This document shows, piece by piece, positions 1-64,000 of a stretch of DNA of 64,000 bases. Location: IMG/VR virus record IMGVR_UViG_3300018424_007835, positions 45,718-109,717 of that record; one strand, 5' to 3'. Positions within the stretch are counted from its first letter, which is position 1. The number at the start of each line of letters is the position of its first letter. The translations under genes were made by a program, and so were the position numbers. The notes below the pieces were generated by a model. That model ran no database searches. It saw only the letters and a list, made by a program, of their open reading frames with translations, and was not told the origin of the DNA. Origin of the DNA: a virus.

Positions 1-1
1 G

Positions 2-598
2 TACGCTAAGCGTGGATGGGCGCTTCCTGATGGGTCGTTTCCGATTAGGGATGTGGGGGATTTGCGAAACGCAATTCAGGCTTACGGGTTAGGTAAGAAT
101 CGGGCTGCAGCTAAGCGTCATATTATGAAGCGGGCGAGGGCGTTGGGGCGGACCGATTTGATTCCTGATAATTGGAAGCAGAGAGAGAAAGCTGCCCGTC
201 GAGGCGGTGATCCTAAAACTCCAGCTAAGCCGTCTGAGCGTATATCGGGGTCTAGTAGAAATAAGCCAGGGTCAGCGTCCGGGAAACGAAACAATATTGA
301 GTTATCTGCGGCGGTGAAGAACTCCTTAAAAGATAAGGTTAAGACACACAATGAGAAAATGCGGAGTAGCGATAAGCCCGACCGGACTGTTACGCTGGGG
401 CGTTTAACGGCTGTTTGGCGTAGGGGTGCTGGCGCTTTTTCGCAAACGCACCGCCCGAACATGTCTAGGCAACAGTGGGCGATGGGCAGGGTGAATGCTT
501 TTCTAAAATTGGTGTCTAGTGGAAAACCTTCAAACCCGAAGTACACGACCGATAACGATTTGTTGCCCGAGAAGCATCCACGTTATTCTAAGGGTTGA
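2..598 (+). CDS. C-terminal part of a head maturation protease/scaffold-like protein (5' truncated)
   Basis: The reading frame is open from base 2 with no stop, so the gene begins before the window; the GTG at 53 is internal. The visible part starts YAKRGWALPDGSFPI and continues through NAIQAYGLGKNRAAAKRHI and RARALGRTDLIPDNW. This block (DGSFPI, then a Lys/Arg-rich helix, then ALG...IP) recurs in phage structural proteins, often at the end of prohead proteases or scaffolds. The middle (residues about 65-110) is basic and low in complexity. It sits directly upstream of the major capsid gene, where a protease or scaffold is expected. No catalytic residues are visible because the N-terminus is missing, so the protease role is inferred from position. 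Confidence 0.6.
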   Translation, partial: YAKRGWALPDGSFPIRDVGDLRNAIQAYGLGKNRAAAKRHIMKRARALGRTDLIPDNWKQREKAARRGGDPKTPAKPSERISGSSRNKPGSASGKRNNIELSAAVKNSLKDKVKTHNEKMRSSDKPDRTVTLGRLTAVWRRGAGAFSQTHRPNMSRQQWAMGRVNAFLKLVSSGKPSNPKYTTDNDLLPEKHPRYSKG

Positions 599-735
599 GC
601 GGTTTTGCTAGTAGTGTGATATACGTTATTTTTGGTTTTTGCGGCGCTGTAAGAGATTATTGTTAAAGTTCCCGTGGTTGCCTTTACTTTGGTGCTAGCA
701 TAATAGTTGACTGGTGTCACTGCTTTTTGGGTCGC

Positions 736-764
736 CTGTCATTAAACAGTAAACATGTTAAACT
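736..764 (+). promoter_or_regulatory. Possible promoter of the capsid gene
   Basis: CTGTCA (736-741), a 17-base spacer, then TAAACT (759-764), which puts +1 just before the AGGAGGA ribosome site at 773. The match to consensus is only partial. The rest of the 599-785 gap is T-rich and holds no gene; a CATAAT at 699-704 is an alternative -10 with a poor spacer. Confidence 0.3.
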
Positions 765-785
765 CAAACCTTAGGAGGAATGAAC

Positions 786-2183
786 ATGAGTTTTGATGAG
801 AGTCGTCTCAATGAGCTGAAGGGTGCTTTGTCTGAGAAGATGGCAGAGCAGCGTCAGATTGCTGATTCGATGCAGATTGAGGGGACTACCCTTATTGCTG
901 ACGCAGAGAAGAAGGCTGCGTTCCAGAAGAATATGGTTGACATCAAGGAAATTAAGGGTCTCATTGAGGGTCTTGGTGAGCTTGAGGAAGTTCAGAAGTG
1001 GGCTTCGGAGCCGAATCAGAAGAGCGTGGCTGCTGCGGCAGATGCGGCTGCTGATCGTCGTCCGCAGGCTTCGACTGTGGGTGGTGCCTTTTTGGATTCG
1101 CCTGAGTTCAAGGATTTGCAGGGTGGCCGAAATGGTTACACCATGCGCTCGCCTTTTGAGGTGAAGAGCCTTCTTACCAAGGATATTCATCAAGGTACTC
1201 CTGGTGGGACCGGTTTTGCAGCCCCTGATATGTTTGGTGGAGTTGAGCGTGACGGTATTGTGCAGCTTCCGCAGCGTAGCCGCCGGGTTCGGGATCTTTT
1301 CCCTGCCCGCACGACTAATGCTGCGGTTGTTGAGTACTTCCGTCAGACCGGCTATGTGCTTAGCACCTACGGTACCGGTCGTGCAGTCACTCCTGGTACG
1401 CCGGGTGGTGACGGATGGCGTGCCGGGTTTGCGTCTGCGGCTTCGGCTTACATGGTACCTGAGCGTGATGGGAGTGAGTTTGGCATGAAGCCACAGTCAA
1501 GCCTTTCCTTTGTTGGCCGTCAGGCTCCGGTGCGCACTATTGCTCACTGGGAAGCTGCTCACCGTAATGTGTTGTCGGATGAGCCTCAGCTTCGTGGGAT
1601 CATTGACAATGAGCTTCTGTACGGCCTTCGCCTTATGGAGGATCAGCAGATCCTTAATGGCGACGGCAGCGGCGACCAGCTTGACGGTATCCTCAACGAC
1701 AGCGACATTCAGGCTTATACCCACCCGAACTTCTCACCGGGCTACGCTTCGGCCGCTTCAGCGAACGAGTCCACTGACACGAAGGCTGACGCAATTCGTC
1801 GTGCGCTTACTCTCGCCTACCTGGCGAACTACGAGCCCACTGGCGTGATTGTCAACCCGATTGACTGGGAAGACATTGAGCTGACGAAGAACAGCCAGGG
1901 CACCTACCTCCTTGCGATGTCGGTTGCTGGTGGCGCTGAGTCACGGGTGTGGCGGGTTCCCGTCATCGACACCCCTGCGATTGCTCAGGGCACGGCGCTG
2001 GTTGGTGCCTTCGGTACCGGCGCTCAGCTGTACGACCGTGAGGCGGCTTCGATCCGTATTTCGGAGAACTACGATGACTTCTTCACTCGGAACGCTATTG
2101 TTGTTCTGGCTGAAGAGCGCCTTGCCCTTGCGGTGAAGCGCCCCGAGTCGTTCGTTGCAATTACCTTAGGTGAACAACCATAA
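786..2183 (+). CDS. Major capsid protein, HK97 fold
   Basis: This 465-residue protein forms the icosahedral shell. The first ~100 residues (SRLNELKGALSEKMAEQRQI, then KEIKGLIEGLGELEEVQ) are a charged coiled coil like the HK97 delta domain, followed by an Ala-rich linker that could be the maturation cleavage region. The remainder is typical of the HK97 family: RRVRDLFPARTTNAAVVEYF, an E-loop-like segment, a long spine helix near 270-285 (DNELLYGLRLMEDQQIL), and the terminal NAIVVLAEERLALAVKRPES. ATG 780 abuts the AGGAGGA (773-779), so ATG 786, 6 bases downstream, is chosen. A strong terminator follows, in keeping with high monocistronic expression. Confidence 0.9.
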   Translation: MSFDESRLNELKGALSEKMAEQRQIADSMQIEGTTLIADAEKKAAFQKNMVDIKEIKGLIEGLGELEEVQKWASEPNQKSVAAAADAAADRRPQASTVGGAFLDSPEFKDLQGGRNGYTMRSPFEVKSLLTKDIHQGTPGGTGFAAPDMFGGVERDGIVQLPQRSRRVRDLFPARTTNAAVVEYFRQTGYVLSTYGTGRAVTPGTPGGDGWRAGFASAASAYMVPERDGSEFGMKPQSSLSFVGRQAPVRTIAHWEAAHRNVLSDEPQLRGIIDNELLYGLRLMEDQQILNGDGSGDQLDGILNDSDIQAYTHPNFSPGYASAASANESTDTKADAIRRALTLAYLANYEPTGVIVNPIDWEDIELTKNSQGTYLLAMSVAGGAESRVWRVPVIDTPAIAQGTALVGAFGTGAQLYDREAASIRISENYDDFFTRNAIVVLAEERLALAVKRPESFVAITLGEQP

Positions 2184-2208
2184 TCGTAGTTTAACGGCTT
2201 AGAGTTTT

Positions 2209-2237
2209 GCCCCCGGGTTTCGGCCCGGGGGCTTTCT
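2209..2237 (+). terminator. Rho-independent terminator after the capsid gene
   Basis: A perfect 9-bp stem, GCCCCCGGG (2209-2217) with CCCGGGGGC (2224-2232), loop TTTCGG, followed by TTTCT. The tail runs straight into the promoter of the next gene. Confidence 0.9.
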
Positions 2238-2262
2238 CTATTAGTCGTGGCTTTGCTATAAT
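2234..2262 (+). promoter_or_regulatory. Promoter with TATAAT, leaderless start
   Basis: TATAAT at 2257-2262, five bases before ATG 2268, so the predicted +1 falls on or next to the A of ATG and there is no room for a ribosome site. The -35 position (TTCTCT, 2234-2239, 17-base spacer) is poor and overlaps the terminator tail. The 14-mer TATAATAGGGTATG is repeated exactly at 6187-6200. Confidence 0.65.
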
Positions 2263-2267
2263 AGGGT

Positions 2268-3008
2268 ATGCCAATATTTAATTTTGACGATGAAGATTCT
2301 GATGTTCCGATCCCTACGTGGACGCCCGATCAGATACAGAGCTTAGAGTCAATTAATCCTTTCTATGTACCTGGCATCGTTAACCTGTTAAAGTTTTTAG
2401 TTCACGAAAAAGGAACTTTGCTGGACAGCGTGCTTGATTTAACTTTTGTTTTACATTCTGTTGCCAACATGGATAATAGCGACTACACACTTAGCAGGAC
2501 AGACGGTCTTGTTGCTATTGCGAGTGAGTTTTGTTTGATTGACTGTCTGTATGACGGATCGGTTTTAGCAGGAATTGAGATGTTAGATAACGCTGTACTG
2601 TTTTTGGCTTTGAACGATCAAGCAAATTTTGCTTTGGAAGCGGCAGTTTGCTTAAAAGACAAAAACTCCTCAATCATGCAAACATCGGCTGTGCTACCGT
2701 CACTTTCGCTGTTTGGGCATTGGGAAGAATTTGCGTCAACGGTACTCGCTTGCCTATTGACAAATGCTTCCACATCTAGTAAAATGTCTACACTGTTTAA
2801 AGTGATCAAACATCTAGACATTGGAGTGAACTCAGAAATAGAGTTTGTTGACCACATAAGAAAGCTGTGTGCGGTTAATCTGCTGTCCTTAAACATATCC
2901 GAAAGTAGTGATGCTGTAGTAAGCATTAATCACCAACCCGCAGGGCTGTTTCTTCTATTTTCGAACCAAGAAAAACTGGCTAGACGTTTAGCGGAGTTGT
3001 CCATCTGA
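2268..3008 (+). CDS. Hypothetical protein, 246 aa
   Basis: Not recognised. The N-terminus is acidic (MPIFNFDDEDSDVPIPTW) and the rest is mostly alpha-helical with Leu/Val/Ala-rich stretches such as LLDSVLDLTFVLHSVANM and FALEAAVCLKD, suggesting a helical-repeat globular protein and not a membrane protein. The gene is more A/T-rich than the capsid and RNR genes beside it, with many TTA, ATA and AAA codons, so it may have been acquired separately. It is transcribed from its own promoter as an apparent leaderless mRNA and stands between terminator-bounded late and nucleotide-metabolism genes. Confidence 0.7.
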   Translation: MPIFNFDDEDSDVPIPTWTPDQIQSLESINPFYVPGIVNLLKFLVHEKGTLLDSVLDLTFVLHSVANMDNSDYTLSRTDGLVAIASEFCLIDCLYDGSVLAGIEMLDNAVLFLALNDQANFALEAAVCLKDKNSSIMQTSAVLPSLSLFGHWEEFASTVLACLLTNASTSSKMSTLFKVIKHLDIGVNSEIEFVDHIRKLCAVNLLSLNISESSDAVVSINHQPAGLFLLFSNQEKLARRLAELSI

Positions 3009-3124
3009 TAACTTTTTTGGACAACTGGTCTTTTCACAATAACTTGACTACTTACCGTTAGCACTGCCCGTTAGAATACAAGAACCATCATTTTTACGAA
3101 GACATATATTTAGGAGGATTCGCC

Positions 3125-5992
3125 GTGTCTTTTCTCATCTCAGACGATCATGCCAACTCTTACGCCGACAAGATGCCACCTTGGGGATTCAACGGTTTAG
3201 GGTACGTTACTTATAAACGGACGTATGCACGCCCGATTTTTTTGAATAACTCCGATGTTATTGAACGGACAGAGGAGTGGCATGAGACTGTGCAGCGGGT
3301 CGTTAACGGGGCCCAAGACATTGGCGCACAACTGTCTGAGGATGAGGCTATTCGTCTTTATGATTATCTTTTCAATTTGAAGGGCAGCGTTGCTGGACGT
3401 ATGCTGTGGCAGCTGGGCACTCCGAACAACAAGCGTTTGGGTGGGGATAGTTTGGTGAATTGCCTTGGGGGTGAAACTGAGGTTGTTACTCGGGAGGGCA
3501 TTAAGCGAATTGATGACCTAGCTGCTATTGGTTATGCTACGGTTATGACTGATTATGGTAAGTGGGTTAATGCTGATATCCGAAGCTTCGGTGAGCAGCG
3601 GCTTGCTGAAATCGTGCTTCGTCGTGGGAAGCAGGTAAAAACTGTTCGTGCTACCGCTGAGCATCGGTGGATTGTTCGTGGTAAGAACGGTCGGGAAGAG
3701 TTCTTTACTGAGTCTTTGCGACCGGGAATGAAGCTTGTTAGCATAAAAGGGCAAGGCACACATACTGCTGATATGAGCAACGATGGTGTTCGTGCTGGTC
3801 TAGTTTACGGTGACGGTACGGTTTATAACACGGGCGCTCGTGCGTTTGTTGCTAATGCTGATCTTGCAGAGCTTGAACATTTTTTCCTTGATTACAAGTC
3901 AAGTGAAAGTGAGCACGGTGCGACTTTCTACGGCCTTCCACGGTCTTATAAAGCTTCCCCTGATTACAATGAGTTCCGTGGTTATTTGTACGGTTGGCTC
4001 GCAGGGTATTTTGCTGCTGACGGGTATGCTCGTGATGGGAAGGGCGCTCAGTTGAATAGCACCAATATTAACTCGTTGCGTGCCGCCAAGGACGTTGCGA
4101 CTATTATTGGTGTTGCTACTGGCCCTATTTACGAACAAAATCGTATCAGCAATCTTACCGGCAAGGAGAGCACCATTTATACTTTGCCGCTCCATATTGA
4201 AGATCCAGAGTTTTTCCTTTTGTCGAAGCATCGTGGAGATTTTGTGGGGCGTGCCAGCGTTGCTGATTGGAAGGTTGAGTCCGTTGGGGAGTATGGTGCT
4301 CCTGAGCCTGTTTTCTGTGCGGTTGTCCCTGAGACACACACGTTCGCTTTGTCCGATAATCTACTAACCGGGAATTGCTGGTTTGTGGATGTGCAGAAGC
4401 CTACCGACTTTTCGTGGGCAGTTGAAAGGCTCATGTTGGGCGGTGGGGTTGGTTTCTCGTGTGATAAACCTGAGCGTCTTGGTGTGGTGCGGTCTGCGTG
4501 GGTGGATCGTGTAGATGCTGATGATTCTGATTTCATTGTGCCTGATACCCGTGAGGGGTGGGGTGAAGTCATTCGTAAGGTGTTTGAGTGCTACTTGGGT
4601 GATGATGACAATCCACGTAAGATGACTTATGCTACTCATTTGATCCGCCCTGCTGGTGTTCCTATTAAGACTTTTGGTGGCACTGCTTCTGGTCCCGATA
4701 TTCTTATTTCTGGTATTGAGAAGATTTGCAAGGTACTTGATGGGGCTATCGGCCGTACGATGACTTCTGTTGAGGTTCTTGACTGTATGAATATTATTGG
4801 GTCAATTGTTGTCGCTGGTAATGTTCGTCGTTCGGCGGAGATTGCTGTTGGTAGTCTGGATGATGAAGAGTATCTGATGGCGAAGCGGTGGGACCTTGGC
4901 AATATTCCAATTGAGCGGGCGATGTCGAATAATACTGTTTTTGTCAATGAGTATCAGATGCAGAATATGCCTCAGCTTGTTTGGGAAGGCTATGAGGGAA
5001 ACGGGGAGCCTTACGGGTTTTTCAATCTTGAGGCTTCACGTAAGTTTGGGCGCATGGGTGAGGTTCGTCCCGATTACAGTATTGTGGGTGTGAATCCTTG
5101 TGCGGAGATTCCGTTGGCTAACCGTGAGTCTTGTAATCTGTCGGAGATTTTTTTGCCGATGATTGATTCTCGGGAGGAACTGGTTGACCTTACGCTGCTG
5201 CTTTATAAGGTTCAGAAGGCAACAGCAGCTTTGTCGTATCTTGATCCTGCGTCGGATAAGATCACTTCTAAGAACATGCGGCTGGGTCTCGGGGTTACCG
5301 GGGTTGCTCAGGCGTTGGATAAGGTTGAGTGGCTGGATCAGGCGTATGTGAAGTTGCGTGAGTTTGATATTGATTGGTCGGCTGAGCGAGGTTGGCCTGA
5401 GTCTATTCGCCTTACCACGATTAAGCCGTCTGGTACGCTCAGCTTGCTGCCTGGTGTGACTCCTGGGGTGCATCCTGGTTTCTCTCAGTATTTTGTGAAG
5501 CGGATGCGTATGGCTGCCACGGATGTGCTTGTTAACTATTGCCGCAGTAAAGGTTTCCACGTTGAGCCTTTGCGTAACTTTGATGGTTCTGAGGATGACC
5601 GTACCGTGGTGGTGGAGTTCCCTTGTGCGTTCCCTGAGGGTACTGTGCTTGCTGAGAATATGTCGGCGGTAGAGCAGATGGATTTGGTGCGTAAGCTGCA
5701 AAGGTTGTGGGCTGATAACTCGATTTCGGTAACCGTGTACTACCGTAAGGAAGAGCTTGAGGAGATTAAGGCGTATCTTGCGGAGTACTGGTCTGAGATG
5801 AAGTCGGTTTCGTTCCTTTTGCACAGCGAGCATGGTTTTGATCAGGCTCCGATGGGCGAGCTTACGCTTGAGGAGTATGTGGCCATGTTGGCGGCTACGA
5901 CTCCTCTGGGGGAGAAGTTGTCAGGGTCAACGATGATGTCGGACGATGACCTAGACGACTCTTGTGCTACAGGGGCGTGTCCCGTTAGATGA
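3125..5992 (+). CDS. Adenosylcobalamin-dependent (class II) ribonucleoside-triphosphate reductase with intein
   Basis: Makes deoxyribonucleotides from ribonucleotides by B12 radical chemistry. Without its 305-residue intein the protein is 650 aa, near the monomeric Lactobacillus leichmannii RTPR (739 aa). The cysteines match that enzyme: first redox Cys in VNC/WFVDV after splicing (418; C119 there), radical Cys 659 in NPCAEIPLAN (C408), its partner Cys 670 in ESCNLSE (C419, same spacing of 11), and C-terminal shuttle Cys 947 and 952 in CATGACPVR (C731/C736, same spacing of 5). GGGVGFS is also family-typical. GTG 3125 follows AGGAGGA (3112-3118) by 6 bases. Thioredoxin encoded at 62006 could recharge the C-terminal cysteines. 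No cobalamin riboswitch is evident upstream. Confidence 0.93.
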   Translation: MSFLISDDHANSYADKMPPWGFNGLGYVTYKRTYARPIFLNNSDVIERTEEWHETVQRVVNGAQDIGAQLSEDEAIRLYDYLFNLKGSVAGRMLWQLGTPNNKRLGGDSLVNCLGGETEVVTREGIKRIDDLAAIGYATVMTDYGKWVNADIRSFGEQRLAEIVLRRGKQVKTVRATAEHRWIVRGKNGREEFFTESLRPGMKLVSIKGQGTHTADMSNDGVRAGLVYGDGTVYNTGARAFVANADLAELEHFFLDYKSSESEHGATFYGLPRSYKASPDYNEFRGYLYGWLAGYFAADGYARDGKGAQLNSTNINSLRAAKDVATIIGVATGPIYEQNRISNLTGKESTIYTLPLHIEDPEFFLLSKHRGDFVGRASVADWKVESVGEYGAPEPVFCAVVPETHTFALSDNLLTGNCWFVDVQKPTDFSWAVERLMLGGGVGFSCDKPERLGVVRSAWVDRVDADDSDFIVPDTREGWGEVIRKVFECYLGDDDNPRKMTYATHLIRPAGVPIKTFGGTASGPDILISGIEKICKVLDGAIGRTMTSVEVLDCMNIIGSIVVAGNVRRSAEIAVGSLDDEEYLMAKRWDLGNIPIERAMSNNTVFVNEYQMQNMPQLVWEGYEGNGEPYGFFNLEASRKFGRMGEVRPDYSIVGVNPCAEIPLANRESCNLSEIFLPMIDSREELVDLTLLLYKVQKATAALSYLDPASDKITSKNMRLGLGVTGVAQALDKVEWLDQAYVKLREFDIDWSAERGWPESIRLTTIKPSGTLSLLPGVTPGVHPGFSQYFVKRMRMAATDVLVNYCRSKGFHVEPLRNFDGSEDDRTVVVEFPCAFPEGTVLAENMSAVEQMDLVRKLQRLWADNSISVTVYYRKEELEEIKAYLAEYWSEMKSVSFLLHSEHGFDQAPMGELTLEEYVAMLAATTPLGEKLSGSTMMSDDDLDDSCATGACPVR
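3461..4375 (+). other. Intein inside the RNR, with LAGLIDADG-type endonuclease motifs
   Basis: Residues 113-417 of the precursor. Block A begins at Cys113 (CLGGETEVVTREGIKRIDDL); block B carries ATAEHRW with the T-x-x-H motif; two endonuclease-type motifs follow (AGLVYGDGTV and WLAGYFAADGYA, the second a clear LAGLIDADG variant); block F is FCAVVPETHTFAL; block G is DNLLTGN followed by Cys+1. The penultimate residue is Gly, not the usual His. The nucleophile Cys+1 (base 4376) is also the redox cysteine of the reductase, so insertion is at a functionally fixed codon. The DNA is in frame throughout with no stop. Confidence 0.92.
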
Positions 5993-6035
5993 CCTAAAGC
6001 TGTTGTATTATAGCCTTAAAAGTTGCGGCGGGTTG

Positions 6036-6074
6036 CACCTTGACGGTATAGAGTATTTTTGTACCGGCAAGGTG
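6036..6074 (+). other. Imperfect hairpin in the RNR downstream gap; possible structured RNA
   Basis: CACCTTG (6036-6042) pairs with CAAGGTG (6068-6074), and after one A/G mismatch CGGTA (6044-6048) pairs with TACCG (6062-6066). The 5993-6197 gap also holds an orphan ribosome site and a terminator. A weak promoter (TTGCGG-18-TATAGA, 6023-6052) could start a short transcript ending at 6186, but nothing proves an RNA gene. Confidence 0.35.
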
Positions 6075-6098
6075 ACTAACCCCCTAAGGAGGATGATT

Positions 6099-6113
6099 GT
6101 GGATATCGGTTAA
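6099..6113 (+). other. Orphan Shine-Dalgarno with 4-codon minigene
   Basis: AAGGAGG (6086-6092) is one of the strongest ribosome sites in the window, yet it leads, with an ideal 6-base gap, only to GTG GAT ATC GGT TAA (or from ATG 6093, six codons). It could be a leader minigene controlling the terminator at 6149 or the remains of a deleted gene. Confidence 0.3.
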
Positions 6114-6148
6114 GGTGCCGGTAACCGATAAGGCGATCAAGTATCTGA

Positions 6149-6186
6149 GCGGGGTTCGGTCTCTTGCACCGGGCCCCGCTTCTTCC
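6149..6186 (+). terminator. Rho-independent terminator
   Basis: GCGGGGTTCGGT (6149-6160) pairs with ACCGGGCCCCGC (6168-6179) over 12 bp, including two T-G wobbles; loop CTCTTGC; then TTCTTCCT. The loop provides the -35 of the following promoter. Confidence 0.8.
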
Positions 6187-6192
6187 TATAAT
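6164..6192 (+). promoter_or_regulatory. Leaderless promoter overlapping the terminator
   Basis: TTGCAC (6164-6169) in the terminator loop, a 17-base spacer, TATAAT (6187-6192), then AGGGT and ATG 6198. It is the same 14-base TATAATAGGGTATG block as at 2257. Confidence 0.75.
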
Positions 6193-6197
6193 AGGGT

Positions 6198-6563
6198 ATG
6201 AACTCTATGCGGGATTTCCATAAGGCTAAGCTGCATGTGGATTTGCAGTATTTGGCGGATATGATTGAAACTGTAGGGCTTTCAGAGACAGCTCCCATTG
6301 CAGATGATGGGGCTGTCTCTTTGTCGTATGGGCTTGCTTTAATCTGTGGTGCTAGGGCTAAGCCGTTCGTAGATGCCTTTCCCTACTGGTTGGAAGAGGT
6401 CCCTGCCGGGTATCGCTCACGGTTCTGCGCTTGCTGGGATGCTTTAGAGTTTGAGTTTGGTGAAGACATTGTGGTGTGGTCTGATAATGCGGGAACGTCG
6501 GAGACTGTGAGGCGTATACGCAGTTTGGCGAAAGAGATTGAACATTTCAAATTGTCCTCTTGA
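6198..6563 (+). CDS. Hypothetical protein, 121 aa
   Basis: Not recognised. It is a soluble, mixed alpha/beta protein with an N-terminal helix (FHKAKLHVDLQYLADMIETV), a Tyr/Trp/Cys-containing centre (YWLEEVPAGYRSRFCACWD) and an acidic stretch (LEFEFGEDIVVW), ending in a basic helix. ATG 6198 is taken because the -10 box lies five bases upstream; the internal ATG at 6207 has no ribosome site either. The TGA stop (6561-6563) lies inside the -35 TTGACA of the next gene, so expression of this gene and its neighbour is separated without spare bases. Confidence 0.7.
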   Translation: MNSMRDFHKAKLHVDLQYLADMIETVGLSETAPIADDGAVSLSYGLALICGARAKPFVDAFPYWLEEVPAGYRSRFCACWDALEFEFGEDIVVWSDNAGTSETVRRIRSLAKEIEHFKLSS

Positions 6564-6588
6564 CATCTTACCGCATATCGACTAAGAT
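6560..6588 (+). promoter_or_regulatory. Strong leaderless promoter
   Basis: TTGACA (6560-6565), 17 bases, TAAGAT (6583-6588), six bases, then ATG 6595. The upstream gene's TGA stop is embedded in the -35 hexamer. Confidence 0.85.
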
Positions 6589-6594
6589 ACGTGT

Positions 6595-6981
6595 ATGAAC
6601 CACACCGCACGTTGGAATCAGTATTATACAGCTTTGCTGCAGTACAAGAGCAGGTATGGTGATGCTAAAGTCCCAAGTGGGCACGTTGAATTTTTGGATT
6701 CTGGTGTTCCTTTGAATTTGGGCAATTGGGTTAGCTACATGCGGACACGATACAAGCAGGGTTTGTTGTCGGCTGAGCGTGTTGCTTTGCTGGAAAATAT
6801 TTCATCTTGGAGTTGGGGGCCTGTGCGTCCTGGCCCGAAGTCAAAGGAAGTGGTGATTCAGCGGAATAGCGACATTGTGTGGTTGCGAGAGCATGAGGGT
6901 ATGGCGTTGGAACAAATTGCCAAACGGTACAATCTATCTCGTCAACGTGTGTACCAAATAGTAAAGGAGAATAAGTTATGA
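6595..6981 (+). CDS. Helicase-associated-domain protein with C-terminal HTH; probable DNA-binding regulator
   Basis: Residues about 5-75 match the helicase-associated (HA) domain pattern: W..YY.ALLQYKSRYGDAKVP, then LGNWVSYMRTRYKQGLLSAE and ISSWSWGP. The C-terminus (WLREHEGMALEQIAKRYNLS, then RQRVYQIVKE) is a helix-turn-helix of the sigma-70 region 4 type. HA domains bind DNA, and the added HTH suggests a small transcription regulator or DNA-associated protein. It is made from a near-consensus leaderless promoter, and its stop overlaps the ATG of the next gene (ATGA), so three small genes are translationally linked. Confidence 0.8.
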   Translation: MNHTARWNQYYTALLQYKSRYGDAKVPSGHVEFLDSGVPLNLGNWVSYMRTRYKQGLLSAERVALLENISSWSWGPVRPGPKSKEVVIQRNSDIVWLREHEGMALEQIAKRYNLSRQRVYQIVKENKL

Positions 6982-7286
6982 GTAGTGTTAATCCCGCCGC
7001 TGAAGCAGAATGGGAAAAAGTATTGAATAAGCTTTCGCAGGAAAACAAGCAAGGAAACTTGATTGTCACAACAGCTTCTGCGATTTTTGCGATCTCGCTT
7101 GTGTCTGGCATATTGGCGTTTGCCGCTATGCTGGTGAATGCGGCGGTTCTTAGGGCGTGGCCGACGATTACCGTAGCCAGTCCGGGTATTGGTTACAGCG
7201 ACGCTTTTATTATTTCGTCGGCAACTCTGGTTGCTTCGATGATGTTTTCAGCGACGTTGAGCGCTGTGAAGCGAGGGTCGCTGTGA
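6978..7286 (+). CDS. Small membrane protein, two predicted TM segments
   Basis: 102 residues. A charged N-terminal helix (AEAEWEKVLNKLSQENKQ) is followed by two hydrophobic segments, roughly residues 28-53 (LIVTTASAIFAISLVSGILA) and 75-96 (FIISSATLVASMMFSATLSA). It overlaps the previous gene by ATGA and the next by GTGA. Function is unknown. The size and topology would allow a holin-like role, but it is far from the endolysin, so this is only a possibility. Confidence 0.7.
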   Translation: MSSVNPAAEAEWEKVLNKLSQENKQGNLIVTTASAIFAISLVSGILAFAAMLVNAAVLRAWPTITVASPGIGYSDAFIISSATLVASMMFSATLSAVKRGSL

Positions 7287-7792
7287 GTAGTACGACGACT
7301 GCTTCTGTGGACAGCCGTGTAGGAACCTGGGATGCTGCTGCACTGACGCATATTAATTATGTTTGGTATGGTCATCGCCCCGGGTTTCTCGCAAAGCCTC
7401 TCCTTGTGGATATTCGCATGCATGAGGACTATCTTATTGACACCTATTTCACTTTGGGGAAGGAGTTGACAGACAGCACTGAGTGGATTAGGTTGGCGCA
7501 GCTTGCATTGGAGTGTCGACCCGAACTTGATTCTGATTTTGTTTGGCGAACTTTGTGCAGTAAGCAGAATGATTATGGGCCCGATAACATTGCCCGTTTT
7601 TCCCATAAGGGCCTCATTTTGAGGCTCCACGATAAGGTTGCTCGTTTAGAAAATCTGGTAGCTAATAATCGTGCGGCTACGAATGAGCCGGTGGAGGACA
7701 CGTATATGGACATTATTGGCTATTCGATTATTGGTTTGATGTTGTTAGATGGGAGTTTCTTTTTGCCTATGGGATACTCCTGGCAGGAGTAA
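7283..7792 (+). CDS. DUF1599 / nucleotide modification associated domain 1 (Nmad1) protein
   Basis: The frame is open further upstream, but GTG 7283 overlaps the preceding TGA (GTGA) and gives a 169-residue protein of normal size for the family. The family signature is clear: KQNDYGPDNIARFSHKGLIL, then LHDKVARLENL and VEDTYMDIIGYSIIGLMLL. DUF1599 proteins occur in phages and have been placed by genomic context with base-modification or nucleotide-pool enzymes; their reaction is unproven. Here the window also encodes RNR, a dCMP-deaminase-like protein and PolA, which fits nucleotide metabolism. Confidence 0.82.
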   Translation: MSSTTTASVDSRVGTWDAAALTHINYVWYGHRPGFLAKPLLVDIRMHEDYLIDTYFTLGKELTDSTEWIRLAQLALECRPELDSDFVWRTLCSKQNDYGPDNIARFSHKGLILRLHDKVARLENLVANNRAATNEPVEDTYMDIIGYSIIGLMLLDGSFFLPMGYSWQE

Positions 7793-7802
7793 ACGAAAGC
7801 TC

Positions 7803-7848
7803 GCCTCCTAATGCGGTAATATATTGTAGAAGATAGGTTTAAGGAGGC
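7803..7848 (+). promoter_or_regulatory. Inverted repeat that can mask a ribosome binding site
   Basis: GCCTCCT (7803-7809) is exactly complementary to AGGAGGC (7842-7848), which contains the Shine-Dalgarno of the Arg-rich peptide gene. Pairing would form a 7-bp stem hiding it, with a 32-base A/T-rich loop. Confidence 0.5.
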
Positions 7849-7852
7849 AAGT

Positions 7853-8002
7853 ATGCCAGAGCCAATTGATATTGATGATACAGAGATAGATGTTTCCGAT
7901 TTGCCGTCTAGACCTCGCCGCCCTCGCCGTCGTCGCCGTGGAGGTGGCCGAGAGGCCCTTGCTCGTGCCATCAACAGCATCCGCCGACGCCGTCAACGGT
8001 AA
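7853..8002 (+). CDS. Arg-rich 49-aa peptide
   Basis: ATG 7853 follows AAGGAGG (7841-7847) by 5 bases. The product has an acidic N-terminal half (PIDIDDTEIDVSDLP) and a strongly basic centre and end (RPRRPRRRRRGGGRE, ARAINSIRRRRQR). Charge-split short proteins of this type in phages may bind nucleic acid or act as packaging or scaffold accessories; no family is recognised. It sits directly before the head-tail connector genes. Its ribosome site may be sequestered by the upstream inverted repeat. Confidence 0.72.
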   Translation: MPEPIDIDDTEIDVSDLPSRPRRPRRRRRGGGREALARAINSIRRRRQR

Positions 8003-8036
8003 TTTTAGTTTGTCTTAGCAAGATTGGTAGTTAGGT

Positions 8037-8684
8037 ATGGCGTTAATTACGGTAAGTGACATTGTTACATACATGGACATTTCGTTCACTAACACTCAAG
8101 AAGATGCAGCCGAAATTGTGATTGAAGGGCTGCAGGCTGAACTTGAGGCATACCTTCGACGCCCTATTGAGCAACAGTCGTTTACTGAGACGTATAGAAT
8201 TCCTGATCAGAGCCGAGGTGTTCCTAGTAACCAGTATCACTTTAACTATTCCACGGTTCCTGAGATTGACTCCCCGATGTCTTCTGGCGTCTACCGGTAT
8301 CCTAGATTTTATACTCTGTATCTAAACAGTAGCCCGGTTATTTCGGTGTCGTCGGTTAGTCGCACAGCGTCTTCTCCTACGGCGTCTGCTGTGGCGTTGG
8401 TTGCAGAGACTGATTATATTGTTAGGGACTTTGGTATTGATTTGTATGATGTGTTTTCAAATGACCGTATAACGGTCACGTATACGGCTGGGCTGGATGG
8501 GGCGAACATTAAGGTGTTTAAGTTGTTAATGTTGCGTGCGGCTACCCGGGAAATGCAGAACATGCATGATGACGTGGTTGGCTTGAAGGACTTAACAACC
8601 CGTAATGTTGCGCCGATGGAGACAGGTTTTACTGAGCGGGAGCTTATGAGCATAAAGAAGTACCGCCGAGTGAGGGTGTCGTAG
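8037..8684 (+). CDS. Head-tail connector (gp6-like adaptor)
   Basis: 215 residues. An N-terminal helical part (LITVSDIVTYMDI, then AAEIVIEGLQAELEAYLRRP) resembles the bundle of HK97 gp6/SPP1 gp15-type adaptors that bind under the portal. A beta-rich centre (YTLYLNSSPVISVSSVSR and ITVTYTAGLDG) and a C-terminal helix (KVFKLLMLRAATREMQNM) also fit. It precedes a gpG-like neck protein and a tail terminator, the normal connector order. ATG 8037 has only a weak ribosome site. Confidence 0.75.
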   Translation: MALITVSDIVTYMDISFTNTQEDAAEIVIEGLQAELEAYLRRPIEQQSFTETYRIPDQSRGVPSNQYHFNYSTVPEIDSPMSSGVYRYPRFYTLYLNSSPVISVSSVSRTASSPTASAVALVAETDYIVRDFGIDLYDVFSNDRITVTYTAGLDGANIKVFKLLMLRAATREMQNMHDDVVGLKDLTTRNVAPMETGFTERELMSIKKYRRVRVS

Positions 8685-8685
8685 T

Positions 8686-9201
8686 ATGGCGACAAGCACG
8701 AAAATAGATGTTGATACGAAGAGGCTGCGAATTTTTTTTGCGCAGATGATACGGCGTAGTAGCAACTTTTCACCAGTTTTTACGAAGGCGCTGCGAGACA
8801 TTGAGAAGGAAGAAGCTAGACATTTTGCAAGTAGGGGCAGTGGGACGTGGCCTCCCCTTGCTGCTTCCACTAGGGCTCAGAAGCGGCGAGAGGGTTTCCA
8901 AGCGGATCTTCTGCAGCGCACGGGAGCGTTGCGTGATAGTTTGGTATCGGGAGGCCCTGGTGGGGTTCGTAATCTTACCCCAAAGACAATGGAGTTTGGT
9001 ACTAGCGTAGAGTACGCTGGGTACCATTTTCATGGGGCACAGAAAGGCAACTGGCGGCTGCCAGTTAGAAATCCTTTGGTCCGGGCTGAAACTTTTGCCA
9101 ATAGCGTTGCTCAGGATACTGGTGGGTGGATTGTTTATGGTAAAGGGTGGCAGGAAAAGCGGGCGGCTTCAGCGGTTCGTAATTTGAGCGATATTCTCTA
9201 G
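8686..9201 (+). CDS. Neck/tail-completion protein, Mu gpG-like (virion morphogenesis) family
   Basis: 171 residues. Family features are GTWPPLAASTRAQKRREGF, LLQRTGALRDSL and VEYAGYHFHGAQKG, followed by an Arg-rich RLPVRNPLVR: the W-x-P-L...T, L..TG.LR.S and YA.YH..G pattern of gpG/HK97 gp10-like head-tail joining proteins. It would act at the neck during tail completion or joining. It starts two bases after the connector stop, with GAGGGTG upstream inside that gene. Confidence 0.75.
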   Translation: MATSTKIDVDTKRLRIFFAQMIRRSSNFSPVFTKALRDIEKEEARHFASRGSGTWPPLAASTRAQKRREGFQADLLQRTGALRDSLVSGGPGGVRNLTPKTMEFGTSVEYAGYHFHGAQKGNWRLPVRNPLVRAETFANSVAQDTGGWIVYGKGWQEKRAASAVRNLSDIL

Positions 9202-9217
9202 GATCGGAGGTTGACAA

Positions 9218-10093
9218 ATGATGTCAGGTCCTCGCCTAGCTAAGGCGTATGTATCTAATTATTTGGCTAATGATCTTCCGTCACGGCTTATCACATATCG
9301 GAATCATTGGGGGTTGAGCAGTTCTCAGCTTCCTTCACCGGTTCGCTATTTTACATACGAGCCGTTTGCTTTGGACAAGTGGCCTACAGTTATTACTGTG
9401 GTTATGAATACGGCCAGTGTTCGGCGGGATGGTTATGAGGTTGATGCTGATCCGTCGTTCAGGGTTACTTACAATATGCGCACTTACATTTGGGCCCGAG
9501 ATGGTGGTGCCCAAGTTGTTACTGAACAGCGTGACAATCTGACTACTGTTGTTAGGGAAGCTTTGATGGATGGGCCGTCGTTGTCGGCTTATGATTCTGG
9601 GGTTCCGTGTTACCCGAAGATTGATGAAAGTACGATTAGAGAAGAGTTTTCTGATCTTACTCTGATTAAAGGGGAGCGTCTTTTGGCGGGGGGCTACGTT
9701 TCGTATGACTTAGCTCTTGAAGAAATTGTGGACCATGACGCTTTGGGGTTTGTGCAAACGCATGAGAATACGGTGTCTAAGCTGCCTGTTACACCGAATG
9801 CACCCACTAATGTTATTGCGGTTGCTGGGGATACTCAGATAACTTTGGGGTGGACAGAGTCTACATGGAATGGGGGGGTCTATGAGATTACTGGGTTTAA
9901 TATTCAACAAAGCACGGATTCTGGTGCGACGTGGAGTACTGTGGTGGCTGATACCGGCAATACTGATCCTGTGTATACCGTTACTGGGTTGACTAATGGG
10001 ACTTCGTATTTGTTCCGTCTGGCTTCTGTGAATGCGGCGGGGGTAGGAGCGTATTCTGCATCGTCGCTGGCGAAGGTGCCCACGGCAGGATAG
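9218..10093 (+). CDS. Tail terminator-like protein with C-terminal fibronectin type III domain
   Basis: 291 residues. The first ~185 look like a neck or tail terminator protein (DLPSRLITYRNHWGL, then WPTVITVVMNT and TYNMRTYIWARDGG) by position and size. Residues ~192-291 form an FN3 domain: PNAPTNVIAVAGDTQITLGW, ITGFNIQQSTDSGATWS, then YTVTGLTNGTSYLFRLASVN. FN3 domains in phage tails are thought to aid surface binding. Either ATG 9218 or 9221 could be used; CGGAGG lies upstream. A terminator carrying FN3 at the neck would display it near the collar. Confidence 0.68.
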   Translation: MMSGPRLAKAYVSNYLANDLPSRLITYRNHWGLSSSQLPSPVRYFTYEPFALDKWPTVITVVMNTASVRRDGYEVDADPSFRVTYNMRTYIWARDGGAQVVTEQRDNLTTVVREALMDGPSLSAYDSGVPCYPKIDESTIREEFSDLTLIKGERLLAGGYVSYDLALEEIVDHDALGFVQTHENTVSKLPVTPNAPTNVIAVAGDTQITLGWTESTWNGGVYEITGFNIQQSTDSGATWSTVVADTGNTDPVYTVTGLTNGTSYLFRLASVNAAGVGAYSASSLAKVPTAG

Positions 10094-10102
10094 GATATAG
10101 TT

Positions 10103-13100
10103 ATGGCAGCTATTCCTGGCCGCTGGGGCGGTCTTCGTTCAGAACCTTATAAACCTAATCCGCCTGATGCTGACCTTGATGGCATCATTCAGGAGCAGAC
10201 GTTGTGGGAGCGCCCTAAGGGGTTTGTTTTTGCGATGGTGGATGCTGCTGGTAGGTTGGCTGAGGTTGCGGATGGTGCTGATCACCCGCCTGGGGTTGAT
10301 GTGTTTAGGCAGAATTTTGTGTTGGCGAGGCGTGGCGATAACGGTGTGTTGGAGCGTGTTGATAATGCTCCGAGGCCGTCGTGGGATCGGGATGATTTGT
10401 CGGCCCGGGATAGGTTTGGTACGGTGGGTGATAGGCTTGGGACTATTGCTAGCCCGAAGTCTCCTTATGTGCCGATGGCTGCGGAGGTTGTTGATCCGCC
10501 GATTGATCGGCGGGCTGAGTTACGTAAGAGGTATCCTGGTATTTCTGATGCCGGGTTGGAGATGATGTTGTGGGAGCCCACGGATGATCCTGATGAGATT
10601 GATAGGCGGCTTGGGTTTATTGAGGATTTGTATGGTGAGGATGTTTCTACGAATTTGAGGCAGTTTTTGGATGGGGTTCCGCCGGGGGATCGGGTTGATG
10701 CTGATTTTTCTGAGATGGCCGATGATCTTCCTGAGGAACCTTTTTATGTTACTGTTTTTGATGATAATTTGGGGGATTATCCAACTGATGATGAGGGTGT
10801 GCCCGTTTTTGATCGCCGTATTGAAGATGTTGTGTATGCGTTTCGGACGCCATCGGAGGCCGCTGCGGTGTGTCCGCTTCCGGGTGCTGGTATAAATGTT
10901 GCTAGTGGTATGCCTGCTGGTTTGCGTGTGAAGCAGGAGGAGGGGGAGAAGTCGGGCTCGGGCTGTGGCCCCGGGGTGCGGCTCGGCAGGGGGGCTGCGC
11001 TAGCTGAGGCTTTTGCCCTACTCCCTGATGATAATACGGGCGATGTTCGGCTTCCCGCCGATGTAGCTGCGATGGATGCCCAGGATGCAGCTGAACAGGC
11101 GGGGGACCGTGGGCATGCTCTGCGACATTTGATTGATAAGTATAAAAGGGCGCACGCTAACAGGCAGGGGGAGGCAACGGATAAGCTTATTGGAGACATG
11201 AGCGACGACAAGGTTGCCCTGGAGATACTTCGGGAGTGGCAGCAGGACGAAAGGAATCTAAAAAAGCTTAAGGATATATTTGGCGAAGATATGACCTGGG
11301 ACCTTTTTGAGGAGATGGCGGCTAGCCAAATTGATGAGCTTTTTGAAAATGAGGAGTTTACAAACCTACTGAAATCTGAAGAGATCCAAAATTACTACAA
11401 CCACGCCCGCATGTCGTTGCGGTATAGGGTGTCAGTGCTTAGACATATGGTGCGGGAGACCAGGAGGACATCTGAAGAGGAGGGCCGCTGGGCGGGGGTG
11501 AAGAAGTTTGCGAGCATGATAGCGGTGATGTCAGCCAGGGATGACTGGGAGAACAATATGCGCAGAGCTAATGCGCTGGCTGATCTTTTGAGTAGGGACA
11601 AACCCTTTGAAGTTAGTGTTGATCGTCTTATGGCTCACACTCTTGCAAATGATGGCAGGGGGTTGCCCGGCTTGGGTACAAACTCTACACTTCAGCAGAG
11701 AGTTGATGCGATTCACGAGTTTTTATTGAAGGCGTATAAGGATAACCCAGAGGGACTCGCTGAAGCCAACGCCATGTTGGATGAGTTGATAGGAAAACTA
11801 AACGAGGTAAGTGAAGATGTTAGAATCGAATTAACTCGGGATGGAGATGGTGCCCCGAAGTTGTTGATAAAAAGACGAAACGAGGTAAGTCGAGTTTTCG
11901 AAGAGATTGATGGTGCCCCTCACAGCAAGGACCGTCCCTTGGAAACCCTTCCGAAAGGTTTCTCTTTTGAGAGCTTGAGGAAGCATCTAGATGTTTTAAC
12001 GGACGAGCAGCGTGTGAGACTAGTGGTTCAGCCTAGCGCCTGGAGCAACGAAGGCGAAGAAGAAGCGGTGGACATACCTACTTTGGAGGCGTTGATAAAC
12101 TTGCATTTGACTAGCAGCTCCGGTGCCGGGTCGATTCGGGCCGGTGGCGGGTCGGGCAATATTATTGGGGCGTTGGAAATTTTTTATGGCCATAAAACTA
12201 TAGACGAGTTGTCTGGCCCTAAAACTGATGCGTTTTTTTGGTCGTTGTTTAGTGACGAGGTTAAGCGGCGGGGTGCTGTGGATACGCATGTACTGGTCGG
12301 GATGATTGATCCAAATCGGGTGCTTACTTTCATTTTTCACAAGGATAGCGGAAAAGACCGATTAAATATTGCGCCGGAGGGGTCAGATGTCAAGATTCCG
12401 TTTGATCCTGATAACATAGATTGGCAAAATGCTTACAAGGCTAAGTATGGTGGAGATTTCGAAAAGATTGATGGTGGGTGGAGGTGGGTGCCTACTGCGG
12501 GACCGAGGGAGAAAGGTGCGGAGTTTGTAGAAGGCGAGGCGTACATTGACTTTGTGAAAAAAGACGATAACTGGGCTATGCGTGGCACTGCCCCTGCTCT
12601 GCGGGCGGAGGGGAGCGGCACGGGCAGGGCTGGCTTTAAGAACATGATTAGAGGCGGCTCCGATGTACGGATAGAGGGTCTAGAGGGTGAAAAGTTGTCC
12701 AGTGATCGGGGATGGTCTTATACCCTAGAACGGGTGCTAGAGCAGACTGCGGAGAAGCATAACGTTTCTCCTGAAGTTTTGCAGGCAGCTATTTGGGAGT
12801 ACATCCGAACTCGTAGATCTGAAGTTGTGATGGTCGAGGGTGGTTTTGATTATCCGATTAGGTCAGACCCTCATAATGCTGTACGAACTAACACTTACCT
12901 TACTGCTCCATCTGATTTAGTTAGGCGGTTTCCTAGACTTAGAACTAGGTCATCCCACGGCCCTAAGGGCGATCTGCAAAGCAAAGATATTTTGTGGCGT
13001 AGGGCAGAGCTTACGACAAGGGGTGTAATAGGTGAGCCTCTGACGGATGAGGATGTTCGTTTCCAAAGGCTGCTCAGTGTTTTAACTGAAGACGACATAA

Positions 13101-16030
13101 GAGTACTAGCCAAGTTGCGTGACCGCCGAAGAGGCTCGGATATCAACTACCCCCTCGGGAAGGACCGCCAAGTTGACTATGAAGCGATGGGATTGTCGCC
13201 GGGTCTCAAGCAGCTACTGGAGGATGATCCTGCCGTCGTGGGCCTCCTCGATGAGACGCTCATAATGTTTAACCCTGATGAGAAGTATGTTGATCGAAAC
13301 GGGGTCGAACACACTGGCGTGGAGGTTGTAATTGCCATGCTAAAAGAACACCCCCCAAACACATTTCCCGTTGGGGAGGGGGGGCTAGGGTACGTACATG
13401 TGCATACGGATGTACCTGAAGGTGAGGGCTGGTCAGCAGTTACTGATGAAGATGATAATATTCTAGGGTATTTACGTACGGCCGACATTGCATGGTTAGA
13501 GAAGGCTCGTGTTTTAACTAGGTCTTGCGGTAGTCCCATAAACGAGTCATCGGCGTTTAGGGGCATTGAGCTAAAAGATAGAGCAGGGAGTAGTAGCTGT
13601 AATATTGTGTTCGGCGGGCTCCCTAGCGGTTTGCGTATTTCTCCACACTCTGAGGTTGCTGTCCCTGAAAATTTTGCTGATATGTCCCCTGAGGCTGCAG
13701 ACGTAGTCGCCCATAATATTTTGGCTGGGAGAGATAGGTCAGAGTGGGGTGCCGAGACCCGTCTCAGTAGGGTGGGACTGTTCCAAGAGCACCCTCAGCA
13801 TCGGGGTTTTTATTTGGGGGAAGACGGAAACTTTTACGATGCTTCAGACAACATGCTGGCCGATGATGGAGACATTGTGCCGTCACCGGAGTTTTTGGAA
13901 GAGAGCGATAGGGCGCTGCGTGCCCTTTCTGAAGGTATTAGAAAGTTCGATGCCGATGCCGCTAAGCGTGCTTCTCAGCGCCAGGACAGATTGTACGGGT
14001 CTAGTTCTGATGAGCCTGAGGCGTCACCTGAACTTATAGGTCAGTTGCGGGTGGCTGAAGCGATAGGTGATAATTTTGTGGCGAGCGTTAGAGAAATGGA
14101 TGACCGGTATCGGGAACGAGTGGAACGGCCCGATGGCCGTGGTCAGTTTGTTTACGATCTTGACGAAGCGGCAAGGCGGGAGAAAATTAGAGAGATAGAA
14201 GAGGCGAGAGAGCAGTTCTCTCAGTCTCTGCAAAAGTTTTTTGATGAAGAGCGCCGTTACGATCCTGATAATCCTCCTACTGTTTTTATGAACACACGGT
14301 CTGTGGCTGCCCGTGAAGGGGCGCAACGTAGAAGTGGGGGCCGCCCACTCACTGAGGCTGAGGCACTAGAAGAGGCCGACAGGTATAGAGATATTTTTAA
14401 AGAAAGCCAGACAGCCTTGGATGAGCAGGCGAAGCGGAGTGAGGAGTGGCGCAATTCGGAGCGGCCTATGTTTATGGGACCTGACCGTTCCTATTGGTCC
14501 ACGTCGAATATTGATTCTTTATCTGACTCTGATAGGGCAAGTAGGCGTTCTGATATTCAAGAGGGTCTCGATAATCTTTGGGGGGAGTATGGGACCGGCA
14601 AGGGTGGAGATGTCACGCAAAGAGTGGGGGACAGCGGCGGAGCTTACTTCCAACCCCCTTCAGATAAAGCGCCGGAAGAGTTACTGTCTACGTTTGCTAG
14701 CGAAAAGACTAGTGTCTTAGAGGAGCAGCTTCGCACCGGCCGCCGCCGCACCGCAGGTGGAGAAGTTGAAATGTCTGACGCTGACCGCCGGGAAGCACAA
14801 ACTATTCTCGACTATTTGAAAAACACTTCCCCAGAGCAGCAGAAGAAAGATATTGTAGATTTCTTACGCAGAAATGTTGAAGATGAAGACACCGTTGTTG
14901 CCTGGCGTGCCAGCCCACAGACTATTGGTCTTGTCGCTGAGGATGGACGAATTAAGACTACGCACGAGTTGGAGTTTAGTCGCCCAACTGGGAGAACACG
15001 AGCAGACGACGTTGGTGCCACTAGCCCACCGACGATGCGTAGAGCATACGAAACTTCCATAGGGATTCCTGTTGATACCCCAGATGATGAACGTCCGGTT
15101 TCTGGGCTGGTTTCTTACGGTCCCCGCCGCCGTAGGGCTGCTGCCGATATTCTTGCTCAGCGTCAGGCTGAGTTGACTCCAGAAGAGTTTGCTCTGTATG
15201 ATGTGCGCTCCGACCCATTGTACATGCAGGCAGTTAGTGGTGCGGCGGAAGATTACGGCACAGCTATGGTGGAGTTTAAGCGTGACACGAATAGGAATGC
15301 CACGTTTGTTATCGGTGACTCTTTGAATATTGGTGGTGTTCCTGCTGGTATGGAGAATGCTTCTGATGAGGAGTTGTTGCGGATGGTGTTTGATGACACG
15401 TATCGGAATGCCCCTAATTCTGCTGATGTGACTTCGCATGACCGGTTTATGGAGATGATGATTTTGGGTCGGGATGAGGCGCTTGGTGAGGGTTATGCGG
15501 GGTCTTGGCGGTTGCCTGATTCTAAGGTGGGCCGGGATTCGGGTTATCATGAGGCTCTTTTGCCTGGTGGTAGTGGTATTGCTGATGTGGAGACTGTGTT
15601 TTTGGATGGGCAGTATAATACGCAAGTTCCTGGCTACCGTAGTGGTCGGCCTTCTTTGGAGGTGTTGCAGGAGCAGGACCGGTGGATGAGCTTGATTCCT
15701 GACGAAGAACGTGATATGCTAGAGGAGATAGTTCGACTTAGAGGTGCTGATAGTTCCGAGGTGCAGTCTGCGTTAAATGCGTGGAAGCAGCTTCTTAACC
15801 AGTTTGATGAGTCTGAGAGTCGTAGGGAAATAGAGGAGACGTTAAAGAAATTGAATCAGGACTTGAAAATTCAGTGGCTTGAAAATAGGGGTGTAAGTTT
15901 GGAGCGCCGTATTGCCGCTGCTAAGGAACGTCTGGGCACTGATGATCCTATTGATCTTCTTATGCGACGTAATTTGGAAAAGCTGTTAGAGGGTATTCGT
16001 AAGCAACACGCAAACCTGCTTGGGCGTTGA
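10103..16030 (+). CDS. Giant 1975-aa multidomain protein; possible polyvalent virion protein with ART-like C-terminus
   Basis: Function is not established. It is acidic, Arg- and Asp-rich, and lacks the hydrophobic/coiled-coil pattern of a tape measure (that gene is at 19931). Residues ~705-728 (GPKTDAFFWSLFSDEVKRRG, VDTHV) and ~889-900 (SPEVLQAAIWEY) resemble the two halves of a phage helix-hairpin-helix glycosylase-like domain (DUF7178 type) split by ~150 residues. Near the C-terminus, VVAWRAS (Arg 1602), TFVIGDSLN (Ser ~1740) and YHEALLPGG (Glu 1817) follow the R-S-E order of ADP-ribosyltransferases. Such domain chains are typical of polyvalent proteins carried in virions and injected. Both domain matches are by eye. 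Codon style differs between the ends and the middle. Confidence 0.6.
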   Translation: MAAIPGRWGGLRSEPYKPNPPDADLDGIIQEQTLWERPKGFVFAMVDAAGRLAEVADGADHPPGVDVFRQNFVLARRGDNGVLERVDNAPRPSWDRDDLSARDRFGTVGDRLGTIASPKSPYVPMAAEVVDPPIDRRAELRKRYPGISDAGLEMMLWEPTDDPDEIDRRLGFIEDLYGEDVSTNLRQFLDGVPPGDRVDADFSEMADDLPEEPFYVTVFDDNLGDYPTDDEGVPVFDRRIEDVVYAFRTPSEAAAVCPLPGAGINVASGMPAGLRVKQEEGEKSGSGCGPGVRLGRGAALAEAFALLPDDNTGDVRLPADVAAMDAQDAAEQAGDRGHALRHLIDKYKRAHANRQGEATDKLIGDMSDDKVALEILREWQQDERNLKKLKDIFGEDMTWDLFEEMAASQIDELFENEEFTNLLKSEEIQNYYNHARMSLRYRVSVLRHMVRETRRTSEEEGRWAGVKKFASMIAVMSARDDWENNMRRANALADLLSRDKPFEVSVDRLMAHTLANDGRGLPGLGTNSTLQQRVDAIHEFLLKAYKDNPEGLAEANAMLDELIGKLNEVSEDVRIELTRDGDGAPKLLIKRRNEVSRVFEEIDGAPHSKDRPLETLPKGFSFESLRKHLDVLTDEQRVRLVVQPSAWSNEGEEEAVDIPTLEALINLHLTSSSGAGSIRAGGGSGNIIGALEIFYGHKTIDELSGPKTDAFFWSLFSDEVKRRGAVDTHVLVGMIDPNRVLTFIFHKDSGKDRLNIAPEGSDVKIPFDPDNIDWQNAYKAKYGGDFEKIDGGWRWVPTAGPREKGAEFVEGEAYIDFVKKDDNWAMRGTAPALRAEGSGTGRAGFKNMIRGGSDVRIEGLEGEKLSSDRGWSYTLERVLEQTAEKHNVSPEVLQAAIWEYIRTRRSEVVMVEGGFDYPIRSDPHNAVRTNTYLTAPSDLVRRFPRLRTRSSHGPKGDLQSKDILWRRAELTTRGVIGEPLTDEDVRFQRLLSVLTEDDIRVLAKLRDRRRGSDINYPLGKDRQVDYEAMGLSPGLKQLLEDDPAVVGLLDETLIMFNPDEKYVDRNGVEHTGVEVVIAMLKEHPPNTFPVGEGGLGYVHVHTDVPEGEGWSAVTDEDDNILGYLRTADIAWLEKARVLTRSCGSPINESSAFRGIELKDRAGSSSCNIVFGGLPSGLRISPHSEVAVPENFADMSPEAADVVAHNILAGRDRSEWGAETRLSRVGLFQEHPQHRGFYLGEDGNFYDASDNMLADDGDIVPSPEFLEESDRALRALSEGIRKFDADAAKRASQRQDRLYGSSSDEPEASPELIGQLRVAEAIGDNFVASVREMDDRYRERVERPDGRGQFVYDLDEAARREKIREIEEAREQFSQSLQKFFDEERRYDPDNPPTVFMNTRSVAAREGAQRRSGGRPLTEAEALEEADRYRDIFKESQTALDEQAKRSEEWRNSERPMFMGPDRSYWSTSNIDSLSDSDRASRRSDIQEGLDNLWGEYGTGKGGDVTQRVGDSGGAYFQPPSDKAPEELLSTFASEKTSVLEEQLRTGRRRTAGGEVEMSDADRREAQTILDYLKNTSPEQQKKDIVDFLRRNVEDEDTVVAWRASPQTIGLVAEDGRIKTTHELEFSRPTGRTRADDVGATSPPTMRRAYETSIGIPVDTPDDERPVSGLVSYGPRRRRAAADILAQRQAELTPEEFALYDVRSDPLYMQAVSGAAEDYGTAMVEFKRDTNRNATFVIGDSLNIGGVPAGMENASDEELLRMVFDDTYRNAPNSADVTSHDRFMEMMILGRDEALGEGYAGSWRLPDSKVGRDSGYHEALLPGGSGIADVETVFLDGQYNTQVPGYRSGRPSLEVLQEQDRWMSLIPDEERDMLEEIVRLRGADSSEVQSALNAWKQLLNQFDESESRREIEETLKKLNQDLKIQWLENRGVSLERRIAAAKERLGTDDPIDLLMRRNLEKLLEGIRKQHANLLGR

Positions 16031-16039
16031 GGTGTCTAG

Positions 16040-16447
16040 ATGAAAAATAATCCGCCGCACAATTATTATCCGTTGGCTTTTAACGATGACGAAGTATTGT
16101 TGTTTGACGCAGATAGTTACGCAAAGAATGGTTCGTTAAAGGGCATGCTTGTTGGTTTGAGCGATGTTCGGCAGGTTCGTCATATCAGCATGTTTTTGTC
16201 ACATGTGCCGGGTATGTTTTTTGTTAAACATCCGTTGGCCCAATTTTTCAATGTTGATTTGTATGCAAGTGAGGGTATTCCTGAAGAGTTGTTTACTGAG
16301 GATCTTCCCGAGATTCGGCTGGAGCGTGTATCGAAGTTTTTGAAGAACTTTTTGAATAAGATAGGGGTTTCGGTGGATGGGGAACCGTTTGAGTTTAGGC
16401 GACCTATTGAAGATTCTAGGGTTGATAGTGAGATTGAAAGTTTGTAG
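16040..16447 (+). CDS. Hypothetical protein, 135 aa
   Basis: Not recognised. Features are NYYPLAFNDDEVLLFDADSY at the start, a central hydrophobic segment (ISMFLSHVPGMFFVKHPLAQ) and a basic helix (RLERVSKFLKNFLNKIGVS) before a charged C-terminus. It begins 10 bases after the giant gene, with GAGGTG upstream, and is followed by two further small genes that overlap each other. The cluster precedes the sheath gene, so a neck, tail-assembly or injected role is possible but unsupported. Confidence 0.65.
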   Translation: MKNNPPHNYYPLAFNDDEVLLFDADSYAKNGSLKGMLVGLSDVRQVRHISMFLSHVPGMFFVKHPLAQFFNVDLYASEGIPEELFTEDLPEIRLERVSKFLKNFLNKIGVSVDGEPFEFRRPIEDSRVDSEIESL

Positions 16448-16461
16448 AAAGGTAATTTGTG

Positions 16462-16629
16462 ATGGCACCGCATAAAAAGTTTACATTAGAAAGTGGCACT
16501 GAAGTTTCTGTTGATCGGCTTATTGCCGACAGCCTTGTGCGCCCTCGGGCTAGTTGGCCCATTCCAGAGGCAATGACGGAGAATGCGCAGGTAGAGTTGT
16601 GGAAGAGAGCCCGGTATGCCGAAGTATAG
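16462..16629 (+). CDS. Hypothetical protein, 55 aa
   Basis: ATG 16462 with GAAAGG upstream at 16447-16452. The product starts MAPHKKFTLESGTEVSVDRL and includes RPRASWPIPEAM and ELWKRARYAEV; it is basic at both ends. It fills the gap between its neighbours exactly and overlaps the next gene's ATG (16616) by 14 bases, which suggests coupled translation. The family is unknown. Confidence 0.6.
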   Translation: MAPHKKFTLESGTEVSVDRLIADSLVRPRASWPIPEAMTENAQVELWKRARYAEV

Positions 16630-16837
16630 AAAGATCACAGGTGGTGGTAAAACTTACGTAGAAGCGATTCCTGCATGGCAGCAAGATTGGGAAAATCACG
16701 AGCTAGATCAGTGGGATGATGTTTATCGTGGGTTTGAACAGTGGGAAATTCTAGACCTAGTAGAAGAGTATCCTGACGCTACCCCCGACGAGTTAAAAGA
16801 AATGGCGTTGGCTGCACGAGAAAACGATTCCGACTGA
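16616..16837 (+). CDS. Hypothetical acidic protein, 73 aa
   Basis: Not recognised. A basic, Gly-containing start (MPKYRKITGGGKTYVEAIP) is followed by a Trp-rich, acidic helical part (WQQDWENHELDQWDDVYRGF, LVEEYPDATPDELKEMALAA). The start overlaps the end of the preceding 55-aa gene. It is the last gene before the structured leader of the sheath gene. Confidence 0.6.
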   Translation: MPKYRKITGGGKTYVEAIPAWQQDWENHELDQWDDVYRGFEQWEILDLVEEYPDATPDELKEMALAARENDSD

Positions 16838-16870
16838 TAGTTCCATCCATATTCCGTCGTTGCATGGTAA

Positions 16871-16957
16871 CATAATACTTGACAGAGCAGACTTTCGTCT
16901 GGCCCTCAGGGCAAGTCAATACGTATTGATATCGACAACGAAAATTGGAGGCTAAAA
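16871..16957 (+). promoter_or_regulatory. Structured leader of the tail sheath gene
   Basis: A CATAAT (16871-16876) could serve as -10 without a clear -35. Downstream come two small hairpins, AGACTTTCGTCT (16889-16900) and GCCCTCAGGGC (16902-16912), then a perfect 14-bp palindrome TCAATACGTATTGA (16916-16929), and TTGGAGG before ATG 16958. This could be a protein-binding site or a stability element for an abundant late mRNA. Confidence 0.45.
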
Positions 16958-18508
16958 ATGCCGGGAATTAATGTCACCACTGCAGTACGCACTGGTCCTG
17001 TCGGCACTACGGACATCGTATCAGGTCAGGCGTTCATGATTGGTGCAACAGAGCGAGGGCCGGTGGATGAGCCGCTTTTGCTTAGGTCTTTTCAGGACTA
17101 CACCACGTATTATGGTAACTATCAGGCTAATTCGCTGTATATGCATGCGAAGACTTTTTTTGATGAGGGTGGTTCTCGTTTGTATGTGCGTAGGGCGCAT
17201 GCGGGTACGGCGGCTTCAGCAACGGTTGGTTCGCTTGCTTTGAATGACAGCGCATCGTCTGCGACTATGATTGTGGAGGCTAAGACTCCGGGTCCGTGGT
17301 CGGCTAATTTGACTGTTCAGGTGCAGAACAATAGTGATGATAGCAATATTGCTGCTGGTTCGTTTAGGATTTTGATTCGTCTTGATGGTGAGCTTCTTTT
17401 GTCGACTCGGGATTTGGTTGATGTGAGTGATGCTATTAATGTGATTAATTCTTCGTCTGTTAATCATTTGATTGAGGCTTCTGATGATGTTACTTCTTCT
17501 AACAACCCTGATTCGCTGGCGGCGACTGCGCTTTCTACAGGTGTAGCTCCTGCTCCTACTGATACTACGATTGCCGAGGATTTGGTGGGCACCTCTGCGG
17601 GGGCAGTTTCCCGGTATGGGGATGGGGCGTTTAGCCCAAATTTGAAGAGTGGTGCCGTTTTGGCTCCTGAGAATGGTGTGACTGCTGTTTGGGCTGCTCT
17701 GCGTGATCATGCTGTGGCGAATAATCGTATTGCGATTTGTGATTTCAGCTCGGGCGACTCAGCTGCTACTGCTCGTTCGGCTGCGGCAGCCTATTATAGT
17801 GATTCGAGTGCGCACTATATGGCGTTCTACTGGCCTTACGTAAAGGTTCCCGTTCCTAACTCTTCCGAGTTGGCTACTGGCACTTCGGCCCTGATCGGTT
17901 CCACTTTGACTATCGCCCCGTCTTCATATGCGGCTGCTGCGAGGGCACGGGCGGTTCAGGAAGCCACTGGACCTTGGCGTGCGGGTGCCGGTCAGATTTC
18001 TTCGGCTAAGACGATCACTGCGTTGGCTCAGGATGTGACGGCGGCAACGGGTGATATTATGGACAACGCCAGGGTTAATGCTTTGCGTAAGGTTGGCACT
18101 TCTATTCGGGTGTATGGTGCCCGCTCTGTGTCAAATGATGAAACGAACTGGCGGTACATCACTCAGCGAGACACCCTTAACTACATTACGGTTGGGGTTG
18201 CGGACCGAATGGAACAGTACCTGTTTGAAACGGTTGACGCACGAGGAAATCTTTTCGGACGAATTCGTGGTGCGATTAAGGCGTTCCTTGAGCCCATTCG
18301 GGTTGCGGGTGGTCTTTTTGAAGCCTACGATGATGATGGTGTGTTGCTTGATCCTGGCTACAATGTTACGGTCAACAGCACTAATAACCCGACTAGCCAG
18401 CTTGCCACCGGCCTTGTTAAGGCTGATGTTGGTGTGCGTGTGTCTGGTGTGGCGGACCTTATCAATATTACGATTACTAAGAGTAATTTGTCGGCCCCTG
18501 TTATCTAA
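16958..18508 (+). CDS. Contractile tail sheath protein
   Basis: 516 residues. Family hallmarks are the N-terminal MPGINVTTAVRTGPVGTTDI, the IGATERGPVDEPLLLRSFQD strand pair, FFDEGGSRLYVRRAHAG, and the C-terminal conserved domain (INVYG-like TSIRVYGARS, YITQRDTLNYITVGVADRME, FEAYDDDGVLLDPGYNVTVN). The sheath surrounds the tube and contracts to drive it through the cell envelope, which defines the phage as a myovirus. It is followed after 12 bases by the tube gene, the standard order. TTGGAGG precedes ATG 16958. Confidence 0.93.
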   Translation: MPGINVTTAVRTGPVGTTDIVSGQAFMIGATERGPVDEPLLLRSFQDYTTYYGNYQANSLYMHAKTFFDEGGSRLYVRRAHAGTAASATVGSLALNDSASSATMIVEAKTPGPWSANLTVQVQNNSDDSNIAAGSFRILIRLDGELLLSTRDLVDVSDAINVINSSSVNHLIEASDDVTSSNNPDSLAATALSTGVAPAPTDTTIAEDLVGTSAGAVSRYGDGAFSPNLKSGAVLAPENGVTAVWAALRDHAVANNRIAICDFSSGDSAATARSAAAAYYSDSSAHYMAFYWPYVKVPVPNSSELATGTSALIGSTLTIAPSSYAAAARARAVQEATGPWRAGAGQISSAKTITALAQDVTAATGDIMDNARVNALRKVGTSIRVYGARSVSNDETNWRYITQRDTLNYITVGVADRMEQYLFETVDARGNLFGRIRGAIKAFLEPIRVAGGLFEAYDDDGVLLDPGYNVTVNSTNNPTSQLATGLVKADVGVRVSGVADLINITITKSNLSAPVI

Positions 18509-18520
18509 GGAGTATTTTAA

Positions 18521-18970
18521 ATGGCTAAAGCAACTCAGAGGCAAATTGTCGGAGAAATTGCTCCGGTTCTAGATGTCCCAGGGCATTCCCCGGGGCCTCC
18601 TTTTCCGAAGTACTTTGCGACCGTAAGCGGCGGTGAGATTAGCGCTGCTGTTGAGAAAGTTTACGACGGTAATAGCACGTTCCCTGAGGTGCTTTGTGCT
18701 CCTTCAGAGATTGGCGATATTACTGTTAGTAAGTTTTACGACCCTGACGAGGACGCATCGAGGCTTAATCGGCTTCGGCAGCTTGTTGGTATGACTTATT
18801 ATGATGTGAAGGTGTACACGCTGAATTGCGATTTGAAGGAACCGGGTTCGGAGCGGGTGTATGCGAAGGCGCTGCTTGTTGGGCTTACTGAGCCTGATGG
18901 TGATGCTTCGTCGGGTGCCCCGGCTTCGTATTCGTTGACTTTCTCAATCAGTACTGTGGCCGCTGCCTGA
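18521..18970 (+). CDS. Tail tube protein (gp19-like)
   Basis: 149 residues, the usual size of T4 gp19-type tube subunits. It starts right after the sheath gene with AAGGAGT upstream. Features are FPKYFATVSGGEISAAVEKV, DITVSKFYDPDEDASRLNRL and YDVKVYTLNCDLKEPGSERV, ending SYSLTFSISTVAAA, which fit the beta-barrel tube fold. It forms the inner rigid channel for DNA. A probable terminator follows 32 bases after the stop. Confidence 0.87.
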   Translation: MAKATQRQIVGEIAPVLDVPGHSPGPPFPKYFATVSGGEISAAVEKVYDGNSTFPEVLCAPSEIGDITVSKFYDPDEDASRLNRLRQLVGMTYYDVKVYTLNCDLKEPGSERVYAKALLVGLTEPDGDASSGAPASYSLTFSISTVAAA

Positions 18971-19002
18971 TATAGGTAGATAATCATATACAATTGAAAA
19001 TT

Positions 19003-19045
19003 TCCCATCTTGGCTGAGAGTGTTTTTGGCTGGGTGGGATTTTTT
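19003..19045 (+). terminator. Probable rho-independent terminator after the tube gene
   Basis: TCCCATCT (19003-19010) pairs with GGGTGGGA (19032-19039), two pairs being T-G wobbles, followed by a run of six T (19040-19045). The loop is long, so confidence is moderate. Confidence 0.55.
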
Positions 19046-19053
19046 CTGTTTAC

Positions 19054-19082
19054 TTGACGTGTGCCCAGGATTTCTGTATGAT
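19054..19082 (+). promoter_or_regulatory. Promoter of the tail assembly chaperone
   Basis: TTGACG (19054-19059), 17 bases, TATGAT (19077-19082), then six bases to an ATG at 19089. It immediately follows the terminator. Confidence 0.8.
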
Positions 19083-19088
19083 ACTGGT

Positions 19089-19157
19089 ATGCCCGGTACG
19101 CTTTGTCTGCTTACCGTTTTATATGAAAGAGGTATCAAAGATCATGAGTATGAGTGA
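19089..19157 (+). other. Possible leaderless 22-codon leader peptide
   Basis: The ATG at 19089 sits where transcription should start, as in the window's leaderless genes. It opens a 22-codon frame (MPGTLCLLTVLYERGIK...) whose TGA (19155-19157) lies just inside the chaperone gene starting at 19144. It could couple translation of the chaperone. The peptide may have no function of its own. Confidence 0.35.
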
Positions 19158-19674
19158 TGACATTTTAGAGGTTCCTTCTTCTGTGGGTGTCGTTAATCCT
19201 CCGACTGCGACACCGGCCCCGCCTACCCGAGGGTTGACGGTTTTGGATCAGTTGAAGGAAGAGATCGCTAGGGAAGTTACTCGGGACGACATTTTTATTA
19301 ATGTGCCTGAGCGTAAGGGTGTTACTGTTTCGTTTTCCCCAAATATTGCCAATGAGCAGTTGAAGGCGTGGCGGCGTAATGCTACTAATCGGAAGACCGA
19401 TGAAATGGATTCGGTTAAGTTTGCGTGTTACGTGGTTGGGCAAACGGTGACTGGTATTTATTTTAATGATGAGCTTGTGCTTGATGAGCAGGGTAACGCT
19501 GTTACGTTTGCTTCTCCGGTTATGATGGAGATGACGAGGACGGATCGGCCTCTTCCTGATGCTATTCGTGCATTTTATGGGATTGACCCACATTTGGAGG
19601 CTGTTGCTTTGAAGATTTTGGATTATGCGGGTTATGGTGAAGATGTTGATGATGAGGACCCTACGAGGGGCTAG
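19144..19674 (+). CDS. Tail assembly chaperone, short form (gpG-type)
   Basis: 176 residues. ATG 19144 is chosen because GAAAGAGG lies about 10 bases upstream; the frame is open earlier but that part lies in the promoter. A Pro/Thr-rich start (VVNPPTATPAPPTRGLTVL) precedes an alpha/beta domain (VTVSFSPNIANEQLKAWRRN, YVVGQTVTGIYFNDELVL, DRPLPDAIRAFYGIDPHLEA). Position between tube and tape measure, size, and a second overlapping frame at the 3' end are the hallmarks of the G/GT chaperone pair that coats the tape measure during tail assembly. It ends AGG GGC TAG at a probable slip site. Confidence 0.8.
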   Translation: MSMSDDILEVPSSVGVVNPPTATPAPPTRGLTVLDQLKEEIAREVTRDDIFINVPERKGVTVSFSPNIANEQLKAWRRNATNRKTDEMDSVKFACYVVGQTVTGIYFNDELVLDEQGNAVTFASPVMMEMTRTDRPLPDAIRAFYGIDPHLEAVALKILDYAGYGEDVDDEDPTRG

Positions 19675-19865
19675 TTGCGGAGTTAGCAAGTGATGTTCGC
19701 ATCATTTCTGCTGCTCGGCTAGCCGAGGCGTTTTCTACTGATCCTTTGCAAATTTTGGATTGTGATTACCATGAGTGGTTGATCCGTATTGCGGTTGCAA
19801 AAGCTTTAGCTAAGGATCGTGCGGATCAGGACAGAAAACGCCGTAATGTTAGTGGTGGCTACTGA
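19671..19865 (+). CDS. Frameshift extension of the tail assembly chaperone (T part of gpGT)
   Basis: This frame has no start codon, is open from 19656, and encodes LVAELASDVRIISAARLAEA, FSTDPLQILDCDYHEWLIRI, then a basic helix to a TGA at 19865. The DP...D..Y.WL pattern is typical of chaperone extensions. It is in the -1 frame relative to the short form. Re-reading one G at GGGGC just before the TAG (19672-19674), so that GGC in the P-site becomes GGG, joins ...DPTRG to LVAEL, giving a 240-residue GT product. A classic X-XXY-YYZ heptamer is not present. The exact slip site is inferred. Confidence 0.75.
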   Translation, partial: LVAELASDVRIISAARLAEAFSTDPLQILDCDYHEWLIRIAVAKALAKDRADQDRKRRNVSGGY

Positions 19866-19870
19866 TCTGG

Positions 19871-19920
19871 GGCCAGGAATTTCTGTAGAATAACTACAGA
19901 TGTTCCTGGCCTTAGTTTTT
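19871..19920 (+). terminator. Strong terminator between chaperone and tape measure
   Basis: GGCCAGGAA (19871-19879) pairs with TTCCTGGCC (19903-19911), and TCTGTAG (19882-19888) with CTACAGA (19894-19900); then TTAGTTTTT. The tape measure ATG is 11 bases further, leaving no space for a new promoter, so the downstream gene depends on readthrough or antitermination. Confidence 0.82.
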
Positions 19921-19930
19921 GTGAGGAAGT

Positions 19931-22900
19931 ATGGCTGCTGAAGAAAAAGTCATAATTAGGGTTGAAATAGACTCCGATATTAACAATGACCTGCTTAGCA
20001 TTGAACGACGCCTGAAGCGGCTTGAGGGTCGCCAGAAGGAGTTTAATCGTACTTCAGGAAAAACGGATGACAGGCTTCAGAGTATTGCTAAAAACAGTCG
20101 TGGTGTTGCGAAGCACTTAGACGAAGCGGCCGAAGCGACGCAAAAGCTTGATAAGAACACGAATCGGGTTAATCGTCGTTTTGGTGTTATGCGATCTGCG
20201 CTGCGGTCGGTTATTTCTCCTTTGCGAAAATTCATTACCACATTAAGTAAGATTTCTTTTATTGCCTTAGCGGGCCAGGTTGGGTTGTTTGCTGCTGCTT
20301 TAGTGGGTGTCAAGGTGGCGCTATTAACAGGTAGAGCGGCTGTTAGTTTGTATAACACTGCGTTGAAAGGGTTGTCAGTTACTGCTGCTTCTGTGGTTTC
20401 AGGTTTGGCGGTGGCTGCCGCCGCAATTAGGCAGTTTTCTGAAGTTCAGATGGCAGCCAATTTTGGGGGCGGGGCGGCAGGCCGAACTGCTGCTGCTCGA
20501 CTTAGCCGTGGTGTAACCTCACAAGTACGGGGGCTTCTCGGCTCGGAGAACACAGCGGCTATTGTTGGTGCTCTTGCCCGTGGGGGTGTGCGTGGAAATC
20601 AGAATGCTCTCATCAGGCAGTTGTTTAATATTACTGGGGGTGACGGTGCGGCGGCTCAGGCTATTGCACAGGCTTTAGCTGGCAAGGATGTGCGTCAGGC
20701 CCAGAGAGCTGTTGAAGGAGCGGCAGGCTTTCAACAGGGGTCGATGAAGGGGATGAATTTTGACTCTATGGCTGCCCTGCGTCAGTTTGTTGCAGGTGGT
20801 GGGGCTACTGCTGAAGGGTTTTCTTCGCTGGGTGACGACATGGCCCGCTCATTCATTGGCACCATTAAGACAGAATTTGCTGGTGTTGTTGGGTTGTTTG
20901 CTGATATGGGTGAACCGCTTCTTGGCCCGTTCCGTGACGCTTTTGTTCAAATATCCAGAATCATTAAAAGTGATTTGATGGGTATGATGCAGATCATACA
21001 ACGGTTTGGGGCGGAGTCGTTTGCCCCCACGTTGGTGACTATTATTGACAAGACGAGTGAGTTTATTCGCAGTAATATTGTCAATAATTTGCAAGATGTG
21101 GAGCAGATGGGTAAGAACTTTGTGGAGTTCTTCCGTAATGTGCGTGATTTTTTTGGTGGAATTGGTGATGCTTTACGTGCGATGGAGCCTGCTGCGAATG
21201 TTGTGATTGATATGTTTAGGGCTATGGGTGGGGCGGCTGGTGGGCGTGGGTTGTTTAGGGAGTTTAGGGATTTGATTGTTGAGAATGCTGAGGCGTTTGA
21301 GAATTTTGGTGCGGGTATCGGTAACGTTATTGGGGCTGTTTTTGATTTGTTGAAGGGCGGCCAGGCGGGGTTCTTTAATAGTTTGGATCGCATATCTGCG
21401 GTTTTGAATACGGTTGCGTCTGAGTTGGTTCCGGCTATTGGTGAGATTTTGAATGCGATAACTCCTGCGTTGGAGAAGTTGCCTGATTTGGTTTCGGCAA
21501 TTGCTGATGGTTTGGAATTGATTGCGCCTCCGATTGAGTTGTTGGCTAATGCTGTGGCTATGTTGGTTCAGGTTTTGGGGGGGATGGGCGGCATTGGTGG
21601 GTTGTTGGCGCTGGGTGGCTTTGGGGCGTTTAGGAGCTTTAGGGGAGAAGCGCAGCGGAGAGGGATGACCAACCGGATGCTTCTTCAAGAAAGGCAAAGG
21701 AATTTCAGACGGAACGGTGGATTTAGGGGGCTCGTGCGAAGCCAGGGCCTCGGTGGGGTCACCTCTGCAATGGGAATGACGGGGATCGGTCTGGGGCTTA
21801 CGGCTGTGAGTGGGGCGTATGAAAGTGGTAGTACTTCTATGGGCACATTAGGTGGTGCGGCCGGTGGGGCAATGCTTGGTTTCTCTATTGCTGGCCCTCT
21901 TGGTGCTGCCGCTGGGGCTTTAATTGGGGGTATTGCAGGGTACCTTGCAGGGAAGGCGGGTCAGGCCAAGATTGCTGAGGCGACAGCGACGGCAATGCAA
22001 GAACACATCGGGAGCTTACGACTAATAGGCACTCCTGGGGCACTGACGATTGTGGAAACAAAGCAGGCGATTACTGATTTAAGCACACACCGGGATATTA
22101 TTTCCCGGGCTAGGCAGAATCCTGGGATAGAGGATCTTAGGCAAGTTGCGGAAGATATGCGTACCACGACTGACGGCATAGACTTAGCTAGTGCGTTAGA
22201 CACTACTTTTGCTGGCCCGGAGGTAGCTCTTGAAGCAGCTCTGGTGGCCGCAGAGTTTGGCACGACGAACGGTGGGGTTGACATTCGGACTGAGCATATG
22301 AAAAGAGCGCAGATAATTATGGGGCAACGGGCGCAGATGGCGGGCGGTGGCCCGGGGGGTTTGACTGGTGGCATAGGTGCTACCCTGATCGAGGGGGAGT
22401 TCTACCAGGAAGTGCTTAGGTCGGCTGAGATGCTGAAGACCTTTGACAGCCCAGAGTGGAGCGAACTGACAGGTACCCTGCAAGAGCTAGGTATTATTGG
22501 GGAGCACTTTGATGATGAAGAAATATATAAGAATTTACCGCAATACTTGGAGGAGGCCGATGCGGCAATCGGTCGCCTTGAGCAAAATGTTAGAAACTTT
22601 GATAGTAATGTAGGTATGTTGCAAAGCACGCTAGGGCTGACCTCAGAAGCGGTTCAAAGTCTAGCTGCTGATTTAGGGATAAATCTACAAGGAAGGCTAG
22701 ACCAACAAGGTACAGCTTTGCTGATGCAGGCTGCGCTTAATCCAATGGACCGCAATCAGACGTTTTTGCCTGATCTTTCCACGTCTGCTTTGGGGGTGCA
22801 GGAGAGGAACGCTACGGCTAGTGCCATGCTTGAGGCTATTGCTGGGGCAGAGGCAGGCGATCTTAATACGGGTATGATTTCGGATGCGATTCAGGCGTTT

Positions 22901-23623
22901 GCTGCGTATGAGATTGCTTTGGGTAATTCGCCTGATTTGGCTGCTCTTTCTGGTGTTTTTGAGTTGGAGGAGAAGCTACCTCAGCTTACTGGTGGGGATC
23001 CTGAGAAGGAACGTATTCTTCGGGGGCAGATTGAGTCGGCGTATGGGTCGACGTTCCGTCAGATGGAGGAGGAGTATGGTATAGATGCGGGTAGGCTTCG
23101 TACAATTTACGACGAGGCTGGGGGTGGGAGCCGTGGTATTACAGCGCTGGATACTACGCTGGATCAGCGCAAAGATTTTATGGATGCGATTGCTGGTACT
23201 GGGGGGATGGCATTTAAGGAGAGAATGTCGGTTCTGGACGAGGCGTCGGGCGGTGAATTGTATAAGAGTCGCTCACTTCAAGATGCATTCCTGAACAACT
23301 TAGCTACGGAGGGCCGGATGCAGGCTGAACGAGCTTTGCAAGGTGGGACTAGCCTTGCAGACGTAATTGACGCTGCAGCGGGGCAACAATATGGTGAATT
23401 TGATCAGCAGCAGTTTATGACCGACTTTATTTCTATGGAGGCTCCGTTGGATTTAGCACGAAACGACCTGTTATCAAATATTAAAGCTGCCATAGATATG
23501 ACGACAGAGGCAGTCAACGGGATTAACGTGTCTGACCCAGAACGAGGAGGGACAGTCACCGGGATTATAGGTGGTTCGATAGGCGCTAAGGTCGGTGCTG
23601 GCTCGATGAGGCGCTTACCTTAG
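19931..23623 (+). CDS. Tape measure protein
   Basis: 1230 residues, which at about 1.5 A per residue would correspond to a tail of roughly 180 nm. The N-terminal ~100 residues are a charged coiled coil (LLSIERRLKRLEGRQKEF), followed by hydrophobic helices at ~108-175 (ISFIALAGQVGLFAAALVGV and later), further amphipathic helices, Gly-rich hydrophobic stretches near 540-570 and a glycine-zipper segment at ~640-675 (LGAAAGALIGGIAGYLAGKA). The rest is helical. It sits directly after the chaperone pair and before the hub genes, as expected. GAGGAAG precedes ATG 19931. Confidence 0.9.
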   Translation: MAAEEKVIIRVEIDSDINNDLLSIERRLKRLEGRQKEFNRTSGKTDDRLQSIAKNSRGVAKHLDEAAEATQKLDKNTNRVNRRFGVMRSALRSVISPLRKFITTLSKISFIALAGQVGLFAAALVGVKVALLTGRAAVSLYNTALKGLSVTAASVVSGLAVAAAAIRQFSEVQMAANFGGGAAGRTAAARLSRGVTSQVRGLLGSENTAAIVGALARGGVRGNQNALIRQLFNITGGDGAAAQAIAQALAGKDVRQAQRAVEGAAGFQQGSMKGMNFDSMAALRQFVAGGGATAEGFSSLGDDMARSFIGTIKTEFAGVVGLFADMGEPLLGPFRDAFVQISRIIKSDLMGMMQIIQRFGAESFAPTLVTIIDKTSEFIRSNIVNNLQDVEQMGKNFVEFFRNVRDFFGGIGDALRAMEPAANVVIDMFRAMGGAAGGRGLFREFRDLIVENAEAFENFGAGIGNVIGAVFDLLKGGQAGFFNSLDRISAVLNTVASELVPAIGEILNAITPALEKLPDLVSAIADGLELIAPPIELLANAVAMLVQVLGGMGGIGGLLALGGFGAFRSFRGEAQRRGMTNRMLLQERQRNFRRNGGFRGLVRSQGLGGVTSAMGMTGIGLGLTAVSGAYESGSTSMGTLGGAAGGAMLGFSIAGPLGAAAGALIGGIAGYLAGKAGQAKIAEATATAMQEHIGSLRLIGTPGALTIVETKQAITDLSTHRDIISRARQNPGIEDLRQVAEDMRTTTDGIDLASALDTTFAGPEVALEAALVAAEFGTTNGGVDIRTEHMKRAQIIMGQRAQMAGGGPGGLTGGIGATLIEGEFYQEVLRSAEMLKTFDSPEWSELTGTLQELGIIGEHFDDEEIYKNLPQYLEEADAAIGRLEQNVRNFDSNVGMLQSTLGLTSEAVQSLAADLGINLQGRLDQQGTALLMQAALNPMDRNQTFLPDLSTSALGVQERNATASAMLEAIAGAEAGDLNTGMISDAIQAFAAYEIALGNSPDLAALSGVFELEEKLPQLTGGDPEKERILRGQIESAYGSTFRQMEEEYGIDAGRLRTIYDEAGGGSRGITALDTTLDQRKDFMDAIAGTGGMAFKERMSVLDEASGGELYKSRSLQDAFLNNLATEGRMQAERALQGGTSLADVIDAAAGQQYGEFDQQQFMTDFISMEAPLDLARNDLLSNIKAAIDMTTEAVNGINVSDPERGGTVTGIIGGSIGAKVGAGSMRRLP

Positions 23624-23639
23624 ATTGAGGTAATTTATT

Positions 23640-24578
23640 ATGGCTAATAAATTTGTAGCGAAAAGAGTTTTATCTGCCTCTACCGGGCAGACTTCTAACC
23701 CGTTCAGGACCATTAATCCTCCTGAACGGGCTAGGTTGTCCGTTAAAGGGGATGGAAATAAGTATCTTCCGAAAGAGTATACGCCACAAACCGAACGTCC
23801 TATTATTACGCCACCCAGTAGGACACCTGGCGTGATAACGAGGATAGAGAACTTGCCCCAGACCCTGTCGAATGCCAGGGCCTCATGGCCGTCTGGTAGA
23901 CGTGCAGTGTACACAACGGACGCTTTGGGGCGTAAAGTGGTTGCTTCAAATGTTGCGAATGTAGGCCCCATGACAAAAGTTCGGGCGGCGGAGTCTTTGA
24001 CATTAGATAGTATTTTTGTTGAGTTTCCGTTCGGGCCGCAGGACTTGCAACACAGTTCCCACGCTGCTCGTATTCAGCAAGTTCAAAGGCCCGGTTTGCC
24101 CCCGTTGCTGGTAACAGAAGGCAGGTCGTTGCGGGTGTGTTCGTTTAGTGCTACTATAGCTAAGCGGGGTGGCGGCACTGACGCTGCGCTTGTTGAAGGT
24201 ATTTTGGAGAATTTGTCGCTGATGGCAGAAAACGGTGTCACATTAGAATTTGAGTACGGTTTCAGCAAACTTGACTACGATTGTGTTATGACAAATTTGA
24301 CGATGACAGATAGGTATAGGGACCAGAATGGTTATGTTACTCGGGCGGAGGTTTCGATTACGTTAACTGAACGTCCGAGGTTTAATGCGGATGTTAGGGT
24401 TTTGAAAGCAGTGTTTAAGTCTGATGATTTGACTGCTGGTATTCCTGATGGGTCAGGCAACGACAAGGTGATTGACCTAGATCCGAGAATTCAGGCTGAC
24501 TCAAACTTTCGGAAGAAGACGTTTGGCGAGGAGAGACTTAGCCCAGAGCGAGCCGCTGAGCTGGTTGGGCTCCTATAG
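23640..24578 (+). CDS. Baseplate/tail-tube initiator protein
   Basis: 312 residues. The N-terminal ~110 are Pro/Arg-rich and unstructured in appearance. The core reads SIFVEFPFGPQDLQHSSHAA, LVTEGRSLRVCSFSATIAKR, then LTMTDRYRDQNGYVTRAEVS and ITLTERP. The pattern of a tube-like beta domain between tape measure and hub matches the XkdP/gp53-type protein that joins tube and hub, but no LysM motif is seen. It starts 17 bases after the tape measure with GAGGTAA upstream. Confidence 0.65.
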   Translation: MANKFVAKRVLSASTGQTSNPFRTINPPERARLSVKGDGNKYLPKEYTPQTERPIITPPSRTPGVITRIENLPQTLSNARASWPSGRRAVYTTDALGRKVVASNVANVGPMTKVRAAESLTLDSIFVEFPFGPQDLQHSSHAARIQQVQRPGLPPLLVTEGRSLRVCSFSATIAKRGGGTDAALVEGILENLSLMAENGVTLEFEYGFSKLDYDCVMTNLTMTDRYRDQNGYVTRAEVSITLTERPRFNADVRVLKAVFKSDDLTAGIPDGSGNDKVIDLDPRIQADSNFRKKTFGEERLSPERAAELVGLL

Positions 24579-24586
24579 GAAATTGT

Positions 24587-25774
24587 ATGTCTACATATCT
24601 TGAAGCACTTACAGTTGGGGAAGTTGACGACGAAACCCAAATTGACATACGATCACACGTAATATCAATGCAATATGACTTAACTTCGAATCAGGTTAGC
24701 CAGCTCGACCTACAATTATATGACGAAGACTTTCGAATGCACAACAGCAACTACTTTATGGTAGGCCGGAGAATTGGGTTTAACGGAGTTGCGTTTGAAA
24801 TAGCGGCAGTATCTTTATCTTTCGGCAACATTTCAACTGTTAAAGTCACAGCACGCAGTCAGGCAATGCAGGAAATGCGCAGAGATAAGCGCACACAGAC
24901 GTGGAACAAAGTAAGCCCATCGCAGGTTGCTGCAGATATTGGTGCCGCTTTGGGGATGCAACTTTTTATTGAACCTTCCCCTCAGGTGCCTACCATTACT
25001 AAAGAAAAATCTGAGAATCAAGAAGAATCTTCATACGATATGTTGCAGCGACTTGCCCGAGAGTTAGAGTACTTATTTTTTGAAGCCCATAACACCCTGT
25101 TTTTTACATCACCAGAATTTTTGTTGGATCAACAGGCGGCGGGTGGTAATCAGATTGAACTCAAGGTTGGCGCAGCTGAAACCCAGTCCGATAAATGGCC
25201 GGTGTCTACAATTTCGCTTCGCAGAACCGCAGACGGTTCTGCAGCCGCCACTTTTTCGGCGTCACTTATTAAAACTGTGGGATCAGTAAGCTTGTTCCCG
25301 GGCACGGTTGTTGTGTTTAGTGGGGCGTCAACATTTAATCAAATGCGCTTTATTCTTGAGCGGGTGTCGTTTGATGCAACAGAGTCTGGGCTTGTAAGCA
25401 TTTCGGGGTCAACCCCTGAGGATGCTGAAGAAATGTTTTGTATACTACAAACCTTTGAACCAGGCTCTACTGGTCAATGTGTTGGCCGCATCCAACAGGC
25501 GGTTAACGCTAACGAAACAAACGTTTGGGACGCTGACACTACCCGGCAGGTGGCGAGTTTCCAATCTCTTAATGGACTCCCCCAGGACGGAACGTGGGGG
25601 GCAGATGATTGGGCGATGATTAAGGGAGATTACGAGAAGCCCCCTCGCCCAGCTGGGACTAAACGACGAAGGCGTAATCCGACGGATTGGTCGGTTATTG
25701 ATTTCCCGCCGCTTGATCCTGCCCCACCGCCCCCTCCCCCCCGATACGCCCCAGTTCCGGTTGCCTTCTATTAA
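24587..25774 (+). CDS. Baseplate hub protein (gp27/gpD-like) with peptidoglycan-binding domain
   Basis: 395 residues. The N-terminal three quarters resemble hub proteins of the late-control D/XkdQ type: ISMQYDLTSNQVSQLDLQLY, KVSPSQVAADIGAALGMQLF, YDMLQRLARELEYLFFEAHN, TISLRRT. Residues ~290-345 (CVGRIQQAVNANETNVWDAD, TTRQVASFQSLNGLPQDGTW, GADDW) form a PG_binding_1 domain, after which comes a basic and poly-Pro tail (DPAPPPPPPRYAP). A hub that carries its own peptidoglycan-binding module suggests contact with a cell wall when the tail contracts. It lies next to the spike gene. Confidence 0.75.
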   Translation: MSTYLEALTVGEVDDETQIDIRSHVISMQYDLTSNQVSQLDLQLYDEDFRMHNSNYFMVGRRIGFNGVAFEIAAVSLSFGNISTVKVTARSQAMQEMRRDKRTQTWNKVSPSQVAADIGAALGMQLFIEPSPQVPTITKEKSENQEESSYDMLQRLARELEYLFFEAHNTLFFTSPEFLLDQQAAGGNQIELKVGAAETQSDKWPVSTISLRRTADGSAAATFSASLIKTVGSVSLFPGTVVVFSGASTFNQMRFILERVSFDATESGLVSISGSTPEDAEEMFCILQTFEPGSTGQCVGRIQQAVNANETNVWDADTTRQVASFQSLNGLPQDGTWGADDWAMIKGDYEKPPRPAGTKRRRRNPTDWSVIDFPPLDPAPPPPPPRYAPVPVAFY

Positions 25775-25790
25775 TGGCATTCTGTATGAT
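25761..25790 (+). promoter_or_regulatory. Probable promoter of the spike/fibre gene
   Basis: TTGCCT (25761-25766), 18 bases, TATGAT (25785-25790), then GGGAGAGG and ATG 25808. The -35 lies in the end of the hub gene. Confidence 0.55.
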
Positions 25791-25807
25791 AAGGGAGAGG
25801 TGCTAAT

Positions 25808-28800
25808 ATGGTACGACGAACTTCACACAACACTTCTTATTCGACTGGAGTGACCCGCCCTAGTGGTTTTTACAATGCAGTGGTTAAAGCTGTAGGCACG
25901 GGGGACAATCCTACCGTTTCTGTGACTATTCCACGTATTGGTTTGAATAATATTTACGAAAATGTTCCCGTAATTGGGAATACTCCTGTCGTGGGTGACA
26001 ACATTCATGTGGGGTTTATAGAAGGTAGTTCTTCTGCCCCGGTTGCGATTTCTGTACGTAATAACACAGTATATTTTTCTGATTCAGCGCCTGACGTTGC
26101 TTTGGTGGGGGATTTATGGCATCGGCTTTCTGATGGTAATTTGTTTGTTTATTACAATGATGGCGATACGCTGCAGTGGGTAGAGCTGGTTAATGGTATG
26201 GGTGTCACGGTGGCAGTAGACCCGCCTGATGATCCTTCCAATTTGGATTTATGGTTAAATTTGACTACGTCGGTGTTGTCTGTTTATTATGATGATGGTA
26301 CTAGTTCCCAGTGGTTAAAGGTGGGGCCATCTGCAGCATATACTTTGCCTTTAACTGATGGTTCATCAGGTCAAGTTTTGAAGACTGACGGTTTGGGTAA
26401 CGTTTCGTGGCAAGTTGATGCGGGGGCATCAGCGAGCCCTTCGGGAGTCGACGGTGCAATCCAGTTCTCCGCTGGGGGACTGTTTGGTTCTGATGAGAAC
26501 AATTTGTTTTGGGATGATGCCAACAACCGGCTGGGGGTCGGAACTAATACCCCTTCGGTAGAGTTAGAGGTTGATGGGTCGATTGTTGCGACGCACATTG
26601 AGGCAGAGTTTGATGGGCCAAGTATTGTTGCGATTAAGAATACGTCCGGTAGCACTATACCAAAAGGTTCTCCCGTTTATGCTACTGGTTCGGTGGGAGC
26701 GTCGGGTGCTGTTGAGGTTTCTGCAGCTAGGGCTGACAATGCGGGGAACATGCCCGCTTTAGGGGTTACCAACACGGAGCTGAATCATAACGATCTCGGC
26801 CACGCAGTTGTTTTGGGTGTCATACGTGGTATGAATACTTCTTCGTTCAGTATAGGCGCTACTTTGTATGTTGCCCCTACGGGCGGGTTAACAGATGTTA
26901 AACCTGTAGCCACGGCTACACACCTTATCCAGAATATAGGTAAGGTCATTAGGGTGGATGGGTCGACCGGTGAGATTCTTGTGTCTGGGTCGGGCCGCAC
27001 GAATGATGTCCCTAATTCGTTTTCCACGTCGGGTAACGTTTCTGTGGGTGGCGATCTGGATGTGGCTGGTAATATTACTCTTTCGGGTTCGATCAATAGT
27101 GGTGCGGCTGGTGCTGATGGGTCTGTGCAGTTTGCTTCTAGTGGGGCGCTTGCGAGCGATAACGCCAATTTTTATTGGGATGATACGAACAACCGGTTGG
27201 GGCTTGGTACGAGCAGCCCTGCTGAGTTGCTGCACGTTGTTACTGCTTCGGGGGCGGCGTATCTGCGGCAAGATAATGGTACGGCAACAACTTATCTTGG
27301 CCCTGACTCTGCTAACACTGGATCGTTTGGTACTTCAACCACACACGATGTTCGGTTTCTTACAGACAATACGGAGCGTGTGCGTATTGATTCGTCGGGC
27401 AATGTTGGCATCGGCACGACCAGCCCGACTGCTCACAGCGCACAGGTTTTGCACTTGAATGGTTCTGGCACTTCTGCGGCTCTTAAAGTGACAAATAGTA
27501 CGACTGGCGCTACTAACGACGACGGATTAGATATTGCTGTTTCTGGAGACGTTGCTTACATTATCCAACGTGAAGCGGCGGACTTGCAGTTTCATACTGC
27601 GGGCACCCAGCGCATGGTTATTGACAGTTCTGGCAATGTCGGTATAGGCGAGACTGCTCCCCACCGCCCGCTCGTTGTCAATGATTACTCGGCTTCTGCT
27701 AGCAGCTTCCCGGTACATGTGGCCAACGGTGTTGATGGAGGCGGCGGCGTTCTCAACCAGGAGGCGGGTATTTGGTTTTCAACCGGTTCTTCTACCGCCA
27801 CCACCCGAGGTGCTTATATTTCCGCTAAGAACACTAATGGTGGCGGTAATGCACACGATCTTATCTTCGCCACAAGCGCTAATACTAGTTTTCCTGCGGA
27901 GCGTATGCGCATTGACAAGGAGGGCAATGTCGGCATCGGCACGAGCAGCCCTACTTACCAGCTTTCACTCTATAACCCGAGTTTGGGCACAACGATTGGC
28001 GACGAAAAGGCGGCGATCCGAGTTCATACCACAACTGCTAACGACGATTTTTTGGACATAAAAAAACGACGCTGGGCCGCCAGCAGCAGCTGGCAGTCGA
28101 GTGAGTGGCGCATCCAGGCGACAGTCGACTCTACTAAAATGGGTTACATTTCGTTTAATAATCCAAACTATGGCCTGTCGTTCGGAACTACAGATGTCGA
28201 GCGTATGACGATTCAACAGTCTGGGGCTGTGACTGTCACATCCTCTCAAAACAACGCCGCAGGCTCTGTGTTCAAGGTCATCAACACGTACACGAACGAC
28301 GGTCACGTTGTCATGAACATCACTCATGGCAACGCCACCCCGTCATCATCCGGTGGGTGGATTCGGTTTGATGATGTAAGCGGCAACCAGCATGGGCTGC
28401 TGCAGGGAGATGGCGGAGGTATCAACCTGTTCTCAGCTTCGGATCAGCGCATCAAGACCGCAATCGTGGACGCTGACAAGGACGCCTCGGTGGCGGTCAT
28501 CAAAGCCCTTCAGGTTCGGGACTTCATGTGGGACGAGGACGGTGACGGCCTCAAAGATGAGCCAGGGCACGGCTTCATCGCACAGGAAGTAGCTCAGGTT
28601 CTCCCCTCTGCCGCCCCCGGCGACCCCGAGGGAATGGAGCCTTGTTGGAGATGTGAAGCCTGCACGGCTGAGGAGAACGCAGAACTGAGCGACGAAGAAC
28701 TTCTCGCCGTTTGTATCACGCCGAAGATCAAGGTGATGTGCCTGTCGATGGAGCGGATGATCCCTGATCTGGTGGCCGCTTTGCAGAACGCTCTAGCCCG

Positions 28801-28825
28801 TATCGAAGCATTAGAGGCTAACTAG
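25808..28825 (+). CDS. Spike-fibre fusion with S74 intramolecular chaperone
   Basis: 1005 residues. The N-terminal ~85 (GFYNAVVKAVGTGDNPTVSV, PVIGNTPVVGDNIHVGFIEG) resemble the OB-fold of gpV/gp5-type baseplate spikes. Two 'DLW...L.VYY' modules follow (~90-175), then fibre repeats of the NNRLG[VL]GT..P and GNVGIGT.SP type. The last ~125 residues are a Peptidase_S74 domain: SASDQRIKTAI with the Ser-x4-Lys dyad, GHGFIAQEVAQVLP, and a terminal coiled coil (LVAALQNALARIEALEAN). S74 domains trimerise the fibre and then cut themselves off. Third-position bases become C-rich from about 28050 onward, unlike the rest of the gene, suggesting an exchanged C-terminal module. Confidence 0.82.
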   Translation: MVRRTSHNTSYSTGVTRPSGFYNAVVKAVGTGDNPTVSVTIPRIGLNNIYENVPVIGNTPVVGDNIHVGFIEGSSSAPVAISVRNNTVYFSDSAPDVALVGDLWHRLSDGNLFVYYNDGDTLQWVELVNGMGVTVAVDPPDDPSNLDLWLNLTTSVLSVYYDDGTSSQWLKVGPSAAYTLPLTDGSSGQVLKTDGLGNVSWQVDAGASASPSGVDGAIQFSAGGLFGSDENNLFWDDANNRLGVGTNTPSVELEVDGSIVATHIEAEFDGPSIVAIKNTSGSTIPKGSPVYATGSVGASGAVEVSAARADNAGNMPALGVTNTELNHNDLGHAVVLGVIRGMNTSSFSIGATLYVAPTGGLTDVKPVATATHLIQNIGKVIRVDGSTGEILVSGSGRTNDVPNSFSTSGNVSVGGDLDVAGNITLSGSINSGAAGADGSVQFASSGALASDNANFYWDDTNNRLGLGTSSPAELLHVVTASGAAYLRQDNGTATTYLGPDSANTGSFGTSTTHDVRFLTDNTERVRIDSSGNVGIGTTSPTAHSAQVLHLNGSGTSAALKVTNSTTGATNDDGLDIAVSGDVAYIIQREAADLQFHTAGTQRMVIDSSGNVGIGETAPHRPLVVNDYSASASSFPVHVANGVDGGGGVLNQEAGIWFSTGSSTATTRGAYISAKNTNGGGNAHDLIFATSANTSFPAERMRIDKEGNVGIGTSSPTYQLSLYNPSLGTTIGDEKAAIRVHTTTANDDFLDIKKRRWAASSSWQSSEWRIQATVDSTKMGYISFNNPNYGLSFGTTDVERMTIQQSGAVTVTSSQNNAAGSVFKVINTYTNDGHVVMNITHGNATPSSSGGWIRFDDVSGNQHGLLQGDGGGINLFSASDQRIKTAIVDADKDASVAVIKALQVRDFMWDEDGDGLKDEPGHGFIAQEVAQVLPSAAPGDPEGMEPCWRCEACTAEENAELSDEELLAVCITPKIKVMCLSMERMIPDLVAALQNALARIEALEAN

Positions 28826-28896
28826 TGGCTATTAAATTCTACGATTCGCCATCCGTAAGCGATACCTATATTGTTGTGGCGGCTGACAGCGGTTGA
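28825..28896 (+). pseudogene. 23-codon remnant of a fibre N-terminal adaptor
   Basis: GTG 28825 overlaps the preceding TAG and opens MAIKFYDSPSVSDTYIVVAA DSG, then TGA. It resembles the first 15 residues of the fibre adaptor seen at 28955 (MSINFPDYPSIGQTYT) and 58105 (MAMDFPDSPAVNDTFT). It is probably the leftover of a duplicated or replaced fibre gene; a short functional peptide is less likely. Confidence 0.5.
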
Positions 28897-28954
28897 TGTT
28901 TCGTTCACCCGCCTGAACTCAGCTTTGTATAGAATAATCCTTGGAGGTGCTATA

Positions 28955-30019
28955 ATGTCTATCAATTTTCCTGATTATCCAAGCATAGGGCAAACATACA
29001 CTTTGGGTGCAACATGGCGGTGGGATGGCAGCACGTGGAGTGTAGTTTCTCGCTCATCGGGCGATGGGTCCAGCAGCGATGTAGAGACTTTTGTGGCGAG
29101 CGCTGCCCCTACTGATGTTTCGGAGGGGGCGTTTTGGTTTGACACAGTGAATAAGTCGCTTTCTGTTTATTACAACTCTGCTTGGGAGGCTGTTGGGGGT
29201 GAAGGGGCACCTGTGGCTTTGATTCAGGAATCAGTGCCGGTCGGGACAGCGGCTGGCGAGGTGTGGTTTCAACCATCTTCTGAAACAGTTTTTGTTTATT
29301 CGGGCACCACGTGGTCGGCCGCCAATAACGGTGTAAGTGTTACGGCTTCCCAGACCGCACCGTCTCCTGCCTCTGAAGGAGATTTATGGTTTGACAGCGT
29401 CACCGCTGATTTATTTTTGTATTTTGAACCCCAGGGACAGAGCGGCCAGTGGTTACAAGTCGGTGGAAACGTTCTGGCGTCAGTGACCACTCAAGAGACT
29501 ACTCCCCTCTCTGCTTCTGAAGGAGATTTGTGGTTTCAAAGCTCTTCTGGTTCGCTGTTTGTCCGGTATACCGGTGCGTGGATAGAAGTTGCTGGTGAAG
29601 CCCTGCCTCTAATACGGGATATTGATGGTGACACGTTGATTCAGGTTGAGGAGGGCCCTGATGAAGATGTCATTCGTTTTGACACTGCGGGTTCTGAGCG
29701 GATGACAATTGACGCAGGTGGGGCAGTTGCGATTGTAGGTACCGCTTCGATTGGAGGCTCCGCTTCGCTTTCGGGGGGAGTTACAATTGGGTCTGGTGGG
29801 ACAGAGTTCACATTACCCACTGTGGATGGGACAGAGAATCAGGTTTTGAAAACTAACGGTAGCGGCGCTGTTTCTTGGGTTGACAGAGATCTAGTTACGG
29901 TAAATCATGGGAGCACTGCTACCACCGCTCGTCCGACGGGTGTAGATAAAGTGCTGTGGATTGGTACCGCTGACCCGACTAATAAAGCGACCGGCGATAT
30001 TTGGTTGGATTTAACATGA
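28955..30019 (+). CDS. Tail fibre protein with adaptor and repeated 'GDLWF' modules
   Basis: 354 residues. GGAGGT (28943-28948) points to ATG 28955 although the frame is open earlier. The adaptor SINFPDYPSIGQTYT...WRWDGSTW is followed by four ~45-residue modules with the pattern P...EG[DA][LF]WF...L.VYY...W (near 60, 105, 145 and 190), a short S74-fibre-like section (RMTIDAGGAVAIVG) and an end motif, LWIGTADPTNKATGDIWLD. The same end motif closes the small gene at 58105. The modules likely stack as trimeric shaft units. The stop overlaps the next ATG (ATGA). Confidence 0.75.
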   Translation: MSINFPDYPSIGQTYTLGATWRWDGSTWSVVSRSSGDGSSSDVETFVASAAPTDVSEGAFWFDTVNKSLSVYYNSAWEAVGGEGAPVALIQESVPVGTAAGEVWFQPSSETVFVYSGTTWSAANNGVSVTASQTAPSPASEGDLWFDSVTADLFLYFEPQGQSGQWLQVGGNVLASVTTQETTPLSASEGDLWFQSSSGSLFVRYTGAWIEVAGEALPLIRDIDGDTLIQVEEGPDEDVIRFDTAGSERMTIDAGGAVAIVGTASIGGSASLSGGVTIGSGGTEFTLPTVDGTENQVLKTNGSGAVSWVDRDLVTVNHGSTATTARPTGVDKVLWIGTADPTNKATGDIWLDLT

Positions 30020-30495
30020 GAATACTGGTTTTTATTGGAAGTGACATAGCAGAAGATAATTGGAACTATGGTGATATAATTTCGGTGCATCCTGATAACC
30101 ACCGGTTTGGTAACTACGAATCCTTAGAGGTGTGGGTTGCTGGGGGAGGGGCACCAGAAGAGTTCCCTTCTGCCAATATGGGAATTATAGACTTACCCGG
30201 TGAGCCCGCTGATGTGAACTTAATGGATGCAGCGTTCTACGAAACGGGGGCAGTGGCGTTTAAGCGTGGGTGGTCATTGAATTTAAAAAATTTGAGCCGT
30301 ACAAATTCTGAAAAACTGAACAGTTTGGGTGGGCATATTGTGTTGTCTCGGGGGGAGGGACGTAGGTTAATTTCTCGTAAGACTGACGGTCAGCGGCTTC
30401 CTCCACGGCTAGAGTCTGATGATGGTGAAAAACATCGTTTTGCTGATACTGAAGTTGGGGTGGCTCCGCCTGGACTTAGGGGCAGACATGGCTGA
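30016..30495 (+). CDS. Hypothetical fibre-associated protein, 159 aa
   Basis: ATG 30016 overlaps the previous stop. It begins MRILVFIGSDIAEDNWNYGD and has an early Asp/Asn/Tyr-rich part (ISVHPDNHRFGNYESLEVWV), while the C-terminal third is basic (GEGRRLISRKTDGQRLPPRL). Sequence and position between fibre genes suggest a fibre assembly factor or a small tail part; no family is recognised. It overlaps the following gene by 8 bases. Confidence 0.55.
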   Translation: MRILVFIGSDIAEDNWNYGDIISVHPDNHRFGNYESLEVWVAGGGAPEEFPSANMGIIDLPGEPADVNLMDAAFYETGAVAFKRGWSLNLKNLSRTNSEKLNSLGGHIVLSRGEGRRLISRKTDGQRLPPRLESDDGEKHRFADTEVGVAPPGLRGRHG

Positions 30496-31747
30496 AATTG
30501 TGAGGACAATTGGTTCGGGTAGGGATTATAGCACGATTGCGGCTTGGGAGGCCGGAAACACTACTGACGGCTGGGACACTAGTACTGCTAACACCGATAT
30601 TTGGAAGGGTGTTATTATGGACGCTTCGGCGTTTGATGAGAGGGTTGTTATTTCTTCAACGAATGGTACTAGGTCGTCTTCAAGTTATCAGTGGTTGACG
30701 GTTGATCCGTCTGTTAGGCATGCTGGGGTGCCTGGGGGTACGAATTATGCCAGATTAGACTCTAGCGCTATGAGTAGGGTCATTCAAATTCAGGACGACT
30801 ATTTTCGTCTTAGTAATTTGGAAATAATAGGTACAGCGACCGATTCTGGTGGTTCTACTATTCTGAGCGCTGTGGCCGTAGAAGCAAATAATGTTTTGGT
30901 TGAGAAATGTATGATTTGGCAGAAGAATGGACAGTCCTACTCTACCACTAGAGAGTATTATGGTATAAGCACTTTTGGTATGGGCCAGGGCGAGGTGCTC
31001 TCTATTGATAATTGTTTGATTTTTGGTTGGAGTAAAGCGGGTATAATGGACCGGGATGGGGATGCTCTTACTTTGAACATAGACTACTGTACTGTTTGTT
31101 TGAACGGTGACGGTGACCTTTACTCATCGTATACAGGCAACTTGGGCACAAGTTTTTCTAGTGGCACCCACTCTACCTATAACCTGTATAATAATTGTTT
31201 TGCAGGACTTGGGGGCGTATTTCATGGGCAGACACGGAACGGATCGCTCGATTGGGAGGTATACAATCAAAGCAATACGTCAACTGGTGATTATGCCGGT
31301 AGCCACAACGGGGTGACTTCTAGTGGGCTGGTGGAAATCGGCACAGAGAACAACTCAAACTCGATGTCAAACTGGGTGTATGCGGCCGGGGGAGTGTCCA
31401 CTTCTACCGCTTCAACTGCTTTCATTTTCACAGATCTTACATTTGACGCCAACGACGACCCTTCTTCGATAGATTTTACACCGGTTAATCATGCTAACAA
31501 TGCGCTTCTTTCCGCTGGAACAAACCGCATAGGTAGCGAGCCGGATAGTCGTCAAGACTTCGCTGTAGATTTGGCCGGTAATACCCGTAGTGAGTCAAAC
31601 ACCGATTTGGGTGCAATAGTTCTGGTAACCGCCACGGTTTCTGATAGATTTAAGTTTTATAGCAACAACGCATGGTCGGGGGTTAAACCAATGAAATATT
31701 GGAATGGTACCCAGTGGCAGACTGTTTCCAACACTACTGCTGCATAA
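30488..31747 (+). CDS. Tail protein with right-handed beta-helix (pectate-lyase-like) fold
   Basis: 419 residues. ATG 30488 in GACATGGCTGA overlaps the upstream stop; the frame is open earlier but inside that gene. The start EIVRTIGSGRDYSTIAAWEA is the usual opening of phage parallel beta-helix proteins, followed by Asn-rich repeats with stacked strand patterns (VIQIQDDYFRLSNLEIIGTA, AVAVEANNVLVEKCMIWQKN, VLSIDNCLIFGWSKAGIM). The C-terminus (SNNAWSGVKPMKYWNGTQWQ) is a short Trp-rich motif common at the ends of phage tail proteins. It may bind or degrade a surface glycan; no catalytic residues can be assigned. Confidence 0.7.
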   Translation: MAEIVRTIGSGRDYSTIAAWEAGNTTDGWDTSTANTDIWKGVIMDASAFDERVVISSTNGTRSSSSYQWLTVDPSVRHAGVPGGTNYARLDSSAMSRVIQIQDDYFRLSNLEIIGTATDSGGSTILSAVAVEANNVLVEKCMIWQKNGQSYSTTREYYGISTFGMGQGEVLSIDNCLIFGWSKAGIMDRDGDALTLNIDYCTVCLNGDGDLYSSYTGNLGTSFSSGTHSTYNLYNNCFAGLGGVFHGQTRNGSLDWEVYNQSNTSTGDYAGSHNGVTSSGLVEIGTENNSNSMSNWVYAAGGVSTSTASTAFIFTDLTFDANDDPSSIDFTPVNHANNALLSAGTNRIGSEPDSRQDFAVDLAGNTRSESNTDLGAIVLVTATVSDRFKFYSNNAWSGVKPMKYWNGTQWQTVSNTTAA

Positions 31748-31790
31748 TTTTCAGTAAAATAGTTGTAGTCGTCAGTTTAGGGAGTTTGTT

Positions 31791-33269
31791 ATGGCTGTGA
31801 GTTTACCTAGCGACCCGGTTAATGGGGCAACCTATACTTCAGGGTCGTCTACGTGGAGGTGGGATGGTTCGGTGTGGCGGCTGCAGACTACTGGGGTTGC
31901 TCCGCTTCCCACTGGGGCGATTACGTTAGATGATACAGGATGGTCTAATCTTAGTGGAACCAATCCGCAGACTGCTTTGAACTCTGTAGATTATCTTTTA
32001 AACGCTGCGAAGTCGGCTCTAGAGGACGCTAAAGAAAGTGCCAGGGTGTCAAATCCTGCTCACAAACTTTTTGTTGAAACAGTGACTTCGGATATTACTA
32101 TTGATGCTTCTTTCTTTACAAGCAGAGGGCTGTCGTCGGTTCCTACGACACACATTTTGTCGTTGAGGTTAATTAATTCAGCAACTGCTGCGTTGTCTAT
32201 CAACTGGGGCGCAAATATTAAAGATGTGGGCCGGGTGGCACGCCCTACGTTGCTTGGGATAAATAATGTTGAAGATTTTGTGCTGTGGACGTACGACGGT
32301 GGGACGAATTGGGATATGGCTTACACTGCTGATAGCTCTGTCGGTGTCGGTTTACAGATTGCACCACCTGCGAGCGCCGCACCGCCTCCAACCGAATTTG
32401 CACCGGCCCCGCCATCGGTTGTGTATTCTAAGGGGTTTGTGAATACTATATTTGGTGACGAAAATAATGCTTTAACGGTTGATTTCACTGGGGTACCTTA
32501 TCAGGTGGGTGATTTGTTGCTTGTGGTGACGCAGGCAAACGCTAATCGTATGAATCCGATAGTAGGGACCAACGGGTATTTTCCTGCGGATGTGAGCGCA
32601 GATTCTGACAACGATGGGTTTGTGTCTAACTTTTCGTCAAGTTGGCAAACTTTTGTTAATACAACCTCTACCAGAAGTGCAGATGTGGGTATGTTTGTGT
32701 TTTATTTGAAAGTTGAGGGTAAACATTTGCCGGGTGGCAGTGATGCGTTGGGGGAGCAGACATGGGCGACGTTGAATCCGGCGGGCAGTCGGTGTTATGG
32801 TGTTGTTGTTGTGCGTGGGCAGAACGGCGGTTTCAGCCCTGAGACGGCTCCTCACCGGTTGAACCATCAAAACTTCGCCAGTAACTATACGCAGTATGTG
32901 AACCGGACTATGGTTGGGGAAAGTGTTGCGCATGCTGAAAATAGTTTACTTATTTGTGTGACTGGTTTTTTTGCGAGGGGTGACCTTAACACGACTGCAA
33001 CCTATGACCCCAACGATGATTACCCGACGCCGAGGTTGGATGCTGTTACGAGTGATGGCTTTGATCAGCTGACCACGCCTTCTGGGATGACTAAAGCCTA
33101 CATGACTGGCGTAATCGACAACCCTGGTAATAAACTAAGGAATGTGCAAAAATTGTCTTGGCAACAGTACACGGCTGCGGGAAATACTGGTGATAAGACT
33201 TGCACTAATCTTACTGCTACTAATTCTTTTAATGATGCTGTTACTGTTATGATTAGTATTCCTGCTTAG
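31791..33269 (+). CDS. Tail fibre/receptor-binding protein, paralogue A
   Basis: 492 residues. The adaptor is MAVSLPSDPVNGATYT...STWRWDGSVW, then a helical stretch (ALNSVDYLLNAAKSALEDAK), a beta domain (HILSLRLINSATAALSINWG, FVLWTYDGGTNWDM), a Pro/Ala linker (PPASAAPPPTEFAPAPPS) and a large C-terminal domain (GDLLLVVTQANANRM, GSRCYGVVVVRGQNGG, LLICVTGFFARGDLNTTATY). The gene just downstream shares the same order and many motifs. TTTAGGGAG precedes ATG 31791. A TAAAAT at 31754-31759 could be a -10 but has no good -35. Confidence 0.72.
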   Translation: MAVSLPSDPVNGATYTSGSSTWRWDGSVWRLQTTGVAPLPTGAITLDDTGWSNLSGTNPQTALNSVDYLLNAAKSALEDAKESARVSNPAHKLFVETVTSDITIDASFFTSRGLSSVPTTHILSLRLINSATAALSINWGANIKDVGRVARPTLLGINNVEDFVLWTYDGGTNWDMAYTADSSVGVGLQIAPPASAAPPPTEFAPAPPSVVYSKGFVNTIFGDENNALTVDFTGVPYQVGDLLLVVTQANANRMNPIVGTNGYFPADVSADSDNDGFVSNFSSSWQTFVNTTSTRSADVGMFVFYLKVEGKHLPGGSDALGEQTWATLNPAGSRCYGVVVVRGQNGGFSPETAPHRLNHQNFASNYTQYVNRTMVGESVAHAENSLLICVTGFFARGDLNTTATYDPNDDYPTPRLDAVTSDGFDQLTTPSGMTKAYMTGVIDNPGNKLRNVQKLSWQQYTAAGNTGDKTCTNLTATNSFNDAVTVMISIPA

Positions 33270-33320
33270 TGGGTGTAGTTGTGGTAGAATATATTTGGAT
33301 TTACAGTTTGAGGTAGCAAT

Positions 33321-34820
33321 ATGCCAATTTCTTTACCGTCTAACCCTTCTGATGGGCAAACTTATACTTTTGATTCAAAGACTTGGTCGTACAGCGCCGC
33401 CGCTGGTGTTTGGAAGAAGATTCGTGCGGCAGCCCCAGATTTATCAGGGGGGACTGTCAGTTTGGACGCTAACAACTGGGGTACTTTACAGGGCGGTACT
33501 TTGCAGCAAGTGCTGGACAGCATAGACACCGCTATAGGCACAATTAATACTGATATATCCAATGGAGTTACAGTCCAAGCTGCGGTCCCTTCGATGTTAT
33601 ATAAAGCGGTTAATGCATCAGTTGTAGTTGATAATGCGTTTTTAGATGGTTTAGGATTAACTACTATCCCACAAATGCATATGCTTACTTTAAGGCTGGC
33701 TAACTCTAGTGGGTCTGGATGGTCTGTTAGCTACGATTCATCAATTAGTGATATTGGTTCAACAGCTGCCCCGACGAGCGTGGCCAACGACAGTTCACAC
33801 GATTTCTTATTGTGGACTTATGATGGCGGGTCGTCATGGAACATGATGTATATTTTGCTGTCTGATCTGAATACGGGTGCTACGACGGCGATTAGTGTTG
33901 AGCCTACTACTGTGGCACCGTATTTGGTTTATTCTCAGATTCAGCATTATTCGGGCCAATCTGGTGCTAGTACGTCGGATGTAATTGATTTTGATAGTGT
34001 GCATTTCTTGAATCAATCCGGTGTGTTGCAGCAGGGTGATTTGCTTTTGGTTGTGTATCAGGGCACGGGTGCTTATTTGAATACGGACAGAGTTACAGCA
34101 CCTGCCGGGTGGACACAGTTGTTTGGTTTTGCCGAGGATGCGATTATTTCTGCCGAGGAACCACCTGGACCTGGTGATGATGGCGGTTCCTCGGATGATG
34201 AAGATGATTATTCTGTCCAAATGATTGCGTATTATCGAGTTGTTGGAGCAAACGATCCTGGCAATTTAGGCACACATACGTGGTCTACCGACAATGGTAC
34301 CGGTAGTCGACTTTTATCGTTGGCTGTTGTACGTGGGGCGGATACGACGAGTATCCCTACTTACACCACGAATGTTGAGTCGTTTTCTACTTTCAAGGGC
34401 AATACTACTAACAACGATATTTGGAATGGGGATGGGGATAGTGGGGCTGGTGCAGCGTCGAACTCCCCAACTGCTACTACTGCAACGCTTTCGGCTGATA
34501 GTGTTTCTTATTCTGCTAATAGTTTGGTTTTGGGGTATTTTGGGTATTTTAATAAAGGTAACTCGGCCACCCAGCCTCAAATGCAACCGAAGGTTGACAT
34601 GACTGATTTTTTGTCGACGCCCGCAGGGATGATTTCTCATGGGATAGAGGGCACCCCGGGGGCGGAGTCGGGCAATAGTTTGCGACATGTGCAGAAGCTT
34701 GTGTCTCAGACATATAGTGGCTTAGCGGGGGGGTCTACTGGGGCTAAGACTAGTTCAACTAAAGAACCTGCCGATACGTACAATAACGGTTTTAGTGCTT
34801 TAATTGTTATTCCTAGTTGA
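33321..34820 (+). CDS. Tail fibre/receptor-binding protein, paralogue B
   Basis: 499 residues, a tandem paralogue of the preceding gene. Shared blocks include the adaptor (MPISLPSNPSDGQTYTFDSK), LTLRLANSSGSGWSVSYDSS, DFLLWTYDGGSSWNMMYI, GDLLLVVYQGTGAYL, GSRLLSLAVVRGADT, SLVLGYFGYFNKGNSATQPQ and the ending ALIVIPS (A ends VMISIPA). Divergence is greatest in the middle of the C-terminal domain, where an acidic loop (PPGPGDDGGSSDDEDDY) is unique. It probably encodes an alternative or additional receptor-binding unit. GAGG lies before ATG 33321; a TAGAAT at 33285 may be a -10. Confidence 0.72.
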   Translation: MPISLPSNPSDGQTYTFDSKTWSYSAAAGVWKKIRAAAPDLSGGTVSLDANNWGTLQGGTLQQVLDSIDTAIGTINTDISNGVTVQAAVPSMLYKAVNASVVVDNAFLDGLGLTTIPQMHMLTLRLANSSGSGWSVSYDSSISDIGSTAAPTSVANDSSHDFLLWTYDGGSSWNMMYILLSDLNTGATTAISVEPTTVAPYLVYSQIQHYSGQSGASTSDVIDFDSVHFLNQSGVLQQGDLLLVVYQGTGAYLNTDRVTAPAGWTQLFGFAEDAIISAEEPPGPGDDGGSSDDEDDYSVQMIAYYRVVGANDPGNLGTHTWSTDNGTGSRLLSLAVVRGADTTSIPTYTTNVESFSTFKGNTTNNDIWNGDGDSGAGAASNSPTATTATLSADSVSYSANSLVLGYFGYFNKGNSATQPQMQPKVDMTDFLSTPAGMISHGIEGTPGAESGNSLRHVQKLVSQTYSGLAGGSTGAKTSSTKEPADTYNNGFSALIVIPS

Positions 34821-34833
34821 AAGATTGTGATAT

Positions 34834-36681
34834 ATGCCTACTCGTCCCGTAGTAAATTATCAAACAACAACCGGCGACACTTCTTTTGGATCGGATGCCA
34901 ATTACAATGACAAGGGCCGTAAAGATACCACTTCGTGGTATGGTTTTGATTCGAATAATACTCTAGTTTTACGGGACAGCTCTCTGGAAATTCAGACACA
35001 TTTATTAGAACGGGGTATGGTTAATGACGCTATGACGCTTGTGACAGCGACGGCCACACACAGTGACCCGAATTGGAACGGGTCCCAGTCTACTGGTGTA
35101 GGGTTAAAAGCTGATCCGTTGGTTGTTCCAGGTGCTGAGTCTGGGCATTATCATCACTTTATTGGTAACATTTTCACAAAAGATGATGATGTAAATAATT
35201 TGTTGGCCTCTAATAATAGTCAGGTGCGCTACGAAGAAGGTAGTGGGGTTCACCGGTATATTGACAATCCTCGGGGTGGGTGGCCCGCTAGAACGTTGCA
35301 TCAAAATTCGCCGACCGACCCGGTTGAAGTGGTGGGACATTTTCCTGGGGTTTGGTTCCCTACTCCGTTTTGGAGGGGGAAACCGGTAAAGATTGCTGAC
35401 GCTAAGTCAGTCTATTACACCAGGCAGAGGTTTTATCCTGAAGATGCCAGATTGGTGGCGCTTCCTTCCGGCGCAGGATGGGTGTCGTTTAACATGCACC
35501 TCGCCCATTCTGGAGGGCCGGGCGGCTGGAGACTAAGTGTTCGGGGTCCTGATTGGTTTGATTTGGAGAACTTGCACTTTGGGCCATTTCCCAATCGACC
35601 GCCCGAGGAAGGTGGTGGGGCGTGGACGACGTTCCAACAGGATGTTGGTGGTGTGGGGTTTGGTAACACGAAGCCAAATAAGCCGACGGCGTTTTGGACT
35701 CCGCAGGTTCAAGCATATTTAGGATTTTTTTGGCCTAATGGTATTGGCCCTGATAACCCTGATTGGAATGACGAGCCTTTAAGCTACAAAGACGAAACTG
35801 GTACTAACCCGGGGCTCGGGTATGCGGCCGGGGTCAGGGGAGCCGCAGATAGTCGATGGACGTATGGTATGCCGAAGCAGATGTCGGGGATGCCCCGGGT
35901 TCCTTTTCATATGGATTACATTTCTGCTCATGGAAGTTCTTTTAATCAGTATGCCACAGTGCCCGCTAGATCAACAAAAAGGGATAAGATAACCATACAA
36001 AGACGTACATACCAAATTGTGCAGAATCCGTTGGGAAATACCATTCAATTTTCGGGTTACACTTCGCAATCTAGTATTCCTAATATAGACAATTTTATGC
36101 AAGACCTCATAGATAGGTCTTTAAACAATAATATTTTTGGTTTAGGGTCGTCGCACTCGACAGGTTTACATAAGTGGGAAGGCGTTATTGCTACAGGTAA
36201 TGCGGAAACTTTACCCCCCTCATCTATTCCAGAAGTGGACGAGGGGGAGGAGGAGGACGGTGATTTAGAGGCACCGCCATTGTCGGTTCGTATTCTACAG
36301 AAAAGCATAGACGGGTTAACAGTAAAGCTTGATTATGTGTTAAGCATTACGGTCCGTAGTCAAGTTCGCTTAGATTGGAATTTTGGTGACGGTAAAACAC
36401 AGAGTGTGGCTGATGGTTCTGGCACCATAGAACATACGTATGCCCAACTGGGCACCTATACTGTTAAGTTGACTGTAACAGATTTGAACGATGCAACTGT
36501 TACAACTTCAGATGAATTAACGATTGAGTTAAAACGGGCCCCTGCGTTGGTATCTAGTAGTGCGGGAGGTGGCCTAGCCAATCCTGTAGCATTGCTGATG
36601 GCTGTGGCTACTGGCGGGGTTGATGGACAGCGAAAGGCAGTTCAGTTTGGCAGCGATGCAGATGCAACCGCACATATGTAG
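34834..36681 (+). CDS. DUF1996-like protein with C-terminal PKD domain, tail-associated
   Basis: 615 residues. The N-terminal ~370 match the DUF1996 pattern: ADPLVVPGAESGHYHHFIGN, GVWFPTPFWRGKPVKIADAK with VYY, RLVALPSGAGWVSFNMHLAH, FWTPQVQAYLGFFW and VPFHMDYISAHG. A secreted paralogue lies at 60831. Residues ~495-575 (VRLDWNFGDGKTQSVADGSG, IEHTYAQLGTYTVKLTVTDL) form a PKD domain. An acidic linker (PEVDEGEEEDGDLEAPP) separates the two. There is no signal peptide, so it is most likely a virion part acting on the host surface. DUF1996 has no proven activity known to me. Confidence 0.72.
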   Translation: MPTRPVVNYQTTTGDTSFGSDANYNDKGRKDTTSWYGFDSNNTLVLRDSSLEIQTHLLERGMVNDAMTLVTATATHSDPNWNGSQSTGVGLKADPLVVPGAESGHYHHFIGNIFTKDDDVNNLLASNNSQVRYEEGSGVHRYIDNPRGGWPARTLHQNSPTDPVEVVGHFPGVWFPTPFWRGKPVKIADAKSVYYTRQRFYPEDARLVALPSGAGWVSFNMHLAHSGGPGGWRLSVRGPDWFDLENLHFGPFPNRPPEEGGGAWTTFQQDVGGVGFGNTKPNKPTAFWTPQVQAYLGFFWPNGIGPDNPDWNDEPLSYKDETGTNPGLGYAAGVRGAADSRWTYGMPKQMSGMPRVPFHMDYISAHGSSFNQYATVPARSTKRDKITIQRRTYQIVQNPLGNTIQFSGYTSQSSIPNIDNFMQDLIDRSLNNNIFGLGSSHSTGLHKWEGVIATGNAETLPPSSIPEVDEGEEEDGDLEAPPLSVRILQKSIDGLTVKLDYVLSITVRSQVRLDWNFGDGKTQSVADGSGTIEHTYAQLGTYTVKLTVTDLNDATVTTSDELTIELKRAPALVSSSAGGGLANPVALLMAVATGGVDGQRKAVQFGSDADATAHM

Positions 36682-36719
36682 TGTGTATCCTACTGTGGGG
36701 TAGTTAATATATTCACAAC

Positions 36720-36747
36720 TTGACATTTACCTGCCACGTGCTAGACT
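36720..36747 (+). promoter_or_regulatory. Promoter of the lysis genes
   Basis: TTGACA (36720-36725), 16 bases, TAGACT (36742-36747), a ~30-base leader, then GGAAGGGGA before ATG 36785. Confidence 0.7.
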
Positions 36748-36784
36748 AATTCAATGCTTCAAAAACATAGCGGAAGGGGACATT

Positions 36785-37162
36785 ATGTTTGCAGAGCTTG
36801 TAGTAGCCTGGATTTTAATGATGAACGCCAGAACTCCATGTGAGACCTCTGAGCAGTGTGAAACTTACATTCGCCCATACGTGGAGTTTGTTTTTGAAGA
36901 CCACCCGGTCACCACCGCTGAAGCTGCGGTACAAGTGGCGTGGTGCGAGTCTCGTTGGAAACCGTGGGCTAGAAATAGGCACAGTACAGCCACTGGCCTT
37001 TTTCAGTACCTGTACGGCACCTGGCACGCTGAAGCCCACTATTGGGGGTGGGATGAGTTGTCTGATCCGTCGCACAGGTTTGATCCCGTTCTGATGACGA
37101 ACCTGACTTATAAGGTTGTGGAGCGTGATAATGGTTGGCGGCAGTGGCAGTGTAAGCCTTAA
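36785..37162 (+). CDS. Lysozyme-like transglycosylase, small
   Basis: 125 residues. After a short hydrophobic N-terminus (MFAELVVAWILMM) comes a lysozyme-fold core: VQVAWCESRWKPWARNRHST, with Glu55 in the catalytic ES position, ATGLFQYLYGTWHAEAHYWG, then D...L...V. It cleaves peptidoglycan glycan strands and could work during lysis or, if packaged, entry. It lies just before the endolysin, so lysis is favoured. The hydrophobic start may be an export signal or a signal-arrest segment. Confidence 0.75.
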   Translation: MFAELVVAWILMMNARTPCETSEQCETYIRPYVEFVFEDHPVTTAEAAVQVAWCESRWKPWARNRHSTATGLFQYLYGTWHAEAHYWGWDELSDPSHRFDPVLMTNLTYKVVERDNGWRQWQCKP

Positions 37163-37231
37163 TTGCTGGCCACGCCTGTGCTTTTGGTGTAAACTATTAT
37201 TGAATATTGTTTATCCGAAAGGACTTTTTTG

Positions 37232-38236
37232 ATGGCTACTTACACCGGTTATGATCGCACTGCTCGTGCTAAGAGGGCGGGCATGGAAATGCTCGTTGAT
37301 CTTATTGAGGCGTATTTTGGTTTGTGGAATAATGGTACGCTTGTTGTGCGCAATATGCGTGGCAAGTCTAAGCCAAGTGTTCATTCGACCGGTAGGGCTG
37401 CTGATGTGTCGTGGCGGGGCGGCAACTATCGTGGTACTGGTAATTACGCTGATTGTGAGAAGCTGTGTGACTTTTTGACCGAGAATGCCGAGGAGCTTGG
37501 CATTGAGTTGCTGCTTGATTACTGGCCACGACCTCACGGGCGTGGGTGGAGGTGCGACCGGAATGCTTGGCGTACCTACACTAGCCATGCAATGAGTGGG
37601 TCGCCGGGTGGCGACTGGCTTCATTTCGAAATTAGCAATGAGCATGCGGATGACGCCCAGCATTATGTTGATGTTTTCCAGCGGCTGCTTGGTGATCCCC
37701 CGAAGGCGATTAAGACTCCCCCTGCAAGAAAGACTGCTCGCAAGCCTGCTGGTAAGGACCCTTGGTTGCAGGTGGGGTCGAAGGGAGATCAAGTCAAGGA
37801 AATTCAGGCCGTGGTTGGGGTTGAGGCGGATGGTGCTTTCGGTCCGCTTACCGAGGCGGCGGTGAAGAAGTGGCAGGCTGAGCACGATTTGTTTGTAGAC
37901 GGAATTGTCGGGCCCGATACGTACAAGGCTATGACTGATCCTAGCACTGCTGTGGTTGCGGATGATGGACCGTCTGCGGCAGACAAGGTAGAGGATAGGA
38001 CTGAGGCGGCTCCTACCCCCGCCCCGGCCCCTGCCCCCGAGTATCCTGGGCGCCCTATCCGCAATGGGTGGCGGGGCGATGTAGTGAAAGCCATTCAAGC
38101 TAAGGTTGGTGCTCAGCCGGTCGACGGGTTCTTTGGCCCCAAGACACACGGAGTTATTGTAAACTGGCAGACGGCCAATGGCCTACGTCAAGACGGTGTT
38201 GTCGGTCCGCTTACCTGGGCAAAGATGTTTGGGTAA
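37232..38236 (+). CDS. Endolysin: M15-type peptidase with two peptidoglycan-binding domains
   Basis: 334 residues from ATG 37232; GAAAGGA at 37216 fits this start better than the TTG just upstream. The N-terminal ~145 carry the zinc ligands of the M15/VanY family: His51 and Asp58 in VHSTGRAADV and His131 in GDWLHFEIS. A Lys/Pro/Ala linker follows, then PG_binding_1 domains at ~170-228 (VGSKGDQVKEIQAVVGVEAD GAFGP) and ~275-334 (GDVVKAIQAKVGAQPVDGFF GPKT), joined by a Pro/Ala-rich linker (EAAPTPAPAPAPEYP). It should cut peptide cross-links of the wall. The modular layout is usual for Gram-positive hosts. Confidence 0.88.
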   Translation: MATYTGYDRTARAKRAGMEMLVDLIEAYFGLWNNGTLVVRNMRGKSKPSVHSTGRAADVSWRGGNYRGTGNYADCEKLCDFLTENAEELGIELLLDYWPRPHGRGWRCDRNAWRTYTSHAMSGSPGGDWLHFEISNEHADDAQHYVDVFQRLLGDPPKAIKTPPARKTARKPAGKDPWLQVGSKGDQVKEIQAVVGVEADGAFGPLTEAAVKKWQAEHDLFVDGIVGPDTYKAMTDPSTAVVADDGPSAADKVEDRTEAAPTPAPAPAPEYPGRPIRNGWRGDVVKAIQAKVGAQPVDGFFGPKTHGVIVNWQTANGLRQDGVVGPLTWAKMFG

Positions 38237-38607
38237 TGGCCGAAGGGCTTGAGTACTTTTACAAAGCAAAAGTTGATAGAGTTGTAGACGGCGACACTAT
38301 TGATTTTATCGTTGATCTTGGTTTTAGTGTTTTTCATAAAATACGAGTTCGTCTGTATGGTGTAAATACGCCGGAATCCCGAACAAAAGACTTACAGGAA
38401 AAAGCTTTGGGTCTCGCAGCAAAAGAGTATGTAGATGACTGGTTCGATGGCTGTTCTAATGTTTTTATACAGACCTTAAAAGACAGCGGTGGTAAGTATG
38501 GCCGTATTTTAGCGTATGTGTACGCTGATGACGCTAAGACGGCTTGTTTGAATACGCAGATTATTGACGCTGGCCACGGTGTTGAGTACTTTGGTGGCAA
38601 GCGTTAG
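38236..38607 (+). CDS. Staphylococcal nuclease-like (SNase/TNase) protein
   Basis: 123 residues. Family residues are visible: RVVDGDTIDFIVDLGF (Ca-binding Asp), VRLYGVNTPES (catalytic Arg and Glu), GKYGRILAYVY (second Arg), and the C-terminal LNTQIIDAGHGVEYFGGKR. There is no signal peptide, so it probably acts inside the cell on DNA or RNA, for example in host DNA breakdown. It overlaps the endolysin stop by one base (TAATG), so it is read with the lysis genes. Confidence 0.87.
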   Translation: MAEGLEYFYKAKVDRVVDGDTIDFIVDLGFSVFHKIRVRLYGVNTPESRTKDLQEKALGLAAKEYVDDWFDGCSNVFIQTLKDSGGKYGRILAYVYADDAKTACLNTQIIDAGHGVEYFGGKR

Positions 38608-38608
38608 A

Positions 38609-38637
38609 TTGACAGGCGTTACGGTGTTTGCTATACT
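38609..38637 (+). promoter_or_regulatory. Strong leaderless promoter
   Basis: TTGACA (38609-38614), 17 bases, TATACT (38632-38637), six bases, ATG 38644. Confidence 0.85.
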
Positions 38638-38643
38638 ACGGGT

Positions 38644-39180
38644 ATGGTACAAGTAAACAGTGGTCTTATCGGCAAACCTTGGGCAAACCCTCTTGACAGA
38701 ACAAAGGATGCTGTCAATACCTTGATTAAACAGGGTGGTGTTATTTCAACCGACCCTAAAAGTCCGCTGTATCCTTCGCTAGTACAAATGTCTAAAGCAG
38801 GCTTTCTGGAGCACGATATCGACGCTGGAGTTTTTCGGTGCGGCCCAGAGTTTGAAGACCTACTAATATCATTATCAAAGTCTAATTCTACTTACGCTGA
38901 AGCGTTGGCCCATTATCGTGACATGGTTCGCAGCATGATGATTGACACCGCCGCACACAGCACCACGGCATCCGAGATGGAAAAGTTAGGCAGCAGCGCT
39001 CATCGTATGCTTTTTTTAGCCAACGAGCTACAAGACTTAAAAGATAGAATCTCCGCCCTTGAGTCAGGCATTTCCAGTTTGCGAGAGACCACTAAAATGA
39101 TGCAGACCGAAATGGCCGAAATGGACGTTTCGCTGGCGGCGGCAGAGTCGGCGGTGTTTGGTGAGAATTCTGACAGCTAA
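38644..39180 (+). CDS. Hypothetical protein with C-terminal coiled coil, 178 aa
   Basis: Not recognised. The N-terminal half is mixed (SGLIGKPWANPLDRTKDAVN, TLIKQGGVISTDPKSPLYPS). From ~105 it is a coiled coil (LANELQDLKDRISALESGIS, LRETTKMMQTEMAEMDVSLA). GFLEHDIDAGVFRCGPEFED resembles the wing region of a winged-helix regulator, so a DNA-binding dimer is possible. It is transcribed from a leaderless promoter and overlaps a winged-helix gene at its 3' end, which supports a regulatory pair. Confidence 0.6.
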   Translation: MVQVNSGLIGKPWANPLDRTKDAVNTLIKQGGVISTDPKSPLYPSLVQMSKAGFLEHDIDAGVFRCGPEFEDLLISLSKSNSTYAEALAHYRDMVRSMMIDTAAHSTTASEMEKLGSSAHRMLFLANELQDLKDRISALESGISSLRETTKMMQTEMAEMDVSLAAAESAVFGENSDS

Positions 39181-39418
39181 CGCCAGAGTACTCCTTATGG
39201 TGCTTGAAAATCCTGACATGACTCAGAAGCAGATCGCTGACGAACTTGGCATGCGCTTCCAGCATGTTTGGCGTGCGTTAGACCGCCTCGTCAAAGAAGG
39301 CGTCCTTCGCAAAGAACGGACAAACCGTCGCACATATTTTTATGCCGCACCAGGCTTTGCGGAATTAGAAGACATCCGACGGCTGCAGGCTTGCATTTCT
39401 GCGTCGAGTGTGATATAA
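39161..39418 (+). CDS. Winged helix-turn-helix regulator, 85 aa
   Basis: The product from GTG 39161 (TTG 39158 is also possible) reads RILTANARVLLMVLENPDMT, QKQIADELGMRFQHVWRALD and RLVKEGVLRKERTNRRTYFY. This is a compact MarR/ArsR-like winged helix with a clear recognition helix and beta wing. It would bind DNA as a dimer and could control nearby early promoters. Its last codons contain the -35 and -10 of the exonuclease promoter, so transcription through this gene could interfere with that promoter. Confidence 0.75.
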   Translation: MRILTANARVLLMVLENPDMTQKQIADELGMRFQHVWRALDRLVKEGVLRKERTNRRTYFYAAPGFAELEDIRRLQACISASSVI

Positions 39419-39419
39419 T
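39391..39419 (+). promoter_or_regulatory. Leaderless promoter inside the end of the regulator gene
   Basis: TTGCAT (39391-39396), 17 bases, TATAAT (39414-39419), seven bases, ATG 39427. An ATG at 39418 overlaps the -10 and cannot be on this transcript. Confidence 0.78.
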
Positions 39420-39426
39420 GTCTACT

Positions 39427-40191
39427 ATGACAGCACCAAAAATACTGTATTATGACATTGAGACAGCACCTAACTTGAGCTACGTTTGGGGCCAGCACGA
39501 ACAAAACGTGATTGAGCACGAGCGAGAGTGGTATATGCTCTGCTTCGCCTACCGGTGGGAGCATCAGAAAAAGACTCAGGTTGTGGCGCTGCCCGACTTT
39601 GCGGATACGTACAAGAAGGACCCAGAGGACGACATGCAGGTTGTTCTTTCTTTGTGGGGCCTGCTCAACGAAGCTGATGTTGTGGTTGCCCATAATGGTG
39701 ACCGCTTTGATCTTCGCAAGGCCAATGCACGTTTCGTTGCCCACGGTTTGGGACCGGTGTCTCCTGTGCGCCAGATTGACACTTTGAAAGTTGCCAGGAA
39801 GTACTTCATGTTCAATTCTAACAAACTTGACCATCTTGGGCAGCATCTTGGTTTGGGCCGTAAGGTGAATACTGGAGGGTTTGAGACGTGGGCGGGTTGC
39901 ATGCGTGGCGACATGAAGATGTGGAAGCTGATGACAAAGTACGCTAAGCAGGATGTAGATTTGTTGCGCAGCGTTTATTTTGAGCTTCGCCCGTGGATGA
40001 CTGACCACCCTAACTTTAATGTGTACAACGGCGGAAGTTCCTGCCCGACTTGCGGTTCTGATGATATCGAACCTAGTGGGTACAAGTATACGCAGGTTGC
40101 GACCTATCAGCAGTGGCTCTGCGCAGATTGTGGTGCATGGTCTAAGAGCCGTTTGGCTGAATCCGTTGAAGCCCCAGAGATCACGCCATGA
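39427..40191 (+). CDS. DnaQ-like 3'-5' exonuclease (DEDD) with zinc ribbon
   Basis: 254 residues from ATG 39427, fixed by the promoter. RNase H-fold exonuclease motifs: ILYYDIETAPN (Exo I, D-x-E), VVVAHNGDRFDLRKAN (Exo II) and KYAKQDVDLLRSVY (Exo III, D with the preceding Tyr, DEDDy type). The C-terminus (SSCPTCGSDDIEP and WLCADCGAWSKS) is a CxxC...CxxC zinc ribbon. It may proofread or process DNA ends in phage replication. PolA, encoded just downstream, has its own exonuclease domain, so this one is an extra nuclease. The zinc ribbon could target it to DNA. Confidence 0.85.
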   Translation: MTAPKILYYDIETAPNLSYVWGQHEQNVIEHEREWYMLCFAYRWEHQKKTQVVALPDFADTYKKDPEDDMQVVLSLWGLLNEADVVVAHNGDRFDLRKANARFVAHGLGPVSPVRQIDTLKVARKYFMFNSNKLDHLGQHLGLGRKVNTGGFETWAGCMRGDMKMWKLMTKYAKQDVDLLRSVYFELRPWMTDHPNFNVYNGGSSCPTCGSDDIEPSGYKYTQVATYQQWLCADCGAWSKSRLAESVEAPEITP

Positions 40192-40436
40192 TGTACGACT
40201 CAGATTCTATTGAAGACGATTTATATGAGCAGGCCCCTGACAAGTTGTATACGTCTAGGGACCGTCAAACGTGGTATGCGTGTTATGATGACGAGTTGTG
40301 TTTGTTGACAAATGCTGGCGGGGAGCTTAAAGCTTACTGCTATGATTCGAAGCCAGAGTATCGTGATATTCGTTCTAAGATTATTGAAGCTTACAACTTG
40401 AGGCGGTCGAAGGTTATTGAGTATGAAGAATATTGA
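40188..40436 (+). CDS. Hypothetical acidic protein, 82 aa
   Basis: Not recognised. It is acidic and Tyr-rich (SIEDDLYEQAPDKLYTSRDR, WYACYDDELCLLTNAGGELK), with a basic helix near the end (DIRSKIIEAYNLRRSKVIEY). The start overlaps the exonuclease stop (ATGA) and the end overlaps the PolA start by 14 bases, so the three are translated together; a replication accessory role is possible. Confidence 0.65.
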   Translation: MMYDSDSIEDDLYEQAPDKLYTSRDRQTWYACYDDELCLLTNAGGELKAYCYDSKPEYRDIRSKIIEAYNLRRSKVIEYEEY

Positions 40437-42366
40437 TGAGTATTCTATAACTCTGTTTGATGACTGGTTGCATGAGAATCGTAACGATACCGCCGACTTG
40501 GGTAATGTAACGCTTGTTCGCTCTGATGAGCAGTTTGGCGATTTTAGTGACTGGCTGCTGAAGGGCAAGCGCCCCCTGGCCTATGACATTGAGGCTAGCG
40601 GCCTTGATACTTATTCTCCGCACTGGGTTATTAAGTCTATTCAGTGGGGTGACTGTGATGACGCTTGGGTGTTCATTTGGGGCGATCCCTGGTTTCAGCG
40701 GTCTATTGACATTGTCATGGAACGCACGGATTATCGGCTGCTTGCCCATAATGCCACCTTTGATGCGTTGGGGCTGGATCGTCATGGGCACGTTGATGCC
40801 CTTGATATTTTGGCTAGAACTTTTGATACGAAGATTTTGTCACATTTGGCTGATCCGAGGAGCCGGGTTGAGGGTGGCGTAGGGCATGGTCTGAAGAACT
40901 TGGCTGCGCATCATGTTGATAAGTCGGCACCGGATTCTGACGCTGCTTTGAAGCAGATCTTCAAGGAGCATAAGTGGTCTAACAAAGAGGGGTGGAAGAA
41001 CATTCCTGCGGCTCATCCCACGTTGGTACAGTATGCTGGTATGGATGTTATTCTGACTGCCCGTCTTTTCCCTAAGCTTCGTGATGAGATTAAGCGGAAG
41101 ACAATGGATCATTTGGTTAAGTATGAGCATCAGATTTTGATGCTGGTCGCTGCTATGGAGCGTCGGGGTATGCGTATTGATATTGATTATGCCCGTAAGC
41201 TGATTCGTGACATGACTGTGGATGAGAAGAACCATATTGAGATTGTTCAGGGCTTGGGTGTTGAGAATCATAATGCCACTAAGGATGTGGCTGAGGGGCT
41301 TCGCTCTTTGGGGGTGCGCCTAACTGAGGTTACGCCGACTGGTGCAACTAAGGTTGATAAAACTATTTTGGATGAGATTCGTGCGGATGAGTCTGCTGAT
41401 CCTCGTGCCCGCATGCTGGCGGAGTCTGTGACGGCTGCGAAAAACTCCGCAAAGTGGCGTGATTCGTATGTTACTGCTTCATTGGAGACAATGGACGCCA
41501 ATGGCCGGGTTCATCCGAAGATCAATAGTTTGCAGGCCCGTACTGGGAGGATGTCAATAAATAACCCACCGTTGCAGCAGCTGCCCTCTGGGGGGGATGC
41601 TATACGTCGTATGTTTTTGGCTGAGGAGGGGTGCCGTATGGCATCTATTGACTTTTCAGGCGTGGAGCTTCGTGTTCTTGCTGCACTATCTCAAGATCCG
41701 GTTATGCTGAAGGTTTTCAGCGAGGGGCTAGATTTGCACCAAACCACCGCTGACAGCACGGGCGTGTCTAGGAAGGTCGCCAAGACGGTTAATTTTGGCA
41801 AGGTGTATGGTGCTGGGCCCAAGACCTTGGCACGTCAGTCTGGGTTGAGCGTGGAGGATGCTCAGAAGGTGTGTGACCTTTTTGATGACACTTACAAGGG
41901 TGTGACCTCGTTTGCCCATCAGCTAGCCTTCCCCATCAAGAAAGGTGAGCGAACTTTTGTAGTTACCCACACTGGTAGGAAGCTTCCTGTGGATGCTGAG
42001 CGACCATATGCGGCTTTGAACTACTGTATCCAGTCTACTGCCCGTGATGTGTTGGGTCGTGCTATGATTAAAGTACACGAGGCGGGGTTGTGGGATTATG
42101 CGGTACTCCCGATCCACGATGAGATTCTGTTTTCCTTCCCCGAGAAGGACGCTGAGGAGTTGTGCCGTCAAGCTGGGGTTGTCATGGAGATGGTTTTAAA
42201 GGATGTGCATATTTCGACTGAACCTGACCTGGGGGGAGGGTCGTGGGGTACGTTATATACAGCGGGTGAGCACGAGGTGATTGAGTTGACCGATCAGGAT
42301 CGCATGAAGTACGGCGACACTCATCTTGTTGAACATTTGTTTACGTCACCTAAGTTTGAATTTTGA
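40423..42366 (+). CDS. polA: DNA polymerase I family (family A) replicative polymerase
   Basis: 647 residues from ATG 40423, which replaces an upstream in-frame TTG. The N-terminal third is a 3'-5' exonuclease: LAYDIEASGLDTYSP, LLAHNATFDALGLD and YAGMDVILTARLFP. There is no 5' nuclease domain. Polymerase motif A is MASIDFSGVELRVLAALSQD, motif B RKVAKTVNFGKVYGAG, motif C LPIHDEILFSF. Residue 458 (codon 41794-41796), equivalent to E. coli Pol I 762, is Phe; in viral ecology Phe or Tyr here is linked to virulent phages and Leu to temperate ones. It should copy the phage genome with the exonuclease and RNR products. Confidence 0.94.
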   Translation: MKNIDEYSITLFDDWLHENRNDTADLGNVTLVRSDEQFGDFSDWLLKGKRPLAYDIEASGLDTYSPHWVIKSIQWGDCDDAWVFIWGDPWFQRSIDIVMERTDYRLLAHNATFDALGLDRHGHVDALDILARTFDTKILSHLADPRSRVEGGVGHGLKNLAAHHVDKSAPDSDAALKQIFKEHKWSNKEGWKNIPAAHPTLVQYAGMDVILTARLFPKLRDEIKRKTMDHLVKYEHQILMLVAAMERRGMRIDIDYARKLIRDMTVDEKNHIEIVQGLGVENHNATKDVAEGLRSLGVRLTEVTPTGATKVDKTILDEIRADESADPRARMLAESVTAAKNSAKWRDSYVTASLETMDANGRVHPKINSLQARTGRMSINNPPLQQLPSGGDAIRRMFLAEEGCRMASIDFSGVELRVLAALSQDPVMLKVFSEGLDLHQTTADSTGVSRKVAKTVNFGKVYGAGPKTLARQSGLSVEDAQKVCDLFDDTYKGVTSFAHQLAFPIKKGERTFVVTHTGRKLPVDAERPYAALNYCIQSTARDVLGRAMIKVHEAGLWDYAVLPIHDEILFSFPEKDAEELCRQAGVVMEMVLKDVHISTEPDLGGGSWGTLYTAGEHEVIELTDQDRMKYGDTHLVEHLFTSPKFEF

Positions 42367-42391
42367 GGCGAGATTACTCCCACAATTTGAA

Positions 42392-42410
42392 GTTTAAACA
42401 CAAAATTTGT
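42392..42410 (+). promoter_or_regulatory. Palindromic operator candidates upstream of the sigma gene
   Basis: GTTTAAAC (42392-42399) is directly followed by ACAAAATTTGT (42400-42410), each a palindrome. Similar CACAATTTG (42381-42389) and TGCAATTTGT (42441-42450) elements flank them. They lie 30-50 bases upstream of the sigma promoter -35, a usual operator or activator position. Confidence 0.4.
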
Positions 42411-42439
42411 TAATTACTCACAAAAGTGCTGGCAAATAC

Positions 42440-42468
42440 TTGCAATTTGTCCAGAAGTGTAGTATACT
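42440..42468 (+). promoter_or_regulatory. Promoter of the sigma factor gene
   Basis: TTGCAA (42440-42445), 17 bases, TATACT (42463-42468), with an untranslated leader of about 65 bases to GTG 42540, longer than for other promoters in the window. Confidence 0.78.
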
Positions 42469-42539
42469 TACTACTTATTCCCCCACCAAATCAGACTCGT
42501 GTCGCATATACACGCAGTCTTTAACATAAAGGAGCAATA

Positions 42540-43466
42540 GTGACAGGGTACGTTAATAGTTCCAAGCACCGGATTCTCAGCCGAGATGAAGAAGTCGTTC
42601 TGGGGCGTGCGGTACGAGCAGGACTAGCTGCCGACAAGAAACTTAATCATTCCCATATTGAGGGCATCCAGTTGACTTATCTTGAGCGCCGGAAGTTGAA
42701 TGCCGACATTAAGGAGGGGAAGCGGGCCAAAGACACCTTTGTTACGCACAATCTTCGGTTGGCGATGGACACGGCAGCAAAGTACGCTCGCTCCCAAAGC
42801 CGTCTAGAGTACGAAGATCTTATTCAAGAGGCCACGATTGGTTTAATGCGTGCGGTAGATAAGTTTGATCCCGAGAAGGGCTTCAAGTTCTCCACGTATG
42901 CGACATGGTGGTGCCGCCAAGCTTGTCAGCGGGCTATTGCTAACTTTGGGCGGGCTATACGGCTTCCCATGCATGTTGAAGCTGATGTGCGGAAGTTGGC
43001 GGCGGTGGTTGATGAGTTCAGCACCAGGCAGCATGGCTTTAGCCGAGAGGACATTGCGGACCATTTGGATTGGGATCTTGACCACTTGGATGACATTTGG
43101 CACCATATGGAAAACAGCAGGCTGGAATCTTTGGATAATCCTCTTTCGGAGGATAGTTCGGTAACTCATGCGGACACGTTGGTGGATTACGATCAGACGC
43201 CTGTTGACGAGGAGGGGATTAGGGCTAGTTTCGCCACTGATATCTTGAAGGCGTTGTCAGTGCTGCCTGAGCGTGAGTATAAGGTGCTGATGCTTCACCA
43301 CGGTTTGGGTGATAGTCCTGAGGCTATGACGTTGCAGGCTATTGGTGATATGATGGGTTTGACGAGGGAGCGTGTTCGGCAGCTTGAGGCTAAGGCGATT
43401 GCCAGGTTGAGGCATCCTTCGTCTGGTGTTGCTTGGGCGTTTACGGAGGCTTCTGAGGAAGTTTGA
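42540..43466 (+). CDS. RNA polymerase sigma-70 factor, primary-like
   Basis: 308 residues. Region 2 is complete: FVTHNLRLAMDTAAKYARSQ, YEDLIQEATIGLMRAVDKFD, then FKFSTYATWWCRQACQRAIA with RAIRLPMHV, very close to RpoD 2.3-2.4/3.0. Region 3 (FSREDIADHLDWDLDHLDDI) is divergent. Region 4 has LPEREYKVLMLHHGLGDSP and MGLTRERVRQLEAKAIARLR. It lacks region 1.1. It should direct host RNA polymerase to TTGACA/TATAAT promoters, which is what the phage uses, and may be a rival of the housekeeping sigma. GTG 42540 has AAAGGAG 5 bases away. The tRNA follows 7 bases after the stop. Confidence 0.92.
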   Translation: MTGYVNSSKHRILSRDEEVVLGRAVRAGLAADKKLNHSHIEGIQLTYLERRKLNADIKEGKRAKDTFVTHNLRLAMDTAAKYARSQSRLEYEDLIQEATIGLMRAVDKFDPEKGFKFSTYATWWCRQACQRAIANFGRAIRLPMHVEADVRKLAAVVDEFSTRQHGFSREDIADHLDWDLDHLDDIWHHMENSRLESLDNPLSEDSSVTHADTLVDYDQTPVDEEGIRASFATDILKALSVLPEREYKVLMLHHGLGDSPEAMTLQAIGDMMGLTRERVRQLEAKAIARLRHPSSGVAWAFTEASEEV

Positions 43467-43473
43467 GGGTTTG

Positions 43474-43556
43474 CCCCTGTGGCGAAATTGGCAAACGCAG
43501 CGGACTCAAAATCCGTGGCCCGTTGGGCTTGTGGGTTCGATTCCCACCAGGGGTAC
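43474..43556 (+). tRNA. tRNA-Leu(CAA)
   Basis: Acceptor GCCCCTG (43474-43480) pairs with CAGGGGT (43549-43555), discriminator A at 43556. D-arm GCG...CGC with GG in the loop. Anticodon stem GCGGA/TCCGT, loop CTCAAAA, anticodon CAA at 43508-43510 (reads UUG). A long variable arm (GCCC/GGGC) marks a class II tRNA, and the T-arm is GTGGG-TTCGATT-CCCAC. CCA is not encoded. UUG leucine codons are very common in the phage genes, so it may relieve codon mismatch with the host. Confidence 0.93.
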
Positions 43557-43560
43557 AAAT

Positions 43561-43589
43561 TTGACATTCTAATGGTAGTGTGTTATACT
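43561..43589 (+). promoter_or_regulatory. Promoter after the tRNA
   Basis: TTGACA (43561-43566), 17 bases, TATACT (43584-43589), then AAAGGAG and GTG 43609 after a short leader. Confidence 0.85.
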
Positions 43590-43608
43590 TGTCGGGTAAA
43601 GGAGCGTT

Positions 43609-44130
43609 GTGAATATTTTTTTTGTAGATGAAAATCCTGTTGTTGCTGCTCAAAGTTTGTGTGACAAGCATCAAGGTAAAATGCTTGTAGAGAGTGTGCA
43701 AATGATGGTGTCTGCTTTGCGTAGGCATGGTGCTGCGGATGCAGATGTTCCGTTGACTGCTAAGGGGACTCCACATAAAGGGGGGTATGCTAATCATCCA
43801 AGTACTCGCTGGGTCGGTGATTCTTTAAGCAACTTTACGTGGTTGTTTGATCATTCTGTTGCTCTTGCTGATGAGTTTGCTCTTAGGTTTGGTAAGGAAC
43901 ATGCTTGTGCTCGCCAACTAGATGCTGTGCGTGCTTCAGCTTGTATGGTGCCGGATGTTCCGATGACGGCTGTGCCGTTGTGTGTTGGCGATGAGCTGCA
44001 TGCCAAGTACGGCACCACGGCTGTTTTGTCGGAAGCAGTTGACATTTATCGTGAATTCTATATAATAGACAAAGCCAGTTTCGCTAAATGGTTGAAAGGT
44101 CGTCCTTCTCCTGATTGGTGGAATTGTTAA
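43609..44130 (+). CDS. Conserved phage protein of the MNIF..D..P..AA...CDKH type
   Basis: 173 residues. The start MNIFFVDENPVVAAQSLCDK HQGKMLVESVQM and the later HPSTRWVGDSLSNFTWLFDH and EFALRFGKEHACARQL are typical of a small family found in many tailed phages, sometimes labelled pyrimidine-dimer DNA glycosylase-like on weak grounds. The conserved Asp, Cys, His and Lys near the N-terminus could be catalytic. Its activity is not established. It has its own promoter right behind the tRNA gene. Confidence 0.65.
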   Translation: MNIFFVDENPVVAAQSLCDKHQGKMLVESVQMMVSALRRHGAADADVPLTAKGTPHKGGYANHPSTRWVGDSLSNFTWLFDHSVALADEFALRFGKEHACARQLDAVRASACMVPDVPMTAVPLCVGDELHAKYGTTAVLSEAVDIYREFYIIDKASFAKWLKGRPSPDWWNC

Positions 44131-44159
44131 TCTTAATGTATTAGGAGGTACTACAAAGT

Positions 44160-44360
44160 ATGGAAACCAATATTAATGTAGACTTGCAAGCGGTTATCGC
44201 TGATTTGCTTGACCAAATTAAGCGTCTTACTGGGGACAATGCTGTTCTTCGTACCGTTGTTAGGCAGATGCAGCAGGAAGAAGAAGCTAAGGCTGCTCAA
44301 GTTTCCGCCGTTTCCCCAGACGCAGCAGAGGCCCCAAAAGGTCGAGCTAAGGCGAGCTAG
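44160..44360 (+). CDS. Small coiled-coil protein, 66 aa
   Basis: Not recognised. A helical heptad region (LQAVIADLLDQIKRLTGDNA, VLRTVVRQMQQEEEAKAA) is followed by a basic, Ala/Pro-rich tail (EAPKGRAKAS). AGGAGGT (44143-44149) precedes ATG 44160. Together with the coiled-coil gene at 44745 it flanks a small structural-type gene, so it may be a minor assembly factor. Confidence 0.6.
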   Translation: METNINVDLQAVIADLLDQIKRLTGDNAVLRTVVRQMQQEEEAKAAQVSAVSPDAAEAPKGRAKAS

Positions 44361-44400
44361 TTACGCCCCCTTCGATGTATAATATACGTAAGGAGGGATC

Positions 44401-44745
44401 ATGGCTGCTGGTTCATACGACATGACCTGCGAGCAGGGCACAACTTTTATAAGGACGCTAACTGTCAAAAATCCAGATGGGTCATTAAGAGACTTTACGG
44501 ATTTTACCGGCAGGATGCATGTGCGTCGCAGGATTACTGATATTACACCAATTATAGAGCTGACATCAGAGAATGGGCGGTTGTCTTTAAACTCTGATGG
44601 TCAGATTGTTGTGAGTCTATCTGCGTCTGAGACAGCAGCCATGACCGATGGCGGTGTGTATGATTTAGAAATAGAAAACTCCACTGGAGATGTCGAGCGG
44701 GTCATAGAAGGCCAGTTTAATTTCAAATTTGAGGTTACAAGATAA
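44401..44745 (+). CDS. Ig/BppU-like beta protein, paralogue of 53407
   Basis: 114 residues: MAAGSYDMTCEQGTTFIRTL, VKNPDGSLRDFTDFTGRMHV R, SENGRLSLNSDGQIVVSLSA, YDLEIENSTGDVERVIEGQF. The order (M.AG.YD, NPDG.L, RM.VR, NGR, G.I..SLS.S, YDLE, R..EG.F) is the same as in the protein at 53407. Such small beta-sandwich proteins resemble N-terminal baseplate-anchoring domains of phage fibres (BppU type). AAGGAGG precedes ATG; a TATAAT (44378-44383) lies just upstream without a clear -35. The stop overlaps the next ATG. Confidence 0.65.
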   Translation: MAAGSYDMTCEQGTTFIRTLTVKNPDGSLRDFTDFTGRMHVRRRITDITPIIELTSENGRLSLNSDGQIVVSLSASETAAMTDGGVYDLEIENSTGDVERVIEGQFNFKFEVTR

Positions 44746-44969
44746 TGTTTAGTTATGAAGCAGATACAACGCTTAAGGCAGCTTGGTCAACAATTGTTGA
44801 GCTACAGGAGCAGGTGTTAGACTTGAAGTCTAAGCTTATAGTTGCGGAGCAGGTGGTAAAAGAGTTAGTTTACTCAGAGGCACAGGTTGAGCAATTCCCG
44901 CAGGAGCAGACGGAAGGTACGGAGAGTGTGCCTTTCCCCGCAGATGCTGATGTTACAGCACTTGACTGA
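44745..44969 (+). CDS. Small coiled-coil protein, 74 aa
   Basis: Not recognised. Residues ~10-45 form a heptad-rich helix (STIVELQEQVLDLKSKLIVA EQVVKELVYSEAQ) and the C-terminus is acidic (PFPADADVTALD). It overlaps the previous stop (TAATG) and so is translated with the Ig-like protein; a partner or adaptor role is plausible. Confidence 0.6.
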   Translation: MFSYEADTTLKAAWSTIVELQEQVLDLKSKLIVAEQVVKELVYSEAQVEQFPQEQTEGTESVPFPADADVTALD

Positions 44970-44972
44970 GTT

Positions 44973-45302
44973 ATGCAGGAATTAAATTGGAACAAAGACG
45001 GCCATCGTTTACTGTTAAACATAAACAAATCGTCGCTTGATGTGGCCCCCGGCATTTGCCCAAATGGTGCAAGTGAGGGGGCCGCTTGCTATCATAGAGG
45101 CATTCAATCTTGCTTGGTTAACCACTTTATAAATGTGTTTGGATTAGAAACCAACACAGGCACCGTGGCCGCTTCAGACATTATTGAGATTGCTTGGTGC
45201 AGCGAAGGCAATGAATGGGACATTGATTTGGTGGAGTTTTTAATGATACCAGTTAATGACCCACATTTTCATGATTGGTACATAGGTATAACCAGCGAGT
45301 AG
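44973..45302 (+). CDS. Hypothetical protein, 109 aa
   Basis: Not recognised. It has several Cys and His residues (DVAPGICPNGASEGAACYHR GIQSCLVNHF; NDPHFHDWYIGI) that could bind metal, and an acidic centre (IIEIAWCSEGNEWDIDLVEF). It starts three bases after the preceding stop without a strong ribosome site and ends just before the promoter of the gp25-like gene. Confidence 0.55.
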   Translation: MQELNWNKDGHRLLLNINKSSLDVAPGICPNGASEGAACYHRGIQSCLVNHFINVFGLETNTGTVAASDIIEIAWCSEGNEWDIDLVEFLMIPVNDPHFHDWYIGITSE

Positions 45303-45332
45303 TTGAAGAACCCTTCATAATTTCGGTAGACT
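45303..45332 (+). promoter_or_regulatory. Probable promoter of the baseplate wedge genes
   Basis: TTGAAG (45303-45308), 18 bases, TAGACT (45327-45332), then TTGGAGG and GTG 45360. Confidence 0.6.
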
Positions 45333-45359
45333 TTATATGAAGGTATTTTTGGAGGAACC

Positions 45360-45665
45360 GTGGCTGAGTATGTGCTTTCGCATCCTTTTAGAATTGACAA
45401 TGATAACGGTCGCCCTGCGACTGTCTATTCGGATTCTGCAACTTACAAAGCTGAGCAGATTAATTCTATCATTCGCACAGAAAAAGATGAGCGGCCTCTG
45501 TTGGACCGTTTTGGAATGAATGATCCCACGTTCCATAGGTTTGACGCAGCAGAGTTTTTGTCGACGGTTCGACGTTTTTACGATCAGGAAGAGTTGCTTA
45601 TCACGGATATAAAAGTTAAGTCTGTCAGTGGCGTGGACGCTGATGTGTTGATTGAGTTTGAGTGA
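45360..45665 (+). CDS. Baseplate wedge protein, gp25/gpW-like
   Basis: 101 residues. LSHPFRIDNDNGRPATVYSD, TYKAEQINSIIRTEKDERPL LDRFGMND, then FLSTVRRFYDQEELLITDIK. The FR.D..G......A.......I..T..-ER.L...FG pattern is that of gp25-like wedge proteins, which start sheath assembly in contractile tails. It is followed by baseplate J, its usual neighbour. GTG 45360 follows TTGGAGG. Confidence 0.82.
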   Translation: MAEYVLSHPFRIDNDNGRPATVYSDSATYKAEQINSIIRTEKDERPLLDRFGMNDPTFHRFDAAEFLSTVRRFYDQEELLITDIKVKSVSGVDADVLIEFE

Positions 45666-45672
45666 GGTTGCT

Positions 45673-47268
45673 GTGGCTAATTCCCCTGATGTAAGTATTT
45701 ATAAGGATCTTACTATTTTTGATGAAGATCCTGTGGCGATCCTTAACACTATTCTTGAAGGTGGGCGGGCGTTGCTGCCAAACTGGTCACCGCAGGCGGG
45801 GCAGATTGAAGTGGTCCTTGCTGAAATTTTCGCAGACCGCTCCGCTCAGGTTGTGGCCGGGATTAATAGGCTACCGTCTGCGACTGCTGAGGTCCTGCTT
45901 CAACTGTTCGGTCTGACCCGCAGCGACGGCACCAAGGCTACCGCTAGCATAAATATTGTACAAAGCGCACTAAACACGGCGCTGCCAGCAGGGACAGAGT
46001 TTCTGTACGTTGATGCGGTGACTAATATTTCTTACATTTACACATTGGACGAGGATTTTATTGCTTCTGCGGCTAATGTTGCCCAAGCAGCCGCTGTAAC
46101 GGCTTTGGACATTGGGCAGTCGTACAATGTTTCCACTGGTGGCGGCCCGTTGTCACTTCTTACGAGCAGCCCCACGTTTGTTTCGGCAGTTTTTAGCACG
46201 GACCCTTCTGGGGGTTTAAACGCTGAAACAGACGCAGAGTATTTTGACCGTGGTGTTGCGTTGCTTGCTAGTTATACAACTGCGACGACTACTGCAAATC
46301 AAATTAAGAATTATGTGGGGACGAATAAGTCGTATGCTTATCGTGTTGCTGCTTATAATCGCAGGAAGTATAGGGATCGGGATACGACTTCTTCTTCGTA
46401 TGGTGTTCATGATGGTTATGTTTTGGTTGCTGTGGCCGGGCAGACTGATGTTGCTAGTGCAGCGGCTACTGAGGTGGTGGTGTCGGCCTCTGATTTGTTT
46501 GATTTGCATACGTCTTTAGAGGAGCGCACTCCTTCTGGTTTGTCGGTTGAGGTGATGTCTGCTGAGTTGGCGAAGGTGCATGTTACGGCGTCTGTGAAAG
46601 CGTTGGATGGTTATACTTTTAGTTCTGTTAAGGCTGCGGTTGAGGCTGCGTTGCAGGACTATCTTTCTCCTAATTCTTGGGATTGGGAAAATCAGCGTGT
46701 CCGCCGGAATGAGATTATTTCTACGATTGATGCGGTGGAGGGTGTTGATTATGTTGATACTTTGTCTATGGACGCTGTTTCTGCTGTTGGGTCTAGTAAT
46801 GTTGGGTATTACGACGTTTCGGGTGGAACAAGAACTACGGTGTCGCTGACGACTTCGGGTGTTACCGATGGGACATATGAGGCGGGCGACCTTGGTTTTT
46901 ATTATGTGGATGCTCGAACCGGGCCCCCGGTGATTTATAAATTTGTGAATACGGGGCAGGTTACTGTTACGGGCGGAGCGGCTACTGCTATCTTTGAGGC
47001 GGTGGCTGAGGGTATTAATTATAATGAGAGTGCTAACGGTGGCAAAGTTGATCGTACGGCGACGCTTATTGGTACGGGAACTGCTGCTGCAGCCCTTGGT
47101 ACTGCGAGTGTGGCTGCCACCTCGTTCTTTGCTGGGGGTAGCGATAACATCAACCAGTTTACAGTTTTGAACAATGCTTCTCCGACAGCGAATGTTTCGA
47201 CAGATATTGTTTTACGTAACTTAGGTACGCTGGTGACGTATGGTACGTTGACAATTACTGAGGCGTGA
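45673..47268 (+). CDS. Baseplate J-like wedge protein (gp6/gp47 type)
   Basis: 531 residues. An in-frame TTG lies upstream, but GTG 45673 has GAGG five bases before it and clears the preceding stop. Features are DEDPVAILNTILEGGRALLP, INRLPSATAEVLLQLFGLTR S, ALPAGTEFLYVDA, GLNAETDAEYFDRGVALLAS YTTATTTANQ, and KAAVEAALQDYLSPNSWDWE NQRVRRNEI. This is the Baseplate_J domain followed by its C-terminal domain. It forms the ring of wedges that links hub and fibres. Confidence 0.9.
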   Translation: MANSPDVSIYKDLTIFDEDPVAILNTILEGGRALLPNWSPQAGQIEVVLAEIFADRSAQVVAGINRLPSATAEVLLQLFGLTRSDGTKATASINIVQSALNTALPAGTEFLYVDAVTNISYIYTLDEDFIASAANVAQAAAVTALDIGQSYNVSTGGGPLSLLTSSPTFVSAVFSTDPSGGLNAETDAEYFDRGVALLASYTTATTTANQIKNYVGTNKSYAYRVAAYNRRKYRDRDTTSSSYGVHDGYVLVAVAGQTDVASAAATEVVVSASDLFDLHTSLEERTPSGLSVEVMSAELAKVHVTASVKALDGYTFSSVKAAVEAALQDYLSPNSWDWENQRVRRNEIISTIDAVEGVDYVDTLSMDAVSAVGSSNVGYYDVSGGTRTTVSLTTSGVTDGTYEAGDLGFYYVDARTGPPVIYKFVNTGQVTVTGGAATAIFEAVAEGINYNESANGGKVDRTATLIGTGTAAAALGTASVAATSFFAGGSDNINQFTVLNNASPTANVSTDIVLRNLGTLVTYGTLTITEA

Positions 47269-47280
47269 TGGGGGGCGTGA

Positions 47281-50200
47281 ATGCCACTTAGAAATTTTAA
47301 TCTTCTTAGTGCTAATCAACGTTCTTTTGGTACCGATGCTGGGTCTGACTTAGGTGGGTGGGCTTTAAGGTCGGGGGCGGCTACTGTTGGGCGGCTTTTG
47401 GATGCGGGTGCGTATAATACGTATATTCCGGGGGATGAGTTCTCGGATGTTTACGTTAATAATTTGTTGTTTGTTCGTCCCACTTCGGCGTCGGCTGATG
47501 TTGTTATTGAATCTCCTTTTTTGACTGTTACGCCGGGTAATGTTTATTTGGTGAGCATGGCTATTGGGTCCCTGCTTCCTAAAACGGCGACTATTCGTAT
47601 GGAATTTTACGGAACGGCTTCTACGCCTGCTGCTTCGGCGGCGGAGGGGAGCGCTGTGGCTTCTGCTGCTATTAGTACTAATAGCATTATTTTACCGTTT
47701 CAGAGGATTTATAATAGTAATGAAACTTTGTCAGATGGTGTTTGGTCCTTAAGTACTGAACCGTTGGCCAAAGTGACAATCACGTTTGAGTCGCCTGCGG
47801 CGTCTGGGGACTTTTTCACTATTTTTGATCCTTTTGTAACAGAGGATGATCTTGCGCTGTCTGGTAATCTTTCTGGTTTAGCGTATTCGGATATGCCTAA
47901 CTTTATGCAGGTGGATGATAAAAATATTAACGATCTGCTCGGGGCTCGGGGGGCACAGGCGCTAAGTTTTCCTTTAAAACGTTTCACAGAGTCGTTGTAT
48001 CGACCTGTGGATTTGGTGGCTGCGGAGGCTTTAGAATTTGAGTACGTTCGACCTATTGCGGGTACTGAAAGTAAGTCTAAGCTTACTGATCCCGACACTG
48101 CCGCTTTGGGGTACCTGCCGTGGCTTGCGAGCGTTACTGGTACAACTCTTTTAACGATTGCTGGTGGAGGTATTTCTCCTTGGGCGGCGCTTGAACAAAA
48201 TGATGAGGACAGAAGTGGAGACCCAGGGGAGTGGGCGGACATAGAGGCAGTTGGCAATTGGAAGGACCTAGAGGGAGTGGGTGATGGGTTTTTTGATAAC
48301 ATTAAAGTCTTCAGGGATTTGATTCGCACAGGGTTCACTGGGATAAACTCGGGGCGCCCTGATACAATTGCGTCGTTTTTACAAACAGTTGTTGGTGCCG
48401 CTGAGTTTACTCCGGTCATAAAAAATAATGATAGAGACAACCCTTTCCTTGTTGAAGTTTTGGTTGACCCCGCAACTGACCTTGGTGGGACTTTCATTAA
48501 AGACTATACAGACTTTGGATTGTCTGCTGGCGCTAATTCATCAACAACTGGTAGTGTTGTGGACTCCGGTCGAGGATCTTTGGACTTCAGTAAGCTGGTC
48601 TATCCGGCGACGCATTCTAATAATGATGCGACTGGTGCGGTTACTTATGGTAGAAGCTTTGTATCTGATGCGGATGGGTTCGCCCGCCATTTACGTCTAG
48701 TCCCTGGTGCTGCTGGGGCAGCGTCGGCGGTGCCAGAATTAGGCGGCGGTATTGCTGACGCACACTACACTGCAGGGGCTGCGTATGTGTACGGTAATAC
48801 CGGCCCAACCAGCTACGGGTCAGTGACGGCATCTGTAACGGCGGTGCCTTTTGGCGGTTCCGGCAATACGCTTTCTTTGGGTGGGGTGCAGACTGAGTAC
48901 GAGCTTATTTTTGTTCTTTCCGACATTACTCTTCCTACTGCGTCCATTGATGCAGCAGGCTCAGGCGGCAACACCCCCGCAGATTGGCTTTACCGAGAAA
49001 AACGTTTGTTAGCGTGTGGTACAGACAGCGGCGGTAACGGCAACGATTGGGCCGTCTACCTTGTTTCAGGGTCTACGGGTGCTGCCGATAACCAAACTAG
49101 ATTGATGCTTATTGACGGATATAACAACGTTGGGGCCACAAACTACGCTGTTTCTGATCCCATTGATTTCGGGGTAATCAGCAGTCGAGGAGATGTCGTT
49201 CTTCGGGTTAAGCGGTCTGCAGTTGAGTCAGCCTCGGCAACAGCTACTTTCTACGCACAGTCGTCTATTTATGATGACTGGGATACTCATCAGGTTGGCG
49301 AGGTTGTGTTCCAGCCAACTTCTGCGGCAGTAGTCGCACCCGACACAAATGGCGCAATTCAAATTCTTGGGGAGTTAAACTCTAACGACAACTGGGCTGA
49401 CGCAGTTCCGGTCTCTTGCAGCGTTAAGCGATTTATGTTTTTCAAGGAGTTAATTAGTTTCGCTGGGGAATCGGCCACCTCTTCGGCTGCGCACGCCTAT
49501 TTTAATGGAGGATCAGCTACTAACTTTGGCGTGTACTCGTATACCCCCACGCTTGATATTGATTTCTCAGGTAGAGGTATTTACGACAGTTCGTTCACGC
49601 TTTCGGATTATGTTGATGGTAGGCGTTCTGGGTTAACGAATACTGTGACCGTAACAGTGAATGAAGCGGCGACGAACGGGTTGGATGTGTTGGCGTTCCG
49701 TAACACTGGGACGGACTACTGGTACTATGGTACTGCTGCACCGTCTATTGCGGGTGACACTTTGACCATTGATGGTCTTTCTAATAGTACGGCGTACAGA
49801 GTTGTGCCGACTATTGTTAACACTGGTACTGGTGCCACGTCCACTTCAGACTTTACTGATTTCACCACAGACGGCAGTGGCGTGCTTACTCTTTCAGCTT
49901 CGGCCGCTTATGTTGGGGTATCAGCCCTTTACGGAGGCATTACAGCTTCAGCTATTGAAGTGCAACCTAGTGGCGGTGGGACAGCTCTTGCCCGTTTCTT
50001 GCCTACAACTATTGCCGCAAGTGCCACAAGCGGGCCGGATAGCATTAACAGCAACAACACATGGACACTGACTCGTGCGTTCCCCGCTTCTTCAATTGCC
50101 TACGCACCAAGCCAGATTATCAACAGAGACTTTTTACATGTGTACGAAGGTGGCCCCACTTTCAACAACTGCCCCAAGATTGAAGTGTACAGTGATTTTT

Positions 50201-50667
50201 CTGTGCTGCTACAGTGTCGGCGTTTCTGGACAGCCTCCACTGGCACGGAATTCGACATTCTCCGCATCGAAACCAACGAAGTGACCCCTAAAGGGTTGCG
50301 CATATTTTATGATGGCCCGGCGATTAAAGCCACATTCTACGACGGCACAAATACCGAAACTGTGTCATGGACCGAATCCCCCGCCTACGGCTCCTGGCAA
50401 TGGTTCGTGGTTCGTAGAGACCCAACTAACGGGTTAAGTCTGGTGCCACCGGGGTCGTACTCTCCTTCAAATCTAGTGTCTGGTTCTGAGATTACGGCAT
50501 CCGCCACAGCCACTTCTCTTTTCAGTTCACCTACTTCTGTGATGAAGTTGGGCGAGGACGACGGTGCCAGCGCATGGAATGCACGGTTTGGTTTGTCAGA
50601 GTTTGTGTACTTTGACAGAAAACTTACAGATGCTGAAATAGAGCTTTTGAGCACGCAAATATCCTAG
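47281..50667 (+). CDS. Tail protein I-like baseplate protein fused to a LamG/concanavalin-like C-terminus
   Basis: 1128 residues. It follows baseplate J, where P2-type gpI is expected, and contains a gpI-like segment at ~205-290 (SDMPNFMQVDDKNINDLLGA, FTESLYRPVDLVAAEALEFE, ALGYLPWLASVTGT). The N-terminal 200 are a jelly-roll-like beta domain. Further beta modules follow, with a fibre-like region (YWYYGTAAPSIAGDTLTIDG) and a final ~190-residue LamG-like domain (PKIEVYSDFSVLLQCRRFW, WQWFVVRRDPTNGLSL, FGLSEFVYFDRKLTDAEIEL). The C-terminus probably binds a host glycan. Third-position base use becomes C-rich from ~49900, so the tail end may be exchanged. Confidence 0.72.
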   Translation: MPLRNFNLLSANQRSFGTDAGSDLGGWALRSGAATVGRLLDAGAYNTYIPGDEFSDVYVNNLLFVRPTSASADVVIESPFLTVTPGNVYLVSMAIGSLLPKTATIRMEFYGTASTPAASAAEGSAVASAAISTNSIILPFQRIYNSNETLSDGVWSLSTEPLAKVTITFESPAASGDFFTIFDPFVTEDDLALSGNLSGLAYSDMPNFMQVDDKNINDLLGARGAQALSFPLKRFTESLYRPVDLVAAEALEFEYVRPIAGTESKSKLTDPDTAALGYLPWLASVTGTTLLTIAGGGISPWAALEQNDEDRSGDPGEWADIEAVGNWKDLEGVGDGFFDNIKVFRDLIRTGFTGINSGRPDTIASFLQTVVGAAEFTPVIKNNDRDNPFLVEVLVDPATDLGGTFIKDYTDFGLSAGANSSTTGSVVDSGRGSLDFSKLVYPATHSNNDATGAVTYGRSFVSDADGFARHLRLVPGAAGAASAVPELGGGIADAHYTAGAAYVYGNTGPTSYGSVTASVTAVPFGGSGNTLSLGGVQTEYELIFVLSDITLPTASIDAAGSGGNTPADWLYREKRLLACGTDSGGNGNDWAVYLVSGSTGAADNQTRLMLIDGYNNVGATNYAVSDPIDFGVISSRGDVVLRVKRSAVESASATATFYAQSSIYDDWDTHQVGEVVFQPTSAAVVAPDTNGAIQILGELNSNDNWADAVPVSCSVKRFMFFKELISFAGESATSSAAHAYFNGGSATNFGVYSYTPTLDIDFSGRGIYDSSFTLSDYVDGRRSGLTNTVTVTVNEAATNGLDVLAFRNTGTDYWYYGTAAPSIAGDTLTIDGLSNSTAYRVVPTIVNTGTGATSTSDFTDFTTDGSGVLTLSASAAYVGVSALYGGITASAIEVQPSGGGTALARFLPTTIAASATSGPDSINSNNTWTLTRAFPASSIAYAPSQIINRDFLHVYEGGPTFNNCPKIEVYSDFSVLLQCRRFWTASTGTEFDILRIETNEVTPKGLRIFYDGPAIKATFYDGTNTETVSWTESPAYGSWQWFVVRRDPTNGLSLVPPGSYSPSNLVSGSEITASATATSLFSSPTSVMKLGEDDGASAWNARFGLSEFVYFDRKLTDAEIELLSTQIS

Positions 50668-50691
50668 TAGAATAGTCGTTAGGAGGTTATT

Positions 50692-52770
50692 ATGACTGTT
50701 AGCACAACTTCCCGCCTGGGAGTAACAACTTGGGACGCAGGATCCGACCCCTTTACTCGTGCCCAGATGAATGACAGCCACATCAACTTGGAAGCTAGGG
50801 CGGCAGGTTTTAATCAAGACGCCACCCGTCCATCTGCTGGTGCTGGTTTCACTGGGTTTTTCCATTTCAATAATGGGATTCTTACGTATTGTGATGGTGT
50901 CAACTGGTATGACCTCGTTGCAGTTGGCTCGACCGTTGTTGATCTTACCGCTTCGGCTGGAACCGTTGGCGTAAGTTCTGATTTCGCCCGTTCTGACCAT
51001 CGCCACGGTATCGCTACTGATGCGATTGCCGAAAATATGATTCAAAATAACGCTGTTACCCGTGATAAGATTAGTAATAATAGTGTTGATCTTACTAAGC
51101 TTGTGGATTCGGCTAGCGGTTATGCTGTTTTGGGTAAGACGGGTTCGGGTTCTGGGGATTTTGCTGAGATTACTGCTGGGGCTAATAGTGTTTTGCGGCG
51201 TTCTGGGTCAGGTGATCTTTCGTTTGGCACGTTGTCGACTGCGCATATTGGGAACGGGCAGATTACTACGGATAAGATCGGCTCCCAGCAGGTGACGATT
51301 GATAAAATGGCAGCTAATTCTGTGGGCACTGACCAGTATGTGGATGCGTCTATTAAGGCTGAACATTTTGCCCCAGGCGCTGTTAGCGGGGCGTCGGTGG
51401 GGGAGGATTCGATTGATTCGATTAATATCCAGACTGGGGCTATTGATACTCGCCATATTGCCGACAATCAGGTGACTGTTGGCAAAATTCAACAGGTTGC
51501 GGCTCACAGTATTTTGGCACGAGTTGGTACTTCTACAGGTAACCTTTCAGCGTTGGTTGCTGGGACTGATAGTGTTTTGCGGCGTGACGGTTCAGGTAAC
51601 CTGGCATTCGGCACAATTGATGGTGGGCATATTGGCATTGACAGTATTGACAGTCAGCATTATGCTGCTGGTTCTATTGATAGGGAGCACTTGGCTCCCG
51701 ACATTATTGATGGCACTAAGATCGCAAATGATGTTATTAACTCTGAACATTATGTTGCAGGGTCTATTGATAGGGAGCACTTGGCTCCCGACATTATTGA
51801 TGGCACTAAGATCGCAAATGATGTTATTAACTCTGAACATTATGTTGCAGGGTCAATTGACGCCGAGCATCTAAGCAACGCTTTATACAGTAGTGGCACA
51901 TGGCAAGGGGCACTGTCTGGTAACGCCGCTACGGCAAGCCGGTGGTCGAACTACCGCACAATCACGTTAGGTGGTGATCTCACTGGTTCTGTGCAGATCA
52001 GGGGCGACGCTAATGTGACCCTGACTGCCACGGTTGCGGCTAATAGTGTAGCCTTGGGCACTGACACCACGGGCAATTATATGGCCGGTGTTTCTGCGGG
52101 TACGGGTGTTTCTGTTAGCCATACCCCGGGGGAGGGGTCCACAGCGACAATTTCTATCGGGCAGTCCGTTGCCACGACCAGCAACGTGACGTTCAATCAG
52201 GTCCAAAGCAACAGATACGATATCGGTTCGCAAGCGACCTCGGAGACGTGGATTACTCGGACCGTCGGTAATGATTTGTCGTTCCGCTTTGAGAGTACCA
52301 ACTTGGCCCAGTGGCATAAAACCGTTGCCACAAATAATAATAGCGTTTTGTCATCCACCGCCCATGCGTTCCAGTTCCACAACCACTTGATTCCCTTCGT
52401 TACCTCAACGTCAGGGACCACCGGTCGGCTCCTTGGGGACAACAACAGGGCTTGGAACCGTCTCGTCTCAAAGAACGGCAGCTACCTGTCCTCTGACGCC
52501 ACATTGAAAGACATTGAGGGCACCGCACCCGGCATGGACTTCGTGCGGATGCTGACCGGGTACGAATGGTCGTGGAAACTTGACGACGGCGTTTCTTTCT
52601 GGGGGCCTACCGCCCAGGACATCCAAGCGGCCGTTGATGCTTCGGGCTCTGACGCTGAGATTGTGACCGGCGAAGAGGGCAACCTAACGGTCCGCATGGA
52701 GTCCCTTTGGGGTCCGGTTATCAATGCTTTGAAAGAGCTAGAAGAGCGTATTGTTGCCCTCGGGGGGTGA
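50692..52770 (+). CDS. Tail fibre with tandem repeats and S74-type chaperone end
   Basis: 692 residues. The start is MTVSTTSRLGVTTWDAGSDP with a Trp-containing head domain, then a shaft of ...I..DSI.S.H..AGSIDREHL-type repeats (~110-390). Two 30-residue units are identical at DNA level. The C-terminal ~100 residues contain YLSSDATLKDIEGTAPGMDF, with the Ser-x4-Lys pair of S74 domains, EWSWKLDDGVSFWGPTAQDI and a final helix LKELEERIVALGG. AGGAGGT precedes ATG 50692; TAGAAT (50668) may be a -10. The 3' part is C-rich at third positions. Confidence 0.8.
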   Translation: MTVSTTSRLGVTTWDAGSDPFTRAQMNDSHINLEARAAGFNQDATRPSAGAGFTGFFHFNNGILTYCDGVNWYDLVAVGSTVVDLTASAGTVGVSSDFARSDHRHGIATDAIAENMIQNNAVTRDKISNNSVDLTKLVDSASGYAVLGKTGSGSGDFAEITAGANSVLRRSGSGDLSFGTLSTAHIGNGQITTDKIGSQQVTIDKMAANSVGTDQYVDASIKAEHFAPGAVSGASVGEDSIDSINIQTGAIDTRHIADNQVTVGKIQQVAAHSILARVGTSTGNLSALVAGTDSVLRRDGSGNLAFGTIDGGHIGIDSIDSQHYAAGSIDREHLAPDIIDGTKIANDVINSEHYVAGSIDREHLAPDIIDGTKIANDVINSEHYVAGSIDAEHLSNALYSSGTWQGALSGNAATASRWSNYRTITLGGDLTGSVQIRGDANVTLTATVAANSVALGTDTTGNYMAGVSAGTGVSVSHTPGEGSTATISIGQSVATTSNVTFNQVQSNRYDIGSQATSETWITRTVGNDLSFRFESTNLAQWHKTVATNNNSVLSSTAHAFQFHNHLIPFVTSTSGTTGRLLGDNNRAWNRLVSKNGSYLSSDATLKDIEGTAPGMDFVRMLTGYEWSWKLDDGVSFWGPTAQDIQAAVDASGSDAEIVTGEEGNLTVRMESLWGPVINALKELEERIVALGG
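51673..51852 (+). repeat. Exact 90-bp tandem duplication in a fibre gene
   Basis: Bases 51673-51762 and 51763-51852 are identical. Each encodes 30 residues beginning SIDREHLAPDIIDGTKIAND. The frame is kept, so shaft length can vary by unit number. A diverged third start (TCAATTGACGCC) follows. Confidence 0.95.
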
Positions 52771-52787
52771 CCAGACTGGGAGGGGTT

Positions 52788-53093
52788 ATGTGGAGCAACT
52801 TCATTGGCATGACCCTACCCGGCCTAGTCGGGTCCACAGTCACTATCCTAGCAATCGTCCTATCCACCCGGCTCCGACACAAAAAACTCGACCTAGAAAT
52901 AGATGCCGCACAAGATAGCGTTTGGTTAGACCTAGTCAAACAAAGTCGGGTAGAATATGCACTACAGAGGAAAGAAAACAACAGACTGCGATACATAATA
53001 CACCACCTACAAGAGGAGGTAAGCGACCTAGAAAAAAAGAACGCAGAACTGTTAAGACAAATAACTTCCCTAAAACATAACAACCCAGACTAG
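52788..53093 (+). CDS. Membrane-anchored coiled-coil protein, 101 aa
   Basis: ATG 52788 follows GGGAGGGG; the upstream part of the frame overlaps the fibre gene and is not used. One TM segment (MTLPGLVGSTVTILAIVLST, ~8-27) is followed by a basic stretch (RLRHKK) and a long coiled coil (RKENNRLRYIIHHLQEEVSD LEKKNAELLRQITSL). The topology fits a spanin-like, holin-accessory or inner-membrane lysis regulator, but no family is recognised. Codons are C- and A-rich at the third position, in sharp contrast to most of the window. Confidence 0.62.
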   Translation: MWSNFIGMTLPGLVGSTVTILAIVLSTRLRHKKLDLEIDAAQDSVWLDLVKQSRVEYALQRKENNRLRYIIHHLQEEVSDLEKKNAELLRQITSLKHNNPD

Positions 53094-53101
53094 GAGACAC
53101 A

Positions 53102-53410
53102 ATGACCGATCCCGTACCCTTCAGCGAACGAGACGACGACGACTCAATAGATGACCTCCTAGCAATGATAAACGATGCCATCGTCACAACCGACAGCCCC
53201 GAAGAAATGATCCAAGAAGTCATCGGAGATGTCCTCCAAAACCACGAAGCCGCCGGGGTGCTCGGTAACTTTGTGTTTATTGGAGAAGTCGTGGGGAACG
53301 ACGGCGAGGTTCGTTTGATGGTCGCCACGTCTGAAAATTTGCCTGATTGGATTGCTAGGGGCATGCTGATGACTGCTGAAGAGTTTATTATGGGCGGAAT
53401 GTTGGAATGA
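53102..53410 (+). CDS. Hypothetical acidic protein, 102 aa
   Basis: Not recognised. It is strongly acidic at the start (SERDDDDSIDDLLAMINDAI, VTTDSPEEMIQEVIGDVLQN), then a small beta part (FVFIGEVVGNDGEVRLMVAT) and a C-terminal helix. The two halves differ in base use: C/A-rich third positions to about base 53265 (as in the previous gene), T/G-rich afterwards, which suggests a recombination joint inside the gene. The stop overlaps the next ATG (ATGA). Confidence 0.6.
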   Translation: MTDPVPFSERDDDDSIDDLLAMINDAIVTTDSPEEMIQEVIGDVLQNHEAAGVLGNFVFIGEVVGNDGEVRLMVATSENLPDWIARGMLMTAEEFIMGGMLE

Positions 53411-53748
53411 CCGCTGGACGGTACGACATTTTGTGTGTGGCCGACGAAGATTTAGAAGTCGAGTGGACTGTTTACAATCCTGATGGTGAGCTTGCCAATC
53501 TAAACTTGTGGCAGTCACGTATGCAGGTTCGGGAGACAGTTGCCGCAGAAACCGTAACATTAGACTGCTCTACCACCAATGGTAGAATCGTGCATAGTGT
53601 GGCAGATGGTACAATAACATTAAGCCTGTCTTCTTCCACCATTGCTGAAATAAGCTCGGGCGATTACGTGTACGATTTGGAACTTTACACCACCACGGGG
53701 GCTGATAGGGTGTTGCGTTTGGTGGAGGGATTTTTTAAGGTGAGCTAA
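53407..53748 (+). CDS. Ig/BppU-like beta protein, paralogue of 44401
   Basis: 113 residues with the same motif order as the protein at 44401: MTAGRYDILCVADEDLEVEW, NPDGELANLNLWQSRMQVRE, TTNGRIVHSVADGTITLSLS, YDLELYTTTGADRVLRLVEG F. It precedes a fibre-type gene by one base. A role as a small baseplate anchor or adaptor for the following fibres is likely but inferred. Confidence 0.65.
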   Translation: MTAGRYDILCVADEDLEVEWTVYNPDGELANLNLWQSRMQVRETVAAETVTLDCSTTNGRIVHSVADGTITLSLSSSTIAEISSGDYVYDLELYTTTGADRVLRLVEGFFKVS

Positions 53749-53749
53749 A

Positions 53750-54286
53750 ATGTCTGATTACACCGTCACCATTCAGGATGTTGTTAATGCTATCACCGTA
53801 ACCGAGTTTGACGGCAATCATGTGGCTGAAGGATCTGTTTCCGAGTATACGGTCACCGTGGAGGACATTGTTAACGCTATTTCTGTTGCGGAGCAGCAGG
53901 GCAATAAAGTTACGGTTGTTGCTTCCACGTTTATTGGTGATGATGGTACGGCGTCTAAGCTGTTTTATTCGTCGGGTTCCCCTTCTGATTCTGTTGGTGG
54001 TGTGGGGGATTTTTATATTGATGTTTCGATTGGTAAGTTGTGGGGGCCTAAGGGGGCTTCTGGGTGGTCATCTTCTGAGCTTCCTCTTATTCCTAAAAGG
54101 TTTGTGTTTTCGCAGGGGTTGCCGTCTTCTTCTTGGAATGTTGATCATACTTTGGATGGTTTTCCTTCTGTAACTGTTGTGGATTCTGCAGGTACTGTGG
54201 TGATTGGTGATGTAATATATAATAGCAGGAGTAACCTTACTATTAATTTTTCTGCCGCCTTTTCGGGTAAGGCATATTTAACTTAA
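53750..54286 (+). CDS. Tail protein with internal repeat and 'GDFYID' module, 178 aa
   Basis: The N-terminus holds a duplicated ~30-residue unit (YTVTIQDVVNAITVTEFDGN and YTVTVEDIVNAISVAEQQGN). A module like those of the fibres follows (GSPSDSVGGVGDFYIDVSIG KLWGP). The end (SSSWNVDHTLDGFPSVTVVD, SAGTVVIGDVIYNSRSNLTI) is a beta domain that resembles the C-terminus of the next gene (VTHNFGTKDVIVQVYD, DTVVGDVVRTSAEVVTVTL). It is probably a short tail fibre or capping protein. Confidence 0.65.
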   Translation: MSDYTVTIQDVVNAITVTEFDGNHVAEGSVSEYTVTVEDIVNAISVAEQQGNKVTVVASTFIGDDGTASKLFYSSGSPSDSVGGVGDFYIDVSIGKLWGPKGASGWSSSELPLIPKRFVFSQGLPSSSWNVDHTLDGFPSVTVVDSAGTVVIGDVIYNSRSNLTINFSAAFSGKAYLT

Positions 54287-54299
54287 TAAGGAGTAGACA

Positions 54300-56111
54300 G
54301 TGTCTCAGAAATTTTTAACAGCTATAGACCTTAACCAAAACGAGTTGCAGAATGCTGTAATTCAGAATTTGGGCACTCCCCCGGGCAGCCCGGTAAAGGG
54401 TCAGCTTTACTTTGATAGCGATGCCGGTGATAATAAACTGTATGTTTGGGATGGCACTTCCTGGGTTAATCTTCAGGACACTGGTGCGGGCACTCTCACT
54501 ATCTCCGACGGCTCCAATTCCGACGGTCTTACAGTAGGTACTGACACCCTTACGTTTGATAGTGGTACGGGTGTTACTACCGCAGTCACAGACAATCAAG
54601 TCTCTTTTTCTATTGGTCAGGACGTTGGAACTAGCGCTGATGTAACTTTCAATACAGTTACTGCTAGCCTTACTGGTAACGCTGATACCGCCACTGAGGC
54701 AACAAACATTACTGCGGTTGCCAATAACGCTACTGATGAGACTGTTTACCTGACATTTGTTGACGGCGCTACCGGCACTCAAGGCATTGAGACAGACACC
54801 GGACTTACCTACAACCCGTCGACTGGTGTACTCACCACTACTTCCGTTACCGGTGACCTGACCGGCGATGTGACCGGCAACGCCGATACTGCTACGGAGC
54901 TTGCCACGGCCCGCACAATTGCTTTGAGCGGTGACGTTAACGCCACTGGCGTAGGCTTCGATGGTAGTGGCGACATTACGCTCACTACCACAATTGCTAA
55001 CGACAGCGTTGACCTTGGTACGCACACGACAGGCGACTACGTTGAAAGTCTTGTTGCAGGTACTGGCGTTACTCTTAGTAATAACTCAGGCGAGGGGGCT
55101 ACACCTACAGTTGCTATTGGTCAGGCCGTTGGTACGAGTGATAACGTAACATTCAATGATCTTACCGTTGCTGGTAACCTTACTGTTAGCGGCACGACGA
55201 CAACGATTGATACTGCTACGCTTTCTGTTGAAGACCCGCTGATTGTTCTCGCTAGCAACAACAATACTACTGACGCTGTTGACATTGGTTTCTACGGCTT
55301 GTACGATTCAAGCGGTTCTCAAGACCTGTACGCCGGTCTTTTCCGTGACGCTGATGACGGCAAGTTCCGCTTGTTCAAAGATTCTCAGGCTGCTCCGTCG
55401 ACTACGGTCGACACGGGTGCGACTGGCTACGCTGTTGCTACGCTTGTTGCTGCCCTAGAGGGCAATGCTGATACTGCGACGGCCCTTGAAACCGCACGCA
55501 CTATTGGTGGTGTTTCGTTCGATGGTACTGCGAACATTGACCTTCCCGGCGTCAACACGGAAGGCAATCAAGATACTACAGGTAATGCTGCTACTGCGAC
55601 GGCCCTTGAAACCGCACGCACTATCAACGGTGTTTCGTTTGACGGTACGGCCGACATTACGGTTGCTGCGGCTGCTGGAACACTAACTGGTACTGAACTT
55701 AACTCTACTGTTGTAACGTCTTCGCTTACCACGGTAGGAACTATCGATACTGGTACGTGGAACGGTAGCACTATTGCTGTTGCTTATGGTGGTACTGGTG
55801 CCACTACCGCTTCAGCGGCTAGGAATAACTTGGCGGTAGGGGACGGTACTGACATTACGGGCACTACGCTTGCCCGAATTGCCGCTGTAGACTGCGCCGC
55901 CGACTCCAGTGGAGTCAGCACGACAACTGTCACCCATAACTTTGGGACCAAGGACGTTATTGTGCAGGTGTACGATAGCTCCAATGGGGACACAGTTGTT
56001 GGTGACGTGGTTCGGACTTCGGCGGAGGTTGTTACAGTAACCTTGAACGGTACAATTGGGGCGGGGGACTACCGCATCGTTGTGACAGCCGCAGGGGACG
56101 GCACCGCCTAA
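54300..56111 (+). CDS. Tail fibre protein with repeated GNADTAT shaft
   Basis: 603 residues from GTG 54300 (AAGGAG upstream). The head is AIDLNQNELQNAVIQNLGTP, SPVKGQLYFDSDAGDNKLYV WDGTSWVNL, the common phage fibre anchor. The shaft has repeated LTGNADTATEAT, GNADTATALETARTI and related units. The C-terminal ~75 residues (VTHNFGTKDVIVQVYDSSNG, VTLNGTIGAGDYRIVV) form the same receptor-side beta domain as the preceding protein. No S74 domain. A long gap with hairpin, terminator and promoter follows. Confidence 0.78.
   Translation: MSQKFLTAIDLNQNELQNAVIQNLGTPPGSPVKGQLYFDSDAGDNKLYVWDGTSWVNLQDTGAGTLTISDGSNSDGLTVGTDTLTFDSGTGVTTAVTDNQVSFSIGQDVGTSADVTFNTVTASLTGNADTATEATNITAVANNATDETVYLTFVDGATGTQGIETDTGLTYNPSTGVLTTTSVTGDLTGDVTGNADTATELATARTIALSGDVNATGVGFDGSGDITLTTTIANDSVDLGTHTTGDYVESLVAGTGVTLSNNSGEGATPTVAIGQAVGTSDNVTFNDLTVAGNLTVSGTTTTIDTATLSVEDPLIVLASNNNTTDAVDIGFYGLYDSSGSQDLYAGLFRDADDGKFRLFKDSQAAPSTTVDTGATGYAVATLVAALEGNADTATALETARTIGGVSFDGTANIDLPGVNTEGNQDTTGNAATATALETARTINGVSFDGTADITVAAAAGTLTGTELNSTVVTSSLTTVGTIDTGTWNGSTIAVAYGGTGATTASAARNNLAVGDGTDITGTTLARIAAVDCAADSSGVSTTTVTHNFGTKDVIVQVYDSSNGDTVVGDVVRTSAEVVTVTLNGTIGAGDYRIVVTAAGDGTA
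55472..55624 (+). repeat. Direct repeat, 120-bp period, in the fibre shaft
   Basis: A 33-base block (55472-55504) recurs exactly at 55592-55624. It encodes part of TATALETARTI in both copies; the sequence between is diverged, so it is an older shaft-unit duplication than that at 51673. Confidence 0.8.
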
Positions 56112-56119
56112 GTAAAGAT

Positions 56120-56141
56120 GTTACGGTAAACAATCCGTAAC
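56120..56141 (+). other. Small hairpin in intergenic gap
   Basis: GTTACGG (56120-56126) and CCGTAAC (56135-56141), a 7-bp stem with an 8-base loop, no T-run. It begins 9 bases after the fibre stop; possibly an RNA processing or stability element. The rest of 56142-56200 shows nothing clear. Confidence 0.4.
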
Positions 56142-56200
56142 GCTACCGGTTCACGATAGTGGGCAAGGTAGTTACGCCGTGCAGGCGAGAAATACCCGAC

Positions 56201-56240
56201 AAGGGGGTGGGGTTTGTTCATAGACAGACCCCACCCCTTT
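56201..56240 (+). terminator. Long-stem terminator
   Basis: AAGGGGGTGGGGTTTG (56201-56216) pairs with CAGACCCCACCCCTTT (56225-56240) over 16 bp with two G-T wobbles. The T-run is short, but the stem is very stable. Confidence 0.75.
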
Positions 56241-56250
56241 GTGGTATAAT
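56221..56250 (+). promoter_or_regulatory. Promoter overlapping the terminator
   Basis: TAGACA (56221-56226) in the terminator loop and 3' arm, 18 bases, TATAAT (56245-56250); leader of about 50 bases to GTG 56306. Confidence 0.68.
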
Positions 56251-56305
56251 ACGGGTACACTTACCTTGAGGGGCAAGTGGGCAGACAAGAAAGCTGGTTG
56301 AGGCC

Positions 56306-58105
56306 GTGGCTCAAAAATTTAAAACTAGTATCACCATTGATGATGCGACCAGTGCAGCGTCACAAGCGGTTGCAATCAATGTAACCGGTGACACCCAGAA
56401 CAGGTTAACTATTGATGCTGGTGGTAAAATTTCTTGGGGGCCAGGAGGAACAACAGCCGTAGATACCGTACTGTATCGGTCTGCTGCGGATACGCTAAAA
56501 ACGGACGATGCTTTTACCGCTACCTCGCTAGCGGTAACGGGCGCTTTCACATTACCCACGTCTGATGGTAGCGCTAATCAGGTTATGGTGACGAATGGGT
56601 CGGGTACTGTTACTTGGGCTAATCAGTCTGGCGGTGGTGGGGGTGGCGGTGTCACGGTTAGTGATACTCCGCCGTCTAGCCCTAGTTCGGGTGATTTGTG
56701 GTTTGAATCGGATACCGGTGTAACGTTTGTTTATTACGATAGTTTTTGGGTTGAGGTGGGGTCGTCTAATAGTGTGGCTGTTGGAGGGGACGGCGCTATT
56801 CAGTATGCTTCTAGTGGGGGGTTGGATGCTGATGACACTAATTTTGTATGGGATGCCACGAACACCCGGTTGGGTATTGGAACGTCTACCCCTAGTGATT
56901 TGCTGGAATTATCTGGCGGTAACTTGATTAGTGATGGGCATGTCACGGCTCAATCTGGAGGCGCTGATGGGGGCATTGTTCTTGGGCAGGCGTTTGGTTC
57001 AGGTTACGTCGGGTTGCGTACTGCTGGAATGTCTGAAACGTCTAGTGGGGAGTATGTCCTCATTTCTGATGGGACTAACAGTTTTTTGGGTGCGGGTACG
57101 GGGGGCACTACATATATTCGTGGTGGGGCAAATAGCACCGCATATGAACTGTCAATTAGCAATAGCGTGGCACAAATAAAAGGTAATTTGACAGTTGTCG
57201 ATAATGGTACCTCAGGGACCGGTAAGGTGCTGTTACCTTCGGCAGGGGGCGACGGCGGCCTTGCCTTAGAATCTTGGAATGCAAGCGGGTTCTTTGGGGC
57301 TATTGCAACAGCAAACATGACAAGCACCGAATACATGATGATTTCGGCAGGCACACATACTTATATTTCGGCAGCGACTGGCTCTAATGTTTATATTCGG
57401 GCTGGGGCAAACTCTGGAACTCATGAACTCTGGCTTGAACAATCATCAGGTAAAACTTATATTGAAACAACTAATGGGGTGTTCATAGACAATGTGCTTA
57501 ACATGGAGCCGCTCACTGCTACCGAAGGGGGAGAAATAGCCCTGCTCCACGGCACATCTGGGCTGCAAGACGCTGTTTTGGATAATTACCACAGCGGTAG
57601 CACGTATTTTAGAGTGGTTGGTGATTCAACCGTCATGTTCCGAGTACGTCTTGATACTCGCCTGTATGCGTTGGGCGGCACGGGACGGGATGTTTACATT
57701 AACTCTAATGACACGCTGGTGTACAATACGTCAACTCTTGATTTAAAGGAAAACATTGTTACAGTCACTGCTGAGAGTGTGGATGATCAGGGTCGCTCTG
57801 TGTTGGAACGGGCCCGCATGCTTGAGGCTCTTGAATATGAGTATTCGGCGGCCGCCGCTGACGCTGTTCCAGGTAATCGTTACATAGGTTTGGCCGCTGA
57901 GCATGTGCATGATTTGTTCCCAACTGCCACCACCGATTACTTAGATTACGACGAAGATGAGAACGGTGACCCAATTGAAGGAACGGGGCGACCAGTTGGG
58001 TGGGATAACCGGGCGATGATTGGTGTTCTTTGGGCGTTGTGGCGTGATTCTGACACAAAACTACAAGATGCTTTGAATAGAATTTCAGTATTGGAGGCCG
58101 GATAA
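56306..58105 (+). CDS. Tail fibre with S74-type chaperone end
   Basis: 599 residues from GTG 56306, with GAGG five bases upstream. It contains an N-terminal anchor (MAQKFKTSITIDDATSAASQ), a Gly-rich hinge (SGGGGGGGV, ~110), one GDLWFESDTGVTFVYY module, NTRLGIGTSTPSDLLEL and repeated beta units (YVLISDGTNSFLGAGTGGTT, YMMISAGTHTYISAATGSN). The C-terminus has TSTLDLKENI (Ser-x4-Lys), MLEALEYEYS, RYIGLAAEHVHDLFP and a final coiled coil, as in S74 chaperones. The stop overlaps the next ATG (TAATG), starting a run of three such couplings. Confidence 0.8.
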   Translation: MAQKFKTSITIDDATSAASQAVAINVTGDTQNRLTIDAGGKISWGPGGTTAVDTVLYRSAADTLKTDDAFTATSLAVTGAFTLPTSDGSANQVMVTNGSGTVTWANQSGGGGGGGVTVSDTPPSSPSSGDLWFESDTGVTFVYYDSFWVEVGSSNSVAVGGDGAIQYASSGGLDADDTNFVWDATNTRLGIGTSTPSDLLELSGGNLISDGHVTAQSGGADGGIVLGQAFGSGYVGLRTAGMSETSSGEYVLISDGTNSFLGAGTGGTTYIRGGANSTAYELSISNSVAQIKGNLTVVDNGTSGTGKVLLPSAGGDGGLALESWNASGFFGAIATANMTSTEYMMISAGTHTYISAATGSNVYIRAGANSGTHELWLEQSSGKTYIETTNGVFIDNVLNMEPLTATEGGEIALLHGTSGLQDAVLDNYHSGSTYFRVVGDSTVMFRVRLDTRLYALGGTGRDVYINSNDTLVYNTSTLDLKENIVTVTAESVDDQGRSVLERARMLEALEYEYSAAAADAVPGNRYIGLAAEHVHDLFPTATTDYLDYDEDENGDPIEGTGRPVGWDNRAMIGVLWALWRDSDTKLQDALNRISVLEAG

Positions 58106-58335
58106 TGGCTATGGATTTTCCTGATTCGCCCGCAGTTAATGATACTTTCACGGTGGGCTCCCGCCAATGGAAATATGACGGAACCACGTGGTTGCTTGTA
58201 GGTACCCCTCGCAACAACTTTGGTACAACTGAGTCTGATGTTACTTCTCGCCCGAACTATGATACAGTTATTTTTATTGGATCTACAGAGCCTACTGTTG
58301 GGCAGTCGGGTGACGTGTGGATTGATAACTCATAA
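58105..58335 (+). CDS. Minimal fibre adaptor protein, 76 aa
   Basis: It consists of the adaptor (MAMDFPDSPAVNDTFTVGSR QWKYDGTTW) joined to the end motif (VIFIGSTEPTVGQSGDVWID). These are the first and last parts of the 354-residue fibre at 28955, without the middle modules, and both genes are followed by an overlapping gene. It may be an adaptor that links the next gene's product to the baseplate. It overlaps both neighbours by one base (TAATG). Confidence 0.7.
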   Translation: MAMDFPDSPAVNDTFTVGSRQWKYDGTTWLLVGTPRNNFGTTESDVTSRPNYDTVIFIGSTEPTVGQSGDVWIDNS

Positions 58336-60050
58336 TGCGACAGACAAAGTGGACATACCTTACAGTCGATTCAACTACATCAACGTCGTTTGAAATTGTT
58401 GGCAATACGTCTGCTGGGGTTATTGCAGATTCGTGGGGAAGCGGAAATTCACTTTGGGCTGCGGTCATTTCATTAGAAGTCGGCATGCACGACAACGCTG
58501 CTGAGGCGTCATTCCAGTGTGGCCTTATAACTGATCCTACAGGCACTCCAACGTTTTACCCGCAGACGCCGACGTTTGACCACAGACCTCCAAGTGATAA
58601 TTCGTATACGACTGCTTCTCCTACTAATGATACGGGTAGGTGGCGTAGTTATGTTCGCATGTTTAGGTTTGCGGCGGATCCTTTCGGCAATGATACTGAT
58701 AATAATAATTTTGGTGTTGGGGTTCAGTTTAAGACGAGTAATTCTGCGGATCTTGCTTATGTTAGAGATTTGAACATTGTTTGCTTTAAGCTTGGGCCTA
58801 ATGATATTTGGTTGAGTGAAAGTAGTGTTTTTGGGGTGAGCAGTACAGGGAGTGGTATAGATGTGTACGGCGATTCTTACACGCTTTACCCCAACCAGTC
58901 TCCTTATTCATTAAACCCTGGGGCATATTTGGCGTTTGCTGAGTGTACTCGCACCCATACAAATAATAATAGGTCAGCGTGTAGGGTTCGTTTTAGGCCC
59001 GCTGGCTCGGATACGGGTGCTGTTGTGTTGGGTCATGGCGAGGATACGTTTCAAACAAATAGTTTAACTATAGGTCAGAATGGGATGGGTTTTGTAAATT
59101 TGGATGATTCTGATGATGAAATTGTGTTTGAGATTGGGAATGATAATGCTGGTGGGACGGTAACGTTAGAAACTGCGGCAGCTTTACTTATTGATATTGG
59201 CCGCCCGCAGGATTTGTCAGCGTCGGTTATTGATGTGCAGTCGTATTCAACTGGTCTTTCTATTATGGTAGGCGGCACATATACTCGTGTGTATTTACCA
59301 TCAGACCATCCTTTTGAGCAAGGCGACTTTTTCTATTTGAATCCGGGCGTGTCTGGGACTGCAAGTGAGGCCTTAAACCGTGAAGCACTTATTGGAGTTT
59401 TTCAAGTCCAGGGCACAGCTGTGCAGGGAGGAACTTATCATTTTATTGAGTTCAACACCCCCGCAGGGACCGGGTACACTGGGCAACTGCTTAATATTTT
59501 CAATGCGACTGATGCGATTGTGCGCACGATTCGTCCGTTAGTTGAGACACGAGAGGATACCCTGACCACTAACAGTCAGTCTTTTGTTTCTTATGACACG
59601 TTGGATTGGAATGATGACAGTTTAGACAACTTTTTCTGGTTGCTTGGATACACGGCAACGTCCAGCTTTGCGGGAACAGGCGGCTCGGGGGGGACGAGAA
59701 TTGTTTTGAGAAACACCCCTTCGGGAGGGTCGGTGGATCAGTTGTGCAATGCGGCCGGTGTCATTACAAACACAAGTAATCAGCAATTGACTTCTACTGG
59801 TTTTACTTTTAGGTATGGGGGGTCCGTTTCCAATACGCTAGAAATAGGGGTGGAGTCATACAATACGGGCCAGGCCAGTATACATGATTCATCTATATTT
59901 GCAATACCTTTCTTTTTCCCAGGCAATACCGTGTTAAAGTACGACGGGAGCGATTGGAATGTGACCGGGGTGCTTAAACACAGCACAGATTGGGAAACAT
60001 ACGAATGGGCTAAGGTATACGTACACGATGGGACAGATTGGGGTAATTAA
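58335..60050 (+). CDS. Receptor-binding-type tail protein, 571 aa
   Basis: No family is recognised. It is beta-rich and Asn/Ser/Thr/Gly-rich: TYLTVDSTTSTSFEIVGNTS, YVRMFRFAADPFGNDTDNNN, YLAFAECTRTHTNNNRSACR, TLEIGVESYNTGQASIHDSS, ending KYDGSDWNVTGVLKHSTDWE and KVYVHDGTDWGN. The Trp-rich 'YDGSDW..' ending is common in phage tail tips. Position after the adaptor gene and translational coupling suggest that it is carried by it. Confidence 0.6.
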   Translation: MRQTKWTYLTVDSTTSTSFEIVGNTSAGVIADSWGSGNSLWAAVISLEVGMHDNAAEASFQCGLITDPTGTPTFYPQTPTFDHRPPSDNSYTTASPTNDTGRWRSYVRMFRFAADPFGNDTDNNNFGVGVQFKTSNSADLAYVRDLNIVCFKLGPNDIWLSESSVFGVSSTGSGIDVYGDSYTLYPNQSPYSLNPGAYLAFAECTRTHTNNNRSACRVRFRPAGSDTGAVVLGHGEDTFQTNSLTIGQNGMGFVNLDDSDDEIVFEIGNDNAGGTVTLETAAALLIDIGRPQDLSASVIDVQSYSTGLSIMVGGTYTRVYLPSDHPFEQGDFFYLNPGVSGTASEALNREALIGVFQVQGTAVQGGTYHFIEFNTPAGTGYTGQLLNIFNATDAIVRTIRPLVETREDTLTTNSQSFVSYDTLDWNDDSLDNFFWLLGYTATSSFAGTGGSGGTRIVLRNTPSGGSVDQLCNAAGVITNTSNQQLTSTGFTFRYGGSVSNTLEIGVESYNTGQASIHDSSIFAIPFFFPGNTVLKYDGSDWNVTGVLKHSTDWETYEWAKVYVHDGTDWGN

Positions 60051-60475
60051 TGACGTACGATGAACTTGTTAGCGCAAGCCAAAGCCACGCTCTATGGATT
60101 ACTACCGAAGGTAAAGATGTTTTGGAGGGGGAACGTTTAGTATTTACACTATCTTCTACGCTGGTGGAATCTACATCAAAGTTTGAATCTTTAGAGTTTA
60201 TGATTGCGGTGTTGGACGGGGGAGTTTTTGATAACTGCGAATTTGTTAACTGTAACTTTCAGGGGGCGTCTTTTGTTGGCTGTTCTCTGATTGATACCGT
60301 TTTTACCAGCTGCTCCTTAGCTGAAGCTGATTTTAGTGGGGCGGACATGACTGGAACTTCGTTTAATAATTGTGAAATGATTAGATCCAAAAATATGGAG
60401 GTCACAAACTCAACGTCTTTTTACCTATCGGCAGAGTACGCACAGTCCATTATTTCTCACATATACACAGGATAG
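60050..60475 (+). CDS. Pentapeptide-repeat protein, 141 aa
   Basis: Residues ~55-110 show A(D/N)LXX-type pentapeptides with Phe/Leu at the centre: FDNCEFVNCNFQGASFVGCS, LIDTVFTSCSLAEADFSGAD, MTGTSFNNCEM. This forms a short right-handed quadrilateral beta-helix of about three coils. Such proteins can mimic DNA or serve as scaffolds; its location at the end of the fibre cassette (TAATG overlap) suggests a tail-related use, but a cytoplasmic role cannot be excluded. Confidence 0.75.
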   Translation: MTYDELVSASQSHALWITTEGKDVLEGERLVFTLSSTLVESTSKFESLEFMIAVLDGGVFDNCEFVNCNFQGASFVGCSLIDTVFTSCSLAEADFSGADMTGTSFNNCEMIRSKNMEVTNSTSFYLSAEYAQSIISHIYTG

Positions 60476-60488
60476 AGAGTAGCACACA

Positions 60489-60770
60489 ATGAGATATGTA
60501 TTTTTTAATTTAGACGTTGCCCAGCCCGACTCATTTTTAACAATAAATGGTGACGGGACATGGTCAGCGGAGCATACTGGGTACCGAGGCACGGTTACTC
60601 ATGATTTTGACGCCATGCTTGCGTGGATGGGAGATGACCCACAGCCCACGACTATTGAAGATTTCATCAAGGATGGGCTGCATAGATCCACCTCTGCAGT
60701 GTCTATTGAAACTGATGAGGGCATGATGGTGCAGTATGAGAAGCCAGACGGATTTGTCCCAGTGGATTAA
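60489..60770 (+). CDS. Hypothetical protein, 93 aa
   Basis: Not recognised. It reads MRYVFFNLDVAQPDSFLTIN, DGTWSAEHTGYRGTVTHDFD, AMLAWMGDDPQPTTIEDFIK; acidic and soluble. It starts 13 bases after the pentapeptide gene and is the last gene of the second fibre cassette. Confidence 0.6.
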   Translation: MRYVFFNLDVAQPDSFLTINGDGTWSAEHTGYRGTVTHDFDAMLAWMGDDPQPTTIEDFIKDGLHRSTSAVSIETDEGMMVQYEKPDGFVPVD

Positions 60771-60830
60771 CAACTGTAGGGCTAGTGGTCATCTGTTTAC
60801 TGCTAAACTATTTATAACAGGAGGTATGTT

Positions 60831-61970
60831 ATGACTAGTTCTATGAAAGTTGTTGTTGGTCTTATTGTTGGTGCTATGCTTTCTACGGCTGTTGCCACAG
60901 CCATGACCGACACTGATCGGGAAGCTGTTCAGACAGCATTAAGCCATGTGCAAGAAGCCGAGGCCATTTTGGAGGACATCCTGGCGCAACCCACGGATAC
61001 CGTTACTCCTGTGCCTACCGTGGTCACTTCGCCGCCGACGACCACTGACCCTCCAGTTAGTGGGGTGTACACGCCGTTGCCATTAACTTTGGCTGATTTT
61101 CCCAGCGATGAAGGTTATCACGTTGTGCCATTCCACCCTGACGCCTCTGGGGTGCAGATACGGTATCTCACTGGGGATGGCCAGAGCCCAGCGTTTGCTC
61201 TGCGTCTACCCGTGGCAGGTTCAGGGTTTGTCGATCCGCTGCTAGAGTCCTACAATCCAGATGGGCACGAACACACGTTTTTGGGTGTTGTGCCAACGTA
61301 CAACACTCCCGTAGCCTACTGGAATCAGCCAGGATGGGATGAGGCCGCCCCTGTACCATACATTCAAGACGACAACGGGCAGCTTGTTGCTGAAACGCCT
61401 GGCGTATGGATGCCCACGATGTTTGTCAATAATCAACGTGTGCGGTTGAACAGTGTGATCCCGGTGTATTACGAGTGCCATCGGACAACGGTTGCCCCTG
61501 GGCGAAGGGCGTATGCCTTACCTAATGGTGCAGGTTTTGTCACGGAGCAGCATCTGATTAAAGTGGTTGGGGACGCTTGGCGAATTACCTTTTTTGGCCC
61601 AATAGGGTTCCACGAATCTATTTCGACAAATCGTCTAGAATCTGCTACAGCGAATCGTGACCAGCTCTGGTTCCAAAGTGACGGACCGCTGCCCCCTGAA
61701 TCCGAGGGCTGGTATGCCACCCCGCAGGTTGAGGTGTATTGGCAGACCCGAGTTCCTTCTGATGTGGACTTCCCACGGCTTGTGCGATTTGGTAGCCCTA
61801 CCAATACTACAGTTACCGCTCACATGGATTATGTGTCGGCGGGCACTCCGCTTGGGAATAGCACGGTGACACAAATTCTTATTGACTGGGCGTGCAATCA
61901 GCCTGAGCCTAGCCCTTACTTTGTTGATGGGCGTCTGCGGGTTTTGGCGGTACAATTCCGCAATCAGTAG
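60831..61970 (+). CDS. Secreted DUF1996-like protein
   Basis: 379 residues. A signal peptide (MKVVVGLIVGAMLSTAVATA) is followed by a helix and a Pro/Thr linker (VTPVPTVVTSPPTTTDPP). The rest is homologous to the tail protein at 34834: FVDPLLESYNPDGHEHTFLG, GVWMPTMFVNNQRVRLNSVI PVYY, RAYALPNGAGFVTEQHL, AWRITFFGP, YATPQVEVYW, HMDYVSAGTP. The His pairs (GHEH, HMDY) are kept and could bind metal. It would be exported by the infected cell. AGGAGGT (60820-60826) precedes ATG. DUF1996 has no assigned reaction known to me. Confidence 0.75.
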   Translation: MTSSMKVVVGLIVGAMLSTAVATAMTDTDREAVQTALSHVQEAEAILEDILAQPTDTVTPVPTVVTSPPTTTDPPVSGVYTPLPLTLADFPSDEGYHVVPFHPDASGVQIRYLTGDGQSPAFALRLPVAGSGFVDPLLESYNPDGHEHTFLGVVPTYNTPVAYWNQPGWDEAAPVPYIQDDNGQLVAETPGVWMPTMFVNNQRVRLNSVIPVYYECHRTTVAPGRRAYALPNGAGFVTEQHLIKVVGDAWRITFFGPIGFHESISTNRLESATANRDQLWFQSDGPLPPESEGWYATPQVEVYWQTRVPSDVDFPRLVRFGSPTNTTVTAHMDYVSAGTPLGNSTVTQILIDWACNQPEPSPYFVDGRLRVLAVQFRNQ

Positions 61971-61999
61971 TTGCGCTAGCTGCCTATGTTTGATAGACT
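61971..61999 (+). promoter_or_regulatory. Leaderless promoter of thioredoxin
   Basis: TTGCGC (61971-61976) begins right after the upstream TAG; 17 bases; TAGACT (61994-61999); six bases; ATG 62006. Confidence 0.72.
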
Positions 62000-62005
62000 A
62001 TGTTT

Positions 62006-62389
62006 ATGCAGAGAACAAACACACCTAAACGAGTAATTTTAGCGGAAGGGTACGCTGTCCCTGCTGACGAAAAGCAGTTTGAGCACATTGTTGCCACTTC
62101 CGTTAAGCCGGTTCTTGTTGACTTCTGGGCAGATTGGTGCGGTCCCTGCGAGATGCAGGCCCCAATTCTTGACGAGTTCGCCGCCAAGCATGCTTCGGAG
62201 ATGCGGGTTATCAAGGTAGAGGCGGATAAGCATCCGTTTTTGATGGAGCGTTTCAATATTCGCAACATCCCAACTATGATTGTGTTTGAGGAAGGCAAAG
62301 AAGCCGCACGAATGGTCGGTGCCCGGCCTTTGGACCTTCTGGAGAAGGAACTGTCCCAGTTTGTGGCGGTGGAAACGAAAGAGGCGTAA
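62006..62389 (+). CDS. trxA: Thioredoxin
   Basis: 127 residues from ATG 62006; ATG 62000 would lie before the predicted +1. The thioredoxin fold is complete: VLVDFWADWCGPCEMQAPIL with the WCGPC active site, RVIKVEADKHPFLMERFNIR, the cis-Pro loop NIPTMIVFEEGKE and a final helix. It reduces disulfides in the cytoplasm; the clear client here is the phage class II RNR, whose C-terminal Cys pair needs reduction after each turnover. Confidence 0.92.
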   Translation: MQRTNTPKRVILAEGYAVPADEKQFEHIVATSVKPVLVDFWADWCGPCEMQAPILDEFAAKHASEMRVIKVEADKHPFLMERFNIRNIPTMIVFEEGKEAARMVGARPLDLLEKELSQFVAVETKEA

Positions 62390-62390
62390 C

Positions 62391-62555
62391 ATGCCCGACC
62401 TGTGGGACGATTTACCAACTGAAATGTTCGGAGACCGCCCACCAGCCGAGATTTTGTCGAAGGACATGAAACGCCCGAAAGAAGTTCAAAACATTGAGAA
62501 AGGCAGCGATGCGACCCCTAACCGAGGTGTTTTCGGATCACCCGAAGTCAAATGA
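62391..62555 (+). CDS. Hypothetical protein, 54 aa
   Basis: ATG 62391 comes two bases after the thioredoxin stop. It reads MPDLWDDLPTEMFGDRPPAE, ILSKDMKRPKEVQNIEKGSD; acidic start and basic middle. It overlaps the following membrane-protein gene by 47 bases in another frame. No family is recognised; coding is supported by tight packing and the T/G-poor codon style shared with thioredoxin. Confidence 0.5.
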   Translation: MPDLWDDLPTEMFGDRPPAEILSKDMKRPKEVQNIEKGSDATPNRGVFGSPEVK

Positions 62556-62724
62556 CATGACCTACTTTGAGCACATGCGGTTTGCTTTAAGTTTATCTGT
62601 GGGGTTCTTAGTCATCGGCGTTTTATCAGTTGTACACGCCATTTTCCCTTTCTTATTTAAAGATTACGCTAGCTCTTTCGCTGAAGAGGTGCATCACACA
62701 TTAAATGTGGACAAATATCGCTGA
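62509..62724 (+). CDS. DUF6356-like membrane protein, 71 aa
   Basis: ATG 62509 follows GAAAGG by about 6 bases. FSDHPKSNDMTYFEHMRFAL, then one strong TM segment (SLSVGFLVIGVLSVVHAIFP) and FLFKDYASSFAEEVHHTL. The HP.S...TY.EHM.FA...G...VHA..PFLF pattern matches DUF6356, a small bacterial membrane family of unknown function. I know of no phage role for it. It could modify the host membrane or serve in lysis. An alternative start is ATG 62557. Confidence 0.65.
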   Translation: MRPLTEVFSDHPKSNDMTYFEHMRFALSLSVGFLVIGVLSVVHAIFPFLFKDYASSFAEEVHHTLNVDKYR

Positions 62725-62725
62725 T

Positions 62726-62754
62726 TTGATTTTGTGACGAAGGTGTGATATACT
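62726..62754 (+). promoter_or_regulatory. Promoter of the deaminase gene
   Basis: TTGATT (62726-62731), 17 bases, TATACT (62749-62754), then TAAGGAG and ATG 62778. Confidence 0.72.
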
Positions 62755-62777
62755 CGACAGAGTAAGGAGTGTGAAGC

Positions 62778-63152
62778 ATGTCTAGTTCTGCGATGGCGCT
62801 TGCCGTTGCCGCTGCCGAGAAGTCTGACCATGTGAAGTGGAAGTTGGGATCTGTGCTGTGGCGTGGAGGTTCGGTCCTTTCCACGGCTTGTAATCGCATC
62901 CGCAATGATCCTGATGTGGTGGAGAGTAGTAAGTATTTTTTGTGTACTGTGCATTCTGAGGTGGCTGCTATTAAGGCTGCGGGGGATGTTTCGGGAGCTA
63001 AGTTGTTTGTGGCCCGCCGTCGTAGGGATGGGGGTTTGGGTTTGGCGAAGCCGTGTGATCGGTGTATGAAGGTTATTCGTGCTTCTGGTGTGCGCCGGGT
63101 CTTTTACACAAATAATGAGGGGCAGTGGGTGTCCATGCGCATTTACCCTTGA
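62778..63152 (+). CDS. Cytidine/deoxycytidylate deaminase family protein
   Basis: 124 residues. The zinc site is visible: H-x-E in CTVHSEVAAIKAAGD and PCxxC in AKPCDRCMKVIRASGV. It is shorter than typical dCMP deaminases (~170-190 aa) but keeps the fold core (KLGSVLWRGGSVLSTACNRI, RRVFYTNNEGQW). It probably turns dCMP into dUMP for dTTP supply, with RNR and thioredoxin in the same pathway; a role in base modification or tRNA editing is less likely. The TGA stop lies inside the next -35. Confidence 0.8.
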   Translation: MSSSAMALAVAAAEKSDHVKWKLGSVLWRGGSVLSTACNRIRNDPDVVESSKYFLCTVHSEVAAIKAAGDVSGAKLFVARRRRDGGLGLAKPCDRCMKVIRASGVRRVFYTNNEGQWVSMRIYP

Positions 63153-63177
63153 CAGTCGACGCAGTTTAATATAAAAT
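63149..63177 (+). promoter_or_regulatory. Promoter of the lipoprotein gene
   Basis: TTGACA (63149-63154) contains the deaminase stop TGA (63150-63152); 17 bases; TAAAAT (63172-63177); GGAG before ATG 63211. Confidence 0.8.
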
Positions 63178-63210
63178 AGTTTTGATAAACCAGTAGAATT
63201 GGAGTTTACT

Positions 63211-63837
63211 ATGAAGATAAGATATTGGATACTTGGCTTGGGTATGTGTGCAGCCGTAGGTGTGGGGTGCTCTGACACCGCCGAGCAGGTGCTAGCAGAC
63301 CAAGAAGCTGCCTCGGCTGATGAGGAAAGCTCGTCGGGCGAGTCGACCTCCATGCCTGCCGACGGCGTCGAGGGAGGCGACGACAGTGTAACCTACTTTA
63401 ACGATGAGGGTGAGGAGCAAGAGGTCTTTACCCTTAACAAGGATTCCGACAAGCAGGATGACCCTGAGCCTCCACCCCCGACGGCGCCACCTACAACCCT
63501 GTCGGAAGAGGATTGGATGTGGATTGAGTACAAGTTTGATTTGCGTGCAGGCACAACAATCTCTCCCGCTACCCTGGATTTGATGACTGATGATGGCATG
63601 GAAGACGTTACTGTTGATGTGGCGATTTCGTTGTGCGAGATGTTGGATGACCGGAAGTGGGATTCTGATCAGGTTAAGGATGCGTTTCTCGCAACAATGA
63701 GCGAGGAGATGGCTGCGGGTATGTACGATGTGGGTGTGTGGATGACCGCCGAGCAGGCGATTGAGTGGATGGCTGTAATGGGTATCAACTGGTGCCCTGC
63801 GACGTTGGATGCGTTCTCGGCGGGATACTCGACTTGA
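63211..63837 (+). CDS. Putative lipoprotein, 208 aa
   Basis: ATG 63211 with TTGGAG upstream. The N-terminus (MKIRYWILGLGMCAAVGVGC) is a type II signal with a probable lipid-attached Cys20. A Ser/Glu/Asp-rich linker and DPEPPPPTAPPTT follow, then a helical C-terminal domain (~100-208) with LDLMTDDGMEDVTVDVAISL CEMLDDRKW and WMAVMGINWCPATLDAFSAG Y, including two Cys that could pair. It would sit on the outside of the infected cell membrane; superinfection exclusion is a reasonable guess for a phage lipoprotein but unsupported by homology. Confidence 0.7.
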   Translation: MKIRYWILGLGMCAAVGVGCSDTAEQVLADQEAASADEESSSGESTSMPADGVEGGDDSVTYFNDEGEEQEVFTLNKDSDKQDDPEPPPPTAPPTTLSEEDWMWIEYKFDLRAGTTISPATLDLMTDDGMEDVTVDVAISLCEMLDDRKWDSDQVKDAFLATMSEEMAAGMYDVGVWMTAEQAIEWMAVMGINWCPATLDAFSAGYST

Positions 63838-63862
63838 CATAGTGCGCCGAGTGTGTTAGAAT
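63834..63862 (+). promoter_or_regulatory. Promoter of the last gene
   Basis: TTGACA (63834-63839) contains the lipoprotein stop TGA (63835-63837); 17 bases; TAGAAT (63857-63862). Confidence 0.85.
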
Positions 63863-63920
63863 TACATTCTGTTGGATACTAAAGGAAAAAATAACATGAA
63901 GACGAAAGGAGCGACGGATC

Positions 63921-64000
63921 ATGGAAAACACTTTCGGAAGCCCTGCATGGATGATCGCAGGACTGGTGATATTGGCGCTCCCTGGCGTTCTGTGGTGGGC
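63921..64000 (+). CDS. Small membrane protein, 3' truncated by window edge
   Basis: ATG 63921 follows GAAAGGAG (63904-63911). The visible part (MENTFGSPAWMIAGLVILAL PGVLWWA) is a hydrophobic TM segment. An ATG at 63896 in another frame (MKTKGATDHGKHFRKPCMDD) is also open to the edge with a weaker ribosome site; the hydrophobic product is preferred. Confidence 0.55.
   Translation, partial: MENTFGSPAWMIAGLVILALPGVLWW

What the first reader, a model, noticed from the sequence alone, without database searches (positions are those of the whole stretch)
19144..19865. Probable -1 frameshift at a stop codon producing the long tail chaperone
The short frame ends AGG GGC TAG. The -1 frame is open from 19656 and encodes 64 residues after the slip, with the pattern of a chaperone extension and no start codon of its own. 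A slip of the Gly tRNA from GGC to GGG beside the TAG would join them. It lacks a standard slippery heptamer, so it may use a stop-codon-assisted single-tRNA slip.
Basis: partly seen in the sequence, partly recalled or inferred. Interest (0 to 1): 0.6.

Follow-up and report, generated by a model that had tools for sequence, protein, structure and literature searches.

The report
Phage tail-chaperone frameshift at CCU codon
A phage gene very probably makes a short and a long version of a tail-building helper protein because ribosomes sometimes slip back one base; comparison with about 87 distinct relatives puts the slip on a single proline codon followed by an RNA hairpin, not at the stop codon as first proposed, and shows the same unlabelled signal in cultured Arthrobacter phages.

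Summary
The short tail-chaperone frame (19144-19674, PHROG 5088) ends AGG GGC TAG. The -1 frame is open 19656-19865 and is under strong purifying selection. A programmed -1 frameshift giving a 240-aa long chaperone is well supported. The proposed slip point is not.

GGC precedes the stop in only 32 of 87; L089 lost GGC TAG yet keeps the -1 protein. Just after CCT the -1 residue stays Tyr while the 0-frame residue changes (Thr to Met/Ile), so the new frame is already being read there. A hairpin starts 5-6 nt downstream, more stable than synonymous recodings (window z -3.1).

The likely mechanism is tRNA-Pro slipping from CCU to CCC on a Z_ZZN tetramer, a class shown by others to be weakly shift-prone in E. 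coli when a strong stimulator is present. Two clades extend it to A_AAC_CCU; Gordonia and Brevibacterium phages have CCC_UUU_R. Cultured Arthrobacter phages carry the same site unannotated. This is a new variant of a known kind; no frameshifting was measured.

The parts
19144..19674 (+). Short tail assembly chaperone (gpG-like), 176 aa, 0 frame, stop TAG at 19672-19674
   Evidence: PHROG 5088 'tail assembly chaperone' E 6e-18; AlphaFold2 pLDDT 81.7; best PDB fold match HK97 tail assembly chaperone 2OB9, weak, E 0.18, prob 0.72
19656..19865 (+). -1 frame, open region and stop (TGA 19863-19865). Read from the slip (Pro at 19659) it gives a 68-residue helical domain; fused product about 240 aa
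   Evidence: purifying selection; homologous to annotated Gordonia and unannotated Arthrobacter extensions; AlphaFold2 pLDDT 90.7, helices from residue 3 of the -1 reading
19659..19662 (+). Slip site C_CCU (0 frame GAC CCT ACG; -1 frame GGA CCC TAC): tRNA-Pro re-pairs CCU to CCC
   Evidence: invariant C_CCY in 87/87 distinct relatives; control Pro codons not restricted to CCY; one of two invariant protein columns among 19 divergent chaperones
19669..19677 (+). 5' arm of the predicted stimulatory stem (GGCUAGUUG), contains the 0-frame stop; starts 6 nt after CCU
   Evidence: 60-nt fold -28.2 kcal/mol, z -3.07 against synonymous recodings
19716..19724 (+). 3' arm of the predicted stimulatory stem in this phage (CGGCUAGCC), enclosing an inner hairpin; most close relatives instead use a local 3' arm (AACUAGCC)
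19670..19687 (+). Alternative local hairpin GCUAGUU-GCGG-AGUUAGC, the counterpart of the strong 8-9 bp hairpin of L006/L016; weak here (-4 kcal/mol)
18521..18970 (+). Tail tube protein (context)
   Evidence: PHROG 5102, E 5e-26
16958..18508 (+). Tail sheath protein (context; contractile tail)
   Evidence: PHROG 23, E 1e-39
19931..23623 (+). Tape measure protein (context; gene order tube, chaperone, tape measure)
   Evidence: PHROG 167, E 2e-13

Best explanation
This is the tail assembly chaperone pair of a contractile-tailed phage, probably of Actinomycetota. Most ribosomes stop at TAG 19672 and make the 176-aa short chaperone. A minority slip back one base when tRNA-Pro reads CCU in the sequence GAC CCU ACG (19657-19665). 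The tRNA re-pairs with the overlapping CCC, trading a G-U wobble for a G-C pair if a GGG anticodon is used. The ribosome is held by an RNA hairpin that begins 5-6 nt downstream and contains the 0-frame stop. Translation continues in the -1 frame for 67 more codons and gives a long (240 aa, gpGT-like) chaperone with a C-terminal helical domain. The motif is a Z_ZZN tetramer (C_CCU), not an X_XXZ_ZZN heptamer. Shown by comparison: the conserved -1 frame, the invariant slip codon and the downstream structure. Inferred: that frameshifting occurs and at what rate, that tRNA-Pro is in the A site (or leaving it) when it slips, and the role of the long form in recruiting tube or sheath onto the tape measure.
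For: C_CCY with an open -1 frame in 238/238 usable loci, 87 distinct, slip codon CCT 85 and CCC 2, never CCA/CCG (slip-codon counts); elsewhere in the same genes all four Pro codons are used, and the conserved [DE]PH motif uses all of them. C_CCY occurs at 0.5% of upstream codons. In five distinct sequences ACG is replaced by ATG or ATT, changing the 0-frame residue while -1 Tyr is kept. L089 loses GGC TAG but keeps -1 GLV. DalanDe (L009) has a -1 stop (TGA) immediately before CCC, so its slip cannot be earlier. -1 extension pN/pS 0.30. Structure peaks at +6 from CCU, mean z -1.83 over 55 representatives against about 0 in flanking windows, and persists against synonymous recoding (60-nt window mean z -1.36, window itself -3.07, control region -0.10). 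Local helix paired in 84% of cells against at most 48% when slid, covariation score reached by 3/500 shuffles. 19 distinct sequences hold the canonical heptamer A_AAC_CCU and 5 hold CCC_UUU_R, all using the same CCU. C_CCU = C_CCC rank among the six most shift-prone tetramers in E. coli with the IS3 pseudoknot at a 5-nt spacer (PMC4066793).
Against: No expression data. The two tRNA sites cannot be told apart by sequence alone. In the window the local hairpin is weak (z -0.6) and only the larger fold is significant. Only one base pair shows changes on both sides (4 cells). With a GAC codon in the P site the P-site tRNA re-pairs poorly on GGA. C_CCU is a low-efficiency tetramer in E. coli (exact value not given in the text read), and the real host's tRNAs are unknown. 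The representatives are related, so the combined p-values are only indicative.
Confidence: 0.86

Rival explanations
1. One reading: tRNA-Gly slips from GGC to GGG in the P site while TAG waits in the A site (stop-assisted single-tRNA slip).
For: G_GGC is present in the window and in 34 of 87 distinct relatives; it joins the two frames; a stop codon is a slow A-site codon.
Against: Absent from most relatives that keep the same -1 protein; L089 lacks it; -1 residues upstream of it (P-Y) are conserved; the conserved hairpin includes it instead of following it; G_GGC is not among the responsive tetramers in E. coli (PMC4066793). Within the close clade GGC TAG is explained by -1 coding of G-L-V (GGG CTA GTT).
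Confidence: 0.05
2. The -1 segment is a separate small gene with its own start, not a fusion.
For: It is annotated as a separate small gene in Brevibacterium phage Cantare (gene 23) and Arthrobacter phages Sicarius2 and Wyborn (gene 19). Some phages, e.g. Microbacterium subcluster EA phages, are described with separately expressed chaperone ORFs (PMC7302621).
Against: The conserved part (PYE..L..) lies upstream of any possible start: about 30 codons in the window. The C_CCY and downstream structure would be unexplained. Annotated Gordonia homologues are joined CDS features, in GMA6 with a frameshift note.
Confidence: 0.04
3. The same C_CCU pivot, but with a different timing: tRNA-Pro slips in the P site while ACG is awaited, rather than in the A site or during translocation. 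(This is a variant of the best explanation, so its confidence overlaps with it.)
For: Gordonia and Cantare sites place CCU in the P-site position of a heptamer (C_CCU_UUR). The A-site codon is often ACG (68 of 87).
Against: Two clades instead extend the 5' side to A_AAC_CCU, which puts CCU in the A-site position. The spacer of 5-6 nt from CCU to the stem matches the A-site arrangement used for Z_ZZN motifs. ACG is also favoured by -1 coding of Glu.
Confidence: 0.25
4. A dead or damaged gene, an assembly indel, or transcriptional slippage.
For: None found beyond the frame break itself.
Against: Same junction in contigs from several metagenomes and in cultured isolates; -1 frame under selection; no run of A/T/G long enough for polymerase slippage at the site (sequence).
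Confidence: 0.01

Closest known systems
Lambda gpG/gpGT-type tail assembly chaperone -1 programmed frameshift (Xu, Hendrix and Duda 2004; review PMC5009743)
   Same: Gene order tube, chaperone, tape measure; short form plus a rarer -1 extended form; [quoted passage not shown]
   Different: Lambda uses a canonical G_GGA_AAG heptamer (from general knowledge); here only a C_CCU tetramer, with a downstream hairpin.
Gordonia phages GMA6, DalanDe, UBSmoodge, ChisanaKitsune (Bendigovirus, Chidieberevirus and relatives) chaperone pair
   Same: Homologous short form (about 30% identity) and extension (hhalign probability 97); annotated as joined by frameshift; the same Pro CCU at the slip.
   Different: They carry the canonical heptamer C_CCU_UUG.
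Arthrobacter phages Vibaki, Hirko, EastWest, Sicarius2, Wyborn chaperone
   Same: GAC CCT ACC with a homologous -1 extension: the same tetramer-only site.
   Different: Deposited as a single chaperone gene with no joined product.
Z_ZZN tetramer -1 frameshifting in IS3/IS1-family insertion sequences (Sharma et al. 2014, PMC4066793)
   Same: Single-tRNA tetramer, about 5-nt spacer and strong 3' RNA structure; C_CCU and C_CCC measured as shift-prone.
   Different: Natural IS tetramers are mainly A_AAG, U_UUY and A_AAA; here C_CCY is fixed in a phage tail gene.
PRFect motif set for phage frameshifts (PMC10885494)
   Same: Covers tail chaperone frameshifts in SEA-PHAGES genomes.
   Different: None of its eight backward motif names, as listed in the text, appears to fit CCCUACG, so such sites could be missed; the tool itself was not run.

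Membership tests
Tail assembly chaperone pair of the gpG/gpGT kind | Short form homologous to known tail assembly chaperones | tested here: met
   PHROG 5088 E 6e-18; tblastn to annotated Gordonia chaperones, E 3e-16 at best; weak fold match to HK97 chaperone 2OB9
Tail assembly chaperone pair of the gpG/gpGT kind | Lies between the tail tube gene and the tape measure gene | tested here: met
Tail assembly chaperone pair of the gpG/gpGT kind | Conserved overlapping -1 frame without its own start, coding a C-terminal extension under selection | tested here: met
Tail assembly chaperone pair of the gpG/gpGT kind | Both products made at a set ratio and needed for tail assembly | not testable with these tools
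   needs mass spectrometry or genetics
Canonical X_XXZ_ZZN heptamer -1 frameshift | XXXZZZN in frame at the slip | tested here: not met
   window G_GAC_CCU; no heptamer in its slip window. Met in two AAC clades (A_AAC_CCU) and in Gordonia/Cantare (CCC_UUU_R)
Z_ZZN tetramer -1 frameshift | Z_ZZN in frame at the slip, conserved | tested here: met
   C_CCY 87/87 distinct sequences; synonymous control
Z_ZZN tetramer -1 frameshift | Downstream RNA stimulator at a short spacer | tested here: met
   (prediction only; stem most often starts 5-6 nt after CCU)
Z_ZZN tetramer -1 frameshift | Measured frameshifting at the motif | not testable with these tools
   E. coli data exist for the motif in another context (PMC4066793)
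   GGC before the stop in 32/87; stop 2-7 codons away from CCY; L089 counter-example

The most novel reading that the evidence does not exclude
A large group of mostly uncultured phages, with cultured Arthrobacter members, relies on one tRNA-Pro slipping at a bare C_CCU tetramer plus a hairpin as the standing signal for its tail chaperone. That pivot codon has stayed fixed while the flanks have drifted into full heptamers on the 5' side (A_AAC_CCU, in two clades) or, in relatives, on the 3' side (CCC_UUU_R).
Probability: 0.7. Interest if true: 0.55.

Novelty: new variant of a known kind. Interest (0 to 1): 0.45.

Why it matters
Tail-chaperone frameshifting is known, but the signals searched for are mostly heptamers. 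Here a whole phage group appears to use a proline tetramer that published motif lists seem not to cover, and cultured phages have been annotated without it. It gives a natural evolutionary series in which one tRNA pivot stays fixed while the second slipping codon is gained or lost, so the long-standing question of single- versus double-tRNA slippage can be tested with ready laboratory phages.

Tried and rejected
Megablast of the region against named phages: no match. Slip at GGC TAG: rejected by the relatives. Independent start of the -1 frame: rejected (conserved residues lie upstream of any start). Assembly error: rejected (same junction in other contigs and isolates). Local hairpin as the stimulator in the window: weak on its own (z -0.6; not significant against synonymous recoding in the 44-nt window); the larger 60-nt fold is the better candidate. 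Fold search with the -1 domain: nothing; PHROGs and Pfam: nothing for the extension. Wide alignment A2 was too diverse to scan with. Genome contigs gave one weak host hint only (L173, Actinomycetota MAG). Paper searches for a CCCTAC or CCCU slip in a phage tail gene found no precedent in the held library; the Xu 2004 paper itself was not looked up.

Full report
Setting. The window is part of a 109.7-kb IMG/VR virus record. Around the finding lie a tail sheath (16958-18508), tail tube (18521-18970), the chaperone frame (19144-19674) and a 1230-aa tape measure protein (19931-23623), each matched by PHROGs. This is the usual place of the tail assembly chaperones in a contractile-tailed phage. The short frame matches PHROG 5088 'tail assembly chaperone' (E 6e-18). 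Its AlphaFold2 model (pLDDT 81.7) finds the HK97 chaperone 2OB9 as the best PDB match, weakly (E 0.18, prob 0.72).

Observation. In 175 pairs of relatives the part of the -1 frame beyond the 0-frame stop has pN/pS 0.30, against 1.21 and 1.89 in the other two frames; for the window against L006, pS is 0.76 and pN 0.13. Modelled from the Pro of the slip, the extension is a confident helical domain (pLDDT 90.7). It is homologous to the extension annotated as a frameshift product in Gordonia phages (hhalign probability 97, E 1e-10) and to an unannotated extension in Arthrobacter phages (E 1e-11).

Where the slip is. Relatives were collected by chaperone, tube and sheath searches and from named phages. 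In all 238 usable loci (87 distinct sequences) a C_CCY proline codon lies in the permitted slip window, 2-7 codons before the 0-frame stop: CCT in 85 and CCC in 2, never CCA or CCG. The base before it is always C. In the same genes all four Pro codons are common, and the conserved [DE]PH motif uses all of them. Locus L089 reads CCT ACG AAG GGT TGG TAG, so GGC TAG is gone while the -1 product PYEGLV is kept; GGC TAG elsewhere is what the -1 codons GGG CTA GTT (G-L-V) look like in frame 0. Directly after CCT, ACG is replaced by ATG or ATT in five distinct sequences; this changes the 0-frame residue but leaves the -1 residue Tyr. In Gordonia phage DalanDe a -1 stop (TGA) abuts CCC, so the slip cannot be earlier. 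Together these place frame entry at C_CCY, 19659-19662 in the window.

Downstream structure. In 55 representatives (under 85% identical) the 42 nt starting 6 nt after the first base of CCY folds better than dinucleotide shuffles (mean z -1.83), while windows upstream and further downstream are near zero. The sequences of the stems differ between clades, from GGGCUAGUU/AACUAGCCC in L016 to a 12-bp stem in L143 and L144. Against synonymous recoding of the -1 codons beyond the stop the effect persists (44 nt: mean z -0.97; 60 nt: mean z -1.36, control regions -0.10). Stems most often begin 5-6 nt after CCY. In the window the local hairpin is weak (-4.0 kcal/mol, z -0.6), but a larger fold pairing 19669-19677 with 19716-19724 reaches -28.2 kcal/mol (z -3.1). 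Covariation in the close clade is modest: 84% of cells paired against at most 48% for slid controls, but only one pair changed on both sides.

Mechanism. Sharma et al. 2014 (PMC4066793) measured all Z_ZZN tetramers in E. coli. With the IS3 pseudoknot at a 5-nt spacer, C_CCU and C_CCC are among six clearly shift-prone tetramers (range of the six 0.26-5.6%), C_CCA and C_CCG are weaker, and tetramers need a strong stimulator. The natural pattern here (CCT or CCC only, hairpin at 5-6 nt) fits that rule closely. The best reading is that tRNA-Pro, in the A site or leaving it, re-pairs from CCU to CCC. Nineteen distinct sequences have AAC before CCT, which makes a full heptamer A_AAC_CCU, and on a tree of 55 representatives this label falls in two separate clades among GAC tetramer sites. 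Gordonia phages and Brevibacterium phage Cantare instead have CCC_UUU_R, with CCU as the P-site codon. Whether the tRNA slips in the A or P site in the tetramer clade is not settled. No frameshifting was measured.

Unannotated relatives. Arthrobacter phages Vibaki, Hirko, EastWest, Sicarius2 and Wyborn carry GAC CCT ACC and the homologous -1 extension but are deposited with a single chaperone gene. In Sicarius2, Wyborn and Cantare the tail of the extension is annotated as a separate small gene. PRFect (PMC10885494) names eight backward motifs in its text; none appears to fit CCCUACG, though the tool was not run.

Novelty. Frameshifted tail chaperones are known (review PMC5009743) and tetramers are known from insertion sequences. 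The use of C_CCU as the fixed pivot of a tail-chaperone frameshift across a phage group was not found in the papers searched; the library lacks many subscription papers. This is a new variant of a known kind.

Noticed in passing
window 19867-19915: Strong inverted repeat GGCCAGGAATTTCTGTAG-AATAA-CTACAGATGTTCCTGGCC followed by T-rich sequence, between the chaperone stop and the tape measure start. By eye, relatives keep GGAATTTCTRTAnAAT-like sequence there. Possible terminator, processing site or promoter.
   Followed up: partly
window 19054-19082: Promoter-like TTGACG-N17-TATGAT upstream of the chaperone gene, sharing AGGATTTCTGTANNAT with the element at 19876-19891; the motif occurs 3 times in the window with up to 2 mismatches, 0.35 expected.
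   Followed up: partly
L168 2594-2701; L167 2543-2671; L171 2043-2171: Small genes annotated after the chaperone in phages Cantare, Sicarius2 and Wyborn are the C-terminal part of the -1 extension, probably misannotated.
   Followed up: yes
L170 1958-2140: EastWest gene 19, annotated after the chaperone, lies in a third reading frame over the -1 extension and looks spurious.
   Followed up: partly
window 10103-16030: A 1975-aa single open frame upstream of the tail genes, size unusual; not examined.
   Followed up: no
window 43473-43556: A tRNA-Leu (CAA) gene, the only tRNA found in the window; no phage-coded tRNA-Pro there.
   Followed up: no

What the first reader, a model, noticed from the sequence alone, without database searches (positions are those of the whole stretch)
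34834..61970. Two DUF1996-like proteins in one phage: one tail-associated with PKD, one secreted
The proteins at 34834 and 60831 share at least six collinear blocks, including paired His motifs (GHYHH/GHEH and HMDY). One lies among fibres and has a PKD domain; the other has a signal peptide and Pro/Thr linker. The phage would bring one copy to the outside of a new host and have another exported from the infected one. Such a matched pair suggests acting on, or blocking, the same surface ligand, for example receptor destruction or superinfection exclusion.
Basis: partly seen in the sequence, partly recalled or inferred. Interest (0 to 1): 0.72.

Follow-up and report, generated by a model that had tools for sequence, protein, structure and literature searches.

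The report
Phage with tail-side and exported DUF1996
This uncultured actinobacterial phage carries two distantly related copies of an uncharacterised surface-protein domain (DUF1996), one placed among its tail-fibre genes and one made for export, so it probably touches or modifies the same host surface sugar both from the virus particle and from the infected cell; what the domain does chemically is still unknown.

Summary
P1 (34834-36681, 615 aa) and P2 (60831-61970, 379 aa) are true homologues: BLASTP E 1e-9 in a direct comparison, Smith-Waterman score 15 SD above shuffles. They share collinear blocks DPL, GHxH.F.G, PGVWxPT, VYY, LPxGAG, TPQV and HMDY. P1 has a PKD domain and no signal peptide; P2 has a signal peptide and a Pro/Thr linker. 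"DUF1996-like" is also right, but only remotely. Pfam is below its cut-off; profile-profile comparison gives 94-95% probability against at most 4.7% for column shuffles. All non-cysteine family-invariant residues survive (Ile as Leu); all the conserved cysteines and the CWDG motif are gone. The phage is an actinobacterial-type myovirus.

New here: intact DUF1996 genes occur in several unrelated phage lineages, one copy per contig. Every one examined has a signal peptide; many sit beside tail or lysis genes, and one is fused to a GDSL esterase. The exported form is therefore the usual phage form. The two-copy arrangement, with one export-less PKD copy, was seen only here.

The likeliest role is binding or modifying a host surface glycan. 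Receptor destruction versus superinfection exclusion cannot be decided. A confident canonical DUF1996 model matches nothing in PDB or BFVD, so no enzyme class or metal site can be claimed.

The parts
34834..36681 (+). P1: 615-aa protein without signal peptide or cysteine; divergent DUF1996 domain (about residues 90-370) and PKD domain (490-563); last gene of the first fibre cluster, directly upstream of the transglycosylase and endolysin genes
   Evidence: ORF; Pfam PKD_4 E 1e-11, DUF1996 E 0.08; profile tests; no signal peptide; no cysteine
35113..35154 (+). DPLVVPGAESGHYH block of P1 (head motif D-x4-P-x5-HxH of DUF1996)
   Evidence: formula in PMC4738358
35908..35919 (+). HMDY block of P1 (tail motif HxD of DUF1996)
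36301..36522 (+). PKD domain of P1
   Evidence: Pfam PKD_4 E 9.8e-12, residues 490-563; collagenase PKD structures
60831..61970 (+). P2: 379-aa protein with signal peptide (about residues 1-24), helix (30-51), Pro/Thr linker (54-85) and divergent DUF1996 domain (about 130-345); follows the second fibre cluster
   Evidence: ORF; hydrophobicity; AF2 helices 3-26 and 30-51, rest low confidence; homology
31791..34820 (+). Two paralogous fibre-type genes (31791-33269, 33321-34820) immediately upstream of P1
   Evidence: BLASTP 29% over the whole length, E 3e-52; no PHROG match
25808..30019 (+). Tail-fibre-like genes of the first fibre cluster (25808-28825, 28871-30019)
   Evidence: PHROGs tail fiber matches
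36785..38236 (+). Lysis-type genes next to P1: transglycosylase-like (36785-37162) and endolysin with two peptidoglycan-binding repeats (37229-38236)
   Evidence: Pfam, PHROGs
45652..60050 (+). Second tail/fibre cluster upstream of P2
   Evidence: PHROGs tail matches for 45652, 50692, 54300, 56306

Best explanation
P1 and P2 are paralogues of a divergent, phage-specific branch of the DUF1996 superfamily in an actinobacterial myophage. P1, assembled in the cytoplasm without cysteines and carrying a PKD spacer, is most likely a tail-fibre or baseplate accessory protein that brings the domain to the host surface at adsorption. P2 is exported by the infected cell and puts the same domain, on a helix plus Pro/Thr stalk, on or outside the cell wall. 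Both most likely bind, or chemically trim (for example deacylate or cleave), the same class of host surface glycan through the conserved D / HxH / HxD site. Shown: homology, remote DUF1996 kinship, domain make-up, gene placement, recurrence of exported DUF1996 in phages. Inferred: virion location of P1, actual export of P2, a glycan as the target, and catalysis versus binding.
For: Pair homology and a P1+P2 clade with 98/96 support, nearest other row a phage DUF1996. Profile-profile match to DUF1996 at 94-95% against <=4.7% for 100 column shuffles; a home-made DUF1996 HMM ranks P1 and P2 first and second of 772 window ORFs and shuffles. The family-invariant non-cysteine residues (D35, H46, H48, W83, P85, Y103, P118, H244, D246 of A5) are kept in both; I37 is Leu. 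Surface and sugar link: exported DUF1996 genes in phages L132-L145, L140, L168, L147, L203, L206; DUF1996 fused to a GDSL hydrolase in a phage; DUF1996 fused to CBM96 in a Salmonella protein; CBM96 binds alginate (PMC9971899). Placement of P1 at the end of a fibre cluster. PKD domains are reported in receptor-binding proteins of Bacillus myophages (PMC11406892).
Against: No enzyme activity or ligand was found reported for any DUF1996; the one direct study puts fungal members in vacuoles (PMC4738358). The AF2 model of a canonical member matches no known fold. P1 lacks the N-terminal motif shared by its fibre-like neighbours, so its virion attachment is unproven. P1 and P2 lack all conserved cysteines and the FPxCWDG motif, so their function may have changed. 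The second half of the domain aligns only by short blocks.
Confidence: 0.45

Rival explanations
1. P2 (and exported phage DUF1996s in general) blocks or destroys the receptor on infected or lysed cells, giving superinfection exclusion or easier release of progeny, while P1 uses the same ligand for adsorption.
For: Same domain on both sides; exported form in unrelated phages, several beside tail and lysis genes. Phage T5 uses an exported lipoprotein, Llp, to mask its receptor (PMC9586334).
Against: Other phages have only the exported copy (one match per record), so pairing with a virion copy is not required. To my knowledge T5 Llp is not a homologue of the phage's receptor-binding protein, so homology is not how that known case works. 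Placement with late genes fits release better than exclusion. No functional data.
Confidence: 0.22
2. DUF1996 is a cell-envelope or lysis accessory enzyme: both copies help to open the host wall, P1 next to the transglycosylase and endolysin genes.
For: P1 lies about 100 bp upstream of a transglycosylase and an endolysin; DUF1996 sits directly upstream of a lysozyme-type gene in L137 and two genes from an endolysin in L168; GDSL fusion in L203.
Against: P1 has no export signal. L147 has its DUF1996 in a non-structural region. Bacterial genomes carry the same domain. A promoter-like site (36720-36747) lies between P1 and the lysis genes, though such sites are no more frequent than chance.
Confidence: 0.18
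3. Both proteins are structural or decorative: P2 is not cleaved and secreted but is membrane-anchored or also incorporated into virions, and DUF1996 is merely a stable beta domain for presentation.
For: No confident structure for P2 beyond two N-terminal helices; P2 follows fibre genes; phage tails use many Ig/PKD-like presentation domains.
Against: Retention of all non-cysteine invariant residues, including the H/D set, in both divergent copies argues for a conserved site, not only a fold.
Confidence: 0.15

Closest known systems
DUF1996 (PF09362), canonical bacterial and fungal members
   Same: Head motif D-x4-P-x5-HxHx3G in P1 (P2 lacks the Pro), W-x-P, YY, HxD, same order of blocks; profile-profile 94-95%
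   Different: Below Pfam's cut-off; no conserved cysteines, no FPxCWDG, no GW after HxD; 30% identity to each other and less to the family
Exported DUF1996 proteins of other phage contigs (L132-L145 group, L140, L168, L147/MW202423, L203, L206)
   Same: Phage-encoded, signal peptide, often near tail or lysis genes (P2-like)
   Different: Intact cysteine-rich canonical domain; one copy per record tested; no PKD; L203 has a C-terminal GDSL hydrolase
PKD-bearing receptor-binding proteins of Bacillus myophages Deep-Blue and Vp4 (PMC11406892)
   Same: PKD domain in a tail-region protein of a myophage
   Different: No DUF1996 reported there
Phage T5 lipoprotein Llp (receptor masking; PMC9586334)
   Same: Exported phage protein acting on the host surface, a functional analogue of what P2 might do
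   Different: A lipoprotein with no known relation to DUF1996; function of P2 unproven

Membership tests
DUF1996 (PF09362) | Whole-protein score over Pfam's gathering cut-off (27 bits) | tested here: not met
   P1 13.4 bits (E 0.08), P2 no match
DUF1996 (PF09362) | Significant profile similarity over the domain | tested here: met
   hhalign 95.3%, E 2e-8; 94.3% against a shuffle maximum of 4.7%; P1 alone 68%, P2 alone 70%. Covers only the N-terminal half
DUF1996 (PF09362) | N-terminal formula D-X4-P-X5/6-H-X-H-X3-G (PMC4738358) | tested here: met
   P1 exact (DPLVVPGAESGHYHHFIG); P2 has D and HxHx3G but not the Pro
DUF1996 (PF09362) | C-terminal HXDX3GW | tested here: inconclusive
   HxD kept in both; GW absent (HMDYISAHG, HMDYVSAG)
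DUF1996 (PF09362) | Conserved cysteines and FPxCWDG / CP motifs | tested here: not met
   P1 has no Cys; P2 has two, at non-canonical places
Phage tail-fibre or receptor-binding protein (P1) | Match to a known fibre/RBP family | tested here: not met
   No PHROG match for P1; only context and PKD support this
Phage tail-fibre or receptor-binding protein (P1) | Presence in the virion | not testable with these tools
   Needs virion proteomics
Superinfection-exclusion / receptor-masking protein (P2) | Export and block of adsorption | not testable with these tools
   Signal peptide by sequence only

The most novel reading that the evidence does not exclude
DUF1996 is a recurrent, so far unreported phage surface-glycan module, normally exported by the infected cell. 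In this phage lineage it was duplicated, lost its disulfides and was also placed on the particle, so that one domain serves adsorption on the virion and receptor removal or masking from the cell.
Probability: 0.25. Interest if true: 0.75.

Novelty: new variant of a known kind. Interest (0 to 1): 0.5.

Why it matters
DUF1996 is widespread in actinobacteria and fungi, but no activity for it and no solved structure were found here. Phage versions tied to tail genes, export signals and an esterase point to a testable role on surface glycans, and the natural virion/exported pair offers a clean way to ask whether phages use one domain for both attachment and receptor control.

Tried and rejected
Single-sequence AF2 of P2 gave pLDDT 35, unusable. 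P1/P2 relatives in INPHARED, GTDB contigs, 397 Actinomycetota genomes with the pair profile and 296 genomes of one class with P2: none, apart from a PKD-only phage hit. The best plasmid hits with P1 all fell in the PKD region. No PDB sequence match to DUF1996 and no fold match to PDB or BFVD for the canonical model (pLDDT 89): rejected any enzyme-class or metal claim. Chance similarity rejected. 'Pair needed for function' rejected as a general rule, because other phage records carry one copy. NCBIfam adds nothing.

Full report
Setting. The window is bases 45718-109717 of a 109,717-base virus record. Its sheath and capsid are closest to those of Gordonia, Arthrobacter and Brevibacterium phages, and it encodes a tail sheath and tail tube: a myophage probably of an actinobacterium. 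The host itself is not known. The upstream 46 kb carries RecA-, primase- and terminase-type genes (identified by eye) and no third DUF1996 copy.

Observation. They are homologous beyond doubt: E 1e-9 in a direct comparison, E 8e-8 among all window ORFs, 15 SD above 1000 shuffles. Shared blocks, in order: DPL, GH(Y/E)H.F.G, PGVW(F/M)PT, VYY, ALP(S/N)GAG, TPQV, HMDY. The BLASTP alignment covers the first five blocks; the Smith-Waterman alignment runs to the TPQV block; HMDY is collinear but lies outside it.

DUF1996 kinship. Pfam gives only E 0.08 for P1 and nothing for P2. I therefore collected real DUF1996 proteins with a DNA pattern, confirmed the family in six genomes and ten proteins, and tested the pair against them. 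A 26-sequence HMM ranks P1 first (E 4e-4) and P2 second (E 0.04) of 772 targets. Pair-versus-family hhalign gives 95.3% and 94.3% with a second alignment, against a best of 4.7% in 100 column shuffles; each protein alone gives about 70%. P1 fits the published head formula D-X4-P-X5/6-HXHX3G exactly (PMC4738358). Of the 16 invariant columns of a 52-row family alignment, the nine non-cysteine columns other than I37 are kept in both proteins, I37 is Leu, and the six cysteine columns are all lost. The pair is thus a divergent branch: kin of DUF1996, not a full member by the cut-off or the cysteine pattern.

Two arrangements. P2 begins with a typical signal peptide, then a helix and a Pro/Thr linker. 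P1 has none, cannot be extended upstream, and carries a PKD domain. P1 closes a fibre cluster and precedes a transglycosylase and an endolysin; P2 follows the second tail/fibre cluster. Both genes were assembled on one contig in another sample too.

Other phages. DNA-pattern scans of IMG/VR found canonical DUF1996 genes in several unrelated phage lineages: L132-L145, L140, L168, and L203/L206/L210. INPHARED record MW202423 (L147) has one too. All those examined have a signal-peptide candidate. L168's gene overlaps a tail-fibre gene that is followed by an endolysin, and L137's is followed by a lysozyme-type gene. L203/L210 lie beside a virion structural gene. L203 is DUF1996 fused to a GDSL hydrolase (Pfam E 4e-17). 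The 15 canonical DUF1996 records tested have one copy each. P1 is the only export-less one found. PF09362 is present in 25 of 119 genomes sampled from the class of Desertimonas. In the tree P1+P2 form one clade (98/96), with L168 the nearest other row; the branches are very long, so only the pairing is taken from it.

Structure. A canonical DUF1996 models well (pLDDT 89, pTM 0.86, mostly beta) but has no significant match in PDB or BFVD (no hit at E <= 0.001, best listed TM about 0.2). No sequence relative is in the PDB. So no chemistry can be read off, and the metal-site idea stays open.

Mechanism. The most economical reading is a surface-glycan binding or modifying domain used from both sides: on the particle (P1, PKD as spacer; PKD occurs in receptor-binding proteins of Bacillus myophages, PMC11406892) and from the infected cell (P2). 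Sugar links are indirect: the GDSL fusion and a CBM96 fusion in a Salmonella protein (CBM96 binds alginate, PMC9971899). Because P2 has also lost the canonical disulfides, it may descend from a cytoplasm-assembled, P1-like ancestor; this is inference. Receptor destruction, masking and wall-opening remain rivals that these tools cannot separate.

Literature. 'DUF1996' occurs in 19 papers of the held library, and the only one that also mentions 'phage' is about a fungus. So phage DUF1996 appears unreported there; the library is not complete.

Noticed in passing
L203:1093-3132 (IMGVR_UViG_3300037193_002356): Phage protein joining a signal peptide, a DUF1996 domain and a C-terminal GDSL/SGNH hydrolase, next to a virion structural gene.
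   Followed up: yes
window 31791-33269 and 33321-34820: Two tandem paralogous fibre-type proteins (29% identity over their whole length) just upstream of P1.
   Followed up: partly
window 44401-44745 and 53407-53748: Second duplicated pair within the tail regions: two about 114-aa proteins, 38% identical; the first matches PHROG 1084 and an L-shaped tail fiber assembly family.
   Followed up: partly
window 24587-25774: Tail protein (PHROG 52) carrying a peptidoglycan-binding domain, probably a wall-contacting hub or baseplate part.
   Followed up: no
window 51658-51860: Near-identical repeat of about 90-base period inside a tail-fibre gene, seen as off-register matches with L004.
   Followed up: no
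window 34834-36681, residues 585-596 of P1: Short hydrophobic stretch (around PVALLMAVATGG) near the C-terminus of P1, of unknown use.
   Followed up: no
L148 (AFYI01000007.1, STM4309-like protein): Salmonella protein of unknown function is DUF1996 plus CBM96.
   Followed up: partly
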